Shown one piece after another: positions 1 to 64,000 of a stretch of DNA of 64,000 bases. The notes beneath the pieces are model-generated. The model made no database searches and was not told the origin of the DNA. It saw only the letters and a list, made by a program, of their open reading frames with translations. This DNA comes from Rhizobium sp. Q54. GTDB lineage: Bacteria > Pseudomonadota > Alphaproteobacteria > Rhizobiales > Xanthobacteraceae. A program made the translations under genes and the position numbers. Location: assembly GCA_945907045.1 (NCBI GenBank), contig CAMDSH010000003.1, forward strand, positions 1 through 64,000, in the 5' to 3' direction. Position 1 is the first letter of the stretch, and every line of letters starts with the position of its first letter.

Positions 1-58
1 GTTCCATTAAAACACCTAACTTGGTGTCTTCGAAACCCGGTGCAGGCCACCGTCGGTA

Positions 59-970
59 GTGATGATCATCACTGACAGCGGCTTGGGATCAGGAACTTAC
101 CTTGGGTCTAATGCAATTCTGACAAATGCGCACGTTGTTGGCTCAAGTAGGAATGTTGGGGTTTTGTATAAGCCACAGCAGGAGGGTGCGAAGATAATTC
201 CCTCTGATGTTGTCGTCGCGAAAGTTGTCCGTACCGACATTGTTCGGGATTTGGCGCTACTGTCTGTTACTTCAGTGCCCGCTCATGTAAATTCACTTCA
301 GCTTGGAAACGAGGCCGAGATTCAGGTAGGCGCAGACGTCCATGCAATTGGTCACCCAACAGGTGAAGCGTGGACTTACACGAGGGGCCTTATTAGTCAG
401 TTCAGAAGAAACTACGAGTGGAAGACGGACCGCGGCCTTCACACCGCAAATGTGATCCAAACGCAGACTCCCATCAATCCAGGAAATTCTGGTGGCCCAT
501 TAATTGGGGCATCAGGAATGCTGTTAGGGGTAAATTCATTCAAAGAAAAGGGAGAGGGTTTAAATTTTGCAGTGTCTGTTGGCGATGTTGCAACTTTTCT
601 GAGTTCAACCAATAAGCAGGCTAGCTCTGAGCCATCGCTGCCTTCAACGTGCAAGCCCATAAAATTATTTGACGGGCGAAATAAAGTAAACGATGGCAAT
701 TTAGTTCAAATAGATACACGTTGCCGAGGCGCTGCGAATTTCTCGATCTTTACGCCTGACAATTTAACTCGACCAATTTTGGCGCTAATAGACACCAATG
801 ATGACGGACAGACAGACATAATTGTCGAAGATCGCGGTCGAAATGGTCAATGGAATTTTTCATTTCACGACGTGGATTACGACGGAACAATTGATTTAGT
901 TGGCTTCCATCCAGACGGAAAAATTAAACCCTCTAGATTTGAGAAGTACAACCCAAAGAAAAATTACTGA
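59..970 (+). CDS. Trypsin-like serine protease with C-terminal Asp-rich domain
   Basis: Predicted endopeptidase of the trypsin/DegP-like fold. The catalytic triad is visible: His25 in TNAHVV, Asp64 in RDLALL and Ser144 in NPGNSGGPL, with the usual order and spacing. No PDZ domain follows. Residues 200-303 instead hold two acidic loops, DTNDDGQTD (245-253) and DVDYDGTID (271-279), which resemble calcium-binding or dockerin-like loops. The start is GTG 59 or ATG 62. The frame is open upstream only to a stop at 17-19, and no signal peptide or clear ribosome site is seen, so the 5' end may be truncated relative to secreted relatives. The gene is clearly more AT-rich than everything downstream, which suggests horizontal acquisition. 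The protease call is firm; the substrate and the role of the C-terminal domain are unknown. Confidence 0.85.
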   Translation: MMIITDSGLGSGTYLGSNAILTNAHVVGSSRNVGVLYKPQQEGAKIIPSDVVVAKVVRTDIVRDLALLSVTSVPAHVNSLQLGNEAEIQVGADVHAIGHPTGEAWTYTRGLISQFRRNYEWKTDRGLHTANVIQTQTPINPGNSGGPLIGASGMLLGVNSFKEKGEGLNFAVSVGDVATFLSSTNKQASSEPSLPSTCKPIKLFDGRNKVNDGNLVQIDTRCRGAANFSIFTPDNLTRPILALIDTNDDGQTDIIVEDRGRNGQWNFSFHDVDYDGTIDLVGFHPDGKIKPSRFEKYNPKKNY

Positions 971-1348
971 TTCAGCCGCGAACGACTCAATATCTGCGCG
1001 ACCTTGTGAAGTTTAATCCACGCAGGCGTGGTAGAGACTTCAACTGGCCTACTTTAGCAGCAATCGCTATACCCCCTGTTTTCCGCACAGGGAATTCTTT
1101 CCAAAGCCCGCTTTTTTAGGACGAAAATTGAGGACCACGGAGACTTAATCAGGAGGGAAAGGGGGGTTCCCTGTAAAATTCCCTGTTCGCAGGGAAGTTG
1201 GGAAGAGACCCGTGGGTCACCGACTGGGTGCCCAGCCAGCCGGTTTTCTTCGCGTAAAAACAGAGGAAGGATGCCAAACTGATCGCCGAATATCTGATCG
1301 CCAGTGACATTCCTTGTGGAAATCGAGCATCGAGCCGCTGGCGTAATT
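971..1348. repeat. Gene-free stretch with several short inverted repeats
   Basis: I see no convincing gene in these 378 bases. They contain several perfect hairpins: 1018-1031 (CCACGC-AG-GCGTGG), 1074-1092 (CCCTGT/ACAGGG), 1179-1196 (TTCCCTG-TTCG-CAGGGAA) and 1224-1235 (CTGGG-TG-CCCAG). The core TTCCCTGT or its complement occurs at 1087-1094, 1168-1174 and 1179-1196. The hairpin at 1018 lies 48 bases after the protease stop and could terminate transcription, but no T run follows it. From memory, similar CAGGGAA palindromes are dispersed in rhizobial genomes; I cannot check that here. A 112-codon reverse frame across this stretch was not accepted as a gene. Confidence 0.5.
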
Positions 1349-2842
1349 TTACGGCGACTGCGCCGCGCGCCGTCCTGCGGTGGTGCCGGCAATCTTGCCG
1401 AACACGGAGCCGGCCATCAGTCCGGTGCCGCCCGGATAATTGAAGTAGAATAACCCGCCGACCAGTTCACCTGCGGCATGCAGGCCGGGAATGGCGTGTC
1501 CGTCGGTATCCATCACACGGCCTTCGGTGTCGATCTTCAGTCCGCCGAAGGTGAATGTGACGCCACACGTGACGGCGTAAGCTTCGAATGGCGGCTCATC
1601 GACCGTGTTGGCCCAATTCGATTTATCGATCGGGAGGCCTTCGGTGCGCCTCCCGTCCTTGACGTTCGGATCGAACTTGACGTCGGTGCGCACCGCTCTG
1701 TTGTAGGTCTTGATGGTTTCCAGCGCGCGCGCCGGATTAACGTCGTCGAGTTTCTTCACCAGTTCTTCCAGCGTGTCGGCGCGCACTTTCGTGACCTGCT
1801 TGATGCGGTATTCGTCGCGCAACATCGGGATGATCTTCTTGTCGAACACCTGCCAGGCGAATTGGCCCGGCTGCATCAGGATCACGCGGCCATATTTCGC
1901 ATAAGTGTAATTGCGGAAGTCCGCGCCCTCGTCGACGAAGCGCTCGCCGTTGGCATTGATCATGATGCCCCACGGATATGAGTGCTTCTGAAAATTGTCG
2001 CCGACCGCGAGATCGCCGAATTCCGGCGCGTTGCGGTCCCAGCCGACCGCGTGGCAGCCGGACCAGTTGCCTGTCGGCATCGCGCCGATATCGAGCGCCA
2101 TCTTGATGCCGTCGCCGGTGTTGAAGCGAGTGCCGCGGATTTTTGCCAGTTCCCAGCCGGGACCGAGATAGCGCGTGCGCATCTCGGTGTTGGCCTGGAA
2201 ACCGCCGGCGGCCAGCACGACGCACTTCGACTTCACTTCGACGGTGCGGCCATCGTATTTCACCTTCACGCCTTTGACGCCGTCGTCGTCCGCGAGCAGC
2301 GACAGCGCGCGTGCGTTGTAGGCGATCGTGATGCCGTTCTTCTTCGCGATTGCCGTGTGTGCATCAACCAGACCCGGTCCGCCGCCCCAGGCTTCAACGG
2401 TGAGGCCGCCCCAGAACACGAACCTGCCGTCGATCTTGTAGGCTTGCCGCCCGTAAATCGGGATGAAGCGGATGCCTTTTTTCTGCATCCAGCGCATCGT
2501 CGCTTTGCTGCGCGTCACCAGCAGTTCGCACAAATCGGGATCGGTGCGGTATTCCGTCACGCGGCCCATGTCATCGAAAAACTTTTCCTGTGTGTAGGTG
2601 CCGAAGTCGGTGTTGGAGATTTCGTTGTCGGTGAGATCCGGCATCAGCGTTTTAAGATCGTCCACGCCGTCGTAAACGCAGCGAAAGGCTCCAGCCGTGA
2701 AACGGCTGTTGCCGCCGGATTCGCTTTCCGGCGCGCGCTCGAGTACGAGAACCGAAACGCCATGTTCGGCTGCCGCGAGCGCCGCGCACAACGCCGCGTT
2801 GCCGCCGCCGACAATCACCACATCGCTGGAAGAGGGGAGCAT
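1349..2842 (-). CDS. FAD-dependent dehydrogenase, TcuA-like (fumarate reductase/succinate dehydrogenase flavoprotein family)
   Basis: Flavoprotein of about 497 residues. The N-terminal FAD-binding Rossmann motif is VVIVGGGNAALCAA, followed by the ERAP...GGNSRFTAGAF segment typical of tricarballylate dehydrogenase TcuA and related fumarate-reductase-type enzymes. The C-terminus carries the second FAD motif (LHAAGELVGG...YPGGTGLMAGSVFG). TcuA oxidises tricarballylate to cis-aconitate and needs an electron-transfer partner, TcuB; no TcuB gene is in this window, so the substrate is open. I chose ATG 2842 over the upstream frame start at 2860 because it has an AAGGATCGG ribosome site. The gene is transcribed away from the IclR gene, which is its likely regulator. 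Family confidence is high; tricarballylate as substrate is only a guess. Confidence 0.85.
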   Translation of the reverse strand: MLPSSSDVVIVGGGNAALCAALAAAEHGVSVLVLERAPESESGGNSRFTAGAFRCVYDGVDDLKTLMPDLTDNEISNTDFGTYTQEKFFDDMGRVTEYRTDPDLCELLVTRSKATMRWMQKKGIRFIPIYGRQAYKIDGRFVFWGGLTVEAWGGGPGLVDAHTAIAKKNGITIAYNARALSLLADDDGVKGVKVKYDGRTVEVKSKCVVLAAGGFQANTEMRTRYLGPGWELAKIRGTRFNTGDGIKMALDIGAMPTGNWSGCHAVGWDRNAPEFGDLAVGDNFQKHSYPWGIMINANGERFVDEGADFRNYTYAKYGRVILMQPGQFAWQVFDKKIIPMLRDEYRIKQVTKVRADTLEELVKKLDDVNPARALETIKTYNRAVRTDVKFDPNVKDGRRTEGLPIDKSNWANTVDEPPFEAYAVTCGVTFTFGGLKIDTEGRVMDTDGHAIPGLHAAGELVGGLFYFNYPGGTGLMAGSVFGKIAGTTAGRRAAQSP

Positions 2843-2973
2843 TCCGATCCTTTCGCACATTCCGCAGGCAGTGCCGGTTTTTGAAATGTTTTGACGCTGC
2901 CGGACGGCATTTAATAATATGAAGTGACGTTTGCCAATATTGAATACGCAATGCTAGGCTTGCGGGTCAGAAA
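2843..2973. promoter_or_regulatory. Divergent control region between TcuA-like gene and iclR
   Basis: An AT-rich spacer between two divergent genes, a standard place for an IclR operator. It contains ATGAAGT at 2919-2925, ATATTG at 2937-2942 and ACGCAAT at 2946-2952. The same three blocks recur in the same order at 10047-10079 between the TRAP receptor and the ThDP enzyme, with spacing changed by one or two bases. This suggests one regulator for both regions but is not proof. Confidence 0.35.
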
Positions 2974-3864
2974 TTGCGGGCGGCGGGGAAAAATTTGAAG
3001 ACGCGCACCAAATCGCGAGAGATGCAAAAGGCGCCGACGATCAAGAGCGTGCGTTCGCCTTCTGTGGCCGATGACGAGCCCGGCGACAAGCAGCGCGGCG
3101 GCGTGCAATCCATCGACCGCGGCTTCGCTATTCTGGAAGAAGTGGCGCGCAATCGCGACGGCATCAGCCTCGCCGAATTGAGCAAGCGCGTGGGGCTGCA
3201 TAATTCGACGACATTCCATCTCGTGCGGACAATGGTGTCGCTCGGTTACATCCGGCAGATGAAGGACAACAAACGCTATCGCGTCGGCCGTCCGCTGTTC
3301 GCGCTGGCGGCGAGCACGCTCGATGAAATCGAGATGGTGAGCTTGGCGACTCCCGTGCTGGAAGACCTTTCGCAGGAAACCGGTGAGAGCAGCCATTTCG
3401 CGGTACGCATGGGTGATAATGTGATGGTGGCGGCGCGCACCTCGGGACTTGGTGCCTTTCAACTTAACGATCGTCTTGGTGTGGTCCGCCCGGCACACAA
3501 CACGGCGCTCGGCAAGGTTATCCTTGCGAGCCTGAAGCCGGATCAGCTCGAGCGCTACCTCAGCCGCGCGAAACTCACGGCGCACACTGCCAAATCGATC
3601 ACTAACCCGGAGAAACTGCGAAAGGAAATAGAGGAAGTGCGGCGCACCGGCATTGCTTATGACGACGGAGAATTTGATCCCGAGCTGCGCTGCGTCGCCG
3701 TGCCGGTTTACAATTTCACTGGGCAGATCGCGGGCTCAATCGGAATTTCCGGTCCGATCTGGCGGCTGTCGATTCAGACGCTGCAGGGCCGCGCGCGCAC
3801 CGTGCAGATGGCCGCTGACAGGCTGTCGGCTGAATTCGGCGCGCGCAAAGACAAGAACGGATAG
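2974..3864 (+). CDS. IclR-family transcriptional regulator
   Basis: Regulator with the two IclR domains. A winged helix-turn-helix starts at about residue 46 (VQSIDRGFAILEEVA...GISLAELSKRVGLHNSTTFHLVRTMVSLGYI) and is followed by the IclR effector domain with its conserved LGKVILASL and YDDGEFDPELRCVAVPVY segments. The start is uncertain: TTG 2974, TTG 2995 (with GGGGAA just upstream) and ATG 3022 are all in frame. The N-terminal tail before the helix-turn-helix is not conserved in the family, so a shorter protein is possible. It is divergent from the TcuA-like flavoprotein gene and probably controls it; the TRAP and ThDP genes at 7-12 kb may share control. It ends 12 bases from a convergent gene. 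The effector is unknown. Confidence 0.92.
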   Translation: MRAAGKNLKTRTKSREMQKAPTIKSVRSPSVADDEPGDKQRGGVQSIDRGFAILEEVARNRDGISLAELSKRVGLHNSTTFHLVRTMVSLGYIRQMKDNKRYRVGRPLFALAASTLDEIEMVSLATPVLEDLSQETGESSHFAVRMGDNVMVAARTSGLGAFQLNDRLGVVRPAHNTALGKVILASLKPDQLERYLSRAKLTAHTAKSITNPEKLRKEIEEVRRTGIAYDDGEFDPELRCVAVPVYNFTGQIAGSIGISGPIWRLSIQTLQGRARTVQMAADRLSAEFGARKDKNG

Positions 3865-3876
3865 GCGAACGCGCGC

Positions 3877-5811
3877 CTAACCGCGCGGCGGACGGCGCCG
3901 CTCGTGCAGCCACGCGCGGTATTTCGCCATCTTCGCGCGCTGCGCCGACGGCGCATGCCGCTTGCATGTCGCCGTCTCTTCGCTCTTGTCCGGCGCGCCC
4001 CACCGCAACTCGACGCAATCGTTCGGGTTGTATGCCATCTCCAGATCGACCATGCGGTCGGCCACGTCTTTGAGCGCGAGCGTCCAGGGTGAACTATCGC
4101 TGCGCGGATAGGAAAACTTGCGTGCCGTAAGCTCCGACGCCAGCACGCTCTGCAACTCGGTCTTTACTTCGGCAACGCCCTTGTCCGTAGGCATCGCATA
4201 TCGCTCGGGCCGCCGCGCGACGCGATCCGGAAATCCACGCACCACATCAAGCGCGATCAGCAGGCGCAAATCGCGCGCCGGTGTCGAGAAATCTTCCCAC
4301 GCGCCGATCGTCTCGAAGATCGCCGCGCCGTCCGGCATGCTCGCTTCGCCTTTGCCGCTATTCTGGAATTTTCGCCCGTTCTCAACCGATGTCACCCGCG
4401 TCTTCACTTGTTCTTCGAGCGAGGTGATCGCCTCCTTCATCGCGCGCAGAGGATCGAGTGGTGCCGGCGACATCACGTCATCCATCTGGTCGTAAAAATC
4501 TTCGACCCCGAGCCGCGTCTGATCGATCGAAAAGTCGCCGTACTGCGGATTCTTCGCAATTTCGTCGTTGGTCAACCGCCGCAAACCGCCGCCGTTTTTG
4601 TCGCGCACGACTGGCCGGAAGCGCTTGAACCCCGGGCTCCCGAGTGCAGGATTCTGCGCAAACAGGAAATTGCCGCGCCAAAAGCGTTTTCGCGCAACCG
4701 TTCCGTCGGGCTGCCCGTCGACCGCGAGAATGACGCCCGCCGCGCCGTCCGTCTGCGCCACGCGCCGCACGATCATCAAAACGTGCCCGTAGGGATCGTG
4801 GAACGAGGTCCCCGGGCGCAGCGTGTCCTGTCTGAGCGCCACGGGGTAGTAATCGGTGTTGTTGTCGTTCGCGAGCGTTCGCCCCGATCCGGAATGGACG
4901 CCGCCGGCGAGAGCCGAAAGATACCGCCCGAACGCTCCGATGAGTCCCGGCCGTGGCGCGGGCCCGCTCGGCGGTGGCGCGGCGGCGGTGCCGGAGGTTT
5001 TTTCCTGTTCACCTGGGGCGCGAGTTTCCCCGCTACTCATAATGCTCGACCATGTGGGGCACTTCGGCGCCGTGCTGCCGCTGCCGCGCGAGCAGATCGA
5101 ATAGCCGAACGGCAACCCCATCTTGAATGCGAAATACGCGCGCAAGAAGTACGGAAGGTCCGCGCAGTCGGGGCGGATGACCATTTTCGTTTCGTCTTCG
5201 CCGAGACCCAAATGATTGAACAGGACATTGCGCGACCGGTCGCGCAGAACTTCATGCAGTGCTGGCCACGACGGCGCCGCGTCGAGAGGATCGTCGAAAA
5301 GTTTTTCGACCCATGCAGAGAACAAGTTCTCCGTCGCGCGATTCCATGTATTTCGCACAGGCCAGATGCTTTCCGGCGTCTCTCGCGGCCGCGGCGGCTG
5401 GTCGGCGCGCACAATGATCTCGCGCGTGATTGTGCTGCATTCGGCCGGCGCACGCTCGCGAGCGAGCGTCACGCGCCACGTGCCCGCCGCCGGCGACGCA
5501 ACCTCGGCGAACCAGAAATATGGGGGCCCGCCGTGCCGGTTACGCGACTTGGCTGCGACGCTTCCATCGGGCGCGATCAGCGAAAGCTCACCCTCGAGCG
5601 GCTTTTCCGCTGCGAAGATGACGCGCAAAGGCGCGCCTTTCCACGGAACGATCGGCGAGGGCATTACCGCCAGTTCGGCTGCATCTTCACAGCTGCCGGG
5701 TGAACCTTGGGCCCGTGAGTCCACTGCCGAGAACAAAAAGACGAAAAAAGCACCCGCAACCGGCAGGAATGCCGTCATGACAGCAGCAGTGATCTGGCGT
5801 GCTGGAAACAA
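3877..5811 (-). CDS. Secreted protein of unknown function, possible cysteine-peptidase-like fold
   Basis: A 644-residue protein I do not recognise. It starts at TTG 5811, with AAGGG upstream, and has a hydrophobic signal segment (about residues 12-35) ending in SRAQG, so it is probably periplasmic. An internal ATG at 5778 would also leave a signal peptide but has no ribosome site. The central part has KMGLPFGYSICSRG, then a Pro/Gly-rich linker, then HDPYGHVLMIVRR and ILAVDGQPDG. The Cys...His...Asp order resembles NlpC/P60- or transglutaminase-like enzymes, but this is only a visual impression. The C-terminal 150 residues are charged and helical. It lies just downstream of the secreted DUF2272 protein in the same direction, so the two may work together at the cell envelope. 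Confidence 0.7.
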   Translation of the reverse strand: MFPARQITAAVMTAFLPVAGAFFVFLFSAVDSRAQGSPGSCEDAAELAVMPSPIVPWKGAPLRVIFAAEKPLEGELSLIAPDGSVAAKSRNRHGGPPYFWFAEVASPAAGTWRVTLARERAPAECSTITREIIVRADQPPRPRETPESIWPVRNTWNRATENLFSAWVEKLFDDPLDAAPSWPALHEVLRDRSRNVLFNHLGLGEDETKMVIRPDCADLPYFLRAYFAFKMGLPFGYSICSRGSGSTAPKCPTWSSIMSSGETRAPGEQEKTSGTAAAPPPSGPAPRPGLIGAFGRYLSALAGGVHSGSGRTLANDNNTDYYPVALRQDTLRPGTSFHDPYGHVLMIVRRVAQTDGAAGVILAVDGQPDGTVARKRFWRGNFLFAQNPALGSPGFKRFRPVVRDKNGGGLRRLTNDEIAKNPQYGDFSIDQTRLGVEDFYDQMDDVMSPAPLDPLRAMKEAITSLEEQVKTRVTSVENGRKFQNSGKGEASMPDGAAIFETIGAWEDFSTPARDLRLLIALDVVRGFPDRVARRPERYAMPTDKGVAEVKTELQSVLASELTARKFSYPRSDSSPWTLALKDVADRMVDLEMAYNPNDCVELRWGAPDKSEETATCKRHAPSAQRAKMAKYRAWLHERRRPPRG

Positions 5812-5922
5812 TTGAGCGCCCTTCTATCCCTTGACCGCAGCTAGACAAGTATTGCGAAAATTCTGGCTGAATCTATGGCAAAATTCATCGCCGTCGAATT
5901 CAACGGTGAGCCGGGCCGCAGT

Positions 5923-7047
5923 TCACCTCAACTGTAACAGCACAAACCATTTCTTGTCGTTAAGCGAGCATTTCTCGGTAAGGCCCTGTGCGCGTGGCGG
6001 TTGGGCCGAGGATTGAGGCAAGGTCCAGCTGCCTGCACCACCGCAATTGCCCTTTTGCGCGGCTGGGAACTTCAGATCGTTCCGCAGGTTCAGCTTTTTG
6101 GCGGTGACGGCCTGAGCGACGTTGCCGCCGATGACATACATCTTGCGCGCCGGCGCATCGATATACGCGATCACGTCGCAATGGGTACGCCGGACCGAGC
6201 GCGTGTCGGTGCCGCCCGCGAGCTCCGCACGGATGCGCTCGCGCACGACCTCGTCGCTGGCGTCGGCGAGCGTGGGCTCGCGCTGCTGGCAGATCAAATC
6301 GCCCGCGCGAGGTCTGGTTGTTGTGAGCGGACACGCGCGATAGATCCGGCCGCCGGCCTCGTTGGTCATCTCCGCCGCGCTCGCCACGAAAGCGTCGTAG
6401 ATATAGGCGCGATGGGCGTTGGAGAATTGAAACGCGTCCACTGCCACGCCCGACTGCCGTATCACGTAACTGATAAAGGCCGCCGACCATGGGGTATCGA
6501 TGACCGCCGCGCGCAGAGCCGCCTCGCGCAGCATTTCGCGCTCCGCCGGATCGGACTCGGCATCGGCGGCGCGCAGGAGCCGAGCGGCAGAACTCCGCAA
6601 TATCTCCGCGGCTTGCGTCTCCTGCGTCAAGGTCGAGGCGTCGCGATAGCCGCGCACCTCGAGCTTGTCCGTGGGGTCACCGCCAAACAGCACCCGCCAA
6701 TATTTCATCACCTGCCACCAGCCGAGATGGCCGACGTTCCCCGGCCGGTCGCCGCCGTCATCCTCCTCGTGCTCCGCCTCGGTCAGGCCGAAGCGGAACA
6801 GCCGGCCGTTGGAATCGATCTGATGGCCGCCGAAGCTGGTGAATTCGCCGATCGCAGTCTGCGCGATGCGCCGGCCGAGCTCGCTTGCAGGCTTCGCCGC
6901 GGTGGCGTCGCAGTTGGCTTGCACGGTCTTCCAGAACGGCGCCGCTGAGCGGTCGGCCTGCGCGAGCGCCGGATGCGCGGCCAGGATGGCAGCCGCAACA
7001 ATGGCGCAGACAAGGGTACGAACCAGGGCGCGGACTTGGGCACGCAT
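5923..7047 (-). CDS. DUF2272 domain protein, secreted
   Basis: 374 residues. The start is ATG 7047, preceded by AGGAGGG, which gives a clean signal peptide ending in HPALAQA. The DUF2272 core is recognisable: the AxxEWxxFGG-like segment reads IGEFTSFGGH, then WWQVMKYWRVLFG, then DTPWSAAFISYVIRQSG with FQFSNAHRAYI, then PRAGDLICQ and HCDVIAYIDAPARKMYVIGGN. The last three blocks follow the layout of CHAP/NlpC amidases (P.AGDl...Hv.iv...i.GN). In those enzymes a Cys follows the Trp; here it is Ser (PWSAAF). Whether DUF2272 proteins are catalytic is not established to my knowledge. The downstream neighbour is another secreted protein of unknown function, in the same direction with a 111-base gap. 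Confidence 0.85.
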   Translation of the reverse strand: MRAQVRALVRTLVCAIVAAAILAAHPALAQADRSAAPFWKTVQANCDATAAKPASELGRRIAQTAIGEFTSFGGHQIDSNGRLFRFGLTEAEHEEDDGGDRPGNVGHLGWWQVMKYWRVLFGGDPTDKLEVRGYRDASTLTQETQAAEILRSSAARLLRAADAESDPAEREMLREAALRAAVIDTPWSAAFISYVIRQSGVAVDAFQFSNAHRAYIYDAFVASAAEMTNEAGGRIYRACPLTTTRPRAGDLICQQREPTLADASDEVVRERIRAELAGGTDTRSVRRTHCDVIAYIDAPARKMYVIGGNVAQAVTAKKLNLRNDLKFPAAQKGNCGGAGSWTLPQSSAQPPRAQGLTEKCSLNDKKWFVLLQLR

Positions 7048-7131
7048 GAACCCTCCTTGGCAGGCGAACGGCACCCTTGAGTATAGCGCGTCGTTCAAGT
7101 TCAGGCGCGATGATTGCGGGGCTCGCGAAAC

Positions 7132-8445
7132 TCACCCCAGCAGGTTCGGGAGCCAGGTCGCGATAGCCGGAAATAAAATGATGATGAGCAGAAGGACGAG
7201 GCTCATTGCGATGTAGGGCACGACTGCCTGAAAGATGTGCGACATCGTCACTTCGGGCGGGGCAACGCCCTTCATCGTCATCAGTAAAAGCCCGTGCGGC
7301 GGCAGCAACAATCCGAGCTGCATGCAGATCAAATAGAGCACGCCGAACCAGATCAGATCGATATCGAGCCGCTGCACGATCGGCATGAACACCGGCAGCG
7401 TAATGAGCATCATGCTCACCTGATCGACGAAAATTCCAAGAAAAATCAGCAACAGCATCATGCCAGCCAGAATGGCGAACGCCGACAACCCCTGGCCGAG
7501 GATGGCGGAGACGATGCCTTGCGTCGCGCCGGAGAAACTCAGGATTTGCGAGAACGTCGTCGCACCCAGAATAATGAACAGGATCATTCCTGAAATCGCC
7601 ACCGTGCCGCGCAATGCCTGCAGCAAGTTCTTGAAACTGAGTGCGCGATAACCGGCTGCCAGCGCCATCGTCGCGAGAGCGCCCAGCGCGGCGGATTCCG
7701 TCGGCGTTGCGATGCCCGCCGACATCGCGCCGATCACGACCACGAATATCGACGCGAGCGGCAGGACGTAAAGAAACAGTAGTTCGTAACGCGCCCAGCC
7801 GGTTTTGCTTTCAATGTGCGTCGCGGGAGCGAGTTCTGGCCGCGTGATGACCCGGACGACGATGTAACCGACAAAGGCGACACTCAGCATCAGGCCAGGC
7901 ACGACGCCGCCGATCAACAATTTTGAAATTGAGATTCCCGACAGGCTGCCGAGCAGAACGGTGAGGGCGGAGGGCGGGATCAGCATGTCGACCGCGCCGA
8001 TAGCCATGATCGGGCCGGTTGCCAACACCGGATTGTAGCCGCGCGAGAGCATCACCGGCAGCATCAGCGAGCCGAGCATCGCGGTCGTCGCAATGGTCGA
8101 GCCAGATATGGCGGAGAAGATCGTTCCGGCGACGACGGCGACGACAGCCAGCCGCCCCGGCACCTGACGGATCAGCCGTTCCACGCCGTCGATGACTTTG
8201 AGTGCGAGGCCGGTGTGGAATAGTACCTCGCCCATCAAAATAAAAAGCGGGATCGGCGTGAGCGAGAAATTGATCGCCGCGGCAACGCTGTTGCGCGCGA
8301 CCTGATGCAGCCCGGCGTCGCCGCCAAGAAATAACGTCGCCCCGATCACGTTGATGGCGATGAATGAGATCGCGACCGGCATCCCGACGAACAACAGGAC
8401 AGTCGAGCCCCCGAGGAGCAAGAGCGAGGCCATCTGCCAGGACAT
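7132..8445 (-). CDS. dctM: TRAP transporter large permease (DctM type)
   Basis: 437-residue membrane protein with about 12 hydrophobic segments and the DctM signatures (LFVGMPVAISF near the N-terminus, GSTIATTAMLGSLMLPVML, and PPHGLLLMTMKG near the C-terminus). It forms the sodium-coupled translocation unit of a tripartite ATP-independent periplasmic transporter, taking up a carboxylate delivered by the DctP receptor encoded just upstream. ATG 8445 is chosen because the hydrophobic core begins directly after it; the 42 extra codons in frame upstream overlap the dctQ end and are polar and unlike the family. It is the last gene of a three-gene operon reading right to left. Confidence 0.93.
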   Translation of the reverse strand: MSWQMASLLLLGGSTVLLFVGMPVAISFIAINVIGATLFLGGDAGLHQVARNSVAAAINFSLTPIPLFILMGEVLFHTGLALKVIDGVERLIRQVPGRLAVVAVVAGTIFSAISGSTIATTAMLGSLMLPVMLSRGYNPVLATGPIMAIGAVDMLIPPSALTVLLGSLSGISISKLLIGGVVPGLMLSVAFVGYIVVRVITRPELAPATHIESKTGWARYELLFLYVLPLASIFVVVIGAMSAGIATPTESAALGALATMALAAGYRALSFKNLLQALRGTVAISGMILFIILGATTFSQILSFSGATQGIVSAILGQGLSAFAILAGMMLLLIFLGIFVDQVSMMLITLPVFMPIVQRLDIDLIWFGVLYLICMQLGLLLPPHGLLLMTMKGVAPPEVTMSHIFQAVVPYIAMSLVLLLIIILFPAIATWLPNLLG

Positions 8446-8479
8446 GCTCACGCGCCGCTCCTTATGCGTGATGCGGATT

Positions 8480-9007
8480 TCAAGCCGCGGAAACGGCGTC
8501 ATCGCGCAAGCCGACCTCTGCCGTAGACAGGCGGTACATGCGGAAAATGAATTCGATGCCGAGCAGAACAAAGCCGATGGGGAGCGGTACGAGGGTCCAC
8601 CACTCGGGCGTGATCAACGTCTTGATGTTGATCGAGCCCGCCGTATAGCTCGCGATCGTGATGAAGGCGCCATACCAGACGAAATATAGACAGCAGAGAA
8701 AGCCGACGATGTCGCCCACCCATTCCAGCAGCCATGCGGCGCGTACGGGGAGGACGCGCAGAATAATGTCCACGCGGATGTGCTGGCCCTGCCGGAGCAG
8801 CCAGGGCGCGGCCAGTAGCGTCATTAAATAGAGAATGTCCTCGGAGAGTTCGTTGCTCACCGCGACGCCGCCGGCGCCGATGTTGCGCGAGACAACATCG
8901 GCTCCGATCATGACTGTCATGACGAGGAGCAGCAGGCACGCCATGAGCATCAGCGCATTAAGCACGCGCTCATACCACCCGGACAGCCGCTCCATGACGG
9001 GGTTCAT
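8480..9007 (-). CDS. dctQ: TRAP transporter small permease (DctQ type)
   Basis: 175 residues with four hydrophobic segments (about 18-38, 52-72, 92-115 and 135-155), the standard topology of DctQ. The motif SNELSEDILYLMTLLAAPWLLRQ-GQHIRVDI is typical: DctQ proteins conserve E and the GxHIRVD turn. It pairs with the DctM protein encoded 34 bases downstream. The gene is preceded by the receptor gene, giving the order dctP-dctQ-dctM on the minus strand. The substrate cannot be read from this subunit. Confidence 0.93.
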   Translation of the reverse strand: MNPVMERLSGWYERVLNALMLMACLLLLVMTVMIGADVVSRNIGAGGVAVSNELSEDILYLMTLLAAPWLLRQGQHIRVDIILRVLPVRAAWLLEWVGDIVGFLCCLYFVWYGAFITIASYTAGSINIKTLITPEWWTLVPLPIGFVLLGIEFIFRMYRLSTAEVGLRDDAVSAA

Positions 9008-9031
9008 GTGGGCGAAGATATGTCTCGCGGC

Positions 9032-10000
9032 TTATTTCGCCTTCGAGAAAAACTCCCTGATCTTCGCGCCGTGTTCGGGGCTCTGCTTGATGATCCCCTC
9101 CCAGCCGGTCTGGTAGGCCTTCGTCCGGAATGACTCGGCCGCCGCGGCATCGAACTTGATGGTCTGGATGCCGGCATCGGCCTGCCGCTTGGTGTCCTTG
9201 GCGTTCTCGGCGCTGAACTCCGCCGTCGCTTCGCTCTCGCCAAGCTGCGCGGCTTTGTTCAACACAGCCTTCTGGGCGGCGCTGAGCTTGTCCCACGTCG
9301 TCTTGTTGACGAGGACGGAAACCTCGGCGGTGTAGAATCCGGGGTCGACGCGATATTTCGTCTTTTCGTGCCAACCGAGATCGAAGATGCCGGTGATCGG
9401 CCAGCCGTATCCATCGACCACGCCGCGCTCGAGCGATGTGTAAACTTCACCCGGCGGGGTCTGCACGACGGTGGCGCCGAGCGCCTGGAAGAAGTCGCGG
9501 TACACGGGCGTGATACGAATTTTCAGGCCGGTCAGATCAGGAGCCGTGATCGGCTTGTTGAGATAAAGATGGAACGGGTTGTTATCGACCAGACGCGCGA
9601 GGAAAATCGCATTCATCTTCTGCGCATAGATCGTGGCCATGTAGTCGTAGCCGCCGTTCTTGCGTAGCTCCGACATCGGACGCTCGGTGAGCTTCCATGC
9701 GTCGGATTCCGGCATAACGTTGGTGGTGAAGGCGCCAGTGGTGTTGGCGATATCGACGACACCGGTCTTGAGCGCGTTGCCGACCTCGAACGGCGGCATC
9801 GCCTTCGGCCCGCCGATGTAATTGATCTGGATGACGCCCTTGCCGTCCGCGTTCACGCGGTCGATGAATTTTTCAAAGCCGCGCGAATAAGTGGTCTTTT
9901 CCGCGAACGCCGAGACGGCGCGAAGCGTGACTTCCTGAGCCAAAGCCGACGAGCAAATGAGTGTTGCCGCGGCCAGACCGAGCGCAAGTTTCTTGCACAT
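9032..10000 (-). CDS. dctP: TRAP transporter substrate-binding protein (DctP family)
   Basis: 322-residue periplasmic receptor. ATG 10000 has a GGGGAGGAT ribosome site and gives a signal peptide ending in CSSALAQ. Family landmarks are the Arg-containing ligand loop LTGLKIRITPVYRDFFQALGATVVQTPPGEVYTSLERGVVDGYGWPI, matching the DctP pattern in which Arg binds the ligand carboxylate and PxxExYxALxxGxVDG follows. The likely ligand is therefore a monocarboxylate or dicarboxylate. It is divergent from the ThDP enzyme gene at 10111, and linkage to the TcuA-like gene suggests an organic-acid utilisation locus under IclR control (inference). A small hairpin (10020-10037) lies in the leader. Confidence 0.92.
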   Translation of the reverse strand: MCKKLALGLAAATLICSSALAQEVTLRAVSAFAEKTTYSRGFEKFIDRVNADGKGVIQINYIGGPKAMPPFEVGNALKTGVVDIANTTGAFTTNVMPESDAWKLTERPMSELRKNGGYDYMATIYAQKMNAIFLARLVDNNPFHLYLNKPITAPDLTGLKIRITPVYRDFFQALGATVVQTPPGEVYTSLERGVVDGYGWPITGIFDLGWHEKTKYRVDPGFYTAEVSVLVNKTTWDKLSAAQKAVLNKAAQLGESEATAEFSAENAKDTKRQADAGIQTIKFDAAAAESFRTKAYQTGWEGIIKQSPEHGAKIREFFSKAK

Positions 10001-10110
10001 GGTGACGATCCTCCCCCTGCCGAGTTCGAATGCTCGGTCGTTTGTCATGAAGTATATTTCCTATATTGTGACGCGCAATTTAGAGAGTCAAACCAAGGCG
10101 ATTTGCGCGC
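10001..10110. promoter_or_regulatory. Divergent control region, TRAP operon / ThDP enzyme
   Basis: A 110-base spacer between dctP and the ThDP gene. It carries ATGAAGT (10047-10053), ATATTG (10063-10068) and GCGCAAT (10073-10079), in the same order as in the tcuA/iclR spacer at 2919-2952. A hairpin CCGAG/CTCGG spans 10020-10037. No sigma70 promoter is clear enough to call. Confidence 0.3.
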
Positions 10111-11772
10111 GTGAGCAATACTTCCACGGTTGCGTCGGTTCTGGCCAAAGACCTCGCGGCGCTTGGCGCGAAGCGCTGTTTCGGACTGCTGGGCACGGCC
10201 AATTTCAAGATTTCGCACGGACTGGTGGAAGCTGGCGTCGAACTCATTTCCGCGCGGCACGAAGGCGGCGCGGCCAGCATGGCCGACGCTTATGCCAAGG
10301 CGACCGGGGAGCTAACGCTGGTGAGCGTGCATTCCGGGCCGGGCCTCACCAATGCCATCACCGGCATAGGCGAAGCCGCCAAAAGCCGGACGCCGCTTCT
10401 GGTGCTGGCGGGCGACGTACCGACCGGCAACGTCAAATCTAATTTCTATATCGAGCAGGCCGATCTTGTGCGTTCTGTTGGCGCCGTTTCCGAGCGCATT
10501 TACACGCCGCAATCTGCCAGAGGCGATCTGCTGCGGGCCGTGACCCGCGCCTTGCATGGGCGGCAGACCGTGGTGCTGAGCCTGCCGCTCGATGTGCAGG
10601 ACGCGAAACTTAACGGAAGCAATGCGCCGCTCGAATTGATGCCGGCGCCGGGCCGTTTGCAGCCAAATCACGACGATGTGCACCGTCTCGTGGATGTAAT
10701 TGTGCGCGCGCAACGTCCGCTCATTCTGGCCGGGCGTGGCGCTGTGCTCTCGGATGCGGAAGGTGCATTGATCGAGCTTGCCGATCGCATCGGCGCGCTG
10801 CTTGCGACATCGGTCTGCGGTCACGGCCTGTTCGCCGGATATCCCTGGTCGCTCGGCATCAGCGGCGGCTTTTCTTCGCCGGTTGCGGACGAACTGATTT
10901 CCGAGAGCGATCTCATCGTTGGATTTGGCGCAAGTTTCACTCAGTGGACGACCAAGAAGGGCAAGCTGATCGCCCCCGGCGCAATCGTTGCGCAAATCGA
11001 TATCGAGGCGCCAAAGCTCGGTTATCAAATGCCGGTGCAGCATGCGTTGCAGGGCGACGCGAAAGCGTCCGCCGAGGCTCTGCTGGCCGAGCTTGACCGG
11101 CGAGGTGTAACGAGCGCGAAGCCGGGCCGCCGCAACGATCGCACGCGCGAGCGCATTGTCTCGGGCGACAATCATCACGCGCCGTACGTGGATGAATCGA
11201 GCGCGCAGTTCATAGATCCGCGCACGCTGAGCAAAACGGTGGACGATATCCTGCCGAAGGATCGCGTGGTTGCGTCCGACTCCGGGCATTTCTGTGGCTG
11301 GGTGCCGCGTTACTTGCAGGTTCCCAATGCGAAGGCGTCGTGCCTCAGCCATTCATTCCAGTCGGTCGGTCTCGGTCTGCCGTCAGCCATCGGGCTTGCA
11401 GTTGCAAATCCCGGCAAACTGGCCGTGCTTGGCGCGGGCGATGGTGGTTTCATGATGTCCATCGCCGATCTGGAAACCGCGATCCGGCTCAAACTTCGGA
11501 TGTGTATTCTCGTTTATAACGACAGCTCGTACGCAGCCGAAGTGCATTACTTTCGGCGGCAGAATTATTCGATCGATATCGTGCAATTTCCGGAAACGGA
11601 TTTTGCGGCTATCGCGCGCGGCTATGGCGCGCGGGCGGCGACGGTGCGGACGCTTGCCGATCTTGATCCAGTGAAAGCCTGGGTTGGCGAGGGCGCGCCC
11701 GGCGTTTTTCTGATCGACGCCAAGATCAATCCCGACCTTGAAGCTGATTGGCACGCCGAACATTTTCCGTGA
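10111..11772 (+). CDS. Thiamine-diphosphate-dependent enzyme (acetolactate synthase / benzoylformate decarboxylase superfamily)
   Basis: 553 residues with three domains of the ThDP decarboxylase/synthase family. The Pyr domain has the activating Glu in RHEGGAASMADAYAKATG (about residue 50). A central cofactor-type domain starts near residue 190 (AQRPLILAGRGAVLSDAEGALIELA). The PP domain carries the metal-diphosphate motif GDGG...VYND (about residues 448-475). The start is GTG 10111 with only a weak upstream AAGG. The reaction cannot be decided from these motifs: acetolactate synthase large subunits, glyoxylate carboligase and benzoylformate or phenylpyruvate decarboxylases all share them. No small regulatory subunit follows, so biosynthetic acetolactate synthase is unlikely. 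Its divergence from a carboxylate TRAP transporter suggests a 2-oxoacid substrate (inference). Confidence 0.85.
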   Translation: MSNTSTVASVLAKDLAALGAKRCFGLLGTANFKISHGLVEAGVELISARHEGGAASMADAYAKATGELTLVSVHSGPGLTNAITGIGEAAKSRTPLLVLAGDVPTGNVKSNFYIEQADLVRSVGAVSERIYTPQSARGDLLRAVTRALHGRQTVVLSLPLDVQDAKLNGSNAPLELMPAPGRLQPNHDDVHRLVDVIVRAQRPLILAGRGAVLSDAEGALIELADRIGALLATSVCGHGLFAGYPWSLGISGGFSSPVADELISESDLIVGFGASFTQWTTKKGKLIAPGAIVAQIDIEAPKLGYQMPVQHALQGDAKASAEALLAELDRRGVTSAKPGRRNDRTRERIVSGDNHHAPYVDESSAQFIDPRTLSKTVDDILPKDRVVASDSGHFCGWVPRYLQVPNAKASCLSHSFQSVGLGLPSAIGLAVANPGKLAVLGAGDGGFMMSIADLETAIRLKLRMCILVYNDSSYAAEVHYFRRQNYSIDIVQFPETDFAAIARGYGARAATVRTLADLDPVKAWVGEGAPGVFLIDAKINPDLEADWHAEHFP

Positions 11773-11811
11773 ATTTAAGGGTGCTGGGAATCGGCGCGCG
11801 TCAGAATTTTT

Positions 11812-12006
11812 CTAACCGCCCTTGGCCCGTAAACTTTTCGCCTTTTCCACCAGCGCCCGGCAGTCTTCGGCGGCGAGATCGATCAAGCCGCCGCAAAGCG
11901 AACACGGGATCACATCGTTGGTGGCGACGCGTTCGATGGGCTCGTTGCTCAGCTCGCCGCAATCGGGACAGGGTATCGGCAGCGTTGCGTTGTCGCTTTC
12001 GGCCAT
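11812..12006 (-). CDS. Small zinc-ribbon protein, 64 residues
   Basis: Very short protein with two CxxC pairs, CPDC (13-16) and CSLC (35-38), 18 residues apart, followed by a charged helix (LAAEDCRALVEKAKSLRAKGG). This is the layout of a single structural zinc ribbon. A GAGGGG ribosome site lies just before ATG 12006. It is the last gene of the minus-strand unit that contains the DpgC-like enzyme, thioesterase and CoA ligase; 26 bases separate it from the ligase. I do not know a function. It might assist one of the CoA enzymes, as DUF35 zinc ribbons assist SCP2-type thiolases, but it is not a DUF35 protein. Confidence 0.65.
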   Translation of the reverse strand: MAESDNATLPIPCPDCGELSNEPIERVATNDVIPCSLCGGLIDLAAEDCRALVEKAKSLRAKGG

Positions 12007-12032
12007 CGGCCCCTCGCTCGTCGGGAAGCGTT

Positions 12033-13520
12033 CTAATTTACTTTACGTTCGTAGCCTGCCCAGTAGGGCTCGCGCAATTTGCGCTTGAGCATTTTCCCGC
12101 TCGCGTTGCGCGGCAAGGCATCGATGAAATCCACCGAGCGTGGGCGCTTGTATCCGGCGAGCTTGTCGCGCGTCCAATCGATCAGCGCTTCCGCCGTGAG
12201 TTTCGATCCCGCGCGTTTCACCACGACGGCCTTGACCGACTCGCCCCATCGTTCGTCCGGTACGCCGATCACGGCGACCTCGACGATATCGGAATGGCCT
12301 GCCAGGGTAGCTTCGATTTCCGCCGGATAAACGTTCTCGCTCCCGGACACGATCATGTCCTTGATGCGATCCTTGATGAAGATAAAGCCTTCCTTGTCGA
12401 TGTAACCGGCATCGCCGCTGTGGAACCAGCCGCCACGCATGACTTCATCGGTTTCTTTCTTGCGCCCCCAATAGCCCACCATCAGGCTTTCGCCCTGATA
12501 CAAAATTTCGCCGATCTCGCCCGGCGGTAGATCCTTGCCGTTGGCATCGACGATCTTGGCGCGCGCGCCATACATCGGGCGTCCACAGGAAAGCAATTTT
12601 TCACCGACATGATGTTCATGCGTGAGCGCGGTGAACGGGCCGGTGGTTTCGGTGAGGCCGTAGATTTGCGAGAACCGGCATTTGAATGTCTCGATCGAGC
12701 GGCGCAGCAGGTCGGGCGAAATCGGCGCAGTGCCGTAGGTAATGTGCTTGAGCGCCGAGAAATCCGCACTCTTCGATTGCGGCAGCTCGGTGAGGAACAA
12801 CATCACAGCCGGAACAAGTAACGCGACTTCGATCTTCTGCTCGACGATGACCTTGAGTAGCGCGTCCGGCACCACTTCGCGCACGATCACCAGTGTGGTG
12901 CCTTCCTGCATGCTCCAGATCGCCCAGCCCGCACCGCCGAGATGGAACATCGGCATCGCCACCAGCGAGCGTCCGCCTTCGCGTAATTCGGGCATCTCGA
13001 TCGCGAGACAGAGCCCGGTGTTGAGCATGTTCCAACCAGTCAACATTGCGCCTTTCGGCAAACCAGTCGTTCCGGACGTGCAGAACTGCGTTGAAACCGC
13101 GCCGTCCACGTCGCGGCGCGGGTCGTCGCCGCCACGCGGTAATTCGCCGAACGTCATCGTCGGGATGCCGGCTGCCGCGCCTGTCGTCTTGAATTCCGCG
13201 CCAGTAACGACGAGCTTCGGCTTCATGTCCTGGATGATGAGAGTGACTTCGTTTGCGGTCAGCCGCCAATTGATCGGCGCCGCGACCACGCCGGCCTTGT
13301 CGAGCGCGAACAGCAATTCCATGTAGGCGGCGCAATTTTTGTCGAGGATCGCGACGCGGTCGCCGGGCTGCAGGCCCAGTTTTGCAACCAAGCCGCCGGC
13401 CAGCTTCGAACTTGAGTCGTTGAGTTCCGCGTAGGTCTGGCTTTTGCCCTCGTACCAGATCGCCTCCAGGTCGGGGTGGCGTTCCGCGCGCCAACGGATC
13501 AACTCGGCGATCGTCCGCAT
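12033..13520 (-). CDS. AMP-dependent acyl-CoA ligase (class I adenylate-forming)
   Basis: 495-residue enzyme that activates a carboxylic acid to its CoA thioester through an acyl-AMP. The P-loop-like A3 motif is CTSGTTGLPKGAML, the A5 motif YGLTETTG, the A7/A8 hinge HSGDAGYIDKEGFIFIKDRIKDMIVSGSENVYPAEIE, and the A10 catalytic Lys is in LPRNASGKMLKRKLRE. The length fits medium-chain or aryl ligases rather than the 640-residue long-chain type encoded at 36907. It is the third gene of the operon headed by the DpgC-like protein, with a FlK-type thioesterase in between, and falls under the shared operator at 15376. Substrate unknown; an aromatic or short branched acid is plausible from context. 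Confidence 0.9.
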   Translation of the reverse strand: MRTIAELIRWRAERHPDLEAIWYEGKSQTYAELNDSSSKLAGGLVAKLGLQPGDRVAILDKNCAAYMELLFALDKAGVVAAPINWRLTANEVTLIIQDMKPKLVVTGAEFKTTGAAAGIPTMTFGELPRGGDDPRRDVDGAVSTQFCTSGTTGLPKGAMLTGWNMLNTGLCLAIEMPELREGGRSLVAMPMFHLGGAGWAIWSMQEGTTLVIVREVVPDALLKVIVEQKIEVALLVPAVMLFLTELPQSKSADFSALKHITYGTAPISPDLLRRSIETFKCRFSQIYGLTETTGPFTALTHEHHVGEKLLSCGRPMYGARAKIVDANGKDLPPGEIGEILYQGESLMVGYWGRKKETDEVMRGGWFHSGDAGYIDKEGFIFIKDRIKDMIVSGSENVYPAEIEATLAGHSDIVEVAVIGVPDERWGESVKAVVVKRAGSKLTAEALIDWTRDKLAGYKRPRSVDFIDALPRNASGKMLKRKLREPYWAGYERKVN

Positions 13521-13562
13521 AACTCCTTATCCTCCCCGCGGGGTGCTGCGAGCGGTTTACCG

Positions 13563-13946
13563 CTATGCCAGCGCGCTCATTATTTTTTGCAGCGAAACGG
13601 CGGCGCGTTCGTGTTCGACATTTGCCACGGTCCGGGCGCCATCGTCGATACGTACGGTGAATTTGAAACGGTTTTTCTCCCGGCTGACAAGCGCTGCGTG
13701 GATCGTCAAAACCCCGCCCACTTTGCTGGCGCCGAGATGATCTATGACGACCCGGCTCCCCACGGTGATCTGGCCCGGCTCAAGCTGATTGAGCACGAGA
13801 TTGTAGCAGGCCGTCTCGGCAATCATGACCAAATAGGGCGTCGCGGCGACCGGCGGCATTGACTCGATGACAGCCGCCACCGTGTCCTTGAACTGCACGG
13901 TGACGGTGGTCGTCGCGGCGGCGCCGGACGCTGGAGAAGAAGTCAT
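13563..13946 (-). CDS. Hotdog-fold thioesterase, FlK (fluoroacetyl-CoA thioesterase) type
   Basis: 127 residues. The hotdog-fold sequence aligns by eye with the fluoroacetyl-CoA thioesterase FlK. The FlK triad, from memory Thr42, Glu50 and His76, corresponds to Thr36, Glu44 and His70 here, with identical spacing (8 and 26 residues). The context around them also fits: ATPYLVMIAETA and VGSRVVIDHLGAS. The conserved HER near the C-terminus (NVEHERAAV) is present too. It probably hydrolyses a short or dead-end acyl-CoA, protecting the CoA pool of the pathway. It sits between the DpgC-like gene and the CoA ligase gene in one transcription unit. True fluoroacetate resistance is not implied. Confidence 0.8.
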   Translation of the reverse strand: MTSSPASGAAATTTVTVQFKDTVAAVIESMPPVAATPYLVMIAETACYNLVLNQLEPGQITVGSRVVIDHLGASKVGGVLTIHAALVSREKNRFKFTVRIDDGARTVANVEHERAAVSLQKIMSALA

Positions 13947-13985
13947 TGGTGAACTCGCTGCGACAAAAGGACGGACTTCAAAGTA

Positions 13986-15332
13986 TCACATCCGCCGGTT
14001 GCCCGGATTCCAGCTGTGCTTGAGATTTTCGATCAGCTTGGGATCGTAGAAACACAGGCTCTGCTGCCGGGAATAGGTCGCCATGTAGCGCCGGTAGATA
14101 TCCAGCGGCTCCTGCCCGACGCGCAGTCCCTTGCGGTTGCTGACCGCGCTGGTGAACCCAGCGCTCATCATTTGCTTAGTGTTCTCTTCAATCGCCGTGT
14201 CCATGCGGTCGGCGGGCACGACCTCGTCGCAGATCAGCCGGCCTTCCGGCGTATCGGCGTGGAATTTGCGCTCGAAGAAAATGCCGTGACGCGCGAGCTG
14301 GATGCCGACGATACGCGGCAGCCGCAGGTTTGCCGAGCCAGGGATGAAACCTTCCTTGCTGGCGGGAAGATTGAAGTACGAGCTCGGCTCTGCAATCACG
14401 CGGTCCATGACGCAGAGCAGCTGGCATCCGCCGCCGATGGCGAAGGATTCCACCGCAGCGAGCCACGGCTTCTCGACGAAGTCCTCGAACTGCTCGTCGT
14501 AAGAATCCGACATCCAGTGTCCGCGGTAGATTTTATTCAGCAGACCGAGTTCGCGTTCCAGAATGAAATCGGCGAACGAAATCTGGCCGTAATAAAGATG
14601 GGTCAGGTTGATGCCGGCGTTGAAGATGCGGCGGCCGGGATACTTCGGATGCTGTACGACGCCGCCGCGAATCACGCCGACTTCGATGGAGTCGTCGAGT
14701 AACACGAGATCGACAGCGGTTTCCAAGGCAGCCGAGGTCTTGTCGCCCTCGGCGTTGAGGAAGTCGGGATTGGTAAGATAAACGTGACCGGTATTTCCCT
14801 TGCGCTGAACTTGAGCTTCGCCCAGATCGGCAAATCCAGTGCGGCGGAATTCGTCGATGCGATCGAGCGCTTCGCGCTTCGGCTTGAGCATGGCGTGTAC
14901 GAGATGTGTGCCGCAGCGCTCGTTGGCGAGAACGTGGGCGATGAACAGCCCCTGATCGATTTCGAATCCTTCTTTCGCGGCCTGCTGCTTCAATGCGCGC
15001 TCGGCATCGATGCGCTTGCGCGTCGGCAATAAAGTGGGATAGCGGTCCGCGACCGCGTACAGCAGTTCGCAAACGCGCAGCGGCTTGGTGCACTTTTCCG
15101 TCATCTCGTCGTAAATGTTCGCGACGTGCTGCCGGAAAAAGCGCTCTTTCGTTTCGCGCGCGCGCTGCTTGATGTCGTGCGACTGCTTGAGCGCGTCCGC
15201 CTTGCGATCCGGCGCCGGGCCAAGAGACTTGAGAGCGCTGTCGACGGCGGCGAAATAGCTTTCGGCGGCTTTCACATCGCTCGCGAGGGATTGCCCAAAA
15301 TCCAGATTGGCGTCGGCGGCAAGCGGTTTCAT
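13986..15332 (-). CDS. DpgC-like cofactor-independent acyl-CoA dioxygenase (enoyl-CoA hydratase/isomerase superfamily)
   Basis: 448 residues, far longer than ordinary crotonases (about 260). An all-helical N-terminal domain (1-200) precedes a crotonase core, as in (3,5-dihydroxyphenyl)acetyl-CoA 1,2-dioxygenase DpgC. Core matches include FNAGINLTHLYYG (237-249), the first oxyanion-hole strand, and ESFAIGGGCQLLCVMDRVIA (295-314), where Gly301 and Gln304 fall where I recall Gly296 and Gln299 of Streptomyces DpgC. NLPASKEGFIPGSANLRLPR (321-340) is also DpgC-like. DpgC uses O2 without metal or flavin to turn an arylacetyl-CoA into an arylglyoxylate. The gene heads the operon below the shared operator at 15376-15395; ATG 15332 follows GGAGACG. 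Alternatives are a hydratase or ring-opening hydrolase of the same superfamily. I am fairly sure of the subfamily, not of the substrate. Confidence 0.8.
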   Translation of the reverse strand: MKPLAADANLDFGQSLASDVKAAESYFAAVDSALKSLGPAPDRKADALKQSHDIKQRARETKERFFRQHVANIYDEMTEKCTKPLRVCELLYAVADRYPTLLPTRKRIDAERALKQQAAKEGFEIDQGLFIAHVLANERCGTHLVHAMLKPKREALDRIDEFRRTGFADLGEAQVQRKGNTGHVYLTNPDFLNAEGDKTSAALETAVDLVLLDDSIEVGVIRGGVVQHPKYPGRRIFNAGINLTHLYYGQISFADFILERELGLLNKIYRGHWMSDSYDEQFEDFVEKPWLAAVESFAIGGGCQLLCVMDRVIAEPSSYFNLPASKEGFIPGSANLRLPRIVGIQLARHGIFFERKFHADTPEGRLICDEVVPADRMDTAIEENTKQMMSAGFTSAVSNRKGLRVGQEPLDIYRRYMATYSRQQSLCFYDPKLIENLKHSWNPGNRRM

Positions 15333-15375
15333 CGCGCGTCTCCTTGGCGTCGGGCCCGGTGGACGGGCCTATCTT

Positions 15376-15395
15376 TTTGGTATAATGATGTTCTA
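15376..15395 (-). promoter_or_regulatory. Shared 20-bp operator, copy A (DpgC-like operon)
   Basis: Read toward the DpgC-like gene the site is TAGAACATCATTATACCAAA, 19 of 20 identical to copy D at 36867. It ends 43 bases before the start codon. A perfect TTGACA lies just upstream on the same strand (15416-15411), so the element occupies the position of the core promoter. This fits repression by a bound regulator, most likely the TetR protein encoded divergently at 15617. Confidence 0.75.
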
Positions 15396-15529
15396 TAATA
15401 TGCAAACGGCTGTCAACCTGCGATTCTGGCCAGGCACACAAGTCTATTCGCGGAATGCGCCGGCGCCATGAGCTGCTTGCGAATGTGTGGCCGCCGCAGC
15501 CATGAGGGAGCAAGCAGCGCGCGATTGAT

Positions 15530-15549
15530 TTTGGAATCATATTGTTCTA
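15530..15549 (-). promoter_or_regulatory. Shared operator, weaker copy E (near tetR)
   Basis: On the minus strand the site reads TAGAACAATATGATTCCAAA, matching 15 of 20 positions of the consensus, including the whole outer halves TAGAACA and CCAAA. It lies 67 bases before the TetR start codon. A second site on the TetR side of the divergent region is what autoregulation would predict. Being the most diverged copy, it is less certain than A-D. Confidence 0.5.
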
Positions 15550-15616
15550 ATTCCACGCGAAGATGCATGCCGCTGCGAGCGACGCCCCTGACGGCATGAT
15601 CTCTTAAAGGCTGGCA

Positions 15617-16345
15617 ATGCCGGTGAAAGCGACCCAGCGGAAAATGAACAGTCTGAGCGCGCATCAGACTGCGAATATTCCAACCACGATCAAAAATCCG
15701 GAACGCGTCGCGCATCGACGCACGGAACTGATCGACGTCGCGACGAAACTTTTTCTTGAGCGCGGATTTCACAACACGTCGATCCGCGACATCGTCCGTG
15801 CCTGCTCGTTCAACATCGCGAGCCTTTACATGTACGTGTCCTCGAAAGAGGACATTCTCTATCTCGTCGCGCAGGATTTGATGAACAACATCGCGCGCGA
15901 ACTCGGCGAAACCGTGCTTGTCGAGGATTCGCCGAAACGGTCGCTGGAGCATGGGTTCGCCAGCTACTGCCGCATCGCGGATCGCTTGCGCCGGCCGATC
16001 CGTCTACTGTACCGCGAAGTCGCCTTCCTGCCGGAGGAGCCGCGCTCCAACGTGCTCGGCACCGTTGCCGGTGTAGTGACTTATTTCGAACGAATCGTGA
16101 AGCAGGGCATCGCGTCGGGCGAATTCCGTAGCGTGAATGCTAGGCTGGCGGCACTCGACATCATGTTCTTCGCGCACATGATTGCGTTGCATACTCGCGA
16201 GGTGCGCCAGCTCGCGGATCTTGAAGAATATATCGACTTCCAGATGCAAACAATTTTCGCAGGATTGCTGACCAATCCGGCAAACAGAGGGACAAGGTCC
16301 GCCGGCAAAAAATCGTCTGCCAAGAAATCCCAGAAGACGCGCTAA
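15617..16345 (+). CDS. TetR/AcrR-family transcriptional regulator
   Basis: 242 residues. The N-terminal TetR helix-turn-helix spans about residues 35-82 (ELIDVATKLFLERGFHNTSIRDIVRACS...SLYMYVSSKEDILYLVA), followed by an all-helical ligand domain with the TetR_C_33-like stretch FASYCRIADRLRRPIRLLYREVAFLP. The C-terminal 20 residues are Lys/Ser-rich and probably disordered. It is divergent from the DpgC-like operon with a 284-base spacer that holds two copies of the shared 20-bp element, making it the prime candidate to control the regulon. Many TetR proteins of this type sense acyl-CoA or aryl-CoA esters; the ligand here is unknown. It ends 3 bases from the convergent livF. Confidence 0.92.
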   Translation: MPVKATQRKMNSLSAHQTANIPTTIKNPERVAHRRTELIDVATKLFLERGFHNTSIRDIVRACSFNIASLYMYVSSKEDILYLVAQDLMNNIARELGETVLVEDSPKRSLEHGFASYCRIADRLRRPIRLLYREVAFLPEEPRSNVLGTVAGVVTYFERIVKQGIASGEFRSVNARLAALDIMFFAHMIALHTREVRQLADLEEYIDFQMQTIFAGLLTNPANRGTRSAGKKSSAKKSQKTR

Positions 16346-16348
16346 AAA

Positions 16349-17056
16349 CTAAAGCCCAAGATAGGCCGCGCGCACGCGCGGGTCTTCCAGCAACGCGCGG
16401 CCGGTTCCGCTAATCGTAATGCGGCCGGTTTCGATCACATAGCCGCGGTCGGCAATCGCCAGCGCCGCGTAGGCGTTCTGCTCCACCAGCAAAACCGTCA
16501 GGCCGCGTTTTTTAAAATCGGCGATGATTGCGAAAATCTGCTCGACCAAAATCGGGGCCAACCCCATCGACGGTTCGTCAAGCAGCACAAGCTTGGGCTT
16601 TGCCATCAGCGCGCGTCCGATGGCGAGCATCTGCTGCTGGCCGCCGGAGAGCGCGCCGGCTTGCAAATGACGTTTCTCGGCCAGCACCGGAAATGTCGTG
16701 TAGATATTTTCAAGATCAGTGGCGATGCCGTCATCCCGGCGGGTCACCGCGCCGAGGCGCAGATTATCGTCCACCGTGAGCGGTGCGAACACCTGGCGGC
16801 CTTCCGGCACTTGCGCCATGCCGCGCGCGACGCGCTTGTGTGCCTTCAAGCCGCCGATTGATTCCCCGGAGAATGAGATCGTTCCGCCCGTCGTCGGCTG
16901 CACACCGGAGATCGCGCGCAGCAGCGTCGTCTTTCCGGCGCCGTTCGATCCGACCAGGGTCACGATCTCGCCTTCGGCGACATTGAAAGAAACGCCGTGC
17001 AACACCTCGATGCGCCCGTAGCGGCTTGTCAGGTTTTCAACGGACAGCAAGGCCAA
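16349..17056 (-). CDS. livF: Branched-chain amino acid-type ABC transporter ATP-binding protein LivF (system 1)
   Basis: 235-residue ATPase. Walker A is GSNGAGKTT, the ABC signature is ALSGGQQQMLAIGRALM, Walker B is KLVLLDEPSMGLAP and the H-loop-adjacent VEQN is characteristic of LivF rather than LivG (which has VEHD). It energises the LivHM permease at the inner membrane. The start at 17056 overlaps the end of livG by 20 bases. It is the last gene of the minus-strand operon livK-livH-livM-livG-livF. Confidence 0.95.
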   Translation of the reverse strand: MALLSVENLTSRYGRIEVLHGVSFNVAEGEIVTLVGSNGAGKTTLLRAISGVQPTTGGTISFSGESIGGLKAHKRVARGMAQVPEGRQVFAPLTVDDNLRLGAVTRRDDGIATDLENIYTTFPVLAEKRHLQAGALSGGQQQMLAIGRALMAKPKLVLLDEPSMGLAPILVEQIFAIIADFKKRGLTVLLVEQNAYAALAIADRGYVIETGRITISGTGRALLEDPRVRAAYLGL

Positions 17057-17828
17057 GCTCCGTCTTGCCCTTCACGCCCAGATAAGCCGCGACCACCGCC
17101 GGATTGCTCCGTACGGCGTCAGCGTTGCCCTCCGCCAGCGTGCGCCCCTGATCGAGAACGTGGATGCGGTTGGAAATTTTCATGACGAGACGCATGTCGT
17201 GCTCGACCAGCACCACCGTGACGCCGCGCGCTGCGATCTTCTTGATCACCGCGTCGATCTCTTCGGTCTCCACCGGATTGCAACCGGCGGCGGGTTCGTC
17301 GAGCAGAAGAATTTTTGGTTCAGTCGCCAGCGCGCGGGCGACTTCAAGCCGTTTGAGCGCGCCATAGGACAATGCGCCTGCAGGGCGTTCGGCGGCGTCG
17401 GCCAATCCGACAATCGATAAAAGTTCAAGCGCGCTCTCATGCGTCGTACGGTTCTGCCGCCCCACCGATGGCAAGCCGAACAGATGCGCGAAGACGTTGC
17501 GGTTTTCGTGCAGATGACGGCCAACCATGACGTTCTCGACCACGCTCATGCGGAAAAAAATTTGCAGGTTTTGGAACGTGCGCGAGAGGCCGCGCCGGGC
17601 AAGCTGATGCGGGGGCAGGCCGGTAACGTCCTCGCCATCGAGCGTGATGCGCCCGCTTTTCGGCGGGTAAAGCCCTGACACAAGATTGAACAGCGTCGTC
17701 TTGCCCGCGCCGTTGGGTCCGATGATCGCGAAGATGTCCCCGCGCGCGACATTGAGATTGATGCCTTCCAGCGCCTTCAACCCGCCGAACGCAATTCCGA
17801 GATTTTCGATGGTGAGCAGCGCGTTCAA
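17037..17828 (-). CDS. livG: ABC transporter ATP-binding protein LivG (system 1)
   Basis: 263 residues. Walker A is GPNGAGKTT, the Q-loop is SRTFQNLQIF, the signature is degenerate (LSYGALKRLEVARAL) as is usual in LivG, Walker B is KILLLDEPAAGCNP and the switch is VEHDMRLVM. The C-terminal YLGVKG is typical of LivG/LivF proteins. The start codon overlaps the livM stop by 4 bases (ATGA), so the two are translationally coupled. Partner of LivF in the heterodimeric ATPase. Confidence 0.95.
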   Translation of the reverse strand: MNALLTIENLGIAFGGLKALEGINLNVARGDIFAIIGPNGAGKTTLFNLVSGLYPPKSGRITLDGEDVTGLPPHQLARRGLSRTFQNLQIFFRMSVVENVMVGRHLHENRNVFAHLFGLPSVGRQNRTTHESALELLSIVGLADAAERPAGALSYGALKRLEVARALATEPKILLLDEPAAGCNPVETEEIDAVIKKIAARGVTVVLVEHDMRLVMKISNRIHVLDQGRTLAEGNADAVRSNPAVVAAYLGVKGKTELGLAVR

Positions 17829-18775
17829 GCCGTCCTCCGGCGAAAGCGCTGCGCGAGCGAAGGCACGATGCCGCCCGGCAGGAAGATCATGAACACGATC
17901 ATGATGAGGCCGAGCATGATGTGCTCGTATTCGTGAAACACGGTGAGCACCTGCGGCAGGATGACCAATATGGCCGCGCCGGTGATGCTGCCGAGGATGG
18001 AACCAAGGCCGCCGAGCACGGCCATCACCACGAACTCGATGGAGCGGATGAAGCCGGTGGTGTCTGGCGTTACAAATCCGTCGAACAGCGAAAAGTACGA
18101 ACCTGCGATGGCGGCGTAGACCGCCGACATGACGAACACGAGGAGCTTGTAACGAGGAACGTCGATGCCCAATACGCGCGCGGCAGTCTCGCTGTCATGA
18201 ATGGCGCGAAATGCGCGGCCGGTCGGGCTGGTGATGAGGTTCACCGCGATCCACGCGCCGATCACCAAACTCACGCCTGAAATCCAGTACCAGGTCTGCG
18301 AGCCGTAAGCGCGCCAGCCGAACACGACGAGCCGCGGCACTTCCATCCCGTTCGGGCCGCCGGTGATGTCGGCTTCGTTCGTGAACACCATCGAAATAAG
18401 CAGTCCGAGGCCGAGTGTCGCGACGGCGAGGTAATAGCCGCGCAGCTTCAGAATTGGTTGTCCAACAATAAACGCGAGCAAAGCCGAGAACACCGCGCCG
18501 CCGATCAGCGACGCCCAGACCGGCAGGCCGAGATAGGCCGGGCCAAGCGTAACGGCGTAAGCGCCGATGCCGAAAAATCCCGCGTGTCCGAGGCTGACCT
18601 GACCGGCAAAGCCCATCAGCAAATTGAGCCCGATGACCGCGAGCGCATTTATGAAAACCAGTGCGGCGATGCGGAGATAAAAAGCCGACGGCAGCACGAG
18701 CGGCAACAGCAGCACGAGCGTCGCGAGCGCAATCACCACCATGTAAGGCTTGCTGGTGAAGCGATGCACGGTCAC
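17825..18775 (-). CDS. livM: Branched-chain amino acid-type ABC transporter permease LivM (system 1)
   Basis: 316-residue integral membrane protein with about 8-9 hydrophobic segments. LivM landmarks are NLLMGFAGQVSLGHAGFFGIGAY, LRLRGYYLAVATLG and the coupling-helix region GRAFRAIHDSETAARVLGIDVPRYKLLVFVMSA. The start overlaps livH by 4 bases. Substrate class is not decided by LivM; Liv-type importers in alphaproteobacteria also take up aromatic and other carboxylic acids. Confidence 0.95.
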   Translation of the reverse strand: MTVHRFTSKPYMVVIALATLVLLLPLVLPSAFYLRIAALVFINALAVIGLNLLMGFAGQVSLGHAGFFGIGAYAVTLGPAYLGLPVWASLIGGAVFSALLAFIVGQPILKLRGYYLAVATLGLGLLISMVFTNEADITGGPNGMEVPRLVVFGWRAYGSQTWYWISGVSLVIGAWIAVNLITSPTGRAFRAIHDSETAARVLGIDVPRYKLLVFVMSAVYAAIAGSYFSLFDGFVTPDTTGFIRSIEFVVMAVLGGLGSILGSITGAAILVILPQVLTVFHEYEHIMLGLIMIVFMIFLPGGIVPSLAQRFRRRTA

Positions 18776-19644
18776 ACCCGCTCAATGCTGGCGCGGCCGA
18801 ACAAACCCTGCGGCATGGCGAACAGCACCGCGAGAATGACGATGAAGGCGATCGCATCTTTATATTGCGACGAGAGGTAGCCCGCGCCGAAAGCCTCTAA
18901 CAGGCCGAGCAGAAGTCCGCCGGCCACCGCGCCGATAGGGCTGCCCATGCCTCCGAGCATGGCGGCAGCGAATCCCTTGAGCGCGAGCAGCGTGCCGATA
19001 GCGTAATTGGTGAGCGTGATCGGCGTCGCCAGCAGCCCGCCGATGGCTCCGATCAGGGCGGAAACAACGAAAGAGATGCCGATGACTGCGGATGTATCGA
19101 TTCCGACGAGCCGCGCGGCGAGCCGGTTCGCGGCGGTTGCCAGCATCGCTTTGCCCATCAGCGTGCGATTGAGGAACAGCCACAACGCCGTGACGATGAT
19201 GCCGGTGCCGATCAGCACGATGATGCTTTGCGGGAGAATAGCTGCGCCGCCGAGGTTCAGCGGTGTATCGCCGGCGAGCGGCGGCAGGCTGTGAAAGTTC
19301 TTGTCGAAGAACACCGCTGCGAGGCCGCGCATCAGGATCGACGCGCCGATGGTGATGATAATCAGCGTGACGGGCGAAGCGCCGCGCGCGGGTTCGATTG
19401 CCAGCCGATGCAGCAGTATTCCGAACAATACCGTAACGACAATGGCGAGCAGCGCGGCGAGCGGCAGGGGTATCCCGGCTGCGGCGGCGAACACGGCAGT
19501 CATGCCGCTCACCATCACGAACTCGCCTTGCGCGAAGTTGATGACGTCGGATGCGTTGTAGATGAGCGTGAATCCGAGGGCGATCAGGGCGTAGATCGCC
19601 CCAACCGTCAGTCCGGAAAATGCGAATTGCAGAAACTCAGCCAT
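18772..19644 (-). CDS. livH: Branched-chain amino acid-type ABC transporter permease LivH (system 1)
   Basis: 290 residues with about 8 membrane segments. LivH landmarks are GLTVGAIYALIALGFTLIYNASDVINFAQGEFVMVSGM and GGMGSPIGAVAGGLLLGLLEAF. It pairs with LivM. A 158-base gap separates it from livK upstream and contains a strong hairpin (19720-19757), which is likely to lower expression of the permease genes relative to the receptor. Confidence 0.95.
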   Translation of the reverse strand: MAEFLQFAFSGLTVGAIYALIALGFTLIYNASDVINFAQGEFVMVSGMTAVFAAAAGIPLPLAALLAIVVTVLFGILLHRLAIEPARGASPVTLIIITIGASILMRGLAAVFFDKNFHSLPPLAGDTPLNLGGAAILPQSIIVLIGTGIIVTALWLFLNRTLMGKAMLATAANRLAARLVGIDTSAVIGISFVVSALIGAIGGLLATPITLTNYAIGTLLALKGFAAAMLGGMGSPIGAVAGGLLLGLLEAFGAGYLSSQYKDAIAFIVILAVLFAMPQGLFGRASIERV

Positions 19645-19719
19645 AACAGCAACTCCGGGCGGCCATCGGCTGGCGGCGATTAGCGGCTAACGGCGCCGTC
19701 CGGATTCCCCGTCTGGTCG

Positions 19720-19757
19720 CTCCGCCCGCTTCTCAACATGAAGAGAAGCGAGCGGAG
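19720..19757 (-). terminator. Hairpin between livK and livH (system 1), probable attenuator
   Basis: A 15-base stem with one mismatch (19720-19734 pairing with 19743-19757) and an 8-base loop. It lies 45 bases after the livK stop and 75 bases before livH, with no strong T run. Position and strength suggest partial termination or mRNA 3'-end protection that favours the receptor transcript. The second Liv operon has a hairpin at the same place (40053-40080). Confidence 0.6.
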
Positions 19758-19802
19758 TGTTGTTGCCATTATATCGGATTACGCTCGCGTTGGGCCTGGC
19801 GT

Positions 19803-20933
19803 TCAGTTCACCAGCGTCCAGTCCCCGCCCTTGATTTCGAGCATGCGGAACGAGGTCAGATCGAGGCCGAGGTGATCGGTCGCTGACATGTTGACCATGC
19901 CACCGGTGCCGACGAAGCCTTTGGTCTTTTCGATTTCGTCACGCACCTTGGCCTTGTCGGCGCTTTTCGCGCGCTTCATGGCCTGCGTCAGGATCATCAG
20001 CGCGTCATACATGTGACCGCCGAAGGTCGAAACCGGTTCGCCGGTCTGCTTCTCGTATCGCGTCTTGTAAGCCAACGCGACTTTCTTGAGCGGGTCGCTG
20101 TCGGGCAGCTTTTCCGCGACCAGCGTGGCGGCCGCCGGGAGGCGGACGCCTTCCGAGGCATCGCCCGCAAGCTTGATGTAACTCTTCGACGAAACGCCGT
20201 GGCTCTGATAGAGCGGCACGCCGATTGCGAGCTGACGATAGTTGCGCGTAACGATGGCCGGCCCCTGACCGAAGCCGCAATTGATGACCGCCTGCACGCC
20301 CGCCGTATTCTTGATGTTGGTGAGCTGCGGGGTCATGTCGCTGTCGCCTGCGCCGTAGATTTCATCCTTGACGACGGTGATGCCGAACTGCGGCGCCATC
20401 TTCAGACATTCGGTGCGCATCGCTTTGCCCCAGCCGTCGGTGCCGGAGATCATGCCGATATTGGTGATCTTGCGCTTCTTGAGATCCTCGAAAATCTTTC
20501 CGCATGACATCGGCTCGGTGTGCGGTGTTTTGAACACCCACTTGCGCACCGGGAAAACGATTTCCGCCGCGCCCGCCAGAGCGATGAAAGGGATGCTGGC
20601 GTCGGAATAGATCGGAACCATCGCAAGGCTGGTGCCGGTGATCGAGCCGCCCAATACGGCATCGACTTTGTCTTCTTCAACCAGACGCGTGGCGAAGGTG
20701 CGCGCTTTGCTGGCGTCGCCGCCGTCGTCATAAATGAAAAGCTTGATTTGCTGGCCGTTGATGCCGCCGGAAGCGTTCATCTCGGCGACGTACATTTCGA
20801 GAGTTTTCTTTTCCGGGTCGCCGAGGAACGATGCTGGGCCGGTGATCGAAAGCACCGAACCGATCTTGATGTCAGCTTGAGCGGACGTTGCCGCGAAAAC
20901 CAAAGCTGCTGCTGCAACTGCAAGTTTCTTCAT
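19803..20933 (-). CDS. livK: ABC transporter substrate-binding protein, LivK type (system 1)
   Basis: 376-residue periplasmic receptor of the type I fold. ATG 20933, preceded by GGGAGGAGACA, gives the signal peptide MKKLAVAAAALVFAATSAQA; the 31 extra in-frame codons upstream are not coding. The mature protein starts DIKIGSVLSITGPASFLGDPEKKTLEMYV, as in LivJ/LivK relatives. The residues that bind the ligand amino group cannot be identified by eye, so an amino acid substrate is not assured; control by the same operator as CoA catabolism genes argues for the pathway's own substrate. Operator copy B lies 80 bases upstream. Confidence 0.93.
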   Translation of the reverse strand: MKKLAVAAAALVFAATSAQADIKIGSVLSITGPASFLGDPEKKTLEMYVAEMNASGGINGQQIKLFIYDDGGDASKARTFATRLVEEDKVDAVLGGSITGTSLAMVPIYSDASIPFIALAGAAEIVFPVRKWVFKTPHTEPMSCGKIFEDLKKRKITNIGMISGTDGWGKAMRTECLKMAPQFGITVVKDEIYGAGDSDMTPQLTNIKNTAGVQAVINCGFGQGPAIVTRNYRQLAIGVPLYQSHGVSSKSYIKLAGDASEGVRLPAAATLVAEKLPDSDPLKKVALAYKTRYEKQTGEPVSTFGGHMYDALMILTQAMKRAKSADKAKVRDEIEKTKGFVGTGGMVNMSATDHLGLDLTSFRMLEIKGGDWTLVN

Positions 20934-21013
20934 TGTCTCCTCCCATCTGGCTGTTTTATTTTTCTTTTGGGCCGGCACCCGGCGAAATTGGCAAAGCCTT
21001 GTGCCCGCCCAAA

Positions 21014-21033
21014 TTTGGTATAACACTATTCTA
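21014..21033 (-). promoter_or_regulatory. Shared 20-bp operator, copy B (livK1)
   Basis: On the minus strand, toward livK1, the site reads TAGAATAGTGTTATACCAAA, matching 17 of 20 positions of copy D. Its orientation relative to livK1 is the same as copies A, C and D have to their genes. It lies between livK1 and the divergent iorA-like gene (start 21234) and may affect both. Confidence 0.7.
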
Positions 21034-21233
21034 GATCAGGGCTCCCGGGTTGGGAAGGGTCATTCTGCCGCTGACCCGGCGGAGTTGCGCGCTGTGGCGT
21101 TACGTCTCAACGCCTGCGTGATTTGGAATGTGTTGCGATTGTTTCAGATGATGCGGCGTCAGATACCGGCAAGATATCTGGGATGCATCATTGTAAAAAA
21201 GCAGAACCGTCGGCCGGAATGACGGAGTAGGGC
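21034..21233 (+). other. Leader region of the indolepyruvate oxidoreductase operon
   Basis: Two hundred bases between operator copy B and the iorA-like start. No small gene is apparent. The stretch has a TTTGGAAT at 21122-21129 that matches the start of the 15530-15549 operator copy, but the rest diverges, so I do not call it a site. A GGAGTAGGGC ribosome site precedes ATG 21234. Confidence 0.3.
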
Positions 21234-23377
21234 ATGGAGCGCTCGTTCAAACAGGAAGTGCAGTCGCTGCGCCTCGGCGCCGGCGACACTTTTCACGGCG
21301 AGGGCATTCTCGCGGTCACCAAGGCGCTGCTGCAATCGGGTGTGAGCTACGTCAGCGGCTATCCGGGCGCGCCGGTGTCGCATCTCGTCGATGTGCTGAC
21401 CGATGCCTCCGACATTCTCGACGATCTTGGTGTTCACTTCGAACCGGCGGCGAACGAAGCCGGCGCCGCCGCCATGCTCGGTGCATCGATTCAATATCCC
21501 ATTCGCGGCGCGGTGACGTGGAAGTCGGTGGTCGGCACCAATGTCGCTTCCGACGCTCTTTCGAATCTCGCTTCCGCCGGCGTCACCGGCGGCGCGCTCA
21601 TCATCGTCGGCGAAGATTATGGCGAGGGCGCCAGCATCATTCAGGAGCGCACGCACGCCTTCGCAATGAAGTCGCAAGTGTGGTTGCTCGATCCGCGGCC
21701 CAATCTGCCGACCATCGTCGGAATGGTGGAGCACGGCTTCGCGTTGTCGGAAGCCAGCAACACCCCGGTGATGCTCGAGTTGCGCATCCGTGCCTGTCAC
21801 GTGCACGGCAGTTTCGTCTGCAAGGATAATCGCGCTGCCGCGATTTCGCGCCGCAATCCGATCGCGGAGCCGAAGTTCGATTTTGCGCGGTTCTGCCTGC
21901 CGCCGTGGACCTACTCGCAGGAAAAACAAAAGATCGATGTGCGGTGGCCGGCGGCTGTTCAATACATCTCCGAGCACAAGCTCAATGAAGTTTTCACGGG
22001 CAAGCACGATCATCTCGGCATCATCGTGCAGGGTGGTCTCTACAACGGTGTGATGCGCTCGTTGCAGCGCCTCGGTCTCGCCGACGCTTACGGTGCCACC
22101 GATATTCCGATCTACGTGCTCAACGTCACCTATCCGCTAATTCCATCCGAGATCACCGACTTTTGCCGTGGCAAAAAGGACATGCTGATCGTCGAGGAAG
22201 GTCAGCCGAACTATCTTGAGCAAGCGATCAAGGCGACGCTGCAGGAGCGCAACGTCACGGGCAGCGCCATTCATGGCAAGAATGTCTTGCCGCAAGCCGG
22301 TGAATACACCGGCGAGGTCGTCGTGACGGGCATTGCAAAGTTTCTCGGCTCGGCTTGGCCGCAAGGCGAAACCGCCGGACAATGGAAGGCGCTGACCGAA
22401 GAGATACGCATCGCCAAGGAACGCGCGGCGGACCTGCTGGGGCAGCCCGTTCCGGTGCGCCCGCCCGGCTTCTGCGTCGGTTGCCCGGAGCGTCCGGTTT
22501 TCAGCGCCATCAAGATCGCCGAAAAGAAAATCGGGAAGACCCACATCACCGGCGATGTCGGCTGCCATATTTTCGCGTCGCTCGCGCCGTTTCACCTCGG
22601 CAACACGATGCTCGGTTACGGCCTTGGGCTGGCGAGCGGGGCGGGGATCGCCGCCAATTTCAAAAAACGCGTCATCAACATCATGGGCGACGGCGGATTC
22701 TGGCATAACGGCCTGACCACCGGGGTCACCAATGCCGTCGCCAATGGCGACGACGGCATCCTCATCATCATGAAAAACGGCTACGCGGCGGCAACCGGCG
22801 GGCAGCGCATTCCAACCTCGCCCGGCTCACCGCGTGTCCCATCGAGGCAGCCGCGCATCGACAAGGTGCTCAGGAACGTGGGCGTGAAGTGGCTCAAGAC
22901 CATTCACAGCTACACCGTGAGCAGCATGCTCAAGGCGCTGGTCGAGGCGAGCACGACGCCGGAACGTGGATTGAAGGTCATCATCGCCGACGGCGAATGT
23001 CAGCTGGAGCGCCAGCGGCGCATTCGGCCTCTGATCGCCAAGCAGCTGAGCGAAGGCAAGCGCGTGGTGCGTACGCGCTTCGGCATCGATCCCGATGTCT
23101 GCACGGGCGATCACTCCTGCATCCGCCTGTCAGGCTGTCCCTCGCTCACCATCGCACCCAATCCCGATCCGCTGCGCAAGGACCCCGTTGCCAAGGTCGA
23201 CAACAATTGCGTCGGCTGCGGCCTTTGCGGCGAAGTCGCGCACGCCGCCGTGCTGTGCCCGTCGTTTTACCGCGCCGAGATCATCCAGAATCCGACCTGG
23301 TGGGACGGCATTGTGGATCGCGTGCGGCGCGTCATCATTGGCGCGCTGCGTCCGTCGCGCTCCGCGACCGCCGTGCA

Positions 23378-23381
<4 letters not shown>
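21234..23381 (+). CDS. iorA: Indolepyruvate:ferredoxin oxidoreductase alpha subunit (IorA-like)
   Basis: 715 residues. It oxidatively decarboxylates an arylpyruvate (indolepyruvate, phenylpyruvate, 4-hydroxyphenylpyruvate) to the arylacetyl-CoA with reduction of ferredoxin. The order is a ThDP Pyr-type domain (20-200, SGYPGAPVSHLVDVL), a swivel region, a ThDP PP-type domain with GDVGCHIFASLAPF and MGDGGFWHNGLTTG...NGYAAATGG (about 435-530), and a C-terminal two-cluster ferredoxin domain with CTGDHSC...SGCP and CVGCGLCGEV...LCP. The second cluster has the full CxxCxxCx(n)CP pattern and the first is a variant one. It overlaps the beta gene by ATGA. Such arylacetyl-CoA products would suit the DpgC-like enzyme of the neighbouring unit. 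Confidence 0.93.
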
Positions 23382-26043
<2,662 letters not shown>

Positions 26044-26075
26044 TGCCGCGGATTTGTCTAGCGCGATGACGCAAT

Positions 26076-26121
26076 CTCCGCGCCGGAGCCGCTCGATGAA
26101 GAGCGCGCTCCGGCGCGGGAG
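26076..26121 (+). terminator. GC-rich hairpin after the iorAB-takP operon
   Basis: CTCCGCGCCGGAGC (26076-26089) pairs with GCTCCGGCGCGGGAG (26107-26121) with one bulged base and a 17-base loop. It lies 32 bases after the TakP-like stop and directly before operator copy C. No T run follows, so it may act as a Rho-dependent or boundary structure rather than a classical terminator. Confidence 0.6.
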
Positions 26122-26124
26122 CGC

Positions 26125-26153
26125 TTGACAAACTAGAACATCGTTATACCATA
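26125..26153 (+). promoter_or_regulatory. Shared 20-bp operator, copy C, with adjacent TTGACA
   Basis: The element at 26134-26153 reads TAGAACATCGTTATACCATA, 19 of 20 identical to copy D. A perfect TTGACA (26125-26130) precedes it by three bases, which puts the element over the -35 to -10 spacer and -10 region of a sigma70 promoter. It lies 130 bases upstream of the SRPBCC gene that starts the seven-gene IpdAB operon. Confidence 0.75.
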
Positions 26154-26283
26154 AACGCGGATGACTGCTCTCGCAGGGGCTTTCCTGTCCGATTGAGCAG
26201 TGAGCCAATGCAAGCCGAAATAAAGCGCCGACACGAAATTTGAGTGTCTTCGTTCCGTCAACGACCGGGAAAGAGTTTGAACG

Positions 26284-26721
26284 ATGCCAAAAGTATTTGT
26301 GAGCACCGTGATCAATGCGCCGCTTGAGCGCGTGTGGCGAGTGGCCAGCGACTTCAACGGCTTGCCGGCGTGGATGCCGGGAATGAAAGACAGCGTCATC
26401 GAACCGGGTAAAAAAGACAAAGAGATCGGCGCGGTGCGCAAGCTCTCGATGATCGGCTCAAAGGACATCCTGCGCGAACGGCTTGAAGCGCTATCGACGG
26501 AAGAGCACCTCATCACTTATTCGGTGCTCGAAGGTCCGTTGCCGGTGAAGAACATCCGCACCAGCATGCGCCTGCGTCCCATTACCGACACATTCGGGAC
26601 GCTCGGCGAATGGTCGACGGAATTCGAAACCGAGAAGGGCAAGGAAGAGGAAGGCGAGCAATTCATGGCTCGCGTGTTCAACGCAGGCTTCCGTGCGCTG
26701 AAGAAACACCTGAACGTCTGA
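26284..26721 (+). CDS. SRPBCC (START/Bet v1-like) family protein
   Basis: 145 residues of the helix-grip fold used by polyketide cyclases, aromatase/cyclases and lipid-binding proteins: VFVSTVINAPLERVWRVASDFNGLPAWMPG at the start, then the IGAVRKLSM and LEGPLPVKNIRTSMRLRPI strands, and the closing helix FMARVFNAGFRALKKHLNV. Such proteins bind or process hydrophobic small molecules. It is the first gene of the operon SRPBCC, DUF35, thiolase, IpdA-like, IpdB-like, aldehyde dehydrogenase, NMO-type, and may bind the pathway substrate or catalyse a non-redox ring step. No catalytic residue can be assigned. Confidence 0.85.
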   Translation: MPKVFVSTVINAPLERVWRVASDFNGLPAWMPGMKDSVIEPGKKDKEIGAVRKLSMIGSKDILRERLEALSTEEHLITYSVLEGPLPVKNIRTSMRLRPITDTFGTLGEWSTEFETEKGKEEEGEQFMARVFNAGFRALKKHLNV

Positions 26722-26743
26722 CGCTCTGACAAACGAGTAACGC

Positions 26744-27178
26744 GTGAACCTGTTGCATTCATCCGGCGTGGTTATGCCAACCGATCCCAAGCAGACGCCA
26801 TATCTGCTGGGCGGGAAATGCAGCAACTGCGGAACCGTTGTGTTTCCGAAAATGCCGGTGTGCCCCAAGTGCCGCCGCAACGGCACGGTCGAGGACATCG
26901 AGATCGGCCGCAAAGGCCGTCTGTTCAGTCACACCATCGCGCGCTTCGCGCCGAAGGGTTTCAAGGCGCCGTTCTTCCAGATATTCGTCGACCTTCCCGA
27001 AGGTCCGCGCATCTTCTCTCTCGTCGGAGCGGAATGCCCGGTGGAAGACGGCGTGCTTGAAGACGGCATGGAAATGCGCCTTGTAGTCGAGTCGCTCGCC
27101 GACACGCCCGAAAACAAAGATACGCTCACGTACAAGTATGTGCCCGCCGCGAAATCCGGGAAGCCCCGCCATGCGTGA
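26744..27178 (+). CDS. DUF35 zinc-ribbon/OB-fold protein, thiolase partner
   Basis: 144 residues from GTG 26744, or about 134 from ATG 26774. The rubredoxin-like zinc ribbon has CSNC and CPKC about 13 residues apart (KCSNCGTVVFPKMPVCPKCRRNG), followed by the OB-fold (GRLFSHTIARFAPKGFKAPFFQIFVDLPEGPRIFSLV). DUF35 proteins form complexes with SCP2-type thiolases and with steroid aldolase or hydratase components such as Ltp2-ChsH2. The thiolase gene starts inside its last codons (8-base overlap), which supports a complex. The second cassette has an OB-only relative at 34863. Confidence 0.88.
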   Translation: MNLLHSSGVVMPTDPKQTPYLLGGKCSNCGTVVFPKMPVCPKCRRNGTVEDIEIGRKGRLFSHTIARFAPKGFKAPFFQIFVDLPEGPRIFSLVGAECPVEDGVLEDGMEMRLVVESLADTPENKDTLTYKYVPAAKSGKPRHA

Positions 27179-28352
27179 GGTCGCCATCATCGGCGTCGGC
27201 GCGCACCCGACCGGCCAGTTCACCGACAAGTCGCTCAAGGATTTGGGCTACACGGCGATCTGGGGCGCGCTTAAAGATGCCGGCGTTACGCCGGAAGATA
27301 TCGACGTTGCTTACGTCGGAAATTCTCTCGGTGGATTGCTGACCGGCCAGGAAGGCGTGCGCGGGCAGGTGGTGCTGCAACATTCCGGCATCACCGGCAT
27401 TCCGGTCATCAACGTCGAAAACGCCTGCGCCAGCGCGGCGACGGCCTTGCGCGGCGCGTGGCTTGAGGTTGCATCCGGCGCCGCCGATGTCGCCATCGCG
27501 GTCGGCGTTGAAAAAATGTACGTGGGCGACACCGCGCGCACCATCGGCGCGCTGTCTTCGGTGTCGGAGCTCGATCTGTCGCAGATGGGCATGCAGTTCA
27601 CGACCAGCTACGCGATCCATCCGAAAATAAATCTCAAGGGCAAGATGAAGGAATACGGCTGGACCAGCGCCGATTTCGCCAAGCCTGCCGTGAAGAATTC
27701 CTACAACGGATCGCTCAATCCGCTGGCGCAGCATCGCCGGGCGCTCACCATCGAGCAGGTCGTGCAGTCCCGCATCGTCGTCGATCCGCTCACGCTCTAT
27801 ATGTGCGCGTCGATTTCCGATGGCGCGGCGGCAGCGGTTGTTTGCGCCGCCGATATGGCTTCCAAATTCACCAGCAAGACGCCGATCCGCATCGCGAGCT
27901 GCGTGCTGCGTTCGGGTGAATATCGTTTGCCGAACGACAAGCGCTTGGACTCGGCGACGGTGTCGGCACAGGCGGCGTACGAAGAAGCCGGCATCGGCCC
28001 GGAAGATCTTGGCGCGATCGAGTTGCACGATGCGATGGCTCCCGCGGAATTGATGCTTTACGAGCGGCTCGGTCTGTGCGGGCCGGGCGAGGGGCCAAAA
28101 CTCATCGACGACGGCACGACGACATTGCGCGGGCGCTTGCCGGTTAATCCGAGCGGCGGCTTGTGTTCGCGCGGCCACCCGGTCGGCGCGACCGGCTTGC
28201 TGCAGATCGCGGAACTGGTTTGGCAGATGCGCGGCGAGGCCGGTCCGCGGCAAATCGAGAAGCGGCCAAAAGTGACGATGGCGCAAAACCAGGGCGGGCT
28301 GCTGCTCGGGCAAGACTCCGCCGTCTACGGCGTTACGATTTTGAAATCCTGA
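27171..28352 (+). CDS. SCP2-type thiolase (acetyl-CoA acyltransferase family), copy 1
   Basis: 393 residues. ATG 27171 is chosen because the family start REVAIIGVGAHPTGQF follows directly. The nucleophilic Cys is in NVENACASAATAL (about residue 86) and the catalytic His in GGLCSRGHPVGATGLLQI near the C-terminus. The HDAMAPAELMLYE region replaces the NEAFA loop of classical thiolases, as in the SCP2/lipid-transfer type that works with DUF35 proteins. The likely reaction is thiolytic or retro-aldol cleavage of a beta-ketoacyl- or beta-hydroxyacyl-CoA. It lies between its DUF35 partner and the IpdA-like gene. A paralogue is at 33703. Confidence 0.92.
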   Translation: MREVAIIGVGAHPTGQFTDKSLKDLGYTAIWGALKDAGVTPEDIDVAYVGNSLGGLLTGQEGVRGQVVLQHSGITGIPVINVENACASAATALRGAWLEVASGAADVAIAVGVEKMYVGDTARTIGALSSVSELDLSQMGMQFTTSYAIHPKINLKGKMKEYGWTSADFAKPAVKNSYNGSLNPLAQHRRALTIEQVVQSRIVVDPLTLYMCASISDGAAAAVVCAADMASKFTSKTPIRIASCVLRSGEYRLPNDKRLDSATVSAQAAYEEAGIGPEDLGAIELHDAMAPAELMLYERLGLCGPGEGPKLIDDGTTTLRGRLPVNPSGGLCSRGHPVGATGLLQIAELVWQMRGEAGPRQIEKRPKVTMAQNQGGLLLGQDSAVYGVTILKS

Positions 28353-28383
28353 AACGAGGCGTTCCAAAAAACGAGGGCATGAC

Positions 28384-29289
28384 GTGAGCAAAAAAAGAAA
28401 AGAGGTCGTTAAGTCGATCGAGGAGGCCGCGGGCCTGATCAAGAGCGGTCAGACCGTCGCGATTGGCGGCTTCGGCGCCGACAATCATCCGATGGCGATT
28501 GTGCGCGAGATCATCCGCAAGGGGACGAAAGACCTCACCCTCGTCGCGTCAGCGACCGCGGGTCTGGAAATCGATCTTCTGATCGGCGCGGGCTGCGTCA
28601 AAAAACTCATCGCGCCATATGTCGGCCAGGAAATGTACTGCCCGATCGGCCACAATTTCCGCAAGTACGCGGAATCCGGCGAGATCGAGGTGATGGAGAC
28701 CAGCGAATACCTGCTTTACGCCGGCTTCTTTGCAGCCGCGTCGGGACAGGAATTCTTCGCCTGGCGCGGCGGCGTCGGCACCAGCATTCCGGAATTGAAC
28801 AAGACCATGGTCGAGTTCATCGATCCCATCGGCAAGACCAAGAAGATCATCGCCGTTCCACCGCTGCGTCCCGATTGGGCGATCATCCATGTCGGCTGGT
28901 CGGATGCTTACGGCAACGGCCAGCACCTCGGCGCGCGCTTTGGTGACCGCTGGATGGCGCGCGCGTCAAACCGCATCATGACGCAAACCGAGCGCGTCGT
29001 GCCGAATTCGGTGATCCGCAAGAACCCGTTCATGACGACGATTGCCTATGCCGACGTGGTGGTGGAAGCGCCGTACGGCGGGCATCCTTACGCCGCGCAC
29101 GGCTTCTACAAGGAAGACGTCGAGTTCATTCAGGACTACGTGAAGTGCAGCGAGGCCAACCGAAAGGGCGACTCCAAAACGTGGAACGAATATCTCAAGC
29201 GCCACGTCCAGGAGCACTACGCCTATCTGGAAACAGTCGGCATCAAGAAGCTGCTCAATCTTTACACGCATCCGATCGTGAGCTGGTAA
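28384..29289 (+). CDS. CoA-transferase-family alpha subunit, IpdA/GctA-like (copy 1)
   Basis: 301 residues with the class I CoA-transferase alpha fold (SGQTVAIGGFGADNHPMAIVREIIRKG, then ASATAGLEIDLLIGAGCVKKLI). Relatives are glutaconate CoA-transferase GctA and the steroid C-ring hydrolase subunit IpdA. The segment METSEYLLYAGFFAAASG...FFAWRGGVGTS aligns by eye with the IpdA stretch holding its catalytic Glu; Glu108 (or Glu105) is the candidate here. The start is GTG 28384 with CGAGGG six bases upstream. The adjacent beta gene lacks the CoA-transferase Glu, so the pair is better read as an IpdAB-type retro-Claisen hydrolase than as a transferase. Paralogue at 35093. Confidence 0.85.
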   Translation: MSKKRKEVVKSIEEAAGLIKSGQTVAIGGFGADNHPMAIVREIIRKGTKDLTLVASATAGLEIDLLIGAGCVKKLIAPYVGQEMYCPIGHNFRKYAESGEIEVMETSEYLLYAGFFAAASGQEFFAWRGGVGTSIPELNKTMVEFIDPIGKTKKIIAVPPLRPDWAIIHVGWSDAYGNGQHLGARFGDRWMARASNRIMTQTERVVPNSVIRKNPFMTTIAYADVVVEAPYGGHPYAAHGFYKEDVEFIQDYVKCSEANRKGDSKTWNEYLKRHVQEHYAYLETVGIKKLLNLYTHPIVSW

Positions 29290-29336
29290 CCCGCCCGACC
29301 ATCATCCGTTGATGAGAATTTAGAGGACTAAGAAAC

Positions 29337-30167
29337 ATGAGCGACTATTCCTGGAAGGAAATGATGGCGGTGGTGTTCTCGCGCGAGATCAAGGACACGG
29401 ACAAGATCACGTCCGGCGCGCACACCGAAATCTTCTTCGCCGCCACGATGCTGGCGCAGAAAACGCATGCTCCGAATCTCAAGCTGCAGCTTGGCGGGTC
29501 GGTGACCTTGTGCCAGGTGACCGACATCGAAGTGAGCGAGCTGCCGAAGACCTCGACCGGCTACGATCTGATCCGTTACGCAGAGTCGGTGCATGATCAT
29601 CCGGACACGTTCCTGTTTTACGGCGCGCCGGGCGGCAAGGATTATTACAAGGACGGCAGCGAGTTCCGTGACGTCAACCACTTCTGGTTTGCCGACAAAT
29701 TCTTCGTCGGCGGCATTCAGGCCGACAAGTGGGGCAACACCAACATGATCGGCCTTGGCACGAAGGACAAAATGACCTTCCGCGGCCCGGGCACCATCGG
29801 CATCAACGATATTGCCATTGGCGTGCGCGACACTTACGTGTTCCTGACGGCGCACGACAAGCGGCGTCTGGTCGACAAGGTCGACTTCATCTCGCATCCC
29901 GGCAAGAAAATCTGCCGTGAAAACGAGTTCTACGGCGGCGGTCCGAAATGGATCGTGACGCCGAAGTGCATCTTCGATTTCGACCCGGATACGCTCGAAG
30001 CCCGTTTGGCGATGACGTTCCCCGGCGTTACCGTAGAAGACGTAAAGGCCAATACCGGCTTCGAGGTGAAGACCGCGAAGAAGGTCGAAACGGTGCAGCC
30101 GCCGACCAAGGACGAGCTCGGGGCTCTGCGCAACGAGGTTGATAAGACGGGCGTTCTCCGGCACTGA
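29337..30167 (+). CDS. CoA-transferase-family beta subunit, IpdB-like (copy 1), catalytic Glu absent
   Basis: 276 residues. The opening EMMAVVFSREIKDTDKITSGAHTEIFFAATMLAQKTHAPNLKLQLGG follows the GctB/IpdB beta fold. In true CoA-transferases the strand after HAPNL ends in a catalytic Glu (Glu54 in Acidaminococcus GctB, context E-x-G). Here the residues are LQLGG (50-54) with no acid. IpdB also lacks this Glu and IpdAB opens a steroid ring by hydrolysis, so the same chemistry is likely. The C-terminal half (FRGPGTIGINDIAIGVRDTYVFLTAHDKRRLVDKVDFIS...GPKWIVTPKCIFDFD) is typical. It follows the alpha gene by 47 bases, with a GAGGA ribosome site. Paralogue at 32833. Confidence 0.85.
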   Translation: MSDYSWKEMMAVVFSREIKDTDKITSGAHTEIFFAATMLAQKTHAPNLKLQLGGSVTLCQVTDIEVSELPKTSTGYDLIRYAESVHDHPDTFLFYGAPGGKDYYKDGSEFRDVNHFWFADKFFVGGIQADKWGNTNMIGLGTKDKMTFRGPGTIGINDIAIGVRDTYVFLTAHDKRRLVDKVDFISHPGKKICRENEFYGGGPKWIVTPKCIFDFDPDTLEARLAMTFPGVTVEDVKANTGFEVKTAKKVETVQPPTKDELGALRNEVDKTGVLRH

Positions 30168-30223
30168 TCGCCGGAGAGCCTCATCGCCGTAGGACGAAAC
30201 GATAGCAACGGAAAAGGTGGCCC

Positions 30224-31696
30224 ATGAACAAGGTCGAAACGCAGACTGTCGCGAAATTCCAGCCTGAAACGTGGGGCGCCTTTATCAATGGCGAATTCGT
30301 TCCCTCGGTGAGCGGGAAAACATTCCCGACCTTCAATCCCGGAACCGGCGAGATTTGCGGACATCTTGCCGAGTGCGACGAGGAAGACATCGACCGTGCC
30401 GTGCGCGCGGCGCTCGCCGCTTTCCCGGCCTGGAAAAAGAAAACAGGGGCGGCGCGGGCAAAATCCCTAATGAAACTCGCGCAACTCGTCGAAGCACATG
30501 GCGCCAAGCTCGCCGAACTTGAATCAATCAACGCCGGCAAGCCGATCCGCGACTCCAAGGCGATCGATGCCGTGACCGCGATCGACGCGCTCGAATACTT
30601 CGCCGGCATGTGCACCAAGATTCAGGGCGACACCATTCCGGTGCCGGGTCCCTACATCAACATGACGCTGCGGGAGCCGCTCGGCGTCATCGGTGGCATC
30701 ATTCCGTGGAACTATCCGCTGCTGCAGGCGGTGTGGAAGATCGCGCCGGCAATCGCGGCGGGCAACACCGTCGTGCTCAAGCCGGCCGAGCAAGCCTGCC
30801 TCTCGGTCATGTATCTCGGCAAGCTGATCGCGGAAGCCGGCATTCCGGCGGGCGTCGTCAACATCGTGCCAGGCTACGGCCCGGTGGCGGGTCTTGCACT
30901 GGTGCAGCACCACATGGTCGCCAAGGTGATGTTTACCGGTAGCACCGAAACCGGCAAGCGCATCGCGGCGGAAGCTGCGAGCACGCTCAAGCCGATCGGG
31001 CTCGAACTCGGCGGCAAGAGCGCCGTCATCGTCTATGAAGACGCGCCGATCGATCAGGCCGCGTCAATCGCCGCCATGTCGATCTTCAGCAATCAGGGTC
31101 AGGTTTGCACCGCCGGCTCGCGCCTGTTCCTGCACGAAAAAATTCACGACAAGGTTCTGGAGAAAGTTATCGAGGCCGCGAAGAAAGTTCGCCTCGGCGA
31201 CCAGATGGATCCGGCGACCACCATGGGCCCGCTCATTTCCAAGAAGCAGAAAGACCGCGTGCTCGGTTACATCGCCAGCGGCAAGAGCGACGCCAAGATC
31301 GTCTACGGCGGCGACGAGCCGAAAGGTCTGGAGAAGGGCTTCTTCGTTGGACCGGCGATTTTCGATCAGGTGCAGAACTCGATGAAGATCGCGCGCGAGG
31401 AAATTTTCGGGCCGGTGCTCTCGGTACTCACCTTCAAGGAAGAAGCCGAGGCCATCGCGCTGGCGAATGATTGCGTCTACGGCCTCGCAGCGTCGGTCAT
31501 CACCCGCGACATCGGCCGCGCCATGCGGACGGCGCAAGCGTTTGAAGCCGGCAACGTGTGGGTCAACACCTGGGGCGCGGTAAGTTCGATGGCGCCCTAT
31601 GGCGGCTACAAGGGCAGCGGCTACGGCCGCGAAATGGGCTTCGCGGTCATGCGCGAAGTCACGCAAGAAAAGAGCCTGTGGGTGAACGTGCGCTAA
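30224..31696 (+). CDS. NAD(P)-dependent aldehyde dehydrogenase
   Basis: 490 residues, the full length for the ALDH superfamily. The general base Glu is in GLELGGKSAVIV, the nucleophilic Cys in NQGQVCTAGSRLF, the cofactor loop in FTGSTETGKRI, and the oxyanion Asn in IIPWNYPLLQAVWKIAPAIAAGNTVVLKPAEQ. The sequence is closest in feel to betaine- or aromatic-aldehyde dehydrogenases. It lies in the operon between the IpdB-like gene and the NMO-type gene, so it probably oxidises an aldehyde released in the pathway, for instance by a thiolase/aldolase step. A cofactor preference cannot be read off. Confidence 0.93.
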   Translation: MNKVETQTVAKFQPETWGAFINGEFVPSVSGKTFPTFNPGTGEICGHLAECDEEDIDRAVRAALAAFPAWKKKTGAARAKSLMKLAQLVEAHGAKLAELESINAGKPIRDSKAIDAVTAIDALEYFAGMCTKIQGDTIPVPGPYINMTLREPLGVIGGIIPWNYPLLQAVWKIAPAIAAGNTVVLKPAEQACLSVMYLGKLIAEAGIPAGVVNIVPGYGPVAGLALVQHHMVAKVMFTGSTETGKRIAAEAASTLKPIGLELGGKSAVIVYEDAPIDQAASIAAMSIFSNQGQVCTAGSRLFLHEKIHDKVLEKVIEAAKKVRLGDQMDPATTMGPLISKKQKDRVLGYIASGKSDAKIVYGGDEPKGLEKGFFVGPAIFDQVQNSMKIAREEIFGPVLSVLTFKEEAEAIALANDCVYGLAASVITRDIGRAMRTAQAFEAGNVWVNTWGAVSSMAPYGGYKGSGYGREMGFAVMREVTQEKSLWVNVR

Positions 31697-31715
31697 AGGC
31701 GCCGCGGACGCCGCC

Positions 31716-32711
31716 GTGCGCTCGCAGCTCTTTCGCACGCGCATTACCGATCTTTTCGGCATCCGTCATCCGATCCTCTGCGGAGGTTTGTTCTGGCTGG
31801 CGGATGCGCGTTACGTAGCGGCGGCGGTCAACGCCGGGAGCATGGGCTTCATGACAGCCCTGTCGTTTCCGGACGATCCGGAAGGTTTCCGCGCTGAAAT
31901 CCGAAAATGCCGCGCGCTCACCGGCGGCAAGCCGTTCGGCGTCAGCATCGCGTTCTCGGACCGGCCCGGCGTCAACGAACGGTTGACGCCCTATATCGAG
32001 ATCACCGCCGAGGAGAAGGTCGCGTTCGTCGAGACGTCGGGCGGAAATCCGGCGCAATTCGTCGGCGATCTGAAAGCCGCCGGGTGCGTCATCATCCATA
32101 AGGTGCCGGCTGTGCGCTATGCGCTCAGCGCGCAGAAATTGGGCGTCGATGCGATTACAGTCGTCGGTGGCGAGGCCGGCGGGCATCCTGGCGTCTACAT
32201 GGTCGGCAATATCGTGCAGGCCGCGCTCGCGGCCGATGCTGTTACTCTTCCGCTTGCGGTCGGCGGCGGAATGGGCACCGGCCGTCATCTCGTCACAGCG
32301 CTGGCGCTCGGGGCGGACGCCATGATGGTCGGCTCGCGCATGCTCACCGCCACCGAAATCTGGGGCCACGAGCGTTACAAGCAGCGCATGATCGAGGCCA
32401 ACGAGCTGGACAACCGCGTTGTCATGAAGGCGTTCCGCGCCAATCATCGCGTGCTGGATAATGCGACCGCGAAGGCGGTCGACGAACTGGAGAGTCGCGG
32501 CGAAAGAGATTTCGAAAAGTACCGCGATCTGGTCAGCGGAAAGCTCGTGCGGCGCGCTTACGAAACTGGCGACTGGTCGCAAGGGCTGATCGATCTTGGC
32601 CCGGCGGGCGTGTTCGCCCGCGAGATCAAACCGGTCGAGGAAATCATGGATCAGTTGATCGACGAAGCCGCTGCGGCGATAGGGCGCATCGAGACGTTGA
32701 CTGTCCCTTGA
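31716..32711 (+). CDS. Nitronate monooxygenase / FMN-dependent enoyl reductase family protein (IpdC-like)
   Basis: 331 residues of the FMN TIM-barrel family. Landmarks are GIRHPILCGGLFWLADARYVAAAVNAGSMGFM, the VGGEAGGHPGVYM loop and LPLAVGGGMGTGRHLVTALALGADAMMVGSRML (FMN phosphate binding). The active-site His of canonical nitronate monooxygenases in GGHxG is present as GGHPG. In Mycobacterium the relative IpdC (Rv3553) is encoded beside ipdAB and acts on a CoA ester, so an acyl-CoA redox role is likelier here than detoxification of nitronates (inference from context). The start is GTG 31716, 19 bases behind the aldehyde dehydrogenase; it is the last gene of the operon. Confidence 0.87.
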   Translation: MRSQLFRTRITDLFGIRHPILCGGLFWLADARYVAAAVNAGSMGFMTALSFPDDPEGFRAEIRKCRALTGGKPFGVSIAFSDRPGVNERLTPYIEITAEEKVAFVETSGGNPAQFVGDLKAAGCVIIHKVPAVRYALSAQKLGVDAITVVGGEAGGHPGVYMVGNIVQAALAADAVTLPLAVGGGMGTGRHLVTALALGADAMMVGSRMLTATEIWGHERYKQRMIEANELDNRVVMKAFRANHRVLDNATAKAVDELESRGERDFEKYRDLVSGKLVRRAYETGDWSQGLIDLGPAGVFAREIKPVEEIMDQLIDEAAAAIGRIETLTVP

Positions 32712-32770
32712 GCCGCCCAAAATCGCATGTGGATCTTTCACGCCGGGGTTCGCAATGTCCGGCCGCCGCC

Positions 32771-32807
32771 TTGACCCCGGTTTCATATTGTTATTTGATA
32801 ATATCAA
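32771..32807 (+). promoter_or_regulatory. Promoter with overlapping palindrome before cassette 2
   Basis: TTGACC (32771-32776) is a -35 candidate; TTTGAT (32794-32799) stands 17 bases further as a -10 candidate. The perfect palindrome TTGAT-AAT-ATCAA (32795-32807) overlaps the -10. The operon it precedes ends with padR, so autoregulation by PadR at this palindrome is plausible. CATATTGTT at 32784-32792 is shared with operator copy E but the rest of that element is not. Confidence 0.5.
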
Positions 32808-32832
32808 TAATGGATAACAACGGAAACGCCGC

Positions 32833-33681
32833 ATGACGACATCGCCTGCCGCTGCTCGAGGAAACGAGCCTGCCTGGAAGGAGCGCATGGCCATCGCGCT
32901 GGCGCGCGACATCGTCGATGGCGAGCGCATCATTTCCGGCGCGCACACCGAAATCTCGTTCGCGGCGGCGATGCTCGCGCAAAAAATGCATGCGCCGAAC
33001 ATCAAGCTGCAGCTCGGCGGCACGTGCTTTCTGGTCAACGTCACTGACCTGAAGGTGCAGCTTCCGAAGACCTCCACCGATTTTCGCATGTTGCGCTGGG
33101 CGGAGATCGCCTACGATCACATGGAAACATTCATGTACTTCGGCGCGCCAGGCGGACGGGCCTATTACAAGGGCGGCCGGCCGGCGACCAACAAGTATTT
33201 CGTCGGCGACAAGTTTTTCGCCGGCGGCATTCAGGTTGATGGCAACGGCAATGCGAACATGATCGGCCTCAAGGGTGAGGGCGGCAAGCGCTTCGGCTTC
33301 CGCGGTCCCGGTTCGATCGGAATTACCGATATCGTGACGGTGGCGACGCCGTATATCTTCGTGACCCATCACGACAAGCGCACGATGGTCGAGAAAGTCG
33401 ATTACGTTTCCATGCATGGGCCGAAAGGCTGGCGCGACAACAAATTCCCCGGCCACGGCCCGAAGTGGATCATTACGCCGCGCGCAATTTTTACTTTTGG
33501 CAAAGACGACCGCGCCCAGCTATCCGGCACGTTTGCCGGCACCAGCACTGAGTGGGTGCGCGAGAATACCGGGTTCTCGTTCGATCTCGCTTCCGATTTG
33601 AGCGAGATCGCCGAGCCGACGCGCGAGGAACTCGAAGTGCTTCGTACCGAAATCGATTCCGAGGGTGTGTTGCGGCACTGA
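32833..33681 (+). CDS. CoA-transferase-family beta subunit, IpdB-like (copy 2), catalytic Glu absent
   Basis: 282 residues, clearly paralogous to the protein at 29337 (shared ISGAHTEISFAAAMLAQK, HAPNIKLQLGG, FRGPGSIGITDI, THHDKRTMVEKVDYVS, GPKWIITPRAIFTF). As in copy 1 the transferase Glu position is replaced (LQLGG, residues 59-63). It is the first gene of a second operon: IpdB-like, thiolase, OB protein, IpdA-like, PadR. Its alpha partner is not adjacent but three genes downstream, so the order differs from cassette 1 and the two arose by an old duplication with rearrangement. A ring-opening hydrolase is inferred as for copy 1. Confidence 0.85.
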   Translation: MTTSPAAARGNEPAWKERMAIALARDIVDGERIISGAHTEISFAAAMLAQKMHAPNIKLQLGGTCFLVNVTDLKVQLPKTSTDFRMLRWAEIAYDHMETFMYFGAPGGRAYYKGGRPATNKYFVGDKFFAGGIQVDGNGNANMIGLKGEGGKRFGFRGPGSIGITDIVTVATPYIFVTHHDKRTMVEKVDYVSMHGPKGWRDNKFPGHGPKWIITPRAIFTFGKDDRAQLSGTFAGTSTEWVRENTGFSFDLASDLSEIAEPTREELEVLRTEIDSEGVLRH

Positions 33682-33702
33682 TCGTTCAGGCGAGGTTGCG
33701 TG

Positions 33703-34866
33703 ATGAGCGTTGAGGTTCACATCGCAGGCGTCGGCACGACGAAGTTTGGCGTGCTGCCGGGCCACACATTGCAGAGCCTCGCTGTCGAAGCAGCGCGCGC
33801 CGCGCTAGCGGATTCCAAAATTCCGGCGGACAAAATCGGTTGGGTGCTGGTCGGAAATTTCGTCGGCGGCATCATGACCGGGCAGGAACTGCTCGGGCCT
33901 ATCGTTGCCGCCGATCTCGGACTCTCCAACGTCGCGGCGATCAAGGTCGAAGCGGCCTGCGCCTCCAGCAGCGCCGCCGTGCGTATTGGCCACGATCTGG
34001 TCCGCGCCGGCGCGGAAGAAGCCGTGCTCGTCGTCGGCGTCGAACGGCTGACCGGCGCGCCGCGCGAGGCACTCACTTCGGCGATGACGGCCGCCATCGA
34101 TCAGGGCACCGAAGGCGGCAGCGGGCTCACGTTCCCCGCATTCTGGGGGCTGGTGATGGCCCGACACATGCATCTTTATGGCACCACGCGCGAGCAGGTC
34201 GCCGCCGTGACGGTGAAGAACCGCCAGTTCGGCATCACCAATCCGCTGGCGCAATATCAAAAGGCGATCACTCTGGAACAGGTGATGACGTCGCCGCCGA
34301 TCGCCGATCCGATCCTCCGCTTCGACTGTTGCCCCGGCACCGATGGCGCCGCCGCTGTGGTGCTCGCAAGCAAATCGCTGGCGCAGAAATACGGTTCGCC
34401 CTCTGTGCGCGTGGCGGCTTCCGTGCTGGTCAACGGGCCGGTCCGCATTACCGACTACAAGGACATCACGACGCACGACGGCACGGTCAATGCCGCGCGC
34501 CGCGCCTATGAGGCCGCGGGCGTTGGGCCGCAGGATATCGATGTCGCCGAATTGCACGACTGTTTCTCCATCGCGGAAATCGTCGATAGCGAGGATCTCG
34601 GTTTTTTCGCCAAAGGCGACGGTGGTCCGGCGGTGACCAGGCCCGCATCCGAGCGCAACACGAAGGTCGTCATCAATCCGAGCGGCGGGTTGCTCTCGAA
34701 AGGCCATCCGACCGGCGCGACCGGCTGCGGCCAGATCTACGAGATCGCCATGCAGCTTCGCGGCCGGCATCCGAACCAGGTCGCGCAGGCGCGCTGGGGC
34801 CTCACGCATAACGGCGGCGGCACCGCGGCAGCCGTCACCGTGCACATTCTGGAAGCGCTGAAATGA
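33703..34866 (+). CDS. SCP2-type thiolase, copy 2
   Basis: 387 residues from ATG 33703 (GTG 33700 just before it is also in frame). The nucleophile is Cys in KVEAACASSSAAV and the catalytic His is in GGLLSKGHPTGATGCGQI. The loop HDCFSIAEIVDSEDLGF marks the SCP2/lipid-transfer-type thiolases. It overlaps the next gene by ATGA; that gene encodes an OB-fold protein likely to be its partner, like the DUF35-thiolase pair at 26744-28352. It differs substantially from copy 1, so the two probably act on different intermediates. Confidence 0.92.
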   Translation: MSVEVHIAGVGTTKFGVLPGHTLQSLAVEAARAALADSKIPADKIGWVLVGNFVGGIMTGQELLGPIVAADLGLSNVAAIKVEAACASSSAAVRIGHDLVRAGAEEAVLVVGVERLTGAPREALTSAMTAAIDQGTEGGSGLTFPAFWGLVMARHMHLYGTTREQVAAVTVKNRQFGITNPLAQYQKAITLEQVMTSPPIADPILRFDCCPGTDGAAAVVLASKSLAQKYGSPSVRVAASVLVNGPVRITDYKDITTHDGTVNAARRAYEAAGVGPQDIDVAELHDCFSIAEIVDSEDLGFFAKGDGGPAVTRPASERNTKVVINPSGGLLSKGHPTGATGCGQIYEIAMQLRGRHPNQVAQARWGLTHNGGGTAAAVTVHILEALK

Positions 34867-35096
34867 CGCCTGGTCAATCGCTCACAGGCTCGGTTCAAAG
34901 CCACACGATCATCCGCGTGCCTGGCAAGGCGCACGCCGCGAAAGCGCCGTTCGTTCTGTTGCTGGTTCAGCTCGACGATGGACGGCGCGTGCTTGGGCAT
35001 TTCAGCGGCGCCGAGCCGCCCGCCATCGAATCCCGCGTGATGGCAAGCGGCGCCGATAACGAGACCCTGTCATTTGCACTTGAGGACAAGTCATGA
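34863..35096 (+). CDS. OB-fold-only DUF35-like protein without zinc ribbon
   Basis: 77 residues. The sequence LTGSVQSHTIIRVPGKAHAAKAPFVLLLVQLDDGRRVLGHFSG matches the OB half of DUF35 proteins (GxVxSxT...APFxxxxVxLDDG), but there are no cysteines and so no rubredoxin-like ribbon. It is joined to its neighbours on both sides by ATGA overlaps (thiolase before, IpdA-like after), so it is certainly expressed with them. Likely role: partner of thiolase copy 2. This reduced form is unusual compared with the complete protein at 26744. Confidence 0.75.
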   Translation: MTPGQSLTGSVQSHTIIRVPGKAHAAKAPFVLLLVQLDDGRRVLGHFSGAEPPAIESRVMASGADNETLSFALEDKS

Positions 35097-36025
35097 AGCT
35101 CGATCCGATTTCGAAAACCAACCGGCCCAAGCGCAAAGAGGTGCTCAAGGGCGAAGACGAGGCCGCGGCGCTCATCAAGGACGGCGACGTCGTCATCGTC
35201 GGCGGATTCGGAACGGTCAATCATCCAATGCCGATCATCCGCGCCCTCATTCGCCGCAAGGTTAAAAATCTCACGGTTATCGGCGCGGCCACCGCCGGTC
35301 TTGAAATTGATCTTCTTATTGGGGCGGGGTGCGTGAAGAAAGTGATCGCGCCTTATGTCGGCGCCGAACTGCATGCGCCGATCGGGCATTGTTTCCGCCG
35401 CGCGGCGGAAAACGAAGAGATCGAGGTTTATGAGACGACCGAATATTTGCTGTATTCGCAGCTTGATGCGGCGGCGCGCGGTCTTGGATTTTTGCCCTGG
35501 CGCGGCGGCGTCGGCACGTCGTTGCCGGTCCTCAACAAGGATTACGTGCCGTTCAACGACCCGATCAACGGCGAGCCTTATCTCGCCGTGCCTGCGCTGC
35601 ATGCCGATTGGGCCATCATCCACGTCGGTCAGGCTGACGTGTTCGGCAACGGCCAGCACGGCGGCGCGCGCTTCGGCGACCGTCTCCTCTCACGCGCGGC
35701 CGAACGGGTGATGCTGACCGCGGAGCGGATCGTTCCCAACAGCGAGATTCGCAAAAATCCCTGGGCGACGTCCATCGCTTACGCCGACGTTGTGATTGAG
35801 GCTCCCTATGGATCACACCCGTTCGCCAGCCACGGTTTTTATACCGAGGACGAGGACGGCATTCAGGAATACGTGACGGCCTCCATCGCCTATCGCAAAC
35901 GCGACATGAAGGCATGGAACGCCTACCTCGAAAAATGGATTACGAACGTGCCGAGTCACGGAGATTATCTCTCCAAGCTCAGCGCGGCCCGTCTCTCGAA
36001 GTTGCAAAATGCCGTTCATGCGTAA
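35093..36025 (+). CDS. CoA-transferase-family alpha subunit, IpdA/GctA-like (copy 2)
   Basis: 310 residues, a paralogue of the protein at 28384 (both share GAATAGLEIDLLIGAGCVKK or near, IGHCFRR/IGHNFRK, WRGGVGTS, LHADWAIIHVGQADVFGNGQHGGARFGDR and NSEIRKNPWATSIAYADVVIEAPYGSHPFASHGFY). The YETTEYLLYSQLDAAARG segment keeps the Glu that I align with the IpdA catalytic residue. It pairs with the beta subunit at 32833. The start overlaps the OB-protein stop, and its last 17 bases overlap padR. An IpdAB-type hydrolase is inferred. Confidence 0.85.
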   Translation: MKLDPISKTNRPKRKEVLKGEDEAAALIKDGDVVIVGGFGTVNHPMPIIRALIRRKVKNLTVIGAATAGLEIDLLIGAGCVKKVIAPYVGAELHAPIGHCFRRAAENEEIEVYETTEYLLYSQLDAAARGLGFLPWRGGVGTSLPVLNKDYVPFNDPINGEPYLAVPALHADWAIIHVGQADVFGNGQHGGARFGDRLLSRAAERVMLTAERIVPNSEIRKNPWATSIAYADVVIEAPYGSHPFASHGFYTEDEDGIQEYVTASIAYRKRDMKAWNAYLEKWITNVPSHGDYLSKLSAARLSKLQNAVHA

Positions 36026-36731
36026 AACGAAAGCACGCGCGAAGACCTCGGTGACCGAGCCCACGCGGAACGGTCTGCGCGAGGCGCTTCTTGGCTTGCT
36101 GGCGATACGGCCGATGTCCGGCTACGACCTCTCGCGTTCCTATCAGCGCGCGTTGCAGCAGATATGGTACGCGCCGCTCGGGCAAATTTATCCGACCGTG
36201 CGCAAGATGCAGCAAGAGGGTTTGCTCAACGTCGCCATTGAGGTTCAGCGCGACCGGCCCAATCGCAAGGTTTACCGGCTGACGCCGGAAGGCAAGCGTC
36301 TGCTCGTGAGCTGGCTGTCGCAGCCGGCGACGCTGCCGAACATGCATCATGAATTCATCCACAAACTATTTCTGCTGAACCATGTCGACGTCAAACGCCG
36401 CGCCGTCCTGGTGGATGGTTATGTTGCGCGCTGCAAGACGTGGGCGTCGGAGCTTCGGATCATCGAGAAGCGGCTCAACGCCTCGCTCAGCGGCCCGCAT
36501 GCGGAAAGCGCATGGCATCAGTTGCTCTCGTTGCAGCATCTGCGGCGGATTGTGGAATGCGAAGCTTTGTCCGCGCAGCAGATTGCGTCCGACATTCGTG
36601 CGCGTCCGAATCCGAGGCGCGGCCGCGGTCAGGCAATAACCCGGCGATCGCTCAAGCCGCTTGAGAAGGCGGCCTTTGCGGGTCTGTCGCTGTCGCCGGC
36701 GGCTGGCGCCAAGCCGGACGCCAACGCATGA
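36009..36731 (+). CDS. PadR-family transcriptional regulator
   Basis: 240 residues. The N-terminal PadR winged helix is clear (LREALLGLLAIRPMSGYDLSRSYQRALQQIWYAPLGQIYPTVRKMQQEGLL...VYRLTPEGKRLLVSWL), followed by the helical Vir_act_alpha_C-type dimerisation region and a basic C-terminal tail. PadR itself represses phenolic acid decarboxylation genes in response to phenolic acids, so an aromatic effector is possible. It starts inside the end of the IpdA-like gene and is the last gene of cassette 2, which it probably autoregulates through the palindrome at 32795. Confidence 0.9.
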   Translation: MPFMRKTKARAKTSVTEPTRNGLREALLGLLAIRPMSGYDLSRSYQRALQQIWYAPLGQIYPTVRKMQQEGLLNVAIEVQRDRPNRKVYRLTPEGKRLLVSWLSQPATLPNMHHEFIHKLFLLNHVDVKRRAVLVDGYVARCKTWASELRIIEKRLNASLSGPHAESAWHQLLSLQHLRRIVECEALSAQQIASDIRARPNPRRGRGQAITRRSLKPLEKAAFAGLSLSPAAGAKPDANA

Positions 36732-36866
36732 GCGCCTCACTTTCATCGCGTTGCGGCATGCAATTTTTGCGCGCAACGATGGAAGGCGGGCGAGGGGAGC
36801 CCGCGCATTTTGGCCGCAGGCGTTCTCGGACGCGGAGCTTGCTCACTGCCGTCGATCGTGATTTAT

Positions 36867-36886
36867 TAGAACATCGTTATACCAAA
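36867..36886 (+). promoter_or_regulatory. Shared 20-bp operator, copy D (CoA ligase-Liv2 operon)
   Basis: TAGAACATCGTTATACCAAA, the copy I use as consensus. It ends 8 bases before GTG 36895 and 20 bases before ATG 36907 of the acyl-CoA synthetase gene, so a bound protein here would block initiation or the transcript must have a very short leader. The rest of the spacer 36732-36866 shows no gene or hairpin. Confidence 0.75.
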
Positions 36887-36906
36887 TTTAGGTTGTGAGC
36901 GTAGCC

Positions 36907-38835
36907 ATGGAGCCCAGTTGGCACGACATCCCGAAGCGTCACCAAGACCGCACCTGGGAGATCTATGGGAAGAGCGTGCCGCAACTGTTCTTGGACCGGG
37001 TTGCCGCGCGGCCCGACTCCGTCGCCTTCCGGTATAAGGACCTCGGCCTCTACCAGGAGGTGACCTGGAAGAAATATCGCGAGGAGGTCGAGGCGTTTGC
37101 GCTCGGTCTGATCGCGCTCGGAGTTGAGCCGGGCGACCGCATCGCCGTCATGGGCGATCCTTGCTTTGAATATTTTATTTCCGACATGGCGGGGCTTGCC
37201 GCCGGTGCGATCACCTACGGCATTTACACGACGTGCTCCATCAACGAGGTGCGCCACCAGCTTGAGAACGCAGGCGCCAAGATTTTCATTTCCGAAAATC
37301 AGGAATACGTCGACAAGGTTCTTGCGCTGCAGGACCTGACGGCTGATCTGCGTCACATCATCGTCGCCGACATGCGCGCGATGTTCCTGTATCGCGATCC
37401 TCGCATCCTGAGTTTCAAGCGCGTGCAGGAAATCGGCCGCGAACAAAAGCAAAAGCAGCCGAAGCTGTTCGAGCAACGCATCGCGACGCTTAAGCCCGAA
37501 AATATCGCCGTCTTTATCTACACATCAGGGACCACCGGCCCGCCAAAGGCGGCCATGATTACGCACCGCGATCTGATGGTGGGCATGGTTCATACTTACT
37601 TGCAGGGCTTTCCCGAGCTTGAGCAGGGAGAACACAGGACCATCACGCATCTTCCGCTGGCGCATCTCGTCGAGCGGTCGATGAGCATGTGCCTGATGAT
37701 GATCGCGAACGTCATTCCGCATCTGGGCGAGGAGGCGGAAAATCTTCGCGAAACGCTTACCGAGGTGGAGCCGACCTTCTTCCACGCGGTGCCGCGCATT
37801 TGGGAAAAAATCGCCTCGCAGATTCTCGTCAACATCGACCGCAGTACGCGCGTGAAGCGGGCTGCGTATCGCGCCGCCATGTGGGTTGGGCGTCGATACA
37901 CTTCGTGCATCTGGCAGAAACGGCGGCCAGCCTTGTGGTTGAAGCTTGCCTACGCGCTCGCGCGCACGCTGGTGTTCAAGCCGATGCTGATGAAAGTCGG
38001 AATGCACAAGGTTCGCGCCGCGCTTACAGCAGGCGCGCCTATTCCGCATCCGATCCAGGCGCTCTGGCAAATCTGGGGCGTGAACTTGCGTAATCTCTAC
38101 GGCATCACCGAGCACACGCTCGTGCTGTGCCAGAGCGAACCGTTCCAGGAACCGGGCGATGCCGGCGTCGCGCTCTATCCAAAACAAGTGCAGCTCGGCG
38201 CCGATGGCGAAATCATGGTGCGCGGTCCAGGCATGTTCGCGGGTTATTGGAAAAACGAAGAAGCGACGCGCGACGCCATCAAGGACGGCTGGTTCTATAC
38301 CGGCGATGTCGCCGAGCGCATGCCGAACGGCCATTTCCGGATCATCGACCGGAAGAAAGACATCATGGTCACCGCCGGCGGCAAGAACATCGCGCCGAGC
38401 GAAGTCGAGAATTTGCTCAAGTCAAGTTCGTTCATCAGCGAGGCCGTGCTGTTCGCTGATGGGCGCAAATTTCCGAGCGCTCTGGTTGAAATCGATTTCG
38501 ACACGGTCGCCGACTGGGCCCGCCAGAATGGCGTCATCTATACGAGCTTCACGTCGCTCGCGGAAAGTCCGCGGGTGGTGGAACTGATCGCGCGTGAAGT
38601 CGAGCATGCGAACGAGCAGCTCGCGCGCGTGGAACAGGTGAAGAAATTCCGGATCATTCCGAAAGAACTCAATCCGGAGGAAGGCGACACGACGCCCACG
38701 AGAAAAGTGAAGCGCCGTCACATTTACACGATGTTCGAGGATCTTATCGAAGGCATGTACCGGGACGATTCAGAAGCCCGGATCAGAATGGAAACGTCCG
38801 ATCAAAACAGTCAGCGAAAGCCCGCTTTCAGCTGA
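36907..38835 (+). CDS. Long-form AMP-dependent acyl-CoA synthetase (FadD15-like)
   Basis: About 642 residues from ATG 36907, or 646 from GTG 36895. A3 is YTSGTTGPPKAAMITHRDL, A5 YGITEHT, A7 YTGDVAERMPNGHFRIIDRKKDIMVTAGGKNIAPSEVE, and the C-terminal lysine region is TPTRKVKRRHI. The central insertion (residues about 240-350, IWEKIASQI...KRAAYRAAMWVGRR) is typical of the long AMP-forming synthetases rather than of aryl-CoA ligases. It loads a carboxylic acid onto CoA. It directly follows operator copy D and precedes a complete Liv importer in the same direction, so uptake and activation are coupled. Confidence 0.92.
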   Translation: MEPSWHDIPKRHQDRTWEIYGKSVPQLFLDRVAARPDSVAFRYKDLGLYQEVTWKKYREEVEAFALGLIALGVEPGDRIAVMGDPCFEYFISDMAGLAAGAITYGIYTTCSINEVRHQLENAGAKIFISENQEYVDKVLALQDLTADLRHIIVADMRAMFLYRDPRILSFKRVQEIGREQKQKQPKLFEQRIATLKPENIAVFIYTSGTTGPPKAAMITHRDLMVGMVHTYLQGFPELEQGEHRTITHLPLAHLVERSMSMCLMMIANVIPHLGEEAENLRETLTEVEPTFFHAVPRIWEKIASQILVNIDRSTRVKRAAYRAAMWVGRRYTSCIWQKRRPALWLKLAYALARTLVFKPMLMKVGMHKVRAALTAGAPIPHPIQALWQIWGVNLRNLYGITEHTLVLCQSEPFQEPGDAGVALYPKQVQLGADGEIMVRGPGMFAGYWKNEEATRDAIKDGWFYTGDVAERMPNGHFRIIDRKKDIMVTAGGKNIAPSEVENLLKSSSFISEAVLFADGRKFPSALVEIDFDTVADWARQNGVIYTSFTSLAESPRVVELIAREVEHANEQLARVEQVKKFRIIPKELNPEEGDTTPTRKVKRRHIYTMFEDLIEGMYRDDSEARIRMETSDQNSQRKPAFS

Positions 38836-38850
38836 CAACGGGAGGTACGA

Positions 38851-40047
38851 ATGGAAAAGCATGTTTCGCGAAAACTTTTCGCCGCCGCGATCTTGGCGGC
38901 GTCGGCATTGGCCGCACCCGCGGCAAGCGCCCAGAATGCTTACGTCATCGGATACATCACCGATCTTTCGGGGCCGCTGGCGGATTCCTATACGCCGACA
39001 TGGCAGGGTTTCGAACTCTACATGAAGGCGCTTAACGACCGCGGCGGCATCAACGGGAAAAAGGTCGAAGTCATTCTCGACGATGACGGTCTCAAGGCGG
39101 ATCGCGCCGTGGCAAATGCGAAGAAGCAGACCGAGCGCGATAATGTCGTTGGCATCTTCGGCTTGAGCCTGTCGAGCACGCAGGCGCCGGTTTTCACCGA
39201 AATGCGCAAGATCGGCGTTCCCGTCGTCACTACCTTCAGCGGCATTCTCGATGCGCTGCCGCCGTCCAAGCCGTTCTCTTACAGCACCGGCGTTGTGTTC
39301 GAGGTTGCAGGCGAAGCGATCGGCGAGCTCACTAAAAACATCAAGCCGAACGGCAAGATCGTCGGCATGACGTTCGATAGCGTCGGCGGCCGCGCAGCCT
39401 TGAGCCATAACAAGCGGATGGCGGAGTCGCTCGGCTATACGTGGGACGAGGTTCTCTTCCCCGTAACGACCAGCGACTTCACGCCGTTCGCGCAAGCGGT
39501 GGCCGAGAAGAAGCCGGATATCGTCGTGGGTCACTACGGCTCGGGACAGAATCTCGGCGTCATCCCGGCGCTCCGGCGCTCCGGCTATACGGGGCCGTAC
39601 ATCGTCGCGTCGTACGGCGTGACCGAAGATACGGTCCGGCAGGCCGCGGTTCGTGCCGGCAATGACGAGAACGTCTACTACGTCACCCGCTACGCTACGA
39701 TCTACGACAACAATCCGGGCATTGCGGAAGTCAGCGCCGCTCAAAAGAAGTACGGCACGTCGAAGCCGTTCTCCAGCATGCACCTGACCGGCTGGACCCT
39801 CGGCAAGTTTGCCGAGACTGCGCTCAAGGCCTGCGGATGGCCCTGCACGCGCGAACAGCTGGATAAGGTGATTCAGACGTTGAAGGTGGATGCGCCCGGC
39901 CTGACCGGCGGTCCGATCGAGATGTCTCCGCAGGACCACTACGGTCCGACTTACTGGCGGCTGTACGTCTGGAATCCGAAGACCACCAGCATGGAACCTA
40001 AGAGCGGCTGGCTCAAGAAAGCCGCGCTCAAGTTCCCGCTGCAGTAA
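38851..40047 (+). CDS. ABC transporter substrate-binding protein, LivK type (system 2)
   Basis: 398-residue periplasmic receptor with signal peptide ending in APAASA. The mature protein begins YVIGYITDLSGPLADSYTPTWQGFELYMKALNDRGGINGKKVEVILDDDGLKADRAVANAKK, a type I receptor pattern. Two Cys near the end (CGWPC) may form a disulfide. Coupling to a CoA synthetase and to CoA catabolism genes suggests an aromatic or alicyclic acid ligand rather than leucine (inference). A GGGAGG ribosome site precedes ATG, 15 bases after the synthetase gene. Confidence 0.92.
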   Translation: MEKHVSRKLFAAAILAASALAAPAASAQNAYVIGYITDLSGPLADSYTPTWQGFELYMKALNDRGGINGKKVEVILDDDGLKADRAVANAKKQTERDNVVGIFGLSLSSTQAPVFTEMRKIGVPVVTTFSGILDALPPSKPFSYSTGVVFEVAGEAIGELTKNIKPNGKIVGMTFDSVGGRAALSHNKRMAESLGYTWDEVLFPVTTSDFTPFAQAVAEKKPDIVVGHYGSGQNLGVIPALRRSGYTGPYIVASYGVTEDTVRQAAVRAGNDENVYYVTRYATIYDNNPGIAEVSAAQKKYGTSKPFSSMHLTGWTLGKFAETALKACGWPCTREQLDKVIQTLKVDAPGLTGGPIEMSPQDHYGPTYWRLYVWNPKTTSMEPKSGWLKKAALKFPLQ

Positions 40048-40052
40048 CAGCG

Positions 40053-40080
40053 AAGGCGGGGACTTCCATGTCCCCGCCTT
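40053..40080 (+). terminator. Perfect hairpin between livK2 and livH2, probable attenuator
   Basis: AAGGCGGGGAC (40053-40063) pairs perfectly with GTCCCCGCCTT (40070-40080) across a 6-base loop; the T-rich CCTCTCATCTT follows. It lies 5 bases after the receptor stop and 27 bases before livH2. The same arrangement occurs in the first Liv operon. It probably lets the receptor be made in excess over the membrane parts. Confidence 0.75.
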
Positions 40081-40107
40081 CCTCTCATCTTATCGAAAGC
40101 GCGGTCT

Positions 40108-40974
40108 ATGGAATTCGCGGCTACGATTGTCATTTTGACGTGTACCTATGCGCTGCTCGCTGCGGGCACCGTCATTCTCTACAAGGCAGGCCGGGTCGTG
40201 AATTTCGCCCACGGCGAACTCGCGATCGTCGGCGGGTACGTTTTCTATAGCGCGGGCCTGATGAGCGGGGGCACGTCGCTGTGGTTCCCGGTTGCCGGCG
40301 CCGTCGTGTTTTCCATTATCATGGGCATGTTCATTTATATGGCGATGATGCGCCGTCTTGTCGGCGAGCCGTTCTATGTGGCGATTTTGGTGACGGTCGG
40401 CATCGGCATCGTTCTGAAATCAGCGATCCTCGTGATATGGCGCGCCGAGCGGCTCACCATCGACGTCGGTGTCACACCCGCTATCCGGATGGCTGGAGGG
40501 GCGACATTGTCCTACATGGACATCGCCAGCGTCGTTCTCACCGTTGCTTTTTTTGCCGGGCTTTATCTCTTCTTTCGTTTTACGCGCCTCGGCGTTCAGT
40601 TCCGCGGGACGGCTGAAAATGCATTGCTCGCAAGCCAGCGCGGCGTGGACGTGAACTTCGTCCTCTCGCTCGCCTGGGTCATCGCAATCCTCGCGGCGTC
40701 TCTCTCCGGTGTCTTGTACGGCGGGCGGGCGTTCCTGAGCACTGAGAGCGTAACCATCGGGCTTGCAGGTCTCACCGCGGCGCTTGTCGGCGGCCTCGAC
40801 AGTTTGCGCGGCGCCGTTGCCGGTGCGTTTATTGTCGCCTGCGCGCAGTATCTGACCGTCCGCCTTGTCGATCCGGTTCTCAGTGAGGCCGTTCCATTTC
40901 TGCTTCTTGTGATCGTGATGTCCATTCGACCCTGGGGCCTTTTCGGCACCCAGGAAGAACTCGACCGGGTTTGA
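40108..40974 (+). CDS. livH: ABC transporter permease LivH (system 2)
   Basis: 288 residues with about 8 membrane segments. LivH landmarks are LTCTYALLAAGTVILYKAGRVVNFAHGELAIVGGYV and ALVGGLDSLRGAVAGAFIVACAQYL. The C-terminus MSIRPWGLFGTQEELDRV is the usual RP.GLFG ending. It pairs with LivM encoded immediately downstream. It is distinct in sequence from system 1. Confidence 0.94.
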   Translation: MEFAATIVILTCTYALLAAGTVILYKAGRVVNFAHGELAIVGGYVFYSAGLMSGGTSLWFPVAGAVVFSIIMGMFIYMAMMRRLVGEPFYVAILVTVGIGIVLKSAILVIWRAERLTIDVGVTPAIRMAGGATLSYMDIASVVLTVAFFAGLYLFFRFTRLGVQFRGTAENALLASQRGVDVNFVLSLAWVIAILAASLSGVLYGGRAFLSTESVTIGLAGLTAALVGGLDSLRGAVAGAFIVACAQYLTVRLVDPVLSEAVPFLLLVIVMSIRPWGLFGTQEELDRV

Positions 40975-40976
40975 GG

Positions 40977-42053
40977 ATGTCGCGTACAGGTTACAATCTC
41001 CGCACCAATTATCTCGAGTCCAACGAGGTTATCCGCAGGCCCTATCAGAAGGTGCTGGTCGCGATGGTTCTTGCCGTGGCCGTGCTGCTGCCGGCGGCGA
41101 CCTCGACGTTTTTCGTGCACCTCCTGAATTTGTGTTTTCTGTCGGCCATCGGCGCGCTTGGGCTGATGCTGCTGACCGGATTTTGCGGGCAGATTTCATT
41201 GGGGCATGCCGCGTTCCTCGCGGTCGGGGCGTTCACGACGGTCATTCTGACCGTTCACGTCGGCGCGCCGTTCGTTGTCGTTATTCCCGCCGCCGCCGTC
41301 ACCGGCGCGGTTCTCGGCTTCATCATCGGATTGCCGTCGCTGCGTTTCCGCGGCGTTTATCTCGCGATCATCACGCTAGCGATGCACTACACGGTCATTT
41401 TTCTGGCGACCAGTTATCAGGCGAATTTCGCCAAAAGCGCGAGCGCCGGAATTACGATCCCCGATCCATCGATTGGGCCGCTGGTTATCAAGGGCGAATA
41501 CACTTGGTATTATTTTTCGCTCGTCCTGCTGACGCTGGTGACGATCTGGTGCGTCAATCTCATTCGCACGCGGCCGGGCCGCGCATGGATGGCCATTCGC
41601 GATCGCGATATCGCAGCGGAAGCGCTCGGGATCAATCTTACCCGCTACAAACTGATGGCGTTCATGGTGAGTTCGACGCTGGCGTCGGTGTCGGGCAGCC
41701 TGCTCGCCTATTACAGCAACGTCGTAACGGTCGAGACCTATACGATCGATCTTGCCGTCATCTATGTCGCGATGATCATCGTCGGCGGCATGGGCTCAAT
41801 CCTCGGCGCCTTGATGGGCGCCATTTTCATGACGCTTTTGCCGTTCGGGATCGACGGCTTGTTCAGTTATCTGCCGCGCGAATGGCGTTACGGGTCGACC
41901 GTCTTCGGCGTGCAGGTCGGTGCGGTGGGCATTTGCATCATCCTGTTTCTTCTCATCGAGCCGAAGGGGCTGGCGGAAATCTGGCGGCGCATCGAAACTT
42001 ATTTCGACCGCTGGCCCTTCCGTTACCGGCCTCTCGATACAACGCGGCACTGA
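40977..42053 (+). CDS. livM: ABC transporter permease LivM (system 2)
   Basis: 358 residues from ATG 40977 (TTG 40971, overlapping the livH stop, is also possible). LivM landmarks are LGLMLLTGFCGQISLGHAAFLAVGAF, LPSLRFRGVYLAIITLAMHY and GRAWMAIRDRDIAAEALGINLTRYKLMAFMVSS. About 9-10 membrane segments. A cytoplasmic tail EPKGLAEIWRRIETYFDRWPFRY is longer than in system 1. Confidence 0.94.
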   Translation: MSRTGYNLRTNYLESNEVIRRPYQKVLVAMVLAVAVLLPAATSTFFVHLLNLCFLSAIGALGLMLLTGFCGQISLGHAAFLAVGAFTTVILTVHVGAPFVVVIPAAAVTGAVLGFIIGLPSLRFRGVYLAIITLAMHYTVIFLATSYQANFAKSASAGITIPDPSIGPLVIKGEYTWYYFSLVLLTLVTIWCVNLIRTRPGRAWMAIRDRDIAAEALGINLTRYKLMAFMVSSTLASVSGSLLAYYSNVVTVETYTIDLAVIYVAMIIVGGMGSILGALMGAIFMTLLPFGIDGLFSYLPREWRYGSTVFGVQVGAVGICIILFLLIEPKGLAEIWRRIETYFDRWPFRYRPLDTTRH

Positions 42054-42057
42054 CCTG

Positions 42058-42849
42058 ATGACCGATATTCTCTTGCAGGTTCGTCAGCTCGAAGTCGTTT
42101 ATCACCGCGTTGCGACGGCTGTTCAGGGCGTCTCGCTGGAGGTGCCGAAAGGCTCCATCGTCGCGCTTGTCGGCACCAACGGCGCGGGCAAGACCACGAC
42201 GTTGCGGGCAATCTCGGGCTTTCTTCCCTCGGAAGACGCGGAAATCACCGACGGCGACATCACCTATGGCGACCGGCGGATCAACGGACAGCTGCCGCAT
42301 CAGATGGCGCGGGCCGGTGTCATTTTGGTTCCGGAGCGCGACAAGGTGTTCGGGACGCTTAGCGTTGAAGACAATCTTGAATTTGCCGCGCGCGGGGGCG
42401 GTGAGATTACGCTGGAGCGCGTGCTCGGTTATTTCCCGCTGCTCACGCAACGCAAATCGCAGCTTGCCGGTTATCTGAGCGGCGGTGAAAAGCAGATGCT
42501 GGCGATCGGGATGGCATTGTTGTGCCGGCCCACGCTGCTGCTGATCGACGAGCTGTCGCTTGGACTGGCTCCCATCGTCATCAAAGACCTGATGGCGCTG
42601 CTGCATCGTATCAGCAAGGAGTTGGGGCTAACCGTTCTGCTGGTCGAACAAAATGCCAATGCCGCGCTTGCCATCGCCGACTTCGGCTATGTGATGGAAG
42701 GCGGCCGCGTCGTTTTCTACGGCAAGGCGTCGGAGTTGATATCCCACCCGGACGTTCGCGAGTTTTATCTCGGCGGCGCGGCGCAGAGCGAGACCAAAAG
42801 CTACCGTGACATCAAGCAATACCGGCGCAAGCGCCGGTGGTGGGGTTAA
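42058..42849 (+). CDS. livF: ABC transporter ATP-binding protein LivF (system 2)
   Basis: 263 residues from ATG 42058; the open frame extends upstream inside livM but lacks a ribosome site. Walker A is GTNGAGKTTTL, the signature LSGGEKQMLAIGMAL, Walker B TLLLIDELSLGLAP (ELS instead of the usual EPS) and VEQN follows. The C-terminal 25 residues after YLGG are basic (KSYRDIKQYRRKRRWWG) and extra to the family. It abuts the LivG gene with no gap. Confidence 0.93.
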   Translation: MTDILLQVRQLEVVYHRVATAVQGVSLEVPKGSIVALVGTNGAGKTTTLRAISGFLPSEDAEITDGDITYGDRRINGQLPHQMARAGVILVPERDKVFGTLSVEDNLEFAARGGGEITLERVLGYFPLLTQRKSQLAGYLSGGEKQMLAIGMALLCRPTLLLIDELSLGLAPIVIKDLMALLHRISKELGLTVLLVEQNANAALAIADFGYVMEGGRVVFYGKASELISHPDVREFYLGGAAQSETKSYRDIKQYRRKRRWWG

Positions 42850-43608
42850 ATGCCGCTCGAAGTTCAAAACCTCACGCTGAAATTCGGCGGCCTGACCGCG
42901 CTCAACGGCGTCAATCTCTCGGTCGGCGACGGTGAGCTCATCGCGATTGTCGGTCCTAATGGCGCAGGCAAGACCGCGCTGCTCAATTGCATCAACGGCG
43001 TCTATCGCCCAACATCGGGCCGCATCGTTCTCAACGGGCAGGACATCACGACGGTCCCCATCGACAAGATCGCTCTGGCCGGTGTCGGCCGTGCGTTTCA
43101 GCATGCGGAACTGTTTCCGCACATGACCGTGACTGAAAACCTGCTGGTGGGCCGCCATCTGCTCATGAAGACGGGCGTGTTCTCCGGAGCGTTTTATTTT
43201 GGGGCCGCGAAGCGGGAAGAGAGCATCGAGCGCAAGGCGATTGAAGGGATCATCGATTTCTTCGAACTTTACCAGTATCGCGATGTGACGGCGGCGAACC
43301 TTCCCTACGGCGTGCAGAAGCTCGTCGGTGTTGCCCGCGCTTTGGCGCTGCAACCCAAATTACTGCTGCTGGACGAGCCGTCCACCGGCCTGACGCGCGA
43401 GGAAAAGGAAAATTTCGCCCGCTTCCTGCTCCGCATTCACCACGAACTGCGTCTGAGCATGCTCTGGATCGAGCACGACATGCAGATGGTCGCGGACCTC
43501 GCGGACCGGATCGTCGTGCTCAGTTATGGCGAAGTGATCGGCGAGGGCCCGCCGGAGGCCGTGCGAAAGATGCCCAAGGTCATCGAAGCTTATCTTGGCG
43601 TCGACTAG
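42850..43608 (+). CDS. livG: ABC transporter ATP-binding protein LivG (system 2)
   Basis: 252 residues. Walker A is GPNGAGKTALL, the Q-loop GRAFQHAELF, Walker B KLLLLDEPSTGLT and the switch EHDMQMVAD with the C-terminal YLGVD. The signature motif is strongly degenerate (LPYGVQKLVGVARAL in place of LSGGQ), which is common in LivG but more marked here than in system 1. It ends the CoA ligase-Liv2 operon. Confidence 0.93.
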   Translation: MPLEVQNLTLKFGGLTALNGVNLSVGDGELIAIVGPNGAGKTALLNCINGVYRPTSGRIVLNGQDITTVPIDKIALAGVGRAFQHAELFPHMTVTENLLVGRHLLMKTGVFSGAFYFGAAKREESIERKAIEGIIDFFELYQYRDVTAANLPYGVQKLVGVARALALQPKLLLLDEPSTGLTREEKENFARFLLRIHHELRLSMLWIEHDMQMVADLADRIVVLSYGEVIGEGPPEAVRKMPKVIEAYLGVD

Positions 43609-43658
43609 ATTATCTTCGATTGGAACCGGCGGCGCTGTCAGGCAGACTGTTGCGTGCC

Positions 43659-44552
43659 ATGAACGATCATCCGGTTGCCATCGTTGGTCTTGGGCTGATG
43701 GGCGAGGTCTATGCCCGTCGCTTGCTCGGTGCCGGGATTGCCGTTACCGGGTTTGACATCGACCCCAAGCGGCGCGCGCGTCTTGCCGAGTTGGGCGGCT
43801 TGCCGGTTGACGATGTTGCCGCGCTGGCGGCTCCATCCCGCTGCATTCTCATCGCGGTCTTCAGCACCGATCAGGTCGAGGACGTGATCGAGAACCATCT
43901 TCTTCCGGCTCTTGGAGATGGATCGAAAAAAATTGTGCTGTGCGCGAGCACTTGCGATCCCGATCGTGTTGCCGCGTTGGCCGGACGGATTGCCCCCCGC
44001 GGCATCCGTTTTCTCGACATGCCGGTTTCCGGCACCAGCGACCAGGTGCTGCGTGGCGACGGTGTCGCGCTGATCGGCGGGGATAAGGCGGTAGCTGCGG
44101 AAGTGCAGCCGGTGCTCGATGCGATATTCGCCCGCTGCTTTCACATCGGCAAAGTCGGCGATGGCGGCCGCGCCAAGCTCGCGGTTAATCTGATCCTCGG
44201 CCTCAATCGTCTGGCGCTGGCAGAAGGGCTCGTATTCGCCGAGCGGCTCGGACTCGATCCCGCCGCCTTTCTCGAAGTCGCTCGCGGTTCGGCATCCAGC
44301 TCGCAGGTGATGGATACCAAGGGACCGAAGATGGTGCGGGGCGATTTTTCCCCGGAAGGCCGGGTACGGCAGACGCTCAAAGACGCGCATCTGATGCTCG
44401 ATCAGGCTGCTGCAATCGGGCATAGGCTATCTGTGCTTGAAGTGCATGCCGATGTGCTGGAAGCTTGCGTAAGGGCAGGCGAGGGCGACCTCGACAATAG
44501 CGCAATCATAAAAGAAGTCCGCCGGCGTAGCGGCGGCGCAGGGAGGAAATAG
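43659..44552 (+). CDS. 3-hydroxyisobutyrate dehydrogenase-family NAD(P)-dependent oxidoreductase
   Basis: 297 residues from ATG 43659. The N-terminal Rossmann motif is VAIVGLGLMGEVYARRLLGAGIAVTGFD, the substrate loop is DMPVSGTSDQVLRGDG, and the catalytic Lys lies in VGDGGRAKLAVNLILGLNRLALAEG. The family oxidises beta-hydroxyacids or reduces tartronate semialdehyde, so the exact substrate is open. It begins 50 bases after livG2 and may be in the same transcript; the next gene, a Bug receptor, starts one base after its stop. Confidence 0.9.
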   Translation: MNDHPVAIVGLGLMGEVYARRLLGAGIAVTGFDIDPKRRARLAELGGLPVDDVAALAAPSRCILIAVFSTDQVEDVIENHLLPALGDGSKKIVLCASTCDPDRVAALAGRIAPRGIRFLDMPVSGTSDQVLRGDGVALIGGDKAVAAEVQPVLDAIFARCFHIGKVGDGGRAKLAVNLILGLNRLALAEGLVFAERLGLDPAAFLEVARGSASSSQVMDTKGPKMVRGDFSPEGRVRQTLKDAHLMLDQAAAIGHRLSVLEVHADVLEACVRAGEGDLDNSAIIKEVRRRSGGAGRK

Positions 44553-44553
44553 C

Positions 44554-45528
44554 ATGAAAAAACTTGTTCAGGCTCTCGTCGCGGGTTGCGTCATGGCCGC
44601 GGGATTTTCCATTTCGGCGCGGGCGCAGGAGTGGCCGCAAAAACCCATCCGCATCATCGTCTCGTTCGGCCCCGGCGGTGGCGCCGACATCATCGGCCGC
44701 ATTCTCGCGCAATCGATGCAGGAGAAATTGGGACAGCCGGTGGTGATCGAGAACCGGCCCGGCGCCGGCGGCATCCTGGGCAATGAAATGGTCGCGAATG
44801 CGGAAGCCGATGGATACACGCTCGGAATCATGACGGCGGGCCAGATCATCGCAGGCGTGACGAAGAAAAATCTGCGCTACGACACACTGACGGCCTTCGC
44901 GCCGATCTCGCAGGTTGCAACCGCGAGCCTGATGATCGTGACGCGGCCAGACTTTCCCGCCAACAACGCGAAAGAACTGATCGCGGTTGCCAAGGCCGAT
45001 CCCGGCAAGATCGTGTTCGCAAGTCCCGGCTTTGCCGCCACCCAGCATTTTGCCGGTGAGATGTTCATGCAGACCGCCGGAGTCAAATTGCTGCACGTTC
45101 CTTATCGCACGTCGCCGGAAGCCATCACCGCGGTTCTCGGCAAGCAGGCTGACGTTCTTTTCGATACGGTCTCGGCATTAATCGGTCAGGTTCAGTCCGG
45201 CCAGTTAAAAGCGCTGGCGGTCACGGGTAAGGACCGATTTCCGGCAGTGCCCAATGTGCCGCCGGCAATCGAATCCGGCGGGCTTCCTGGTTATGACGTC
45301 ACCACCTGGTACGGCGTATTCGCGCCGCGCGGCACGCCGCCCGCTGTCATCGCCAAGCTGAACAAGGTTCTCAATGACAGTCTTGCGGAAGAAGCCGTGA
45401 GCAAACGGCTGGTCACGGCGGGTGTCATTGTGAAGGGCTCGACGCCGGAGGCGTTCGGAAAATTCATGGCGGATGAGTTCAAGCGCTGGGATGCGGTGCG
45501 CGAAGCTGCGGGTATTCCGCAGCAATAA
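44554..45528 (+). CDS. Bug-family (tripartite tricarboxylate transporter) substrate-binding protein
   Basis: 324 residues with a signal peptide ending in SARAQ. Bug landmarks are WPQKPIRIIVSFGPGGGADIIGRILAQSMQEKLGQPVVIENRPGAGGILGNEMVA and YRTSPEAITAVLGKQADVLFD, which form the two beta-strand loops that hold a carboxylate ligand. No TctA/TctB membrane genes are in the window; orphan Bug receptors are common in this kind of genome. Ligand unknown. It shares an operon with the HIBADH-type gene and ends 3 bases from a convergent gene. Confidence 0.93.
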   Translation: MKKLVQALVAGCVMAAGFSISARAQEWPQKPIRIIVSFGPGGGADIIGRILAQSMQEKLGQPVVIENRPGAGGILGNEMVANAEADGYTLGIMTAGQIIAGVTKKNLRYDTLTAFAPISQVATASLMIVTRPDFPANNAKELIAVAKADPGKIVFASPGFAATQHFAGEMFMQTAGVKLLHVPYRTSPEAITAVLGKQADVLFDTVSALIGQVQSGQLKALAVTGKDRFPAVPNVPPAIESGGLPGYDVTTWYGVFAPRGTPPAVIAKLNKVLNDSLAEEAVSKRLVTAGVIVKGSTPEAFGKFMADEFKRWDAVREAAGIPQQ

Positions 45529-45531
45529 CAA

Positions 45532-46509
45532 TCAGTTACGATTGACAGCGACCGGGCTGCCATTCGACATCGAGCGGATGATGGCCTCGAATGCGCCGGC
45601 GACATCGAGCATGTCCGCGGTCGAGACCGGGAATGGCTTTCCGGTCTCGATGCTTTCGGCAAAAGCCTCCAGCAGCACGGCGAGCGAATCCTGTTGCGGA
45701 AATTCTTGCCTCTTCGGTGTTTCGCCGATGCGCGCAACGGTAAGCATCGTTTCGTCGCGGGCCTCGGCCCAGCCTTTCGTGCCGAAGACGTGAATGCGCC
45801 AGAACATCGGGGCGGCTCGCACGGTCGCCAGCAATCCGGTTGCGCCGCTCTCGAACTCGATCAGCGCTGCCGCCGCGTCGCGCGGGTCGGGCGCCGGTTT
45901 TTGTGAAAAGAGTTTTGCGTCCACTCTGGCGATTGGCCCGGCGAGATTGACGAAGGCATCGATCACATGCAGGCCAGCGCCGGTCATGCCGCCGCCGGGC
46001 GACTCGCGAACGTCGTCGCGCCAGCCGCCGAGCACGCGCGTGCTGTGCTCGTTGGTAAAGTTGCCTTCGATATGCAGAACCTCGCCGATGGTGCCGTCGG
46101 CGACAACTTGCTTGAGTTCGCGCATGGACGAAAAGCAGCGCTTGTTGTTGCCGAGACCGAACGCGACGCCGGCCTTGCGGCACGCAGCGATGGCGCGCTC
46201 GGCTTCCACGCGCGTGAGCGCCAGCGGCTTTTCGCACCATACGGGTTTACCGGCAGCAGCCACGGCGGAAATCTGACTGACGTGCAGGGAATGCGGCGTT
46301 GCAAGAAAAACCGCCCTAACACGCGGATCGGATACCGCATCCTCGAATTCCGTGGACAGCTCGAAGCCGTGCGTCTTGGCGAAATCGCGGACCTGATCGG
46401 GCTCCTTGCTCACGCCGCGGATAAACCGCAGGCGTTTGCTTTTGCCCTGCGCCGCAGTGACGATCGATTTTCCCCAGCGTCCAAGGCCGATAACGGCAGC
46501 GTCGATCAT
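45532..46509 (-). CDS. Gfo/Idh/MocA-family NAD(P)-dependent oxidoreductase
   Basis: 325 residues. The N-terminal Rossmann domain (AAVIGLGRWGKSIVTAAQGKSKRLRFIRGVS) carries the GxGxxG variant. The hallmark EKP motif is VWCEKPLALT (about residues 92-101). The C-terminal domain has GGGMTGAGLHVIDAFVNLAG, where the His acts in catalysis in many members. These enzymes act on sugars, inositols or sugar-like acids; the substrate cannot be told. It is divergent from the CMD-family gene at 46619 with a 109-base spacer. Confidence 0.9.
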   Translation of the reverse strand: MIDAAVIGLGRWGKSIVTAAQGKSKRLRFIRGVSKEPDQVRDFAKTHGFELSTEFEDAVSDPRVRAVFLATPHSLHVSQISAVAAAGKPVWCEKPLALTRVEAERAIAACRKAGVAFGLGNNKRCFSSMRELKQVVADGTIGEVLHIEGNFTNEHSTRVLGGWRDDVRESPGGGMTGAGLHVIDAFVNLAGPIARVDAKLFSQKPAPDPRDAAAALIEFESGATGLLATVRAAPMFWRIHVFGTKGWAEARDETMLTVARIGETPKRQEFPQQDSLAVLLEAFAESIETGKPFPVSTADMLDVAGAFEAIIRSMSNGSPVAVNRN

Positions 46510-46618
46510 TGGGATTGCGTCAGTCTGCTGGGCGGGAAATGTTCAAGCCCGTATAGTCTAAACCGGCTGGCGCGCGGCGGGCAATCTTTCGCTGCCGTAT
46601 CGACGAGGGAAACGGACC

Positions 46619-47002
46619 ATGGACGATAAAAATCTTCACGAGCGCGGACTGAAATTGCGCACGGATATGTTCGGCGGCGAGGCGGTGAAAAAGCGAATGG
46701 ACGCGTTCGGCGAATTCGGCAAGCCGCTGCAGCACATCATCAACGCCTATGCCTACGGGGATGTCTGGAGCAGACCGGCGCTGCCGCTGGCGGCAAAATC
46801 GCTCGCGATGGTGGGAATGATGGCGGCGGTGGGCCGTCCCAGCGAGTTGCGGGTTCACGTCAAGGGCGCATTGAAGAATGGCGCCAGCGCCGAACAGCTT
46901 CAGGAAATTCTGCTTCTCGTCGCGATGTATTGCGGAATTCCGCTCGCCAATGAAGCGCACCGCATTGCGGTCGAAGTCCTGCGCGAGGAAGGCAAGATGT
47001 AA
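46619..47002 (+). CDS. Carboxymuconolactone decarboxylase (CMD) family protein
   Basis: 127 residues of the AhpD/CMD fold: ERGLKLRTDMFGGEAVKKRMDAFGEFGKPLQHIINAYAYGDVWSRPALPLAAKSLAMVGMMAAVGRPSELRVHVKGALKNGASAEQLQEILLLVAMYCGIPLANEA in family order. The CxxC of peroxidase-type AhpD is absent (a single Cys), so the 4-carboxymuconolactone decarboxylase type, which does not use redox cysteines, fits better. Whether it truly decarboxylates a protocatechuate-pathway lactone is unknown as no pca genes are nearby. Confidence 0.88.
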   Translation: MDDKNLHERGLKLRTDMFGGEAVKKRMDAFGEFGKPLQHIINAYAYGDVWSRPALPLAAKSLAMVGMMAAVGRPSELRVHVKGALKNGASAEQLQEILLLVAMYCGIPLANEAHRIAVEVLREEGKM

Positions 47003-47026
47003 GGTGCAGCTTTCCGCTTTCGATTG

Positions 47027-47791
47027 CTACCGCGGCGGCGGGGTAAGGCCCTTGGCGCGGAGGACGGGCGCAGCTTCCGGCGCGGTGAGAAACCGGATCA
47101 GCGCTTTGGCGGCATCCGGCTCTTTCGTGTCGCTGGAAATCGCCGCGGCGATTCCGATCGAGGTCTGCAACTCAGCCGGGATCGGTCCGAGAAGATCGAC
47201 ACCCGGCACATCGGCAATCCGTGACGCGATGACAACGACCATGTCGGCTTCGCCGCGCGCGACAATTTCCACAGTGTCGCCTGCCGGCATCGGCCTGAAC
47301 TTCGGCTTCATCTCTTCGGCGATGCCGAGTCGTTCGGTGAGTTTAACGAAATAAATTCCGCTCGCGCCTTCGCCGGGGAATGCGACCGATTTCACGTTGA
47401 GCAGCGCGCGCTTGAACGCATCGGCCGTGCCGATGTCGGGCTTGGGCGTTCCTGCGCGCACGGCGACGCCAAGCCCAGCCGAGCCGACGTCAGCATAGGT
47501 GCCGGGAGCGATCTTGCCAGCCTTGATCAGATCCTCGATCACGGGCGGGTTGCCGATCGCGACGTCGAATGCCTCGCCGGCGATGACCTTGCGCTTCAAT
47601 TCGGCGTTGACCTCGAAACGAACGTTGAGCTTGTGGCCGCTTGCACGTTCGAACTGGGTGCAAAGTTCTTTCACCGCCGCGCGTCCGCCGTTGCCGCTCA
47701 GAACGTTGAGTTCGGCGGCACGCGCGATGTGTTCTTCCGGCAAGGTCAATAAAATCAATGCCGCTGCGGCGACGATGAAAGGTGATTTCAT
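47027..47791 (-). CDS. Periplasmic substrate-binding protein, ModA-like
   Basis: 254 residues with signal peptide ending near IARAAE. The mature start LNVLSGNGGRAAVKELCTQFERASGHKLNVRFEVNAELKRKVIAGEAFDVAIGNPPVIEDLIKAG is the layout of molybdate-type receptors (type II fold) but the oxyanion-binding Ser/Tyr residues of ModA are not obvious. No permease or ATPase genes are adjacent. Such ModA-like orphans are frequent in Hyphomicrobiales; the ligand is unknown. It ends 24 bases from the convergent CMD gene. Confidence 0.82.
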   Translation of the reverse strand: MKSPFIVAAAALILLTLPEEHIARAAELNVLSGNGGRAAVKELCTQFERASGHKLNVRFEVNAELKRKVIAGEAFDVAIGNPPVIEDLIKAGKIAPGTYADVGSAGLGVAVRAGTPKPDIGTADAFKRALLNVKSVAFPGEGASGIYFVKLTERLGIAEEMKPKFRPMPAGDTVEIVARGEADMVVVIASRIADVPGVDLLGPIPAELQTSIGIAAAISSDTKEPDAAKALIRFLTAPEAAPVLRAKGLTPPPR

Positions 47792-47905
47792 CCGGAGACC
47801 CCGTTTGTCCGATCCGCGCGAGCACGGCGATGATAGCCACCCCTGTCTATCAAAAACTCACTATTATGTATCGAGGCTTCATCCCAAGAATTCAGGCCCC
47901 CTTCA

Positions 47906-48640
47906 ATGCCGCTACCCTGGCGCGAAAAACTGACCATGCTGCTGCCGCCTTCTTTTTTTTACCGGGGGCGCATCGCGCATGAAATCCGCTCCGGCGAACC
48001 CGAACTCGGCCTGCTGGCTTCTCTGGTGCCGCGCGGCGGCACCGCCGTCGATATCGGCGCCAATCAGGGCATTTTCGCCTTTGCGCTGGCGAATATCGCC
48101 GACCGCGTTGTCGCCATCGAGCCCAACCCCGATTACGCGTTCTTCGCGCGCTGGATGTTGCGAAAGCGCGCCGAGGTGCTTGAGCTTGCGATATCCGACG
48201 CGCCGGGCCGCGCGACCTTTTACGTGCCGTCCTCGGACGAGGGAATGGTGCTGCATTTCGCCGGCAGCCTGAAACGGACGCACTCTCAGTTCCGCAATAT
48301 CAAGACTTATGAAGTCGAGGTCGGCACGCTCGACTCCCTCGGCCTAAAGGATGTCCGTTTCATCAAGGCGGACGTGGAGGGTAACGAGCGCGAAGTGCTG
48401 GATGGCGCCCGCGCCACCATTGCGCGCGACAAGCCGGTCATCTTGCTGGAGCTATTGTCCGGCACGCACGAGGATCCCGGCGGCTACGCGGGGGCAATCT
48501 GCGAGAGCTTCGGCTACGACGCCTTCATCGTTCAGCACGGCGAGAAAATCCCGGCACTGCCCACGATCGCCGCGCTCGGCAAGAACTCAAGCTGGGGCAC
48601 ACATATTGAATCGCGCAACGTGCTGTTCGTCCCGCGCTGA
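47906..48640 (+). CDS. FkbM-family SAM-dependent methyltransferase
   Basis: 244 residues. Motif I is TAVDIGANQGIFAFALANI, motif II VVAIEPNPDYA, and the FkbM signature is DVRFIKADVEGNEREVLDGARATIARDKPVILLELL. FkbM-type enzymes O-methylate glycans, polyketides or other secondary products. There is no glycan or polyketide cluster nearby, so the target is unknown. It stands alone between a divergent ModA-like gene and the sigma54-type promoter region. Confidence 0.87.
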   Translation: MPLPWREKLTMLLPPSFFYRGRIAHEIRSGEPELGLLASLVPRGGTAVDIGANQGIFAFALANIADRVVAIEPNPDYAFFARWMLRKRAEVLELAISDAPGRATFYVPSSDEGMVLHFAGSLKRTHSQFRNIKTYEVEVGTLDSLGLKDVRFIKADVEGNEREVLDGARATIARDKPVILLELLSGTHEDPGGYAGAICESFGYDAFIVQHGEKIPALPTIAALGKNSSWGTHIESRNVLFVPR

Positions 48641-48823
48641 AGTTCTGCTCATTAGTTAGGCAATAAACCCGAATTGTATGCAGGCGGCGAGCGCGCGCCC
48701 TTCGCGATAAATCGCGCGAGTCGCCCAGTAAATTAAGACAGAACAATCGTTTAGCTGGCGACGGCACTTCTGGCACGACCTTTGCGGAAGACCCTTTGAG
48801 GATTTTCGCATCGGGAGGGTTCG
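48641..48823 (+). promoter_or_regulatory. Sigma54-type promoter region of the dipeptide-ABC/atz operon
   Basis: TGGCACG-ACCT-TTGC at 48771-48785 is a perfect match to the -24/-12 promoter consensus TGGCACG-N4-TTGC recognised by RpoN. The predicted transcript start is near 48797, giving a leader of about 27 bases with GGGAGGG before ATG 48824. Upstream, CGCGAT-AA-ATCGCG (48703-48716) is an inverted repeat about 60 bases above the -24 element, a possible activator site. I see no clear NtrC consensus pair. The operon is therefore likely to be switched on by nitrogen limitation. Confidence 0.75.
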
Positions 48824-50440
48824 ATGAAGCGTCGCCAATTTCTGAAATCGATGACCGCAGTTGCCGCCGGCAGCATGGTGCCGGCGCCCGCGATATGGTC
48901 TTCCGCGAAGGCGCAGTCGCGCCAGGAAACGCTGCTGATCGTTTCCGAAAGCGGCCCCAACAACATCGACATTCACGGCGTCGGCACCAACGTGCCGGGC
49001 TACGAGGTGTCGTGGAATTGCTATGACCGCCTCATCAGCCACGAAATGAAAACGGTGAACGGAACGCCGTATTACGACAAGGACAAGTTCAAGCCCGAAC
49101 TCGCCGAAGACATGAAGATCGGCGATATGTCGGCCACCTTCAAGCTGAAGAAGAAAGCCAAATTCCACGACGGCACGCCGGTAACGGCGAACGACGTGAA
49201 ATGGTCGCTCGACCGCGCGGTGACGGTCGGCGGCTTCCCGACGTTCCAGATGCGCGCAGGCTCGCTGGAAAAGCCGGAACAGTTCGTGGTCGTCGATGAC
49301 CACACCATCCGCATCGATTTCCTGAGAAAAGACCGCCTGACGATTCCCGACCTCGCGGTCGTCGTTCCATGCGTCCTGAATTCCGGTCTGGTGAAAAAGA
49401 ACGCCACGGAGAAAGACCCGTGGGGCATGGAGTTCACCAAGCAGAACACCGCCGGCAGCGGCGCTTATCGCGTGACCAGCTGGACCGCCGGCACTGAAGT
49501 GGTGATGGAGCGCAACGACGACTGGCTTGGCGGCCCGCTGCCGAAGGTCAAGCGCGTGGTGTGGCGCATCGTGCCGTCAGCCGGCAACCGGCGCGCACTG
49601 CTTGAGCGCGGCGACGCCGACATTTCCTACGATTTGCCGAACAAGGATTTTGTCGAGCTGAAAAGCGCCGGCAAGCTCTCGATTATCTCGACGCCGTACT
49701 CGAACGGCATCCAGTACATCGGCATGAACGTAAAAATTCCACCGTTCGATAATCCGAAAGTGCGGCAGGCGGTGGCTTACGCCATTCCGTACCAGAAGAT
49801 CATGGACGCGGTGCTGTTCGGCCTCTCCAAGCCGATGTTCGGCGCGCCGGCCAATGCGCCCACGCAGGTCGCCTGGCCGCAGCCGACCAAGTTCAATACC
49901 GACATTGCCAAAGCGAAGCAGTTGATGGCCGAAGCCGGCTATCCCAACGGCTTCGAGACCACGATGTCGTTCGATCTCGGCTTTGCCGGTGTCAACGAGC
50001 CGCTCTGCGTGCTCACGCAAGAGAGCCTCGCGCAGATCGGCATCAAGGTGACGATCAACAAGATCCCGGGCGCCAACTGGCGTACCGAGCTGAACAAAAA
50101 AGTGCTGCCACTTTACACCAACGTATTCTCCGGCTGGCTCGACTATCCGGAGTACTTCTTCATCTGGTGCTACCACGGCAAAAATTCGATCTTCAACACC
50201 ATGAGCTACCAGTCGAAGGAAGTGGACGCCTACATCGACGGCGCCGTGACCGCGGCCGCCGCCGGCAACAAGGCAGAGTACGAAAAAGACGTGAAGGGTT
50301 TCGTCGATCGCGTTTACGCCGATATTCCGCGCATTCCGGTCTACCAGCCCTACGTCAACGTCGCGATGCAGAAGAACATTTTCGGTTACCAGTACTGGTT
50401 CCACCGCCGGCTCGACTACCGCAGCTTCGTGAAAGGCTAA
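48824..50440 (+). CDS. ABC transporter substrate-binding protein, dipeptide/oligopeptide family (SBP_bac_5)
   Basis: 538 residues. A twin-arginine-like leader (MKRRQFLKSMTAVAAGSMVPAPAIW) is cleaved near SSAKAQ. SBP_bac_5 landmarks are AEDMKIGDMSATFKLKKKAKFHDGTPVTANDVKWSLDRA and DNPKVRQAVAYAIPYQKIMDAVLFG, then AKQLMAEAGYPNGFET. The family binds peptides, nickel, glutathione or opines; here the amidase and allophanate hydrolase genes suggest a urea- or amide-type compound (inference). It is the first gene after the sigma54-type promoter, and the permease gene follows in 8 bases. Confidence 0.93.
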   Translation: MKRRQFLKSMTAVAAGSMVPAPAIWSSAKAQSRQETLLIVSESGPNNIDIHGVGTNVPGYEVSWNCYDRLISHEMKTVNGTPYYDKDKFKPELAEDMKIGDMSATFKLKKKAKFHDGTPVTANDVKWSLDRAVTVGGFPTFQMRAGSLEKPEQFVVVDDHTIRIDFLRKDRLTIPDLAVVVPCVLNSGLVKKNATEKDPWGMEFTKQNTAGSGAYRVTSWTAGTEVVMERNDDWLGGPLPKVKRVVWRIVPSAGNRRALLERGDADISYDLPNKDFVELKSAGKLSIISTPYSNGIQYIGMNVKIPPFDNPKVRQAVAYAIPYQKIMDAVLFGLSKPMFGAPANAPTQVAWPQPTKFNTDIAKAKQLMAEAGYPNGFETTMSFDLGFAGVNEPLCVLTQESLAQIGIKVTINKIPGANWRTELNKKVLPLYTNVFSGWLDYPEYFFIWCYHGKNSIFNTMSYQSKEVDAYIDGAVTAAAAGNKAEYEKDVKGFVDRVYADIPRIPVYQPYVNVAMQKNIFGYQYWFHRRLDYRSFVKG

Positions 50441-50448
50441 GCGCTCCG

Positions 50449-51462
50449 ATGTGGAGCATGACGCTCAAGCGGCTGATGTTCGCCATCCCGAGCCTGATCG
50501 GGGTGGTGATCATCACCTTCCTGCTGACGCGCGCGTTGCCCGGCGATCCGGCGGCTTATTTTGCCGGGCCGGCGGCAACGCAGGAGGCAATCTCACAAGT
50601 GCGCGCCAAGCTCGGCCTCGACAAGTCGCTGCTGGTGCAATTCACCCGCTACGTCGGCGATCTTGCGCGCGGCGATCTCGGCAACTCGCTCACCACCGGA
50701 CAGCCGGTGGTGACGGAAATAAGAAACCGTCTGCCGGCTTCGGCTGAGCTCACGCTGCTCGGCCTGATCGTCTCGGTCCTGATCGCGGTGCCGCTGGGGA
50801 TATTGGCGGCGACGAAGCCGGATTCGCTCATCGATCACGCCTGCCGTTTGGTGACGACAGCCGGCGTCTCATTGCCGGTGTTCTTCACCGGGCTGATCCT
50901 CGTCTATGTGTTCTATTATCTGCTGGGCTGGGCACCCGCGCCTTTAGGGCGGCTGGATATATTTTTCAGCACGCCGCCGCAGATCACGGGCTTTTATCTG
51001 ATCGACAGTCTGCTCACGGGCAAATTCGATCTATTCCGTGCGGCGCTGAGCCAGCTTCTTCTGCCTGCACTCACACTGGCGATTTTTTCGCTGGCGCCTA
51101 TCGCGCGCATGACGCGGGCCTCGATGCTCGCGGTGCTGGCTTCCGACTTTGTGCGCACCGCGCGCGCGAGCGGTTTGACACCCTTCACCGTGATCGTCAC
51201 TTACGCGTTCCGCAACGCCATGCTGCCGGTCATCACCACGCTCGGCATGGTGTTCTCGTTTCTGCTCGGCGCCAACGTGCTGGTGGAAAAAGTGTTCGCC
51301 TGGCCCGGTATCGGTTCCTACGCGGTCGAGGCGCTGCTGGCGTCTGATTTCGCGCCGGTTCAAGGCTTCGTGCTCACCATGGCCGTGCTCTATGTAGCGC
51401 TCAATCTGATCATCGACATCCTCTACGGACTGATCGATCCGCGCGTGAGGATCGAAGCGTGA
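50449..51462 (+). CDS. ABC transporter permease, DppB type
   Basis: 337 residues from ATG 50449, which follows the receptor stop by 8 bases; the longer open frame overlaps the receptor gene and is not coding. Six membrane segments with DppB landmarks RLMFAIPSLIGVVIITFLLTRALPGDPA, LGLDKSLLVQFTRYV and the EAA loop RMTRASMLAVLASDFVRTARASGLT. It forms the channel with the DppC-type protein encoded next. Confidence 0.94.
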   Translation: MWSMTLKRLMFAIPSLIGVVIITFLLTRALPGDPAAYFAGPAATQEAISQVRAKLGLDKSLLVQFTRYVGDLARGDLGNSLTTGQPVVTEIRNRLPASAELTLLGLIVSVLIAVPLGILAATKPDSLIDHACRLVTTAGVSLPVFFTGLILVYVFYYLLGWAPAPLGRLDIFFSTPPQITGFYLIDSLLTGKFDLFRAALSQLLLPALTLAIFSLAPIARMTRASMLAVLASDFVRTARASGLTPFTVIVTYAFRNAMLPVITTLGMVFSFLLGANVLVEKVFAWPGIGSYAVEALLASDFAPVQGFVLTMAVLYVALNLIIDILYGLIDPRVRIEA

Positions 51463-52379
51463 GGGGCAAGGCCAAAGCGATGCCCGCGCCCGCAGTGATG
51501 GCCGAAACGCCGCCACGCCGTCCGCTCGCCGGACTTGCCGCGATGCTGCGTCACGGGCGTTACGTGATTTCGGAAAATCCGGTCACCGGTTTTGCATTTG
51601 GCTTGTTCGTGCTGATCGTGATCGCCGCGTTGTTCGGGCCTTATCTGGTGCCACACGATCCGCTGGCGAGCGACACCGCGGCGGCGCTCAAGCCTCCTTC
51701 GCTCAAACACTGGTTCGGCACCGACCAGCTTGGCCGCGACGTGTTCAGCCGGGTGGTCGTTGCAACGCGGCTCGATTTCTTCATCGCGATTGCTTCCGTC
51801 GCGCTGGTGTTCCTGATGGGCGGTCTTGCGGGTGTCGCGGCCGGATTTTTTGGTGGCTGGACCGACCGCATCGTCGGGCGCATCGCCGACACCATCATGG
51901 CGTTTCCGTTGTTCGTGCTGGCGATGGGCATCGTTGCTGCGTTGGGCAATACCGTGCAGAATATCGTGATCGCGACGGCCATCGTGAACTTCCCGCTCTA
52001 TGCGCGGGTCGCCCGCGCTGAAGCCAATGTGCGGCGCGAGGCCGGTTTTGTGCAGGCCGCGCGGCTCTCCGGCAACAGCGAAGTTCGCATTCTGCTCGCG
52101 CACATTTTGCCGAACATTCTCCCCATCATGATCGTGCAGATGTCGCTCACCATGGGCTACGCCATCCTCAACGCGGCGGGTCTTTCGTTCATCGGGCTTG
52201 GTGTACGTCCACCGACGGCAGAGTGGGGGATCATGGTGGCGGAAGGCTCCGCCTTCATGGTGTCGGGCGAATGGTGGATCGCTTTCTTCCCAGGCGCTGC
52301 GCTGATGATCGCGGTGTTCTGCTTCAACCTGCTCGGCGACGGCTTGCGCGATATTTTCGATCCGCAGCGGAGGACCTGA
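51459..52379 (+). CDS. ABC transporter permease, DppC type
   Basis: 306 residues from GTG 51459, which overlaps the previous stop (GTGA); ATG 51480 is an alternative. DppC landmarks are NPVTGFAFGLFVLIVIAALFGPYLVPHDP, HWFGTDQLGRDVFSRVV, and the EAA loop YARVARAEANVRREAGFVQAARLSG. The ending GDGLRDIFDPQRRT is the standard DppC C-terminus. It is followed directly by the fused ATPase gene. Confidence 0.94.
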   Translation: MRGKAKAMPAPAVMAETPPRRPLAGLAAMLRHGRYVISENPVTGFAFGLFVLIVIAALFGPYLVPHDPLASDTAAALKPPSLKHWFGTDQLGRDVFSRVVVATRLDFFIAIASVALVFLMGGLAGVAAGFFGGWTDRIVGRIADTIMAFPLFVLAMGIVAALGNTVQNIVIATAIVNFPLYARVARAEANVRREAGFVQAARLSGNSEVRILLAHILPNILPIMIVQMSLTMGYAILNAAGLSFIGLGVRPPTAEWGIMVAEGSAFMVSGEWWIAFFPGAALMIAVFCFNLLGDGLRDIFDPQRRT

Positions 52380-52381
52380 GC

Positions 52382-54109
52382 ATGGTCGCGATCCCGCTGC
52401 TCGATATTCAAAACCTTACCGTCGAATTCGCCACGCGGCGCGGCATCGTGCGCGCGGTCGAGCATATCAATATCACGCTCGCCAAGGGCGAGACGCTCGG
52501 CATCGTTGGCGAGTCCGGTTCCGGAAAATCTGTAACGTCCTACGCGGTGATGCGGATTCTCGACCGGGCGGGCCGCATCGCCGAGGGCTCGGTCCACTTC
52601 ACCGGCCTCGATGTGCGCAACGCGCCGGAAGACGCCATGCGCGATCTGCGCGGGCGTGAGATGTCGATGATCTTCCAGAACCCGCGCGCCGCGCTCAATC
52701 CGATCCGCAAGGTCGGCCGCCAGATCGAGGACGTGCTGTTGCAGCACGTGCAGGCCGCGCCGAACGAGGTCACCGAAAAAGCCATCGAAATTCTCGATCG
52801 CGTCCGTATCGCGCGCCCGCGAGAGCGTTATCACGCCTATCCGTTCGAGCTTTCGGGGGGCATGTGTCAGCGCGTGGTGATTGCGCTCGCGCTCGCCTGC
52901 CGTCCGCGATTGCTGATCGCGGACGAGCCGACTACCGGCCTCGATGTCACCACGCAAAAGGCGGTGATGGACCTGATGGTCGATCTCACACGCGCCAACG
53001 ACATGGCGACCATTTTGATCACCCATGATCTCGGCCTCGCCGCCGCCTATTGCGAGCGCGTGGTAGTGATGGAGAAAGGCCGCGTGGTGGAAACCGCGTC
53101 GTCGGAAAAAATCTTCAAGTCGCCCTCGCATGCCTATACGCGCAAGCTGATGCGCGCGACACCACGTCCCGGCGCTTCGCTGCGCGGGCTGCTGCCCGAG
53201 GATATGAGCGAGGCCGCGGAAAAAACCGTGAAGGCCTCGCCGAAGCCGAACGGCAAAACGAAATCCAGTGACAAGACCAAGGCGCCGCTGCTGATGGTCG
53301 ACAAGCTGCTGAAGGAATATCCGCGTCAGGGCCTGCAAAGTTCGCTTGCCAAATTATTCGGGCCAAGGCCAGCGCCGAAGCCGGAAGTTTTCCGCGCCGT
53401 CGATGGCATCAGCTTCACCGTCGATCGCGGCGAGAGCGTCGGCCTCGTGGGCGAGTCGGGCTGCGGAAAATCCACCACCTCGATGATGCTCATGCGCCTG
53501 ATCGACAAGACCGATGGTACGATTATGTTCGATGGCGAGGACATCGGCGCCATTCCGGCGAAGAAGTTCGCGCGGCTGCCGCTGCGCAGACGCATTCAGA
53601 TGGTGTTCCAGGACCCGACCGACAGTCTCAATCCGCGCTTTACCGCCGCGCGCGCCATCGCCGATCCGATTTTGCGTCTCGGCGACCCCGAAGACGGCAT
53701 GCCGGTGCGGGCGCGCTGCGAAGAACTGGCGCGCCAGGTCGGGCTGCCGCTCGATCTGCTCGGCCGTTTTCCGCACCAGCTTTCCGGCGGCCAGAAGGCC
53801 CGCGTCGGCATCGCGCGCGCCATCGCCCTCAAGCCCGACCTCATCGTCCTCGACGAGCCGACCGCCGCGCTTGATGTCTCGGTGCAGGCGGTGGTGCTAA
53901 ATCTGCTGCAGGACCTTAAAGAGTCTCTGGGGATGAGTTATCTTTTCGTCTCGCACGATCTCAACGTCGTGCGGCTTCTGTGCGATCGTGTCATCGTCAT
54001 GCGGGCCGGCAAGATCGTTGAGCAGGGCCCGACCGGGCGCGTTCTGGGCGCGCCGGAAGCGGATTACACGCGCGATTTGCTGGCCGCGATCCCGCATCCG
54101 CCGGTGTGA
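52382..54109 (+). CDS. Fused DppD-DppF-type ABC ATP-binding protein
   Basis: 575 residues from ATG 52382. Two complete ATPase domains are joined by a charged linker (about residues 275-300, KASPKPNGKTKSSDKTK). Domain 1 has Walker A GESGSGKSV, signature LSGGMCQRV and Walker B LLIADEPTTGLD; domain 2 has [23 protein letters not shown] and LIVLDEPTAALD. Each carries the oligopeptide-type C-terminal HAYTRKLM / ADYTRDLL segment. Fused forms of this kind (as in GsiA) are common. It energises the permease pair above; the stop overlaps the leader of the AtzG-like gene. Confidence 0.94.
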   Translation: MVAIPLLDIQNLTVEFATRRGIVRAVEHINITLAKGETLGIVGESGSGKSVTSYAVMRILDRAGRIAEGSVHFTGLDVRNAPEDAMRDLRGREMSMIFQNPRAALNPIRKVGRQIEDVLLQHVQAAPNEVTEKAIEILDRVRIARPRERYHAYPFELSGGMCQRVVIALALACRPRLLIADEPTTGLDVTTQKAVMDLMVDLTRANDMATILITHDLGLAAAYCERVVVMEKGRVVETASSEKIFKSPSHAYTRKLMRATPRPGASLRGLLPEDMSEAAEKTVKASPKPNGKTKSSDKTKAPLLMVDKLLKEYPRQGLQSSLAKLFGPRPAPKPEVFRAVDGISFTVDRGESVGLVGESGCGKSTTSMMLMRLIDKTDGTIMFDGEDIGAIPAKKFARLPLRRRIQMVFQDPTDSLNPRFTAARAIADPILRLGDPEDGMPVRARCEELARQVGLPLDLLGRFPHQLSGGQKARVGIARAIALKPDLIVLDEPTAALDVSVQAVVLNLLQDLKESLGMSYLFVSHDLNVVRLLCDRVIVMRAGKIVEQGPTGRVLGAPEADYTRDLLAAIPHPPV

Positions 54110-54132
54110 TCGCGGGCCGGGGAGGAGAGAAG

Positions 54133-54315
54133 ATGGCGCACGATCCGCTCGACGACTTCATCGCCGCTGCCGCGCGTGCGCTCGATCTGCCGGTGGAGGA
54201 CGCCTGGAAAGGTGCTGTGAAGGCGAATTTACAGGCGACGCTCGCGCACGCGAAACTCGTCGCCGAATTTGAATTGCCGGACGATGCCGAGCCCGCGCCG
54301 GTCTTTCGCGCCTGA
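54133..54315 (+). CDS. AtzG-like small subunit (DUF4089)
   Basis: 60 residues from ATG 54133, preceded by GGGGAGGAGAG. DPLDDFIAAAARALDLPVEDAWKGAVKANLQATLAHAKLVAEFELPDDAEPAPVF is the DUF4089 pattern of AtzG, a GatC-like subunit that wraps around the amidase AtzE. From memory the same family includes HpxX of oxalurate utilisation. The AtzE-like gene begins one base after its stop, so the AtzE-AtzG complex is expected here. Confidence 0.87.
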   Translation: MAHDPLDDFIAAAARALDLPVEDAWKGAVKANLQATLAHAKLVAEFELPDDAEPAPVFRA

Positions 54316-54316
54316 C

Positions 54317-55714
54317 ATGGCGGCGCCGGACACATCATGGTCGCCGGCCGGCGACATCGCGCGCGCGGTTTCGGGCGGCGAAACCAGCGCTGCCGCCGTA
54401 ATCGAGACGGCGCTCAAGCGCATTTCGACACGCGACAAAGCTCTTAATTCCTTTACAGCCGTCACGGCGGAGCGCGCTCGCGCCCGCGCGCAGCAAATCG
54501 ATGCCCATATCGCGAAGGGTCAAAAGGCGGGTCCGCTCGCCGGCGTTCCGTTCGCGGTCAAAAATCTGTTCGATGTTTCCGGCTTAGCCACGCTGGCGGG
54601 ATCGAAGATCAACCGCGCGCATGCGCCCGCGAAAAATGATTCGCCGCTGATCGAACGTCTCGAAGCTGCCGGAGCCGTTCTCGTAGGCGCGCTCAACATG
54701 GGCGAATACGCCTACGACTTCACGGGCGAGAATGTGCACGACGGTCCCTCGCGCAATCCGCACGACACTTCCCGCATGACCGGCGGCTCATCTGGTGGCT
54801 CGGGTTCGGCGGTGGCCGGCGGGTTGGTGCCGCTCGCGCTTGGTTCGGACACCAACGGCTCCATTCGGGTGCCGTCATCTCTCTGTGGTGTTTTCGGCCT
54901 CAAGCCGACTTACGGCCGTCTGCCGCGCAACGGAACGTTTCCGTTTGTCGCGAGCCTCGATCATCTCGGGCCGTTCGCGCGCAATGTGCATGACGTCGCG
55001 CTCGCCTATGACGCCATGCAGGGTTACGACGGCGAGGATGCCGCTTGCGTGGAGCGCGCCCCCGATTCTGTTGCGCCGCAGATCGCACGCAGTGCGGATG
55101 GATTGCGCATCGCGGTTGCGGGCGGCTATTTCCGCAAGGGCGCGTTTCCCGAAGCCATCGAAGCCGTCGAGAGGCTGGCCAAAGCGCTCAACATCAAGCG
55201 TGAAATCGAAATCCCCGAAGCGGCACGGGCGCGCGCTGCGGCCTACGTCATCACTGCCACCGAAGGCGCAGCCTTACATCTCGAACGCCTGCGCACGCAG
55301 GCGCGCGATTTCGATCCCGCCGTTCGCGACCGCCTGATCGCCGGTGCGATGATCCCATCAATCGCCGTTGTGCAGGCGCAGAAATTCCGCCGCTGGTATC
55401 GCGCGCGAGTGCTTGAATTGTTCAAGGACGTGGACGCCATCATCGCGCCATCGACGCCTTGCACCGCGCCTTCCCTGGGCCAGCAGACATTCATGCTCGA
55501 TGGCGTCGAATTGCCGGTGCGGCCCAATCTCGGCCTCTACACGCAGCCGATTTCGTTCATCGGCTTGCCGGTCGCCGCCGTGCCGGTGCCGCTCAAGCCG
55601 CTTCCCATTGGCGTGCAAATCATCGCCGCGCCGTGGCGCGAGGATGTCGCTTTGCGCATTGCATTCGCTCTTGAAAAAACAGGCGCCGTGGCTGCACCGC
55701 GGCCCGCGGAATAA
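54317..55714 (+). CDS. AtzE-family amidase (1-carboxybiuret hydrolase subunit-like / HpxY-like)
   Basis: 465 residues from ATG 54317. Amidase-signature catalytic residues are Lys82 (FAVKNLFDVSG), cis-Ser158 (TGGSSGGSGSAVAGG) and nucleophile Ser182 (SDTNGSIRVPSSLCG). AtzE hydrolyses 1-carboxybiuret in cyanuric acid breakdown; the related HpxY belongs to oxalurate catabolism. No cyanuric acid hydrolase gene is in the window, so the true substrate is open, but release of ammonia from a carboxylated urea- or amide-type compound is expected. It is flanked by its AtzG and AtzH partners. Confidence 0.9.
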   Translation: MAAPDTSWSPAGDIARAVSGGETSAAAVIETALKRISTRDKALNSFTAVTAERARARAQQIDAHIAKGQKAGPLAGVPFAVKNLFDVSGLATLAGSKINRAHAPAKNDSPLIERLEAAGAVLVGALNMGEYAYDFTGENVHDGPSRNPHDTSRMTGGSSGGSGSAVAGGLVPLALGSDTNGSIRVPSSLCGVFGLKPTYGRLPRNGTFPFVASLDHLGPFARNVHDVALAYDAMQGYDGEDAACVERAPDSVAPQIARSADGLRIAVAGGYFRKGAFPEAIEAVERLAKALNIKREIEIPEAARARAAAYVITATEGAALHLERLRTQARDFDPAVRDRLIAGAMIPSIAVVQAQKFRRWYRARVLELFKDVDAIIAPSTPCTAPSLGQQTFMLDGVELPVRPNLGLYTQPISFIGLPVAAVPVPLKPLPIGVQIIAAPWREDVALRIAFALEKTGAVAAPRPAE

Positions 55715-55725
55715 GGAGAGAGAAG

Positions 55726-56124
55726 ATGGAGATCGATCTGCCGGAGGTCGTCGCCGAAGTGAAAGCGCTGTTCGCGCGCTACGAGAAGGCGTTGGTGTCG
55801 AACGACGTCGCGGAACTCGACGCGATGTTCCGCGACGATGCGCGCACGGTTCGTTATGGCAACAGCGAATGTCTCTACGGGTATTCCGAAATCAAGGCGT
55901 TCCGCTCCGCGCGCTCGCCCGTTGGCCTCGGGCGCACGCTCTCGAAAACGGTGATCACCACTTATGGGCGCGATGTTGCGGTGGCCTCGACGCTCTATCA
56001 GCGCCCGTCTGCGCCGGGAAAAATCGGACGCCAGATGCAGACATGGGTGCGCTTCCCCGAAGGCTGGCGCGTCGCTGCCGCGCACGTGAGCCTGATCGAC
56101 CCGCCGCCGGAGCTGAAATCATGA
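55726..56124 (+). CDS. AtzH/HpxZ-like protein (DUF3225)
   Basis: 132 residues of the NTF2-like fold: DLPEVVAEVKALFARYEKALVSNDVAELDAMFRDDARTVRYGNSECLYGYSEIKAFRSAR, then the conserved GRQMQTWVRFPEGWRVAAAHVSLI ending. AtzH was described as an amidase-associated protein of the AtzE-AtzG-AtzH gene group, and HpxZ is the counterpart beside HpxXY. NTF2-like proteins of this size often bind or rearrange small substrates. A GGAGAG ribosome site precedes ATG, and ATGA couples it to the GntR gene. Confidence 0.87.
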   Translation: MEIDLPEVVAEVKALFARYEKALVSNDVAELDAMFRDDARTVRYGNSECLYGYSEIKAFRSARSPVGLGRTLSKTVITTYGRDVAVASTLYQRPSAPGKIGRQMQTWVRFPEGWRVAAAHVSLIDPPPELKS

Positions 56125-56804
56125 CCGTCGCCATCCGCGAAGTGAATGGGCTTGGCCCCGGCGAGCGCAAGACGCTGGCCGAGGAATTGCGTCTGCAGCT
56201 TGCCGACGAAATCGTACGGGGCGTTTTGGCGCCGGGTGCGGCGCTGGATGAAACCGAACTGGCCAGCCGTTTCCGCGTCTCGCGCACGCCAGTGCGCGAG
56301 GCGATCCGCCAGCTTGCCGCCAGCGGGTTGATCGATGCGCCGCCGCATCGCGGCGCGGTGGTGGCGCGTCCGAGCGAGGAGCGTCTCACCGGCATGTTCG
56401 AAGTGATGGCCGAACTTGAATCGTTCTGCGCGGGATGGGCGGCGGAGCGCATGAACGGTGCCGAGCGCCGCACGCTGGAAGCCGTGCACGAGGAATTGCG
56501 CGCGCTGATCCAGAGCAGCGATCCGCAGCGCTATCACGAAATCAACGAGGCTTTTCATTCAACGATATACGCCGGCGCGCATAACGCTTATCTCGCCGAG
56601 ATCACGCTTGCCACGCGCGCGCGCGTGCAACCATTCCGCCGCGCGCAATTCCGCAATCTCGGACGGCTGGCGAAATCGCACATCGAGCACGATCGCGTGG
56701 TGGTGGCGATCATGCGCGGGGATCGCAGTGGCGCATCAGTCGCCATGCGCAGCCACATCGATACCGTGGGCAACGAATACGGCGTTTACGCCGGTTCGCG
56801 CTGA
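56121..56804 (+). CDS. GntR-family transcriptional regulator (FCD type)
   Basis: 227 residues from ATG 56121 (overlapping the previous stop). The winged helix is LAEELRLQLADEIVRGVLAPGAALDETELASRFRVSRTPVREAIRQLAASGLID, followed by the all-helical FCD ligand domain with its metal-binding His/Asp pattern (HEINEAFHSTIYAGAHNAYLAEI and HIEHDRVVVAIMRGD...RSHI). FCD regulators bind carboxylic acid metabolites and would fit the local regulator of this pathway. It is the last gene of the sigma54-type operon and ends 3 bases from the convergent atzF. Confidence 0.92.
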   Translation: MTVAIREVNGLGPGERKTLAEELRLQLADEIVRGVLAPGAALDETELASRFRVSRTPVREAIRQLAASGLIDAPPHRGAVVARPSEERLTGMFEVMAELESFCAGWAAERMNGAERRTLEAVHEELRALIQSSDPQRYHEINEAFHSTIYAGAHNAYLAEITLATRARVQPFRRAQFRNLGRLAKSHIEHDRVVVAIMRGDRSGASVAMRSHIDTVGNEYGVYAGSR

Positions 56805-56807
56805 GAT

Positions 56808-58607
56808 TTAGGCAGGGACTTTTTCCTGCGCGGTGAAAGCGCGCCAGCCACTGAAGCTGGAAATGTCGCGCGCGCCGTGGACCGCTTCCGCTTCAACGAG
56901 AAAACCCTTGACCGGACGTCCGTCCGCGAGCGTCAGGGTTCCAATCGACATCGGCGGCGGCACCGCGGCGACGAAGCGGCCAAAGCCTTCGGCAGGCAAC
57001 GCCCAGATTTCGATTTCAATCGAAGCGCCTTTGCCCGGCACGACGCGCAATAGACCCGGTTTGGCGGGCCGCGTTGCGAGCGCGAACATCCGGTAGTCGG
57101 GCGCGGTCACGGTCTTTTCCAAAAATCTTGCGCCGAGCGATTTAAGTTCGCCGTTGAGCGGCATACCGGACAAATGCGCACCGACGACTGCGAGTGCGAT
57201 TTCGCTCTTTGTTGCCGCAGCGGGAAACGCTGCCAGCGGCGGCTGCGCCGCGCCGAACGCACCGAGCGTGAATTTCGTATCGCCATGGAACTTGCGGCCG
57301 AAAGAAGCAATCCGCGCGTCATCCCCGCCCGGCGCCAGCAGCGTGATGCCGAAGTGCCGTCCGTTGCCGTGCATCGCGGCCGGCAGCGCGATGCCGCAGA
57401 GGTCGAGCAGATTGACGAAGTTGGTATAGGTGCCGAGCCGGCTGTTGAGCTGGATCGGATCGGCCAGCACCTGTTCGACCGTGTAGGTCGTCGGCGCGGT
57501 GGGGAGGGCAAGTGCGTCGATTTGCTCAAACGTGTGATCGGCGGCGCGGCGCAGCGCCTCAAGCTTGTAGAATGCCGAGAACGCATCGGCCGCGCTCGCG
57601 CGCATGCCGCCGGACATGATTTCGCGCGTTACCGGATGCAGCGCGTCAGGCGATGACTCGATCAATGCGCGCGCGGCGAGATAGCGTTCGGCAACCCACG
57701 GCCCTTCGTACAGCAGCCGTGCAGTCTCATAGAACGGCTCGATGTCGATCTCGGTGATCGCCGCGCCGAGGCGCGCGAGCCGTTCGATCGCGGCGGCGTA
57801 ATCCTCCGCCATCGTCTTGTCGCCGAAAAACAGGCGCTGGCCCTGCTTCGGAACGCCGAGCTTGATGTGCGGCGGCGCGGTTCCCAATATCCCCGCGGCC
57901 CGGCCGCGGGAATAAGGATCGTTCGCATCCGGGCCGGCCATTGCCGTGAGCGCCGTCCATGCGTCATCGACGGTGAGCGCAAACACCGAAACGCAATCGA
58001 GCGTGCGGCAGGCCGGCACGACGCCATGCGTCGAGAGCATGCCGAGGCTCGGCTTGATGCCGATGATGTTGTTGAGCATCGCCGGCACGCGTCCCGATCC
58101 TGCAGTGTCGGTGCCGAGCGCGAGTGGCACTATTCCCGCAGCGACCGCGACCGCGGAGCCGGAGCTGGATCCGCCGGGGATCAGCTTGGCGTCGAACGGA
58201 TTGCGCGGAACGCCATAAGGCGATCGCACGCCGACTAAACCGGTGGCGAACTGGTCGAGATTGGTTTTGCCGATGACGATGGCGCCGGCCTTGCGCAGGC
58301 GCTCGACGACCGTGGCGTCGCGCGCGGGCTTGTACGCGAAAGCCGGGCATGCGGCGGTGGTCGGCAAACCCGCGACGTCGATGTTGTCTTTCACAGCGAC
58401 TGGAATGCCGTAGAGGGCAAGATCGCGCGCGCCTTTTGCGGCGAGCGATTTTGCTTCCGCCAGCGCTTCGGTCTCGTCACGCAAGGCAATAAAGAGGGCG
58501 GGGTCGTTGTAGGCGCGAATGCGGGCGTAAGTCCGCGCCACCGTTTGTTCCGGCGACGTTGTTCCAGCGCGATGTGCGCTCAAAATTTCAGCAATCGTTT
58601 CGGTCAC
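56808..58607 (-). CDS. atzF: Allophanate hydrolase
   Basis: 599 residues, the full length of AtzF. The amidase domain (1-430) has Lys73 (VAVKDNIDVAG), Ser147 (PGGSSSGSAVA) and nucleophile Ser171 (GTDTAGSGRVPA), a triad with the spacing of known AtzF enzymes. The C-terminal domain (about 440-599, VVGAHLSGMPLNGELKSLGARFLEKTVTAPDYRMFALA) is the one that finishes conversion of N-carboxycarbamate. The overall reaction is allophanate to ammonia and CO2. It is encoded on the opposite strand, directly behind a MalK/UgpC-type ABC cassette (77-base gap), and convergent with the AtzGEH operon. It is likely to be the last step for the product of the AtzE-like enzyme. Confidence 0.95.
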   Translation of the reverse strand: MTETIAEILSAHRAGTTSPEQTVARTYARIRAYNDPALFIALRDETEALAEAKSLAAKGARDLALYGIPVAVKDNIDVAGLPTTAACPAFAYKPARDATVVERLRKAGAIVIGKTNLDQFATGLVGVRSPYGVPRNPFDAKLIPGGSSSGSAVAVAAGIVPLALGTDTAGSGRVPAMLNNIIGIKPSLGMLSTHGVVPACRTLDCVSVFALTVDDAWTALTAMAGPDANDPYSRGRAAGILGTAPPHIKLGVPKQGQRLFFGDKTMAEDYAAAIERLARLGAAITEIDIEPFYETARLLYEGPWVAERYLAARALIESSPDALHPVTREIMSGGMRASAADAFSAFYKLEALRRAADHTFEQIDALALPTAPTTYTVEQVLADPIQLNSRLGTYTNFVNLLDLCGIALPAAMHGNGRHFGITLLAPGGDDARIASFGRKFHGDTKFTLGAFGAAQPPLAAFPAAATKSEIALAVVGAHLSGMPLNGELKSLGARFLEKTVTAPDYRMFALATRPAKPGLLRVVPGKGASIEIEIWALPAEGFGRFVAAVPPPMSIGTLTLADGRPVKGFLVEAEAVHGARDISSFSGWRAFTAQEKVPA

Positions 58608-58684
58608 GAATAGCCCCGCTCAGCCAGCCTTACTTCATAGCAGGCCGCGACCTCAATTCAACGCAGAGATTTCCGGTGGGCGCT

Positions 58685-59614
58685 TTATTCCTTCACCGCG
58701 CCGGTCATGGCCGAGACGTAGTGCTCGACGAAGAAGGCGTAGAGGACAACCAGCGGCAGCGAGCCGGCCAGCGCGCCCGCCATCAGCGAGCCCCAGCGAT
58801 AAATATCGCCGTCGACGAATTCGTTGACGATGGCGACCGGCACTGTTTTGTTCTGCGTTGATGAGAGGAACGTGAGTGCATAGATGAATTCGTTCCAGCA
58901 CAGCGTGAAGCAAAAAATAAAAGCCGAAATCAATCCGGGGATCGACAACGGCAGCACGATCCGGATCAAAATTTGCCAGCGGCTGGCGCCGTCGATCAGC
59001 GCGCATTCCTCCAGCTCGAACGGAATGGTTTTGAAATAACCCATCAGCAGCCAGGTGGAGAACGGGATCAGGATAGTCGGATAGGTCAGGATCAGCGCGA
59101 ATGGCGTATCGAATAATCCGTACTGGAAGACGACCGACGAGAGCGGGATGAACAAAATCGACGGCGGCACCAGATAAGCGAGGAAGATCGCGCCGCCGAT
59201 CCACTGCGCGCCGCGATAGCGCAGGCGCACGATGGCGTAGGCCGCCAGCACGCTGGCGATGATGGAGAGGACGGTGGCGCAGACTGCGACGAGCATCGTG
59301 TTCCATAGCCACAGCGGATAATAAGTGTCGAACAGCAATTTCTCGATGTGCTTGAGCGTCGGCGTCCAGGTCCAGAACGGATTGAACTTTTCGAGATTGA
59401 GAAGCTGCTCGTCCGGTTTGATGGCGGTGAGCGCCATCCAGTAGAAGGGGAACAGCAGCACGATCAGAATGATTGTCAGCGGCAGATACAACGTGACCAG
59501 ACGGCGCGGCAACCGCTCCAGATAGCTCATGCCTTCTGACGCATCGGCCATCGGCGAGACGCCGTGCAGGGTCTTCTTTGGGTCGGCGAGTTTTGGCGCC
59601 AGCGCGTCAGTCAT
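58685..59614 (-). CDS. ABC transporter permease, MalG/UgpE type
   Basis: 309 residues with six membrane segments and the CUT1 permease EAA loop in MGYFKTIPFELEECALIDGASRWQILIRIVLPLSIPGLIS. N-terminal 40 residues are hydrophilic. The start at 59614 overlaps the upstream permease gene by 8 bases. CUT1 importers usually carry oligosaccharides or glycerol phosphates, but the next gene downstream is atzF, so a nitrogen-containing substrate should be considered. Confidence 0.93.
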   Translation of the reverse strand: MTDALAPKLADPKKTLHGVSPMADASEGMSYLERLPRRLVTLYLPLTIILIVLLFPFYWMALTAIKPDEQLLNLEKFNPFWTWTPTLKHIEKLLFDTYYPLWLWNTMLVAVCATVLSIIASVLAAYAIVRLRYRGAQWIGGAIFLAYLVPPSILFIPLSSVVFQYGLFDTPFALILTYPTILIPFSTWLLMGYFKTIPFELEECALIDGASRWQILIRIVLPLSIPGLISAFIFCFTLCWNEFIYALTFLSSTQNKTVPVAIVNEFVDGDIYRWGSLMAGALAGSLPLVVLYAFFVEHYVSAMTGAVKE

Positions 59615-60560
59615 TGTTCTCGCCCTGCTGCCATTTCCTTCGCTGCAAGCCGAACCACGAAATCAAAATCGCGGCGAGAAGGAACGGGATCATCGCAGTC
59701 GAGATCGCGGCGCCTTCGCCCAGGTGCCCGCCGAGAATGGCACGCTGGTACGACAGCGTCGCCATCAGCTGCGTAGCGTTGACCGGCCCGCCGCGCGTGA
59801 GCACCCAGATCAGCTGGAAATCCGTGAACGTGAACAGCACCGAAAACGTCATCACCACGGCGATGATCGGCGTGAGCAGCGGATAAGTGACGTGGCGGAA
59901 AATCTGCCACTTGTTGGCGCCGTCGATGGTGGCGGCCTCATACAGCGTTGGCGACACGGTTTGCAGGCCGGCCAGCAACGTGATGGCGACGAACGGCACG
60001 CCGCGCCAGATGTTGGCGAAAATCACAGACCAGCGTGCGTTCCACACATCGCCGAGGAAATCGATATTGGTGGAGATCAGTCCCGCTTTTTTTAGCGTCC
60101 ACGAGATGATCGAGAACTGGCTGTCGAACAGCCACCAGAACGCGATGGCCGAGAGCACTGTCGGCACGATGAAAGGAATGAGAACGACCGCGCGCAGGAT
60201 CGCCTTGAACGGTAAATTTTGGTTGAGCAGCAGCGCTAAATATAGTCCGACGGCGAATTTGAATGCGCTCGCCACGATCGTATAGAGCAGCGTGTTGAAC
60301 ACCGAGAGCCAGAACACCGTGTCGTCCCACAGCCATTCGTAATTTTCGAGGCCGACGAAGTCACCGCCGCGCCCGATGCGCGCGTCGGTGAACGAAATCC
60401 ACACGCCAAGGCCGAGCGGATAAGCGAGGAACAAAATCAAGAACGCCGCCGCCGGCAGCATGAACCACAGGCCGAGCCAGTTGCGGTTCACCTGCAGCCG
60501 TTGCCACGTAGTGGCCTCGCGCGGAGCCAGCTTGATGTTGTTGAGCGTGGCGTCGGTCAT
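59607..60560 (-). CDS. ABC transporter permease, MalF/UgpA type
   Basis: 317 residues with six membrane segments (LWFMLPAAAFLILFLAYPLGLGVWISFTD at the start) and the EAA loop LQTVSPTLYEAATIDGANKWQIFRHVTYPLLTPI. It pairs with the MalG-type subunit. It follows the substrate-binding protein gene by about 70 bases on the minus strand. Confidence 0.93.
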   Translation of the reverse strand: MTDATLNNIKLAPREATTWQRLQVNRNWLGLWFMLPAAAFLILFLAYPLGLGVWISFTDARIGRGGDFVGLENYEWLWDDTVFWLSVFNTLLYTIVASAFKFAVGLYLALLLNQNLPFKAILRAVVLIPFIVPTVLSAIAFWWLFDSQFSIISWTLKKAGLISTNIDFLGDVWNARWSVIFANIWRGVPFVAITLLAGLQTVSPTLYEAATIDGANKWQIFRHVTYPLLTPIIAVVMTFSVLFTFTDFQLIWVLTRGGPVNATQLMATLSYQRAILGGHLGEGAAISTAMIPFLLAAILISWFGLQRRKWQQGENND

Positions 60561-60629
60561 TTATTTCATGTCTGTAGATTCAGAAAATACCGGGCGCAGC
60601 GTGATGCGCCGCGCCCGGGACACAGGCGG

Positions 60630-61949
60630 TTAGCGATAGATTCGCTGCAGTTGCCGTTCGGCGATCTTCATCGCGCCTTTGGCATCTTCGCGGCCGGTCG
60701 CATAGCTCGCGAACATATCGACCATCACGAAGTCGGCGATGGCCGCCGCCGCCTTCTCGCCAACCGAGCCAAGCCCGCCCGCGGTGAGCGTGCGTTTGGC
60801 AACGTCGCGATAGACCGTTCGCTTGCGATCGGCCGTCCACACCGGATTGGAGTCGTAGGCATTCAGGCAATGCGTGAGATAGCCAACCGAGCCTTCCAGC
60901 CATTTGTTGAAGTTGTCGGCTTCCAGCATGAACGCCATCAGTGCCTTAACGGCCTGCGGATACTTCGTGTAGGTCATCCCCAGAATCGGATACAGCAGAT
61001 GAAGTTCGGTCGGCTTGCCGATCGGCCCGATCGGCATGTAGGCGTGATCCATGTCGTCGGCGATTTCCTTCAGCTTCGCGTCGCGCCGTGCCGCGGCGTA
61101 GATCGAGATGCCGTTATTGGTCCAGTGGATTTCACCGGCGAGGAATGCCTTGTTATTGAACGAGTCGTTCCACGAGGCGGTGCCGGGGATCATTTCGGCA
61201 TAGAGTGCCTTGGCGTAGTTGAGCGCCTTCTCGGTTTCCGGAGAATTGATGACGACTTTATCCTTGGCGTCGACGGCGTTGCCGCCGTGCGCCCACAGGC
61301 ACCAATGCACCCAGCCGTTGGCGTCGCCGGAAGCATGGCCGAACGCCAGACCGCCAGGCGTGCCTTGCGCTTTCATCGCCTTCGCATAAGCGAGGAATTC
61401 GTCGGTGGTTGCCGGGAATTTCGAGAAACCAGCCTTCGCGCCGGCGGCAACGCGGTAGTTCATCAGGTTGCCGCTGTAGCAGATCGGAATCGCAATCCAC
61501 TTGTTGCCGCTCTTGCCGTAGGTCACCGCGCTTGGCACCCAGCCGCCGTATTTCTTGCCGAGGTAGTCGGCGACATCCGAAACATCCATGCACTTCTGCG
61601 GAAACAGATGGGGAAGCGAATAGAGGCCCCAGAACAAATCCGGGCCGGCGCCGGTGTTGGCGGCGACGGAAGCCTTCGGTTGCACGTCCTCGTAAGACTC
61701 GCGCGAGATGTTCACCTTCACGCCGGTCGCAGCTGTGAACGCTTCCATCAATTTTACGAACGCATCGTCTTCCGATTGCACGAAATATTTCCAACGCAGC
61801 ATCGATAGCTGCGCGCCTTTTTCCGGCTTCCACGGCGCGGACTGCGCCCAGGCTTTCGCCCAGTCGAGCAGCGCGGGGCCGGTGAGCGCGCCGGCAGCGG
61901 CGGCCGCCGTGCCGCCTTTCACCAAAGTGCGGCGAGTTATCATTGTCAT
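60630..61949 (-). CDS. ABC transporter substrate-binding protein, extracellular solute-binding family 1
   Basis: 439 residues. A twin-arginine leader (ITRRTLVKGGTAAAAAGALTG) is present and is cleaved near KAWAQSA. Family landmarks are VKLMEAFTAATGVKVNISRESYEDVQPKASVAANTGAGPDLFWG and the later NNGISIYAAARRDAK and YLTHCLNAYDSNPVW segments. These receptors bind sugars, polyols or phosphorylated glycerols. It is the second gene of the cassette ATPase, receptor, permease, permease, atzF. Ligand unknown. Confidence 0.92.
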   Translation of the reverse strand: MTMITRRTLVKGGTAAAAAGALTGPALLDWAKAWAQSAPWKPEKGAQLSMLRWKYFVQSEDDAFVKLMEAFTAATGVKVNISRESYEDVQPKASVAANTGAGPDLFWGLYSLPHLFPQKCMDVSDVADYLGKKYGGWVPSAVTYGKSGNKWIAIPICYSGNLMNYRVAAGAKAGFSKFPATTDEFLAYAKAMKAQGTPGGLAFGHASGDANGWVHWCLWAHGGNAVDAKDKVVINSPETEKALNYAKALYAEMIPGTASWNDSFNNKAFLAGEIHWTNNGISIYAAARRDAKLKEIADDMDHAYMPIGPIGKPTELHLLYPILGMTYTKYPQAVKALMAFMLEADNFNKWLEGSVGYLTHCLNAYDSNPVWTADRKRTVYRDVAKRTLTAGGLGSVGEKAAAAIADFVMVDMFASYATGREDAKGAMKIAERQLQRIYR

Positions 61950-61972
61950 GGTTCTTCCTCCCGTTGTGTTTT

Positions 61973-63040
61973 TTAGGCGTTCAGTCGTTGTCCTGTCGCC
62001 TCGTCGAATAGATGGACGAGACGCGGGTCTGGTTTGAGCCGGATCTTGTCGCCCGGCTTGAATTGGTGACGCTCGCGGAACACCGCGATGATTTCCTGTC
62101 CGGCGATCTTGGCGGCGACCTGAATTTCCGAGCCGGTGGGTTCGACCACCTGGATCACGGCTTCCGCGCCATCATCATCAATATGAAAATGCTCCGGCCG
62201 CACGCCATAGACCGCCGCCCGCCCGTTGCTTGCCTTTGGAGCTGAAGTGAGTGGAAACTTCGTTCCGCCGGGGCCTTCGAATTCCAGCTTGCCGTTGGCG
62301 CGGAGCGTGCCCTTGATAAAATTCATCGCCGGGGAGCCGATGAACCCGGCAACGAAAATATTCTGCGGCTTGTCGTAAAGCTCCAGCGGCGCGCCGATCT
62401 GCTCGACCAGGCCGTCATGCATGACGACGATTTTATCGGCCATCGTCATCGCTTCGATTTGATCGTGCGTGACGTAGATGGTCGTGGTTTTGAGCCGCTG
62501 ATGCAGTTCCTTGATTTCCGTGCGCATCTGCACGCGCAGCTTGGCATCGAGGTTGGAGAGCGGCTCGTCGAACAGGAACACCTGCGGATCGCGCACGATG
62601 GCGCGGCCCATGGCGACGCGCTGCCGTTGTCCGCCGGAAAGCTGGCGGGGAAACCGTTGCAGATAGGGATCGAGCCCGAGAATATCGGCGGCGCGTTTCA
62701 CGCGCGCATCGATCTCGGACTGCGGCGCGCCGCGCAGCTTCATCGAGAACGCCATGTTGTTGGCGACGGTCATGTGCGGATAGAGCGCGTAATTCTGGAA
62801 CACCATGGCCACGTCGCGCTCTTTCGGCGGCATGTTGTTGACGACGCGCTCGCCGATGCGGATTTCGCCGGAGGTGATGTTTTCAAGCCCCGCAATCATG
62901 CGCAGCAAGGTGGATTTGCCGCAGCCGGAGGGGCCGACCAGCACGACGAATTCGCCGTCGCGGATGGAAACGTCGACGCCGTGAATGACGCCCGTCGCGC
63001 CGAAAGCTTTCCGCACATCGCGGATCGCGACCGAAGCCAT
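61973..63040 (-). CDS. ugpC: ABC transporter ATP-binding protein, MalK/UgpC type
   Basis: 355 residues from ATG 63040, preceded by GGGGAGGACT; a frame extending to 63088 is unlikely to be used. Walker [19 protein letters not shown], signature [15 protein letters not shown], Walker [17 protein letters not shown] and the C-terminal TOBE/OB regulatory domain ([29 protein letters not shown]) are all present. The gene symbol reflects family only; the importer is not shown to carry glycerol-3-phosphate. It is the first gene of the minus-strand cassette ending in atzF. Confidence 0.93.
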
Positions 63041-63280
63041 CCAGTCCTCCCCGCCGGCAAGCCGGCATTTGCCCTTGTTATTGGGCATTTGGCCCTTATT
63101 GCGCGCTTAGGTGCCGTTCAAGCGGCGCCTTGCGCGGGGCTTTTGAAATGATGGTTCCGCAGCGATGCGGAAATCAAGCCTGACGTTCGTTAACGGCGCT
63201 CGCGGCGCAAACTCCGGAACCCGGCTGCCCACCAGTCCATGCCCACCGAAAGGCCGTTTCTCGCAGCTAAAGCCGCAAAA
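63041..63280. other. Intergenic region with small hairpins
   Basis: A 240-base spacer between the ugpC-like gene and the small secreted protein gene (both minus strand). GCCGGC-AA-GCCGGC at 63053-63066 lies just above the ugpC ribosome site. TTCCGCA-GCGA-TGCGGAA at 63155-63172 is a perfect 7-base stem that could terminate transcription from the gene at 63281. Two near copies of GGGCAAATGCC lie at 63060-63105. I see no gene or clear promoter here. Confidence 0.4.
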
Positions 63281-63733
63281 TTATTTATCGACCGATAGCT
63301 TGATCATCGAGGTGGTGGTGCGGCCTTGCGAGTCCTTGATATCGACGCGCAGCACGTGTTTTCCGGGCGGTACCTGCGCCTGCAGCACTTCGATCCCGTC
63401 GGCGGTCAGATGCGACTTGAGCCGCGCGGTGAGATCGACCGAAGGCGATTTCAGGTAAGTGATCTTGACGCTGTCCACCTCGATCGCCGCGTTGTTACGC
63501 GCGATGAATTTGATCTTGATCGGCAGCGGCGACTTGATGCCGGTGTCGGGCGCCGGGCTGACTTGCTCGATGGAAGGACCGCGCGTGACGCCGCGAAGCG
63601 TCAGGCCGGCATCGGGCGAGGCGGGAAGGCCGGCTTCCGCTTCGGTGATCAACACATCGGCTGCCAGCAAAGGAGCAGGCGCGCAGGCGAGCGCAAGGCT
63701 GCCGGCAAAAATCGCGACAAGTGCATACCGCAT
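63281..63733 (-). CDS. Small secreted protein of unknown function
   Basis: 150 residues from ATG 63733, chosen because CGGAGGGG precedes it and it begins with a clean signal peptide (MRYALVAIFAGSLALACAPAPLLAA). A Cys at residue 16 is inside the signal region but without a lipobox. The mature part (SPLPIKIKFIARNNAAIEVDSVKITYLKSPSVDLTARLKSHLTADGIEVLQAQVPPGKHVLRVDIKDSQGRTTTSMIKLSVDK) looks like a single Ig-like beta-sandwich. I do not recognise a named family. Probably periplasmic. Confidence 0.7.
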   Translation of the reverse strand: MRYALVAIFAGSLALACAPAPLLAADVLITEAEAGLPASPDAGLTLRGVTRGPSIEQVSPAPDTGIKSPLPIKIKFIARNNAAIEVDSVKITYLKSPSVDLTARLKSHLTADGIEVLQAQVPPGKHVLRVDIKDSQGRTTTSMIKLSVDK

Positions 63734-63786
63734 GACTGTACCCCTCCGTTGCAGCGGGCAGCCTGTAGGCGCCCGCGGCTGAACCC

Positions 63787-63993
63787 TCAATGAATGAACT
63801 GTGCAAGTCCCGTGTAGATTGAGACAGCCGCCGAGCCGACCGCGATAAGGGTCGAAACCAGCGATTGGATATTCTTCAATTTGGCGTCGATGGCGTCGCC
63901 CGGCTTGCCGTCGTCGCCCTTCTCGCCTTTGTCGTCGCTCCCTTTCAGCCGTTGCTGAATAAAACGGGCGATCATCTCCACCAGCATGCTCAT
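63787..63993 (-). CDS. Small membrane protein with collagen-like stretch
   Basis: 68 residues, complete at the very end of the window. An amphipathic N-terminus (MSMLVEMIARFIQQRL) is followed by a Lys/Asp/Gly-rich run with Gly every third residue (KGEKGDDGKPGDA), then a helix and one C-terminal hydrophobic segment (LVSTLIAVGSAAVSIYTGLAQFI). It lies 53 bases upstream of the secreted-protein gene and may be in the same transcript. No family recognised; it is a probable but not certain gene. Confidence 0.55.
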   Translation of the reverse strand: MSMLVEMIARFIQQRLKGSDDKGEKGDDGKPGDAIDAKLKNIQSLVSTLIAVGSAAVSIYTGLAQFIH

Positions 63994-64000
63994 CTGAGGT

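Follow-up and report, generated by a model that had tools for sequence, protein, structure and literature searches.

Introduction

Two described TetR-family systems come closest to the locus considered here. In Azoarcus sp. CIB, MbdR is the TetR regulator connected with 3-methylbenzoate and uses the operator ATACN10GTAT; the passages on its regulation describe a local repressor acting on several promoters of one cluster, with an ABC transporter and CoA-ligase operon and mbdR itself among its targets, 18-bp palindromic operators lying over the -10 and -35 regions, and an aromatic acyl-CoA as inducer (PMC4424350). The mycobacterial TetR protein KstR2, connected with cholesterol, is the regulator of a small, local regulon with palindromes in divergent gaps (PMC3068626), and a further study places ipdAB among the genes under its control (PMC5380842).

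In the 64,000-nucleotide stretch of Rhizobium sp. Q54 DNA that we call the window, a repeated element is very probably the operator of a TetR-family regulator encoded at 15617-16345, judging from the sequence comparisons described below. Like MbdR and KstR2, this switch would govern a local catabolic regulon and, as with MbdR, its proposed targets include an ABC transporter, a CoA ligase and the regulator gene itself, although the enzymes differ from those of the MbdR system and the gene set from that of KstR2. The operators differ too: at up to one mismatch the MbdR type occurred 5 times in the window versus 4.66 expected, and the KstR2 type, AnCAAGnnCTTGnT, had no exact match and four places at one mismatch (0.90 expected), none of either type falling on the sites. 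The switch looks new, yet familiar in kind; no publication describing either this TetR or the operator appeared in a literature search with little reach into subscription journals.

An element repeated within one gene cluster

A preliminary description of this DNA placed a 20-bp element at 15395-15376, 21033-21014, 26134-26153 and 36867-36886, and these positions and strands proved correct; 100 dinucleotide shuffles of the window produced none. Compared with the 36867 copy, with which the elements had been said to share 17-19 of 20 bases, the four 20-mers show 0, 1, 1 and 3 mismatches, in agreement with that statement. Scanning the whole assembly (3,316,034 bases in 74 contigs, 91% complete) at up to three mismatches gave four places, all in the window, and none for the control, so that the dedicated regulon proposed earlier is supported by the lack of further copies in this assembly. 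With the palindromic form of the element at up to one mismatch, five places were found in the genome, all within the cluster (control, 0): the earlier count of four had overlooked a fifth copy at 15530-15549 on the minus strand, in the same gap between tetR and the dpgC-like gene as the 15376 copy. The 18-bp cores, numbered as proposed operators, and a promoter-like pair discussed below, are as follows.

15378..15395, minus strand: operator 1, 45 bp from the ATG of the dpgC-like gene, in the gap that separates tetR from the divergent dpgC-like operon
15532..15549, minus strand: operator 5, second copy in that gap, closer to tetR
21016..21033, minus strand: operator 2, in the divergent livK/iorA gap
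26125..26152, plus strand: sigma-70-like promoter pair TTGACA, 16, TACCAT, overlapped by operator 3
26134..26151, plus strand: operator 3, before the SRPBCC operon
36867..36884, plus strand: operator 4, directly before the fadD11-like/Liv2 operon

The genes around them are these.

12033..13520, minus strand: AMP-forming acyl-CoA ligase
13563..13946, minus strand: FlK-like hotdog thioesterase
13986..15332, minus strand: DpgC-like arylacetyl-CoA oxygenase homologue (NF042432, 421 bits)
15617..16345, plus strand: tetR, proposed regulator (TetR_N and TetR_C_24)
16349..19644, minus strand: livF, livG, livM and livH, ABC transporter 1 (livF by Pfam, the rest by sequence and gene order)
19803..20933, minus strand: livK substrate-binding protein, start ATG 20933
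21234..24931, plus strand: IorA/IorB-like 2-oxoacid:ferredoxin oxidoreductase, two genes, the second from near 23372
24955..26043, plus strand: DctP-type solute-binding protein
26284..32711, plus strand: SRPBCC, DUF35/ChsH2-type, thiolase, IpdA-like, IpdB-like, ALDH and NMO genes, the proposed core regulated operon
32833..36025, plus strand: second IpdB-like, thiolase and IpdA-like set
36009..36731, plus strand: PadR-type regulator, a rival candidate
36895..43608, plus strand: fadD11-like acyl-CoA synthetase and ABC transporter 2 (livK2 by Pfam; H2, M2, G2 and F2 by sequence and gene order)

All copies are intergenic, as had been described. The livK copy overlaps an open reading frame (19803-21026) because that frame was opened at an upstream GTG, and it becomes intergenic once livK begins at ATG 20933, which has a GGGAGGAG ribosome site.

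The DpgC-like protein is homologous to PDB 2np9 over about 390 residues and misses the NCBIfam equivalog cut-off for DpgC (3,5-dihydroxyphenylacetyl-CoA dioxygenase), at 421 versus 530 bits. Both the IpdA-like and the IpdB-like subunits are nearest to glutaconate CoA-transferase (GCT, 1poi), followed by 6co6/6con, which we take to be IpdAB structures. A GEI stretch is common to 6co6 chain A and absent from 1poi; its Glu is presumably catalytic.

Form of the element

What is conserved is an 18-bp core, the imperfect inverted repeat TRGWAYAAY/RTTRTWCYA, whose half-site is TRGWAYAAY. About a centre at 9.5, dyad pairing reached 81 of 144 over 16 distinct sites versus 41.5 +- 5.2 in composition shuffles, the sites in this count and in the logo having been selected with the motif itself. 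Position 8 pairs about equally well (68% of 7 pairs versus 55% of 9 for centre 9.5, over 23 listed sites); the centre at 9.5 is better-fitting, not settled. A single orientation toward the downstream gene had been reported, and it holds for nearly all sites; the site before iorA in relative G481 (54490, minus strand) points away from its gene, and the 15376 copy points away from tetR. Because the core is nearly palindromic, the orientation is the bias of a near-palindrome, and we reject a directional element as the full account in favour of a dyad.

These features bear on whether the element is a special promoter, either for an alternative sigma factor or an activator-dependent -10/-35. The orientation kept in nearly all sites would suit such a promoter, as would TATAC in the right half, a possible -10, and the AT-rich flanks. 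Against this stand its dyad form, a spacing to the start codon that ranges in the window between 10 bp (fadD11-like) and 132 bp (SRPBCC), one site that faces away from its gene, the way the sites track tetR and, at the SRPBCC operon, an ordinary TTGACA-16-TACCAT pair enclosing the element. The special promoter is highly improbable, and the earlier preference for an operator is upheld by the dyad symmetry and by the association with the TetR gene. TTGACA had been noted just upstream of two copies. Ahead of the 26134 copy, all four relatives compared retain it, one of them as TTGACT, and TTGAC[AT] directly precedes the operator in all five SRPBCC promoters compared, our own included; ahead of the 15376 copy it is not conserved in G481 or G535.

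The TetR protein and conservation of its putative sites

The product of tetR matches TetR_N (PF00440) with 45.1 bits (cut-off 24) and TetR_C_24 with 31.2 bits (cut-off 26.4). Its model has an all-helical TetR fold (pLDDT 78.6, pTM 0.70), the top Foldseek matches are TetR regulators, and among its structural neighbours are AibR and FadR, both CoA-ester regulators, as well as KstR2, a relative in both sequence (E 3.7e-13) and fold at about 20% identity. AibR (PDB 5k7h, 5k7z), presumably the protein from Myxococcus xanthus, ranks fifth among the structural matches, is 22% identical and has isovaleryl-CoA as effector; it controls the GCT-like AibAB genes. Orthologues 61-71% identical were present in 4 of the 390 other genomes of a family sample; the distribution of this TetR was also followed in chosen genomes and a scan of genome contigs. 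The helix-turn-helix is near-invariant down to 43% overall identity: in nine sequences, 35 of 62 residues are invariant at 24-85 versus 20 of 135 at 86-220.

Sites matching the 20-mer at up to one mismatch were found in 5/5 genomes with this TetR versus 0/8 control genomes of the analyst's choice. These eight lack a TetR orthologue; the single match among them, in G555, is 34% identical. In orthologous regions, sites recur before dpgC-like genes in three genomes (the gene being decayed in one), livK in two, the SRPBCC operon in five (G000, G481, G535, G769, G770) and fadD11-like genes in two, and also in the tetR gap of related genomes, which further supports a dedicated regulon. Beside a 43%-identical TetR they precede the same thiolase-IpdAB-ALDH module. 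Operator 1 is 18/18 identical in G481 and G535, operator 2 is 20/20 identical before livK in G481, and operators 4 and 5 have counterparts in G535 (at 92720) and G481 (at 44305), respectively. Among all 18-mers in the 450 bp before tetR, the one at 15378 was the most conserved (sum 97/108 over six other genomes), versus a maximum of 74 in 20 shuffles.

A blind motif scan of 397 genomes of the order found a match in G144, whose TetR is 58% identical; a TetR orthologue was missing in four of the five other genomes matched, and the reversed control pattern matched 8 genomes, so that single sites at this threshold are mostly chance. A looser palindrome with one mismatch gave seven off-cluster matches (G535, G769, G770, G772), versus 4 for its control in the same nine genomes.

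If the PadR-type protein were the binder, the position of its gene beside operator 4 and its presence in the G535 cluster (61% identity) would be explained. However, TetR is found in 9/9 motif-bearing genomes, while a PadR match at E<=1e-10 is missing in 5/9 (G481, G499, G679, G769, G772; some assemblies incomplete), and those in G770 (31%) and G771 (25%) are distant and on contigs other than those of the sites. We therefore reject PadR, the least probable of the candidates.

Linkage is not binding, and inheritance of the whole cluster would also yield co-occurrence, so that the sites could belong to some unlinked DNA-binding protein with which TetR merely travels. Several genomes make this very improbable. 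Next to tetR, G499 and G679 have just the AMP-ligase and livKHMGF in common with the window, yet they carry the site in the tetR gap, while the G499 dpgC-like gene, some 20 kb away from tetR, has none. The 481-aa gene behind the operator in the G679 operon has no Pfam match. G771 and G772 retain mainly tetR and the core operon in common with the window. G535 has a tetR paralogue whose recognition helix is nearly identical and which has a site of its own. Conversely, in four relatives that lack TetR but have a dpgC-like gene of 66-71% identity, the 20-mer at up to one mismatch is missing genome-wide, as is the palindrome at up to two mismatches from their dpgC-like loci (G598 and the others, one stretch each). 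G416, with a 60%-identical IpdA-like gene and a 28% TetR match, has no site in 2,924 bases around that gene (best, 5 mismatches). Less favourable to TetR are G499 and G679, each with a single site and none at livK (nor, in G499, at the dpgC-like gene), and G769 and G771, where no good site lies directly upstream of tetR and the core operon alone is preceded by one. For the five sites in the window we observe restriction to the cluster, a dyad form, conservation and a link to tetR, and we favour TetR as the binder.

Proposed regulation and significance

We infer TetR binding, repression, a CoA-ester inducer and one common pathway. A TetR dimer would occupy each of the five imperfect inverted repeats. 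The one ahead of the SRPBCC operon covers the spacer between -35 and -10 and the -10 hexamer of the promoter-like pair, from where a repressor on the DNA would keep RNA polymerase out, and the copies at the fadD11-like and dpgC-like genes lie 10 bp and 45 bp ahead of the start codons; tetR may be autoregulated through the two copies in the tetR/dpgC-like gap. A substrate-derived CoA thioester could bind the TetR C-terminal domain and release the repressor from DNA, whereupon the genes for two Liv transporters (uptake), two ligases (activation) and the degradative enzymes would be induced together.

Arylacetyl-CoA chemistry for the cluster is a guess. It is conceivable, though doubtful, that the regulon serves one undescribed arylacetic-type acid pathway, in which a ligase would be followed by a DpgC-type oxygenase giving arylglyoxylate and an IorAB-like enzyme giving aroyl-CoA, with DUF35-thiolase, IpdAB and ALDH acting on later intermediates and TetR sensing a CoA ester of the pathway. 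In G481, on this same doubtful scheme, a PadB-like molybdenum enzyme would also make arylglyoxylate from arylacetyl-CoA; if true, oxygen-dependent and oxygen-independent versions of one step would stand under one switch.

The proposed TetR operator would tie five or six transcription units, two transporters and two ligases whose function is uncharacterised to one regulator and one site, so that the inducer, and hence the substrate, could be found by a simple binding test. Together, the operator and tetR may also serve as a marker for the same regulon elsewhere in the Alphaproteobacteria.

Proposed operator copies and their shape

The proposed operators, 18-bp imperfect inverted repeats inside the 20-mers of the preliminary description, and the genes around them are as follows.

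15378 and 15532, operators 1 and 5, gap between tetR and the dpgC-like gene
15617-16345, tetR
21016, operator 2, gap between livK and iorA
26134, operator 3, before the SRPBCC operon
26284-32711 (+), core module: SRPBCC, DUF35, thiolase, IpdA-like, IpdB-like, ALDH and NMO genes
36009-36731, padR, PadR-type regulator gene
36867, operator 4, before the fadD11-like gene

The four 20-mers first described were found exactly at their reported positions, and 100 shuffles of the window gave none. Consistent with the dedicated regulon that the preliminary description proposed, the 20-mer pattern at up to 3 mismatches was confined to these four places in the whole own assembly (3,316,034 bases, 74 contigs, 91% complete; reversed control, 0). 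The count of four was incomplete, since the variation-tolerant pattern TAGAAYANNRTTATACCAWA, at up to 3 mismatches, added one overlooked place with 2 mismatches, 15530-15549 (-) (control, 1), in the same tetR/dpgC-like gap as the first copy. When 1 mismatch was allowed, the palindrome TRGWAYANYRTTRTWCYA matched the own genome five times and never outside the cluster (control, 0). In the window, a search with the stricter TRGWAYAAYRTTRTWCYA that tolerated up to 3 mismatches gave five places with 1 mismatch apiece, compared with 0.20 expected. The element is real and beyond chance.

An unbiased comparison took every 18-mer in the 450 bp before the window tetR and summed its best matches over the same stretch in six other genomes. 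The top 18-mer was that at 15378, TGGTATAATGATGTTCTA, with 97 of 108, while the highest sum in 20 shuffles was 74; it was still first after the addition of genomes G769 and G771, despite poor matches there (12 and 11).

Among 16 sites from five genomes, selected using TAGAAYANNRTTATACCAWA itself, TAGAA and TTATACCA were strongly kept and the middle was free. The addition of distant-relative sites, such as TGGAACAACGTTATACTA and TGGAACAATGTTATACCA in genome G770, revealed that both halves are variants of a single half-site, TRGWAYAAY, arranged as an inverted repeat. Pairing about centre 9.5 amounted to 81 of 144 over 16 distinct sites, versus 41.5 ± 5.2 in composition shuffles. In all 23 listed sites, centre 8 paired 68% of 7 pairs and centre 9.5 paired 55% of 9, so the dyad centre may be 9.5 or 8.

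The probable regulator and its distribution

Orthologues of the window TetR (E <= 1e-40) were present in 4 of 390 other family genomes sampled, at 61-71% identity: Pseudorhodoplanes sp. bin.109 (G481), Bin_75R (G499), Rhodoplanes piscinae (G535) and an uncultured Rhizobiales bacterium (G679). R. piscinae also carries, between padR and the fadD11-like gene, a second TetR of 49% identity (L057:2976-3617), whose recognition helix is nearly identical and which has an operator of its own. We scanned 13 chosen genomes. Five contain the TetR, and the other eight served as controls: all of these have a dpgC-like gene, at 66-71% identity in four and at 46-47% in the remaining four, which belong to the own genus. 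Sites of the 20-mer with at most 1 mismatch occurred in all five TetR genomes and in none of the controls; weaker sites (2-3 mismatches) occurred in 7 of 8 controls, and the reversed control pattern likewise in several. A search of the controls for a TetR orthologue found none, the only match (34%) being in G555. Alignment-based scanning gave 12 TetR loci, eight with at least 43% identity (L059-L066), including newly found ones in G769, G770, G771 and G772 (L061, L064, L065 and L066), and four far relatives (24-33%, L067-L070), in whose locus stretches no site with up to 3 mismatches was found.

The padR product was a fair candidate binder at first, as its gene stands before operator 4, but at E <= 1e-10 padR went unmatched in five of the nine motif genomes, its matches in G770 and G771 were distant, and outside the own genome only R. 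piscinae has a clear orthologue. The regulator that binds the element is very probably the adjoining TetR.

A blind motif scan of 397 order genomes, among them the own, allowed up to 1 mismatch and returned five genomes besides the own, and the reversed control eight. One match, G144, which is the L064/G770 genome, encodes a TetR of 58% identity; no orthologue was found in the other four, which, together with the control, indicates that single matches at this tolerance are mostly chance. The motif alone thus led to one true TetR genome, G144.

Conservation beside orthologous genes

Sites beside orthologous genes (G000, own genome)
dpgC-like/tetR gap: G000, G481, G535
dpgC-like/tetR gap, second site: G000, G481
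before livK: G000, G481 (identical, 20/20)
before SRPBCC operon: G000, G481, G535, G769, G770
before DUF35: G771 (no SRPBCC match), G772 (SRPBCC upstream of DUF35)
before fadD11-like gene: G000, G535

The expected conservation beside orthologues was borne out: sites recur before the dpgC-like, livK, SRPBCC and fadD11-like genes. Against the reading, no good site was found directly upstream of tetR in G769 and G771, nor, with up to 4 mismatches to the 20-mer allowed, any beside livK of G499 and G679 or the dpgC-like gene of G499. The single site found in G499 and G679 lies between tetR and a different divergent operon (L044; L063:4810-6891), which has a ferredoxin-like gene first and a 481-aa gene whose protein gave no Pfam match. 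G770 has a site before a quinone-oxidoreductase gene adjoining tetR, and another between livF and a gene set with an HpaB-like gene (L072:1224-3595, G770:C102), the first gene of which looks MarR-like. Also against the reading, the looser palindrome at 1 mismatch gave seven matches outside the clusters in G535, G769, G770 and G772 (control, 4 in nine genomes). Cross-genome comparison leaves the operator and regulon reading well supported.

In G481, livK and iorA are about 4.7 kb apart with one site each. The window has a single gap and a single site for both genes, suggesting that operator 2 may also serve iorAB. A conserved CCTTCCCAnCCCGGGAG stretch lies just upstream of the livK operator (window 21042-21058; G481 upstream of 49936), and the operator of the second R. 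piscinae TetR has a similar CCTTCCCATCC before it; this is perhaps the site of a second factor. In R. piscinae (L056, C2:84831-85960) all that is left of the dpgC-like gene is a 64-residue match, and the ligase gene is fragmented, while the operator before both is intact.

Proposed mechanism and known systems

The SRPBCC operon is preceded by a promoter-like pair (TTGACA, 16 bp, TACCAT; 10/12), whose spacer and -10 are occupied by operator 3, and in all five SRPBCC-type promoters compared, TTGAC[AT] directly precedes the operator. The earliest possible fadD11-like start codon (36895) lies 10 bp downstream of operator 4. The alternative that the element is a special promoter is less likely, as the preliminary description had judged, since it is a dyad, stands at varying distances from the start codons, is surrounded at operator 3 by an ordinary promoter and is linked to tetR. 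Because the operators overlap the SRPBCC promoter or adjoin the fadD11-like start, the simplest reading is repression, in which TetR bound at them would block polymerase. The orientation bias of the near-palindrome may come from a -10 (TATAC) in its right half.

The TetR carries a TetR_C_24 domain, and its sequence and fold neighbors include KstR2, AibR with isovaleryl-CoA, and FadR with acyl-CoA. Since, in addition, most of the cluster enzymes belong to families handling acids or CoA esters, the inducer that would release TetR is, by analogy, likely a CoA ester. The closest system in logic is MbdR, a TetR regulator from which DNA is freed by 3-methylbenzoyl-CoA. Its 18-bp palindromes (ATACN10GTAT) lie over the promoter of its own gene and over those of two operons, one for a transporter and ligase and one for degradation (PMC4424350). 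KstR2, a named sequence relative, likewise has a small, local regulon (PMC3068626), which includes ipdAB (PMC5380842). We considered the elements as KstR2 or MbdR operators, and neither operator is present at the element sites; the window system is therefore very probably a TetR regulon that would work like MbdR and KstR2, yet is neither. Our literature search found no paper on this regulon, although one may exist.

Possible pathway

Thiolase 27171 has the benzoylsuccinyl-CoA thiolase subunit 7pxp as its closest PDB entry, and its DUF35 partner is closest to 6esq, then 7pxp. For the CoA-transferase-like pair the nearest entry is glutaconate CoA-transferase, followed by chains of IpdAB, and the oxygenase, though homologous to DpgC, scores below the equivalog cut-off. 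In G481 the stretch between livK and iorA (L038:7357-11747) encodes a 921-aa molybdopterin oxidoreductase and a 542-aa Fe-S protein that has a long hydrophobic tail, a possibly PadBCD-like pair that the window lacks at this place. In G772, genes for the alpha and beta subunits of a Rieske ring-hydroxylating dioxygenase adjoin the core module (L066:17838-19737). As a guess, a route from arylacetyl-CoA through arylglyoxylate to aroyl-CoA would tie the cluster enzymes together. The set with an HpaB-like gene beside the G770 operator hints at an aromatic substrate.
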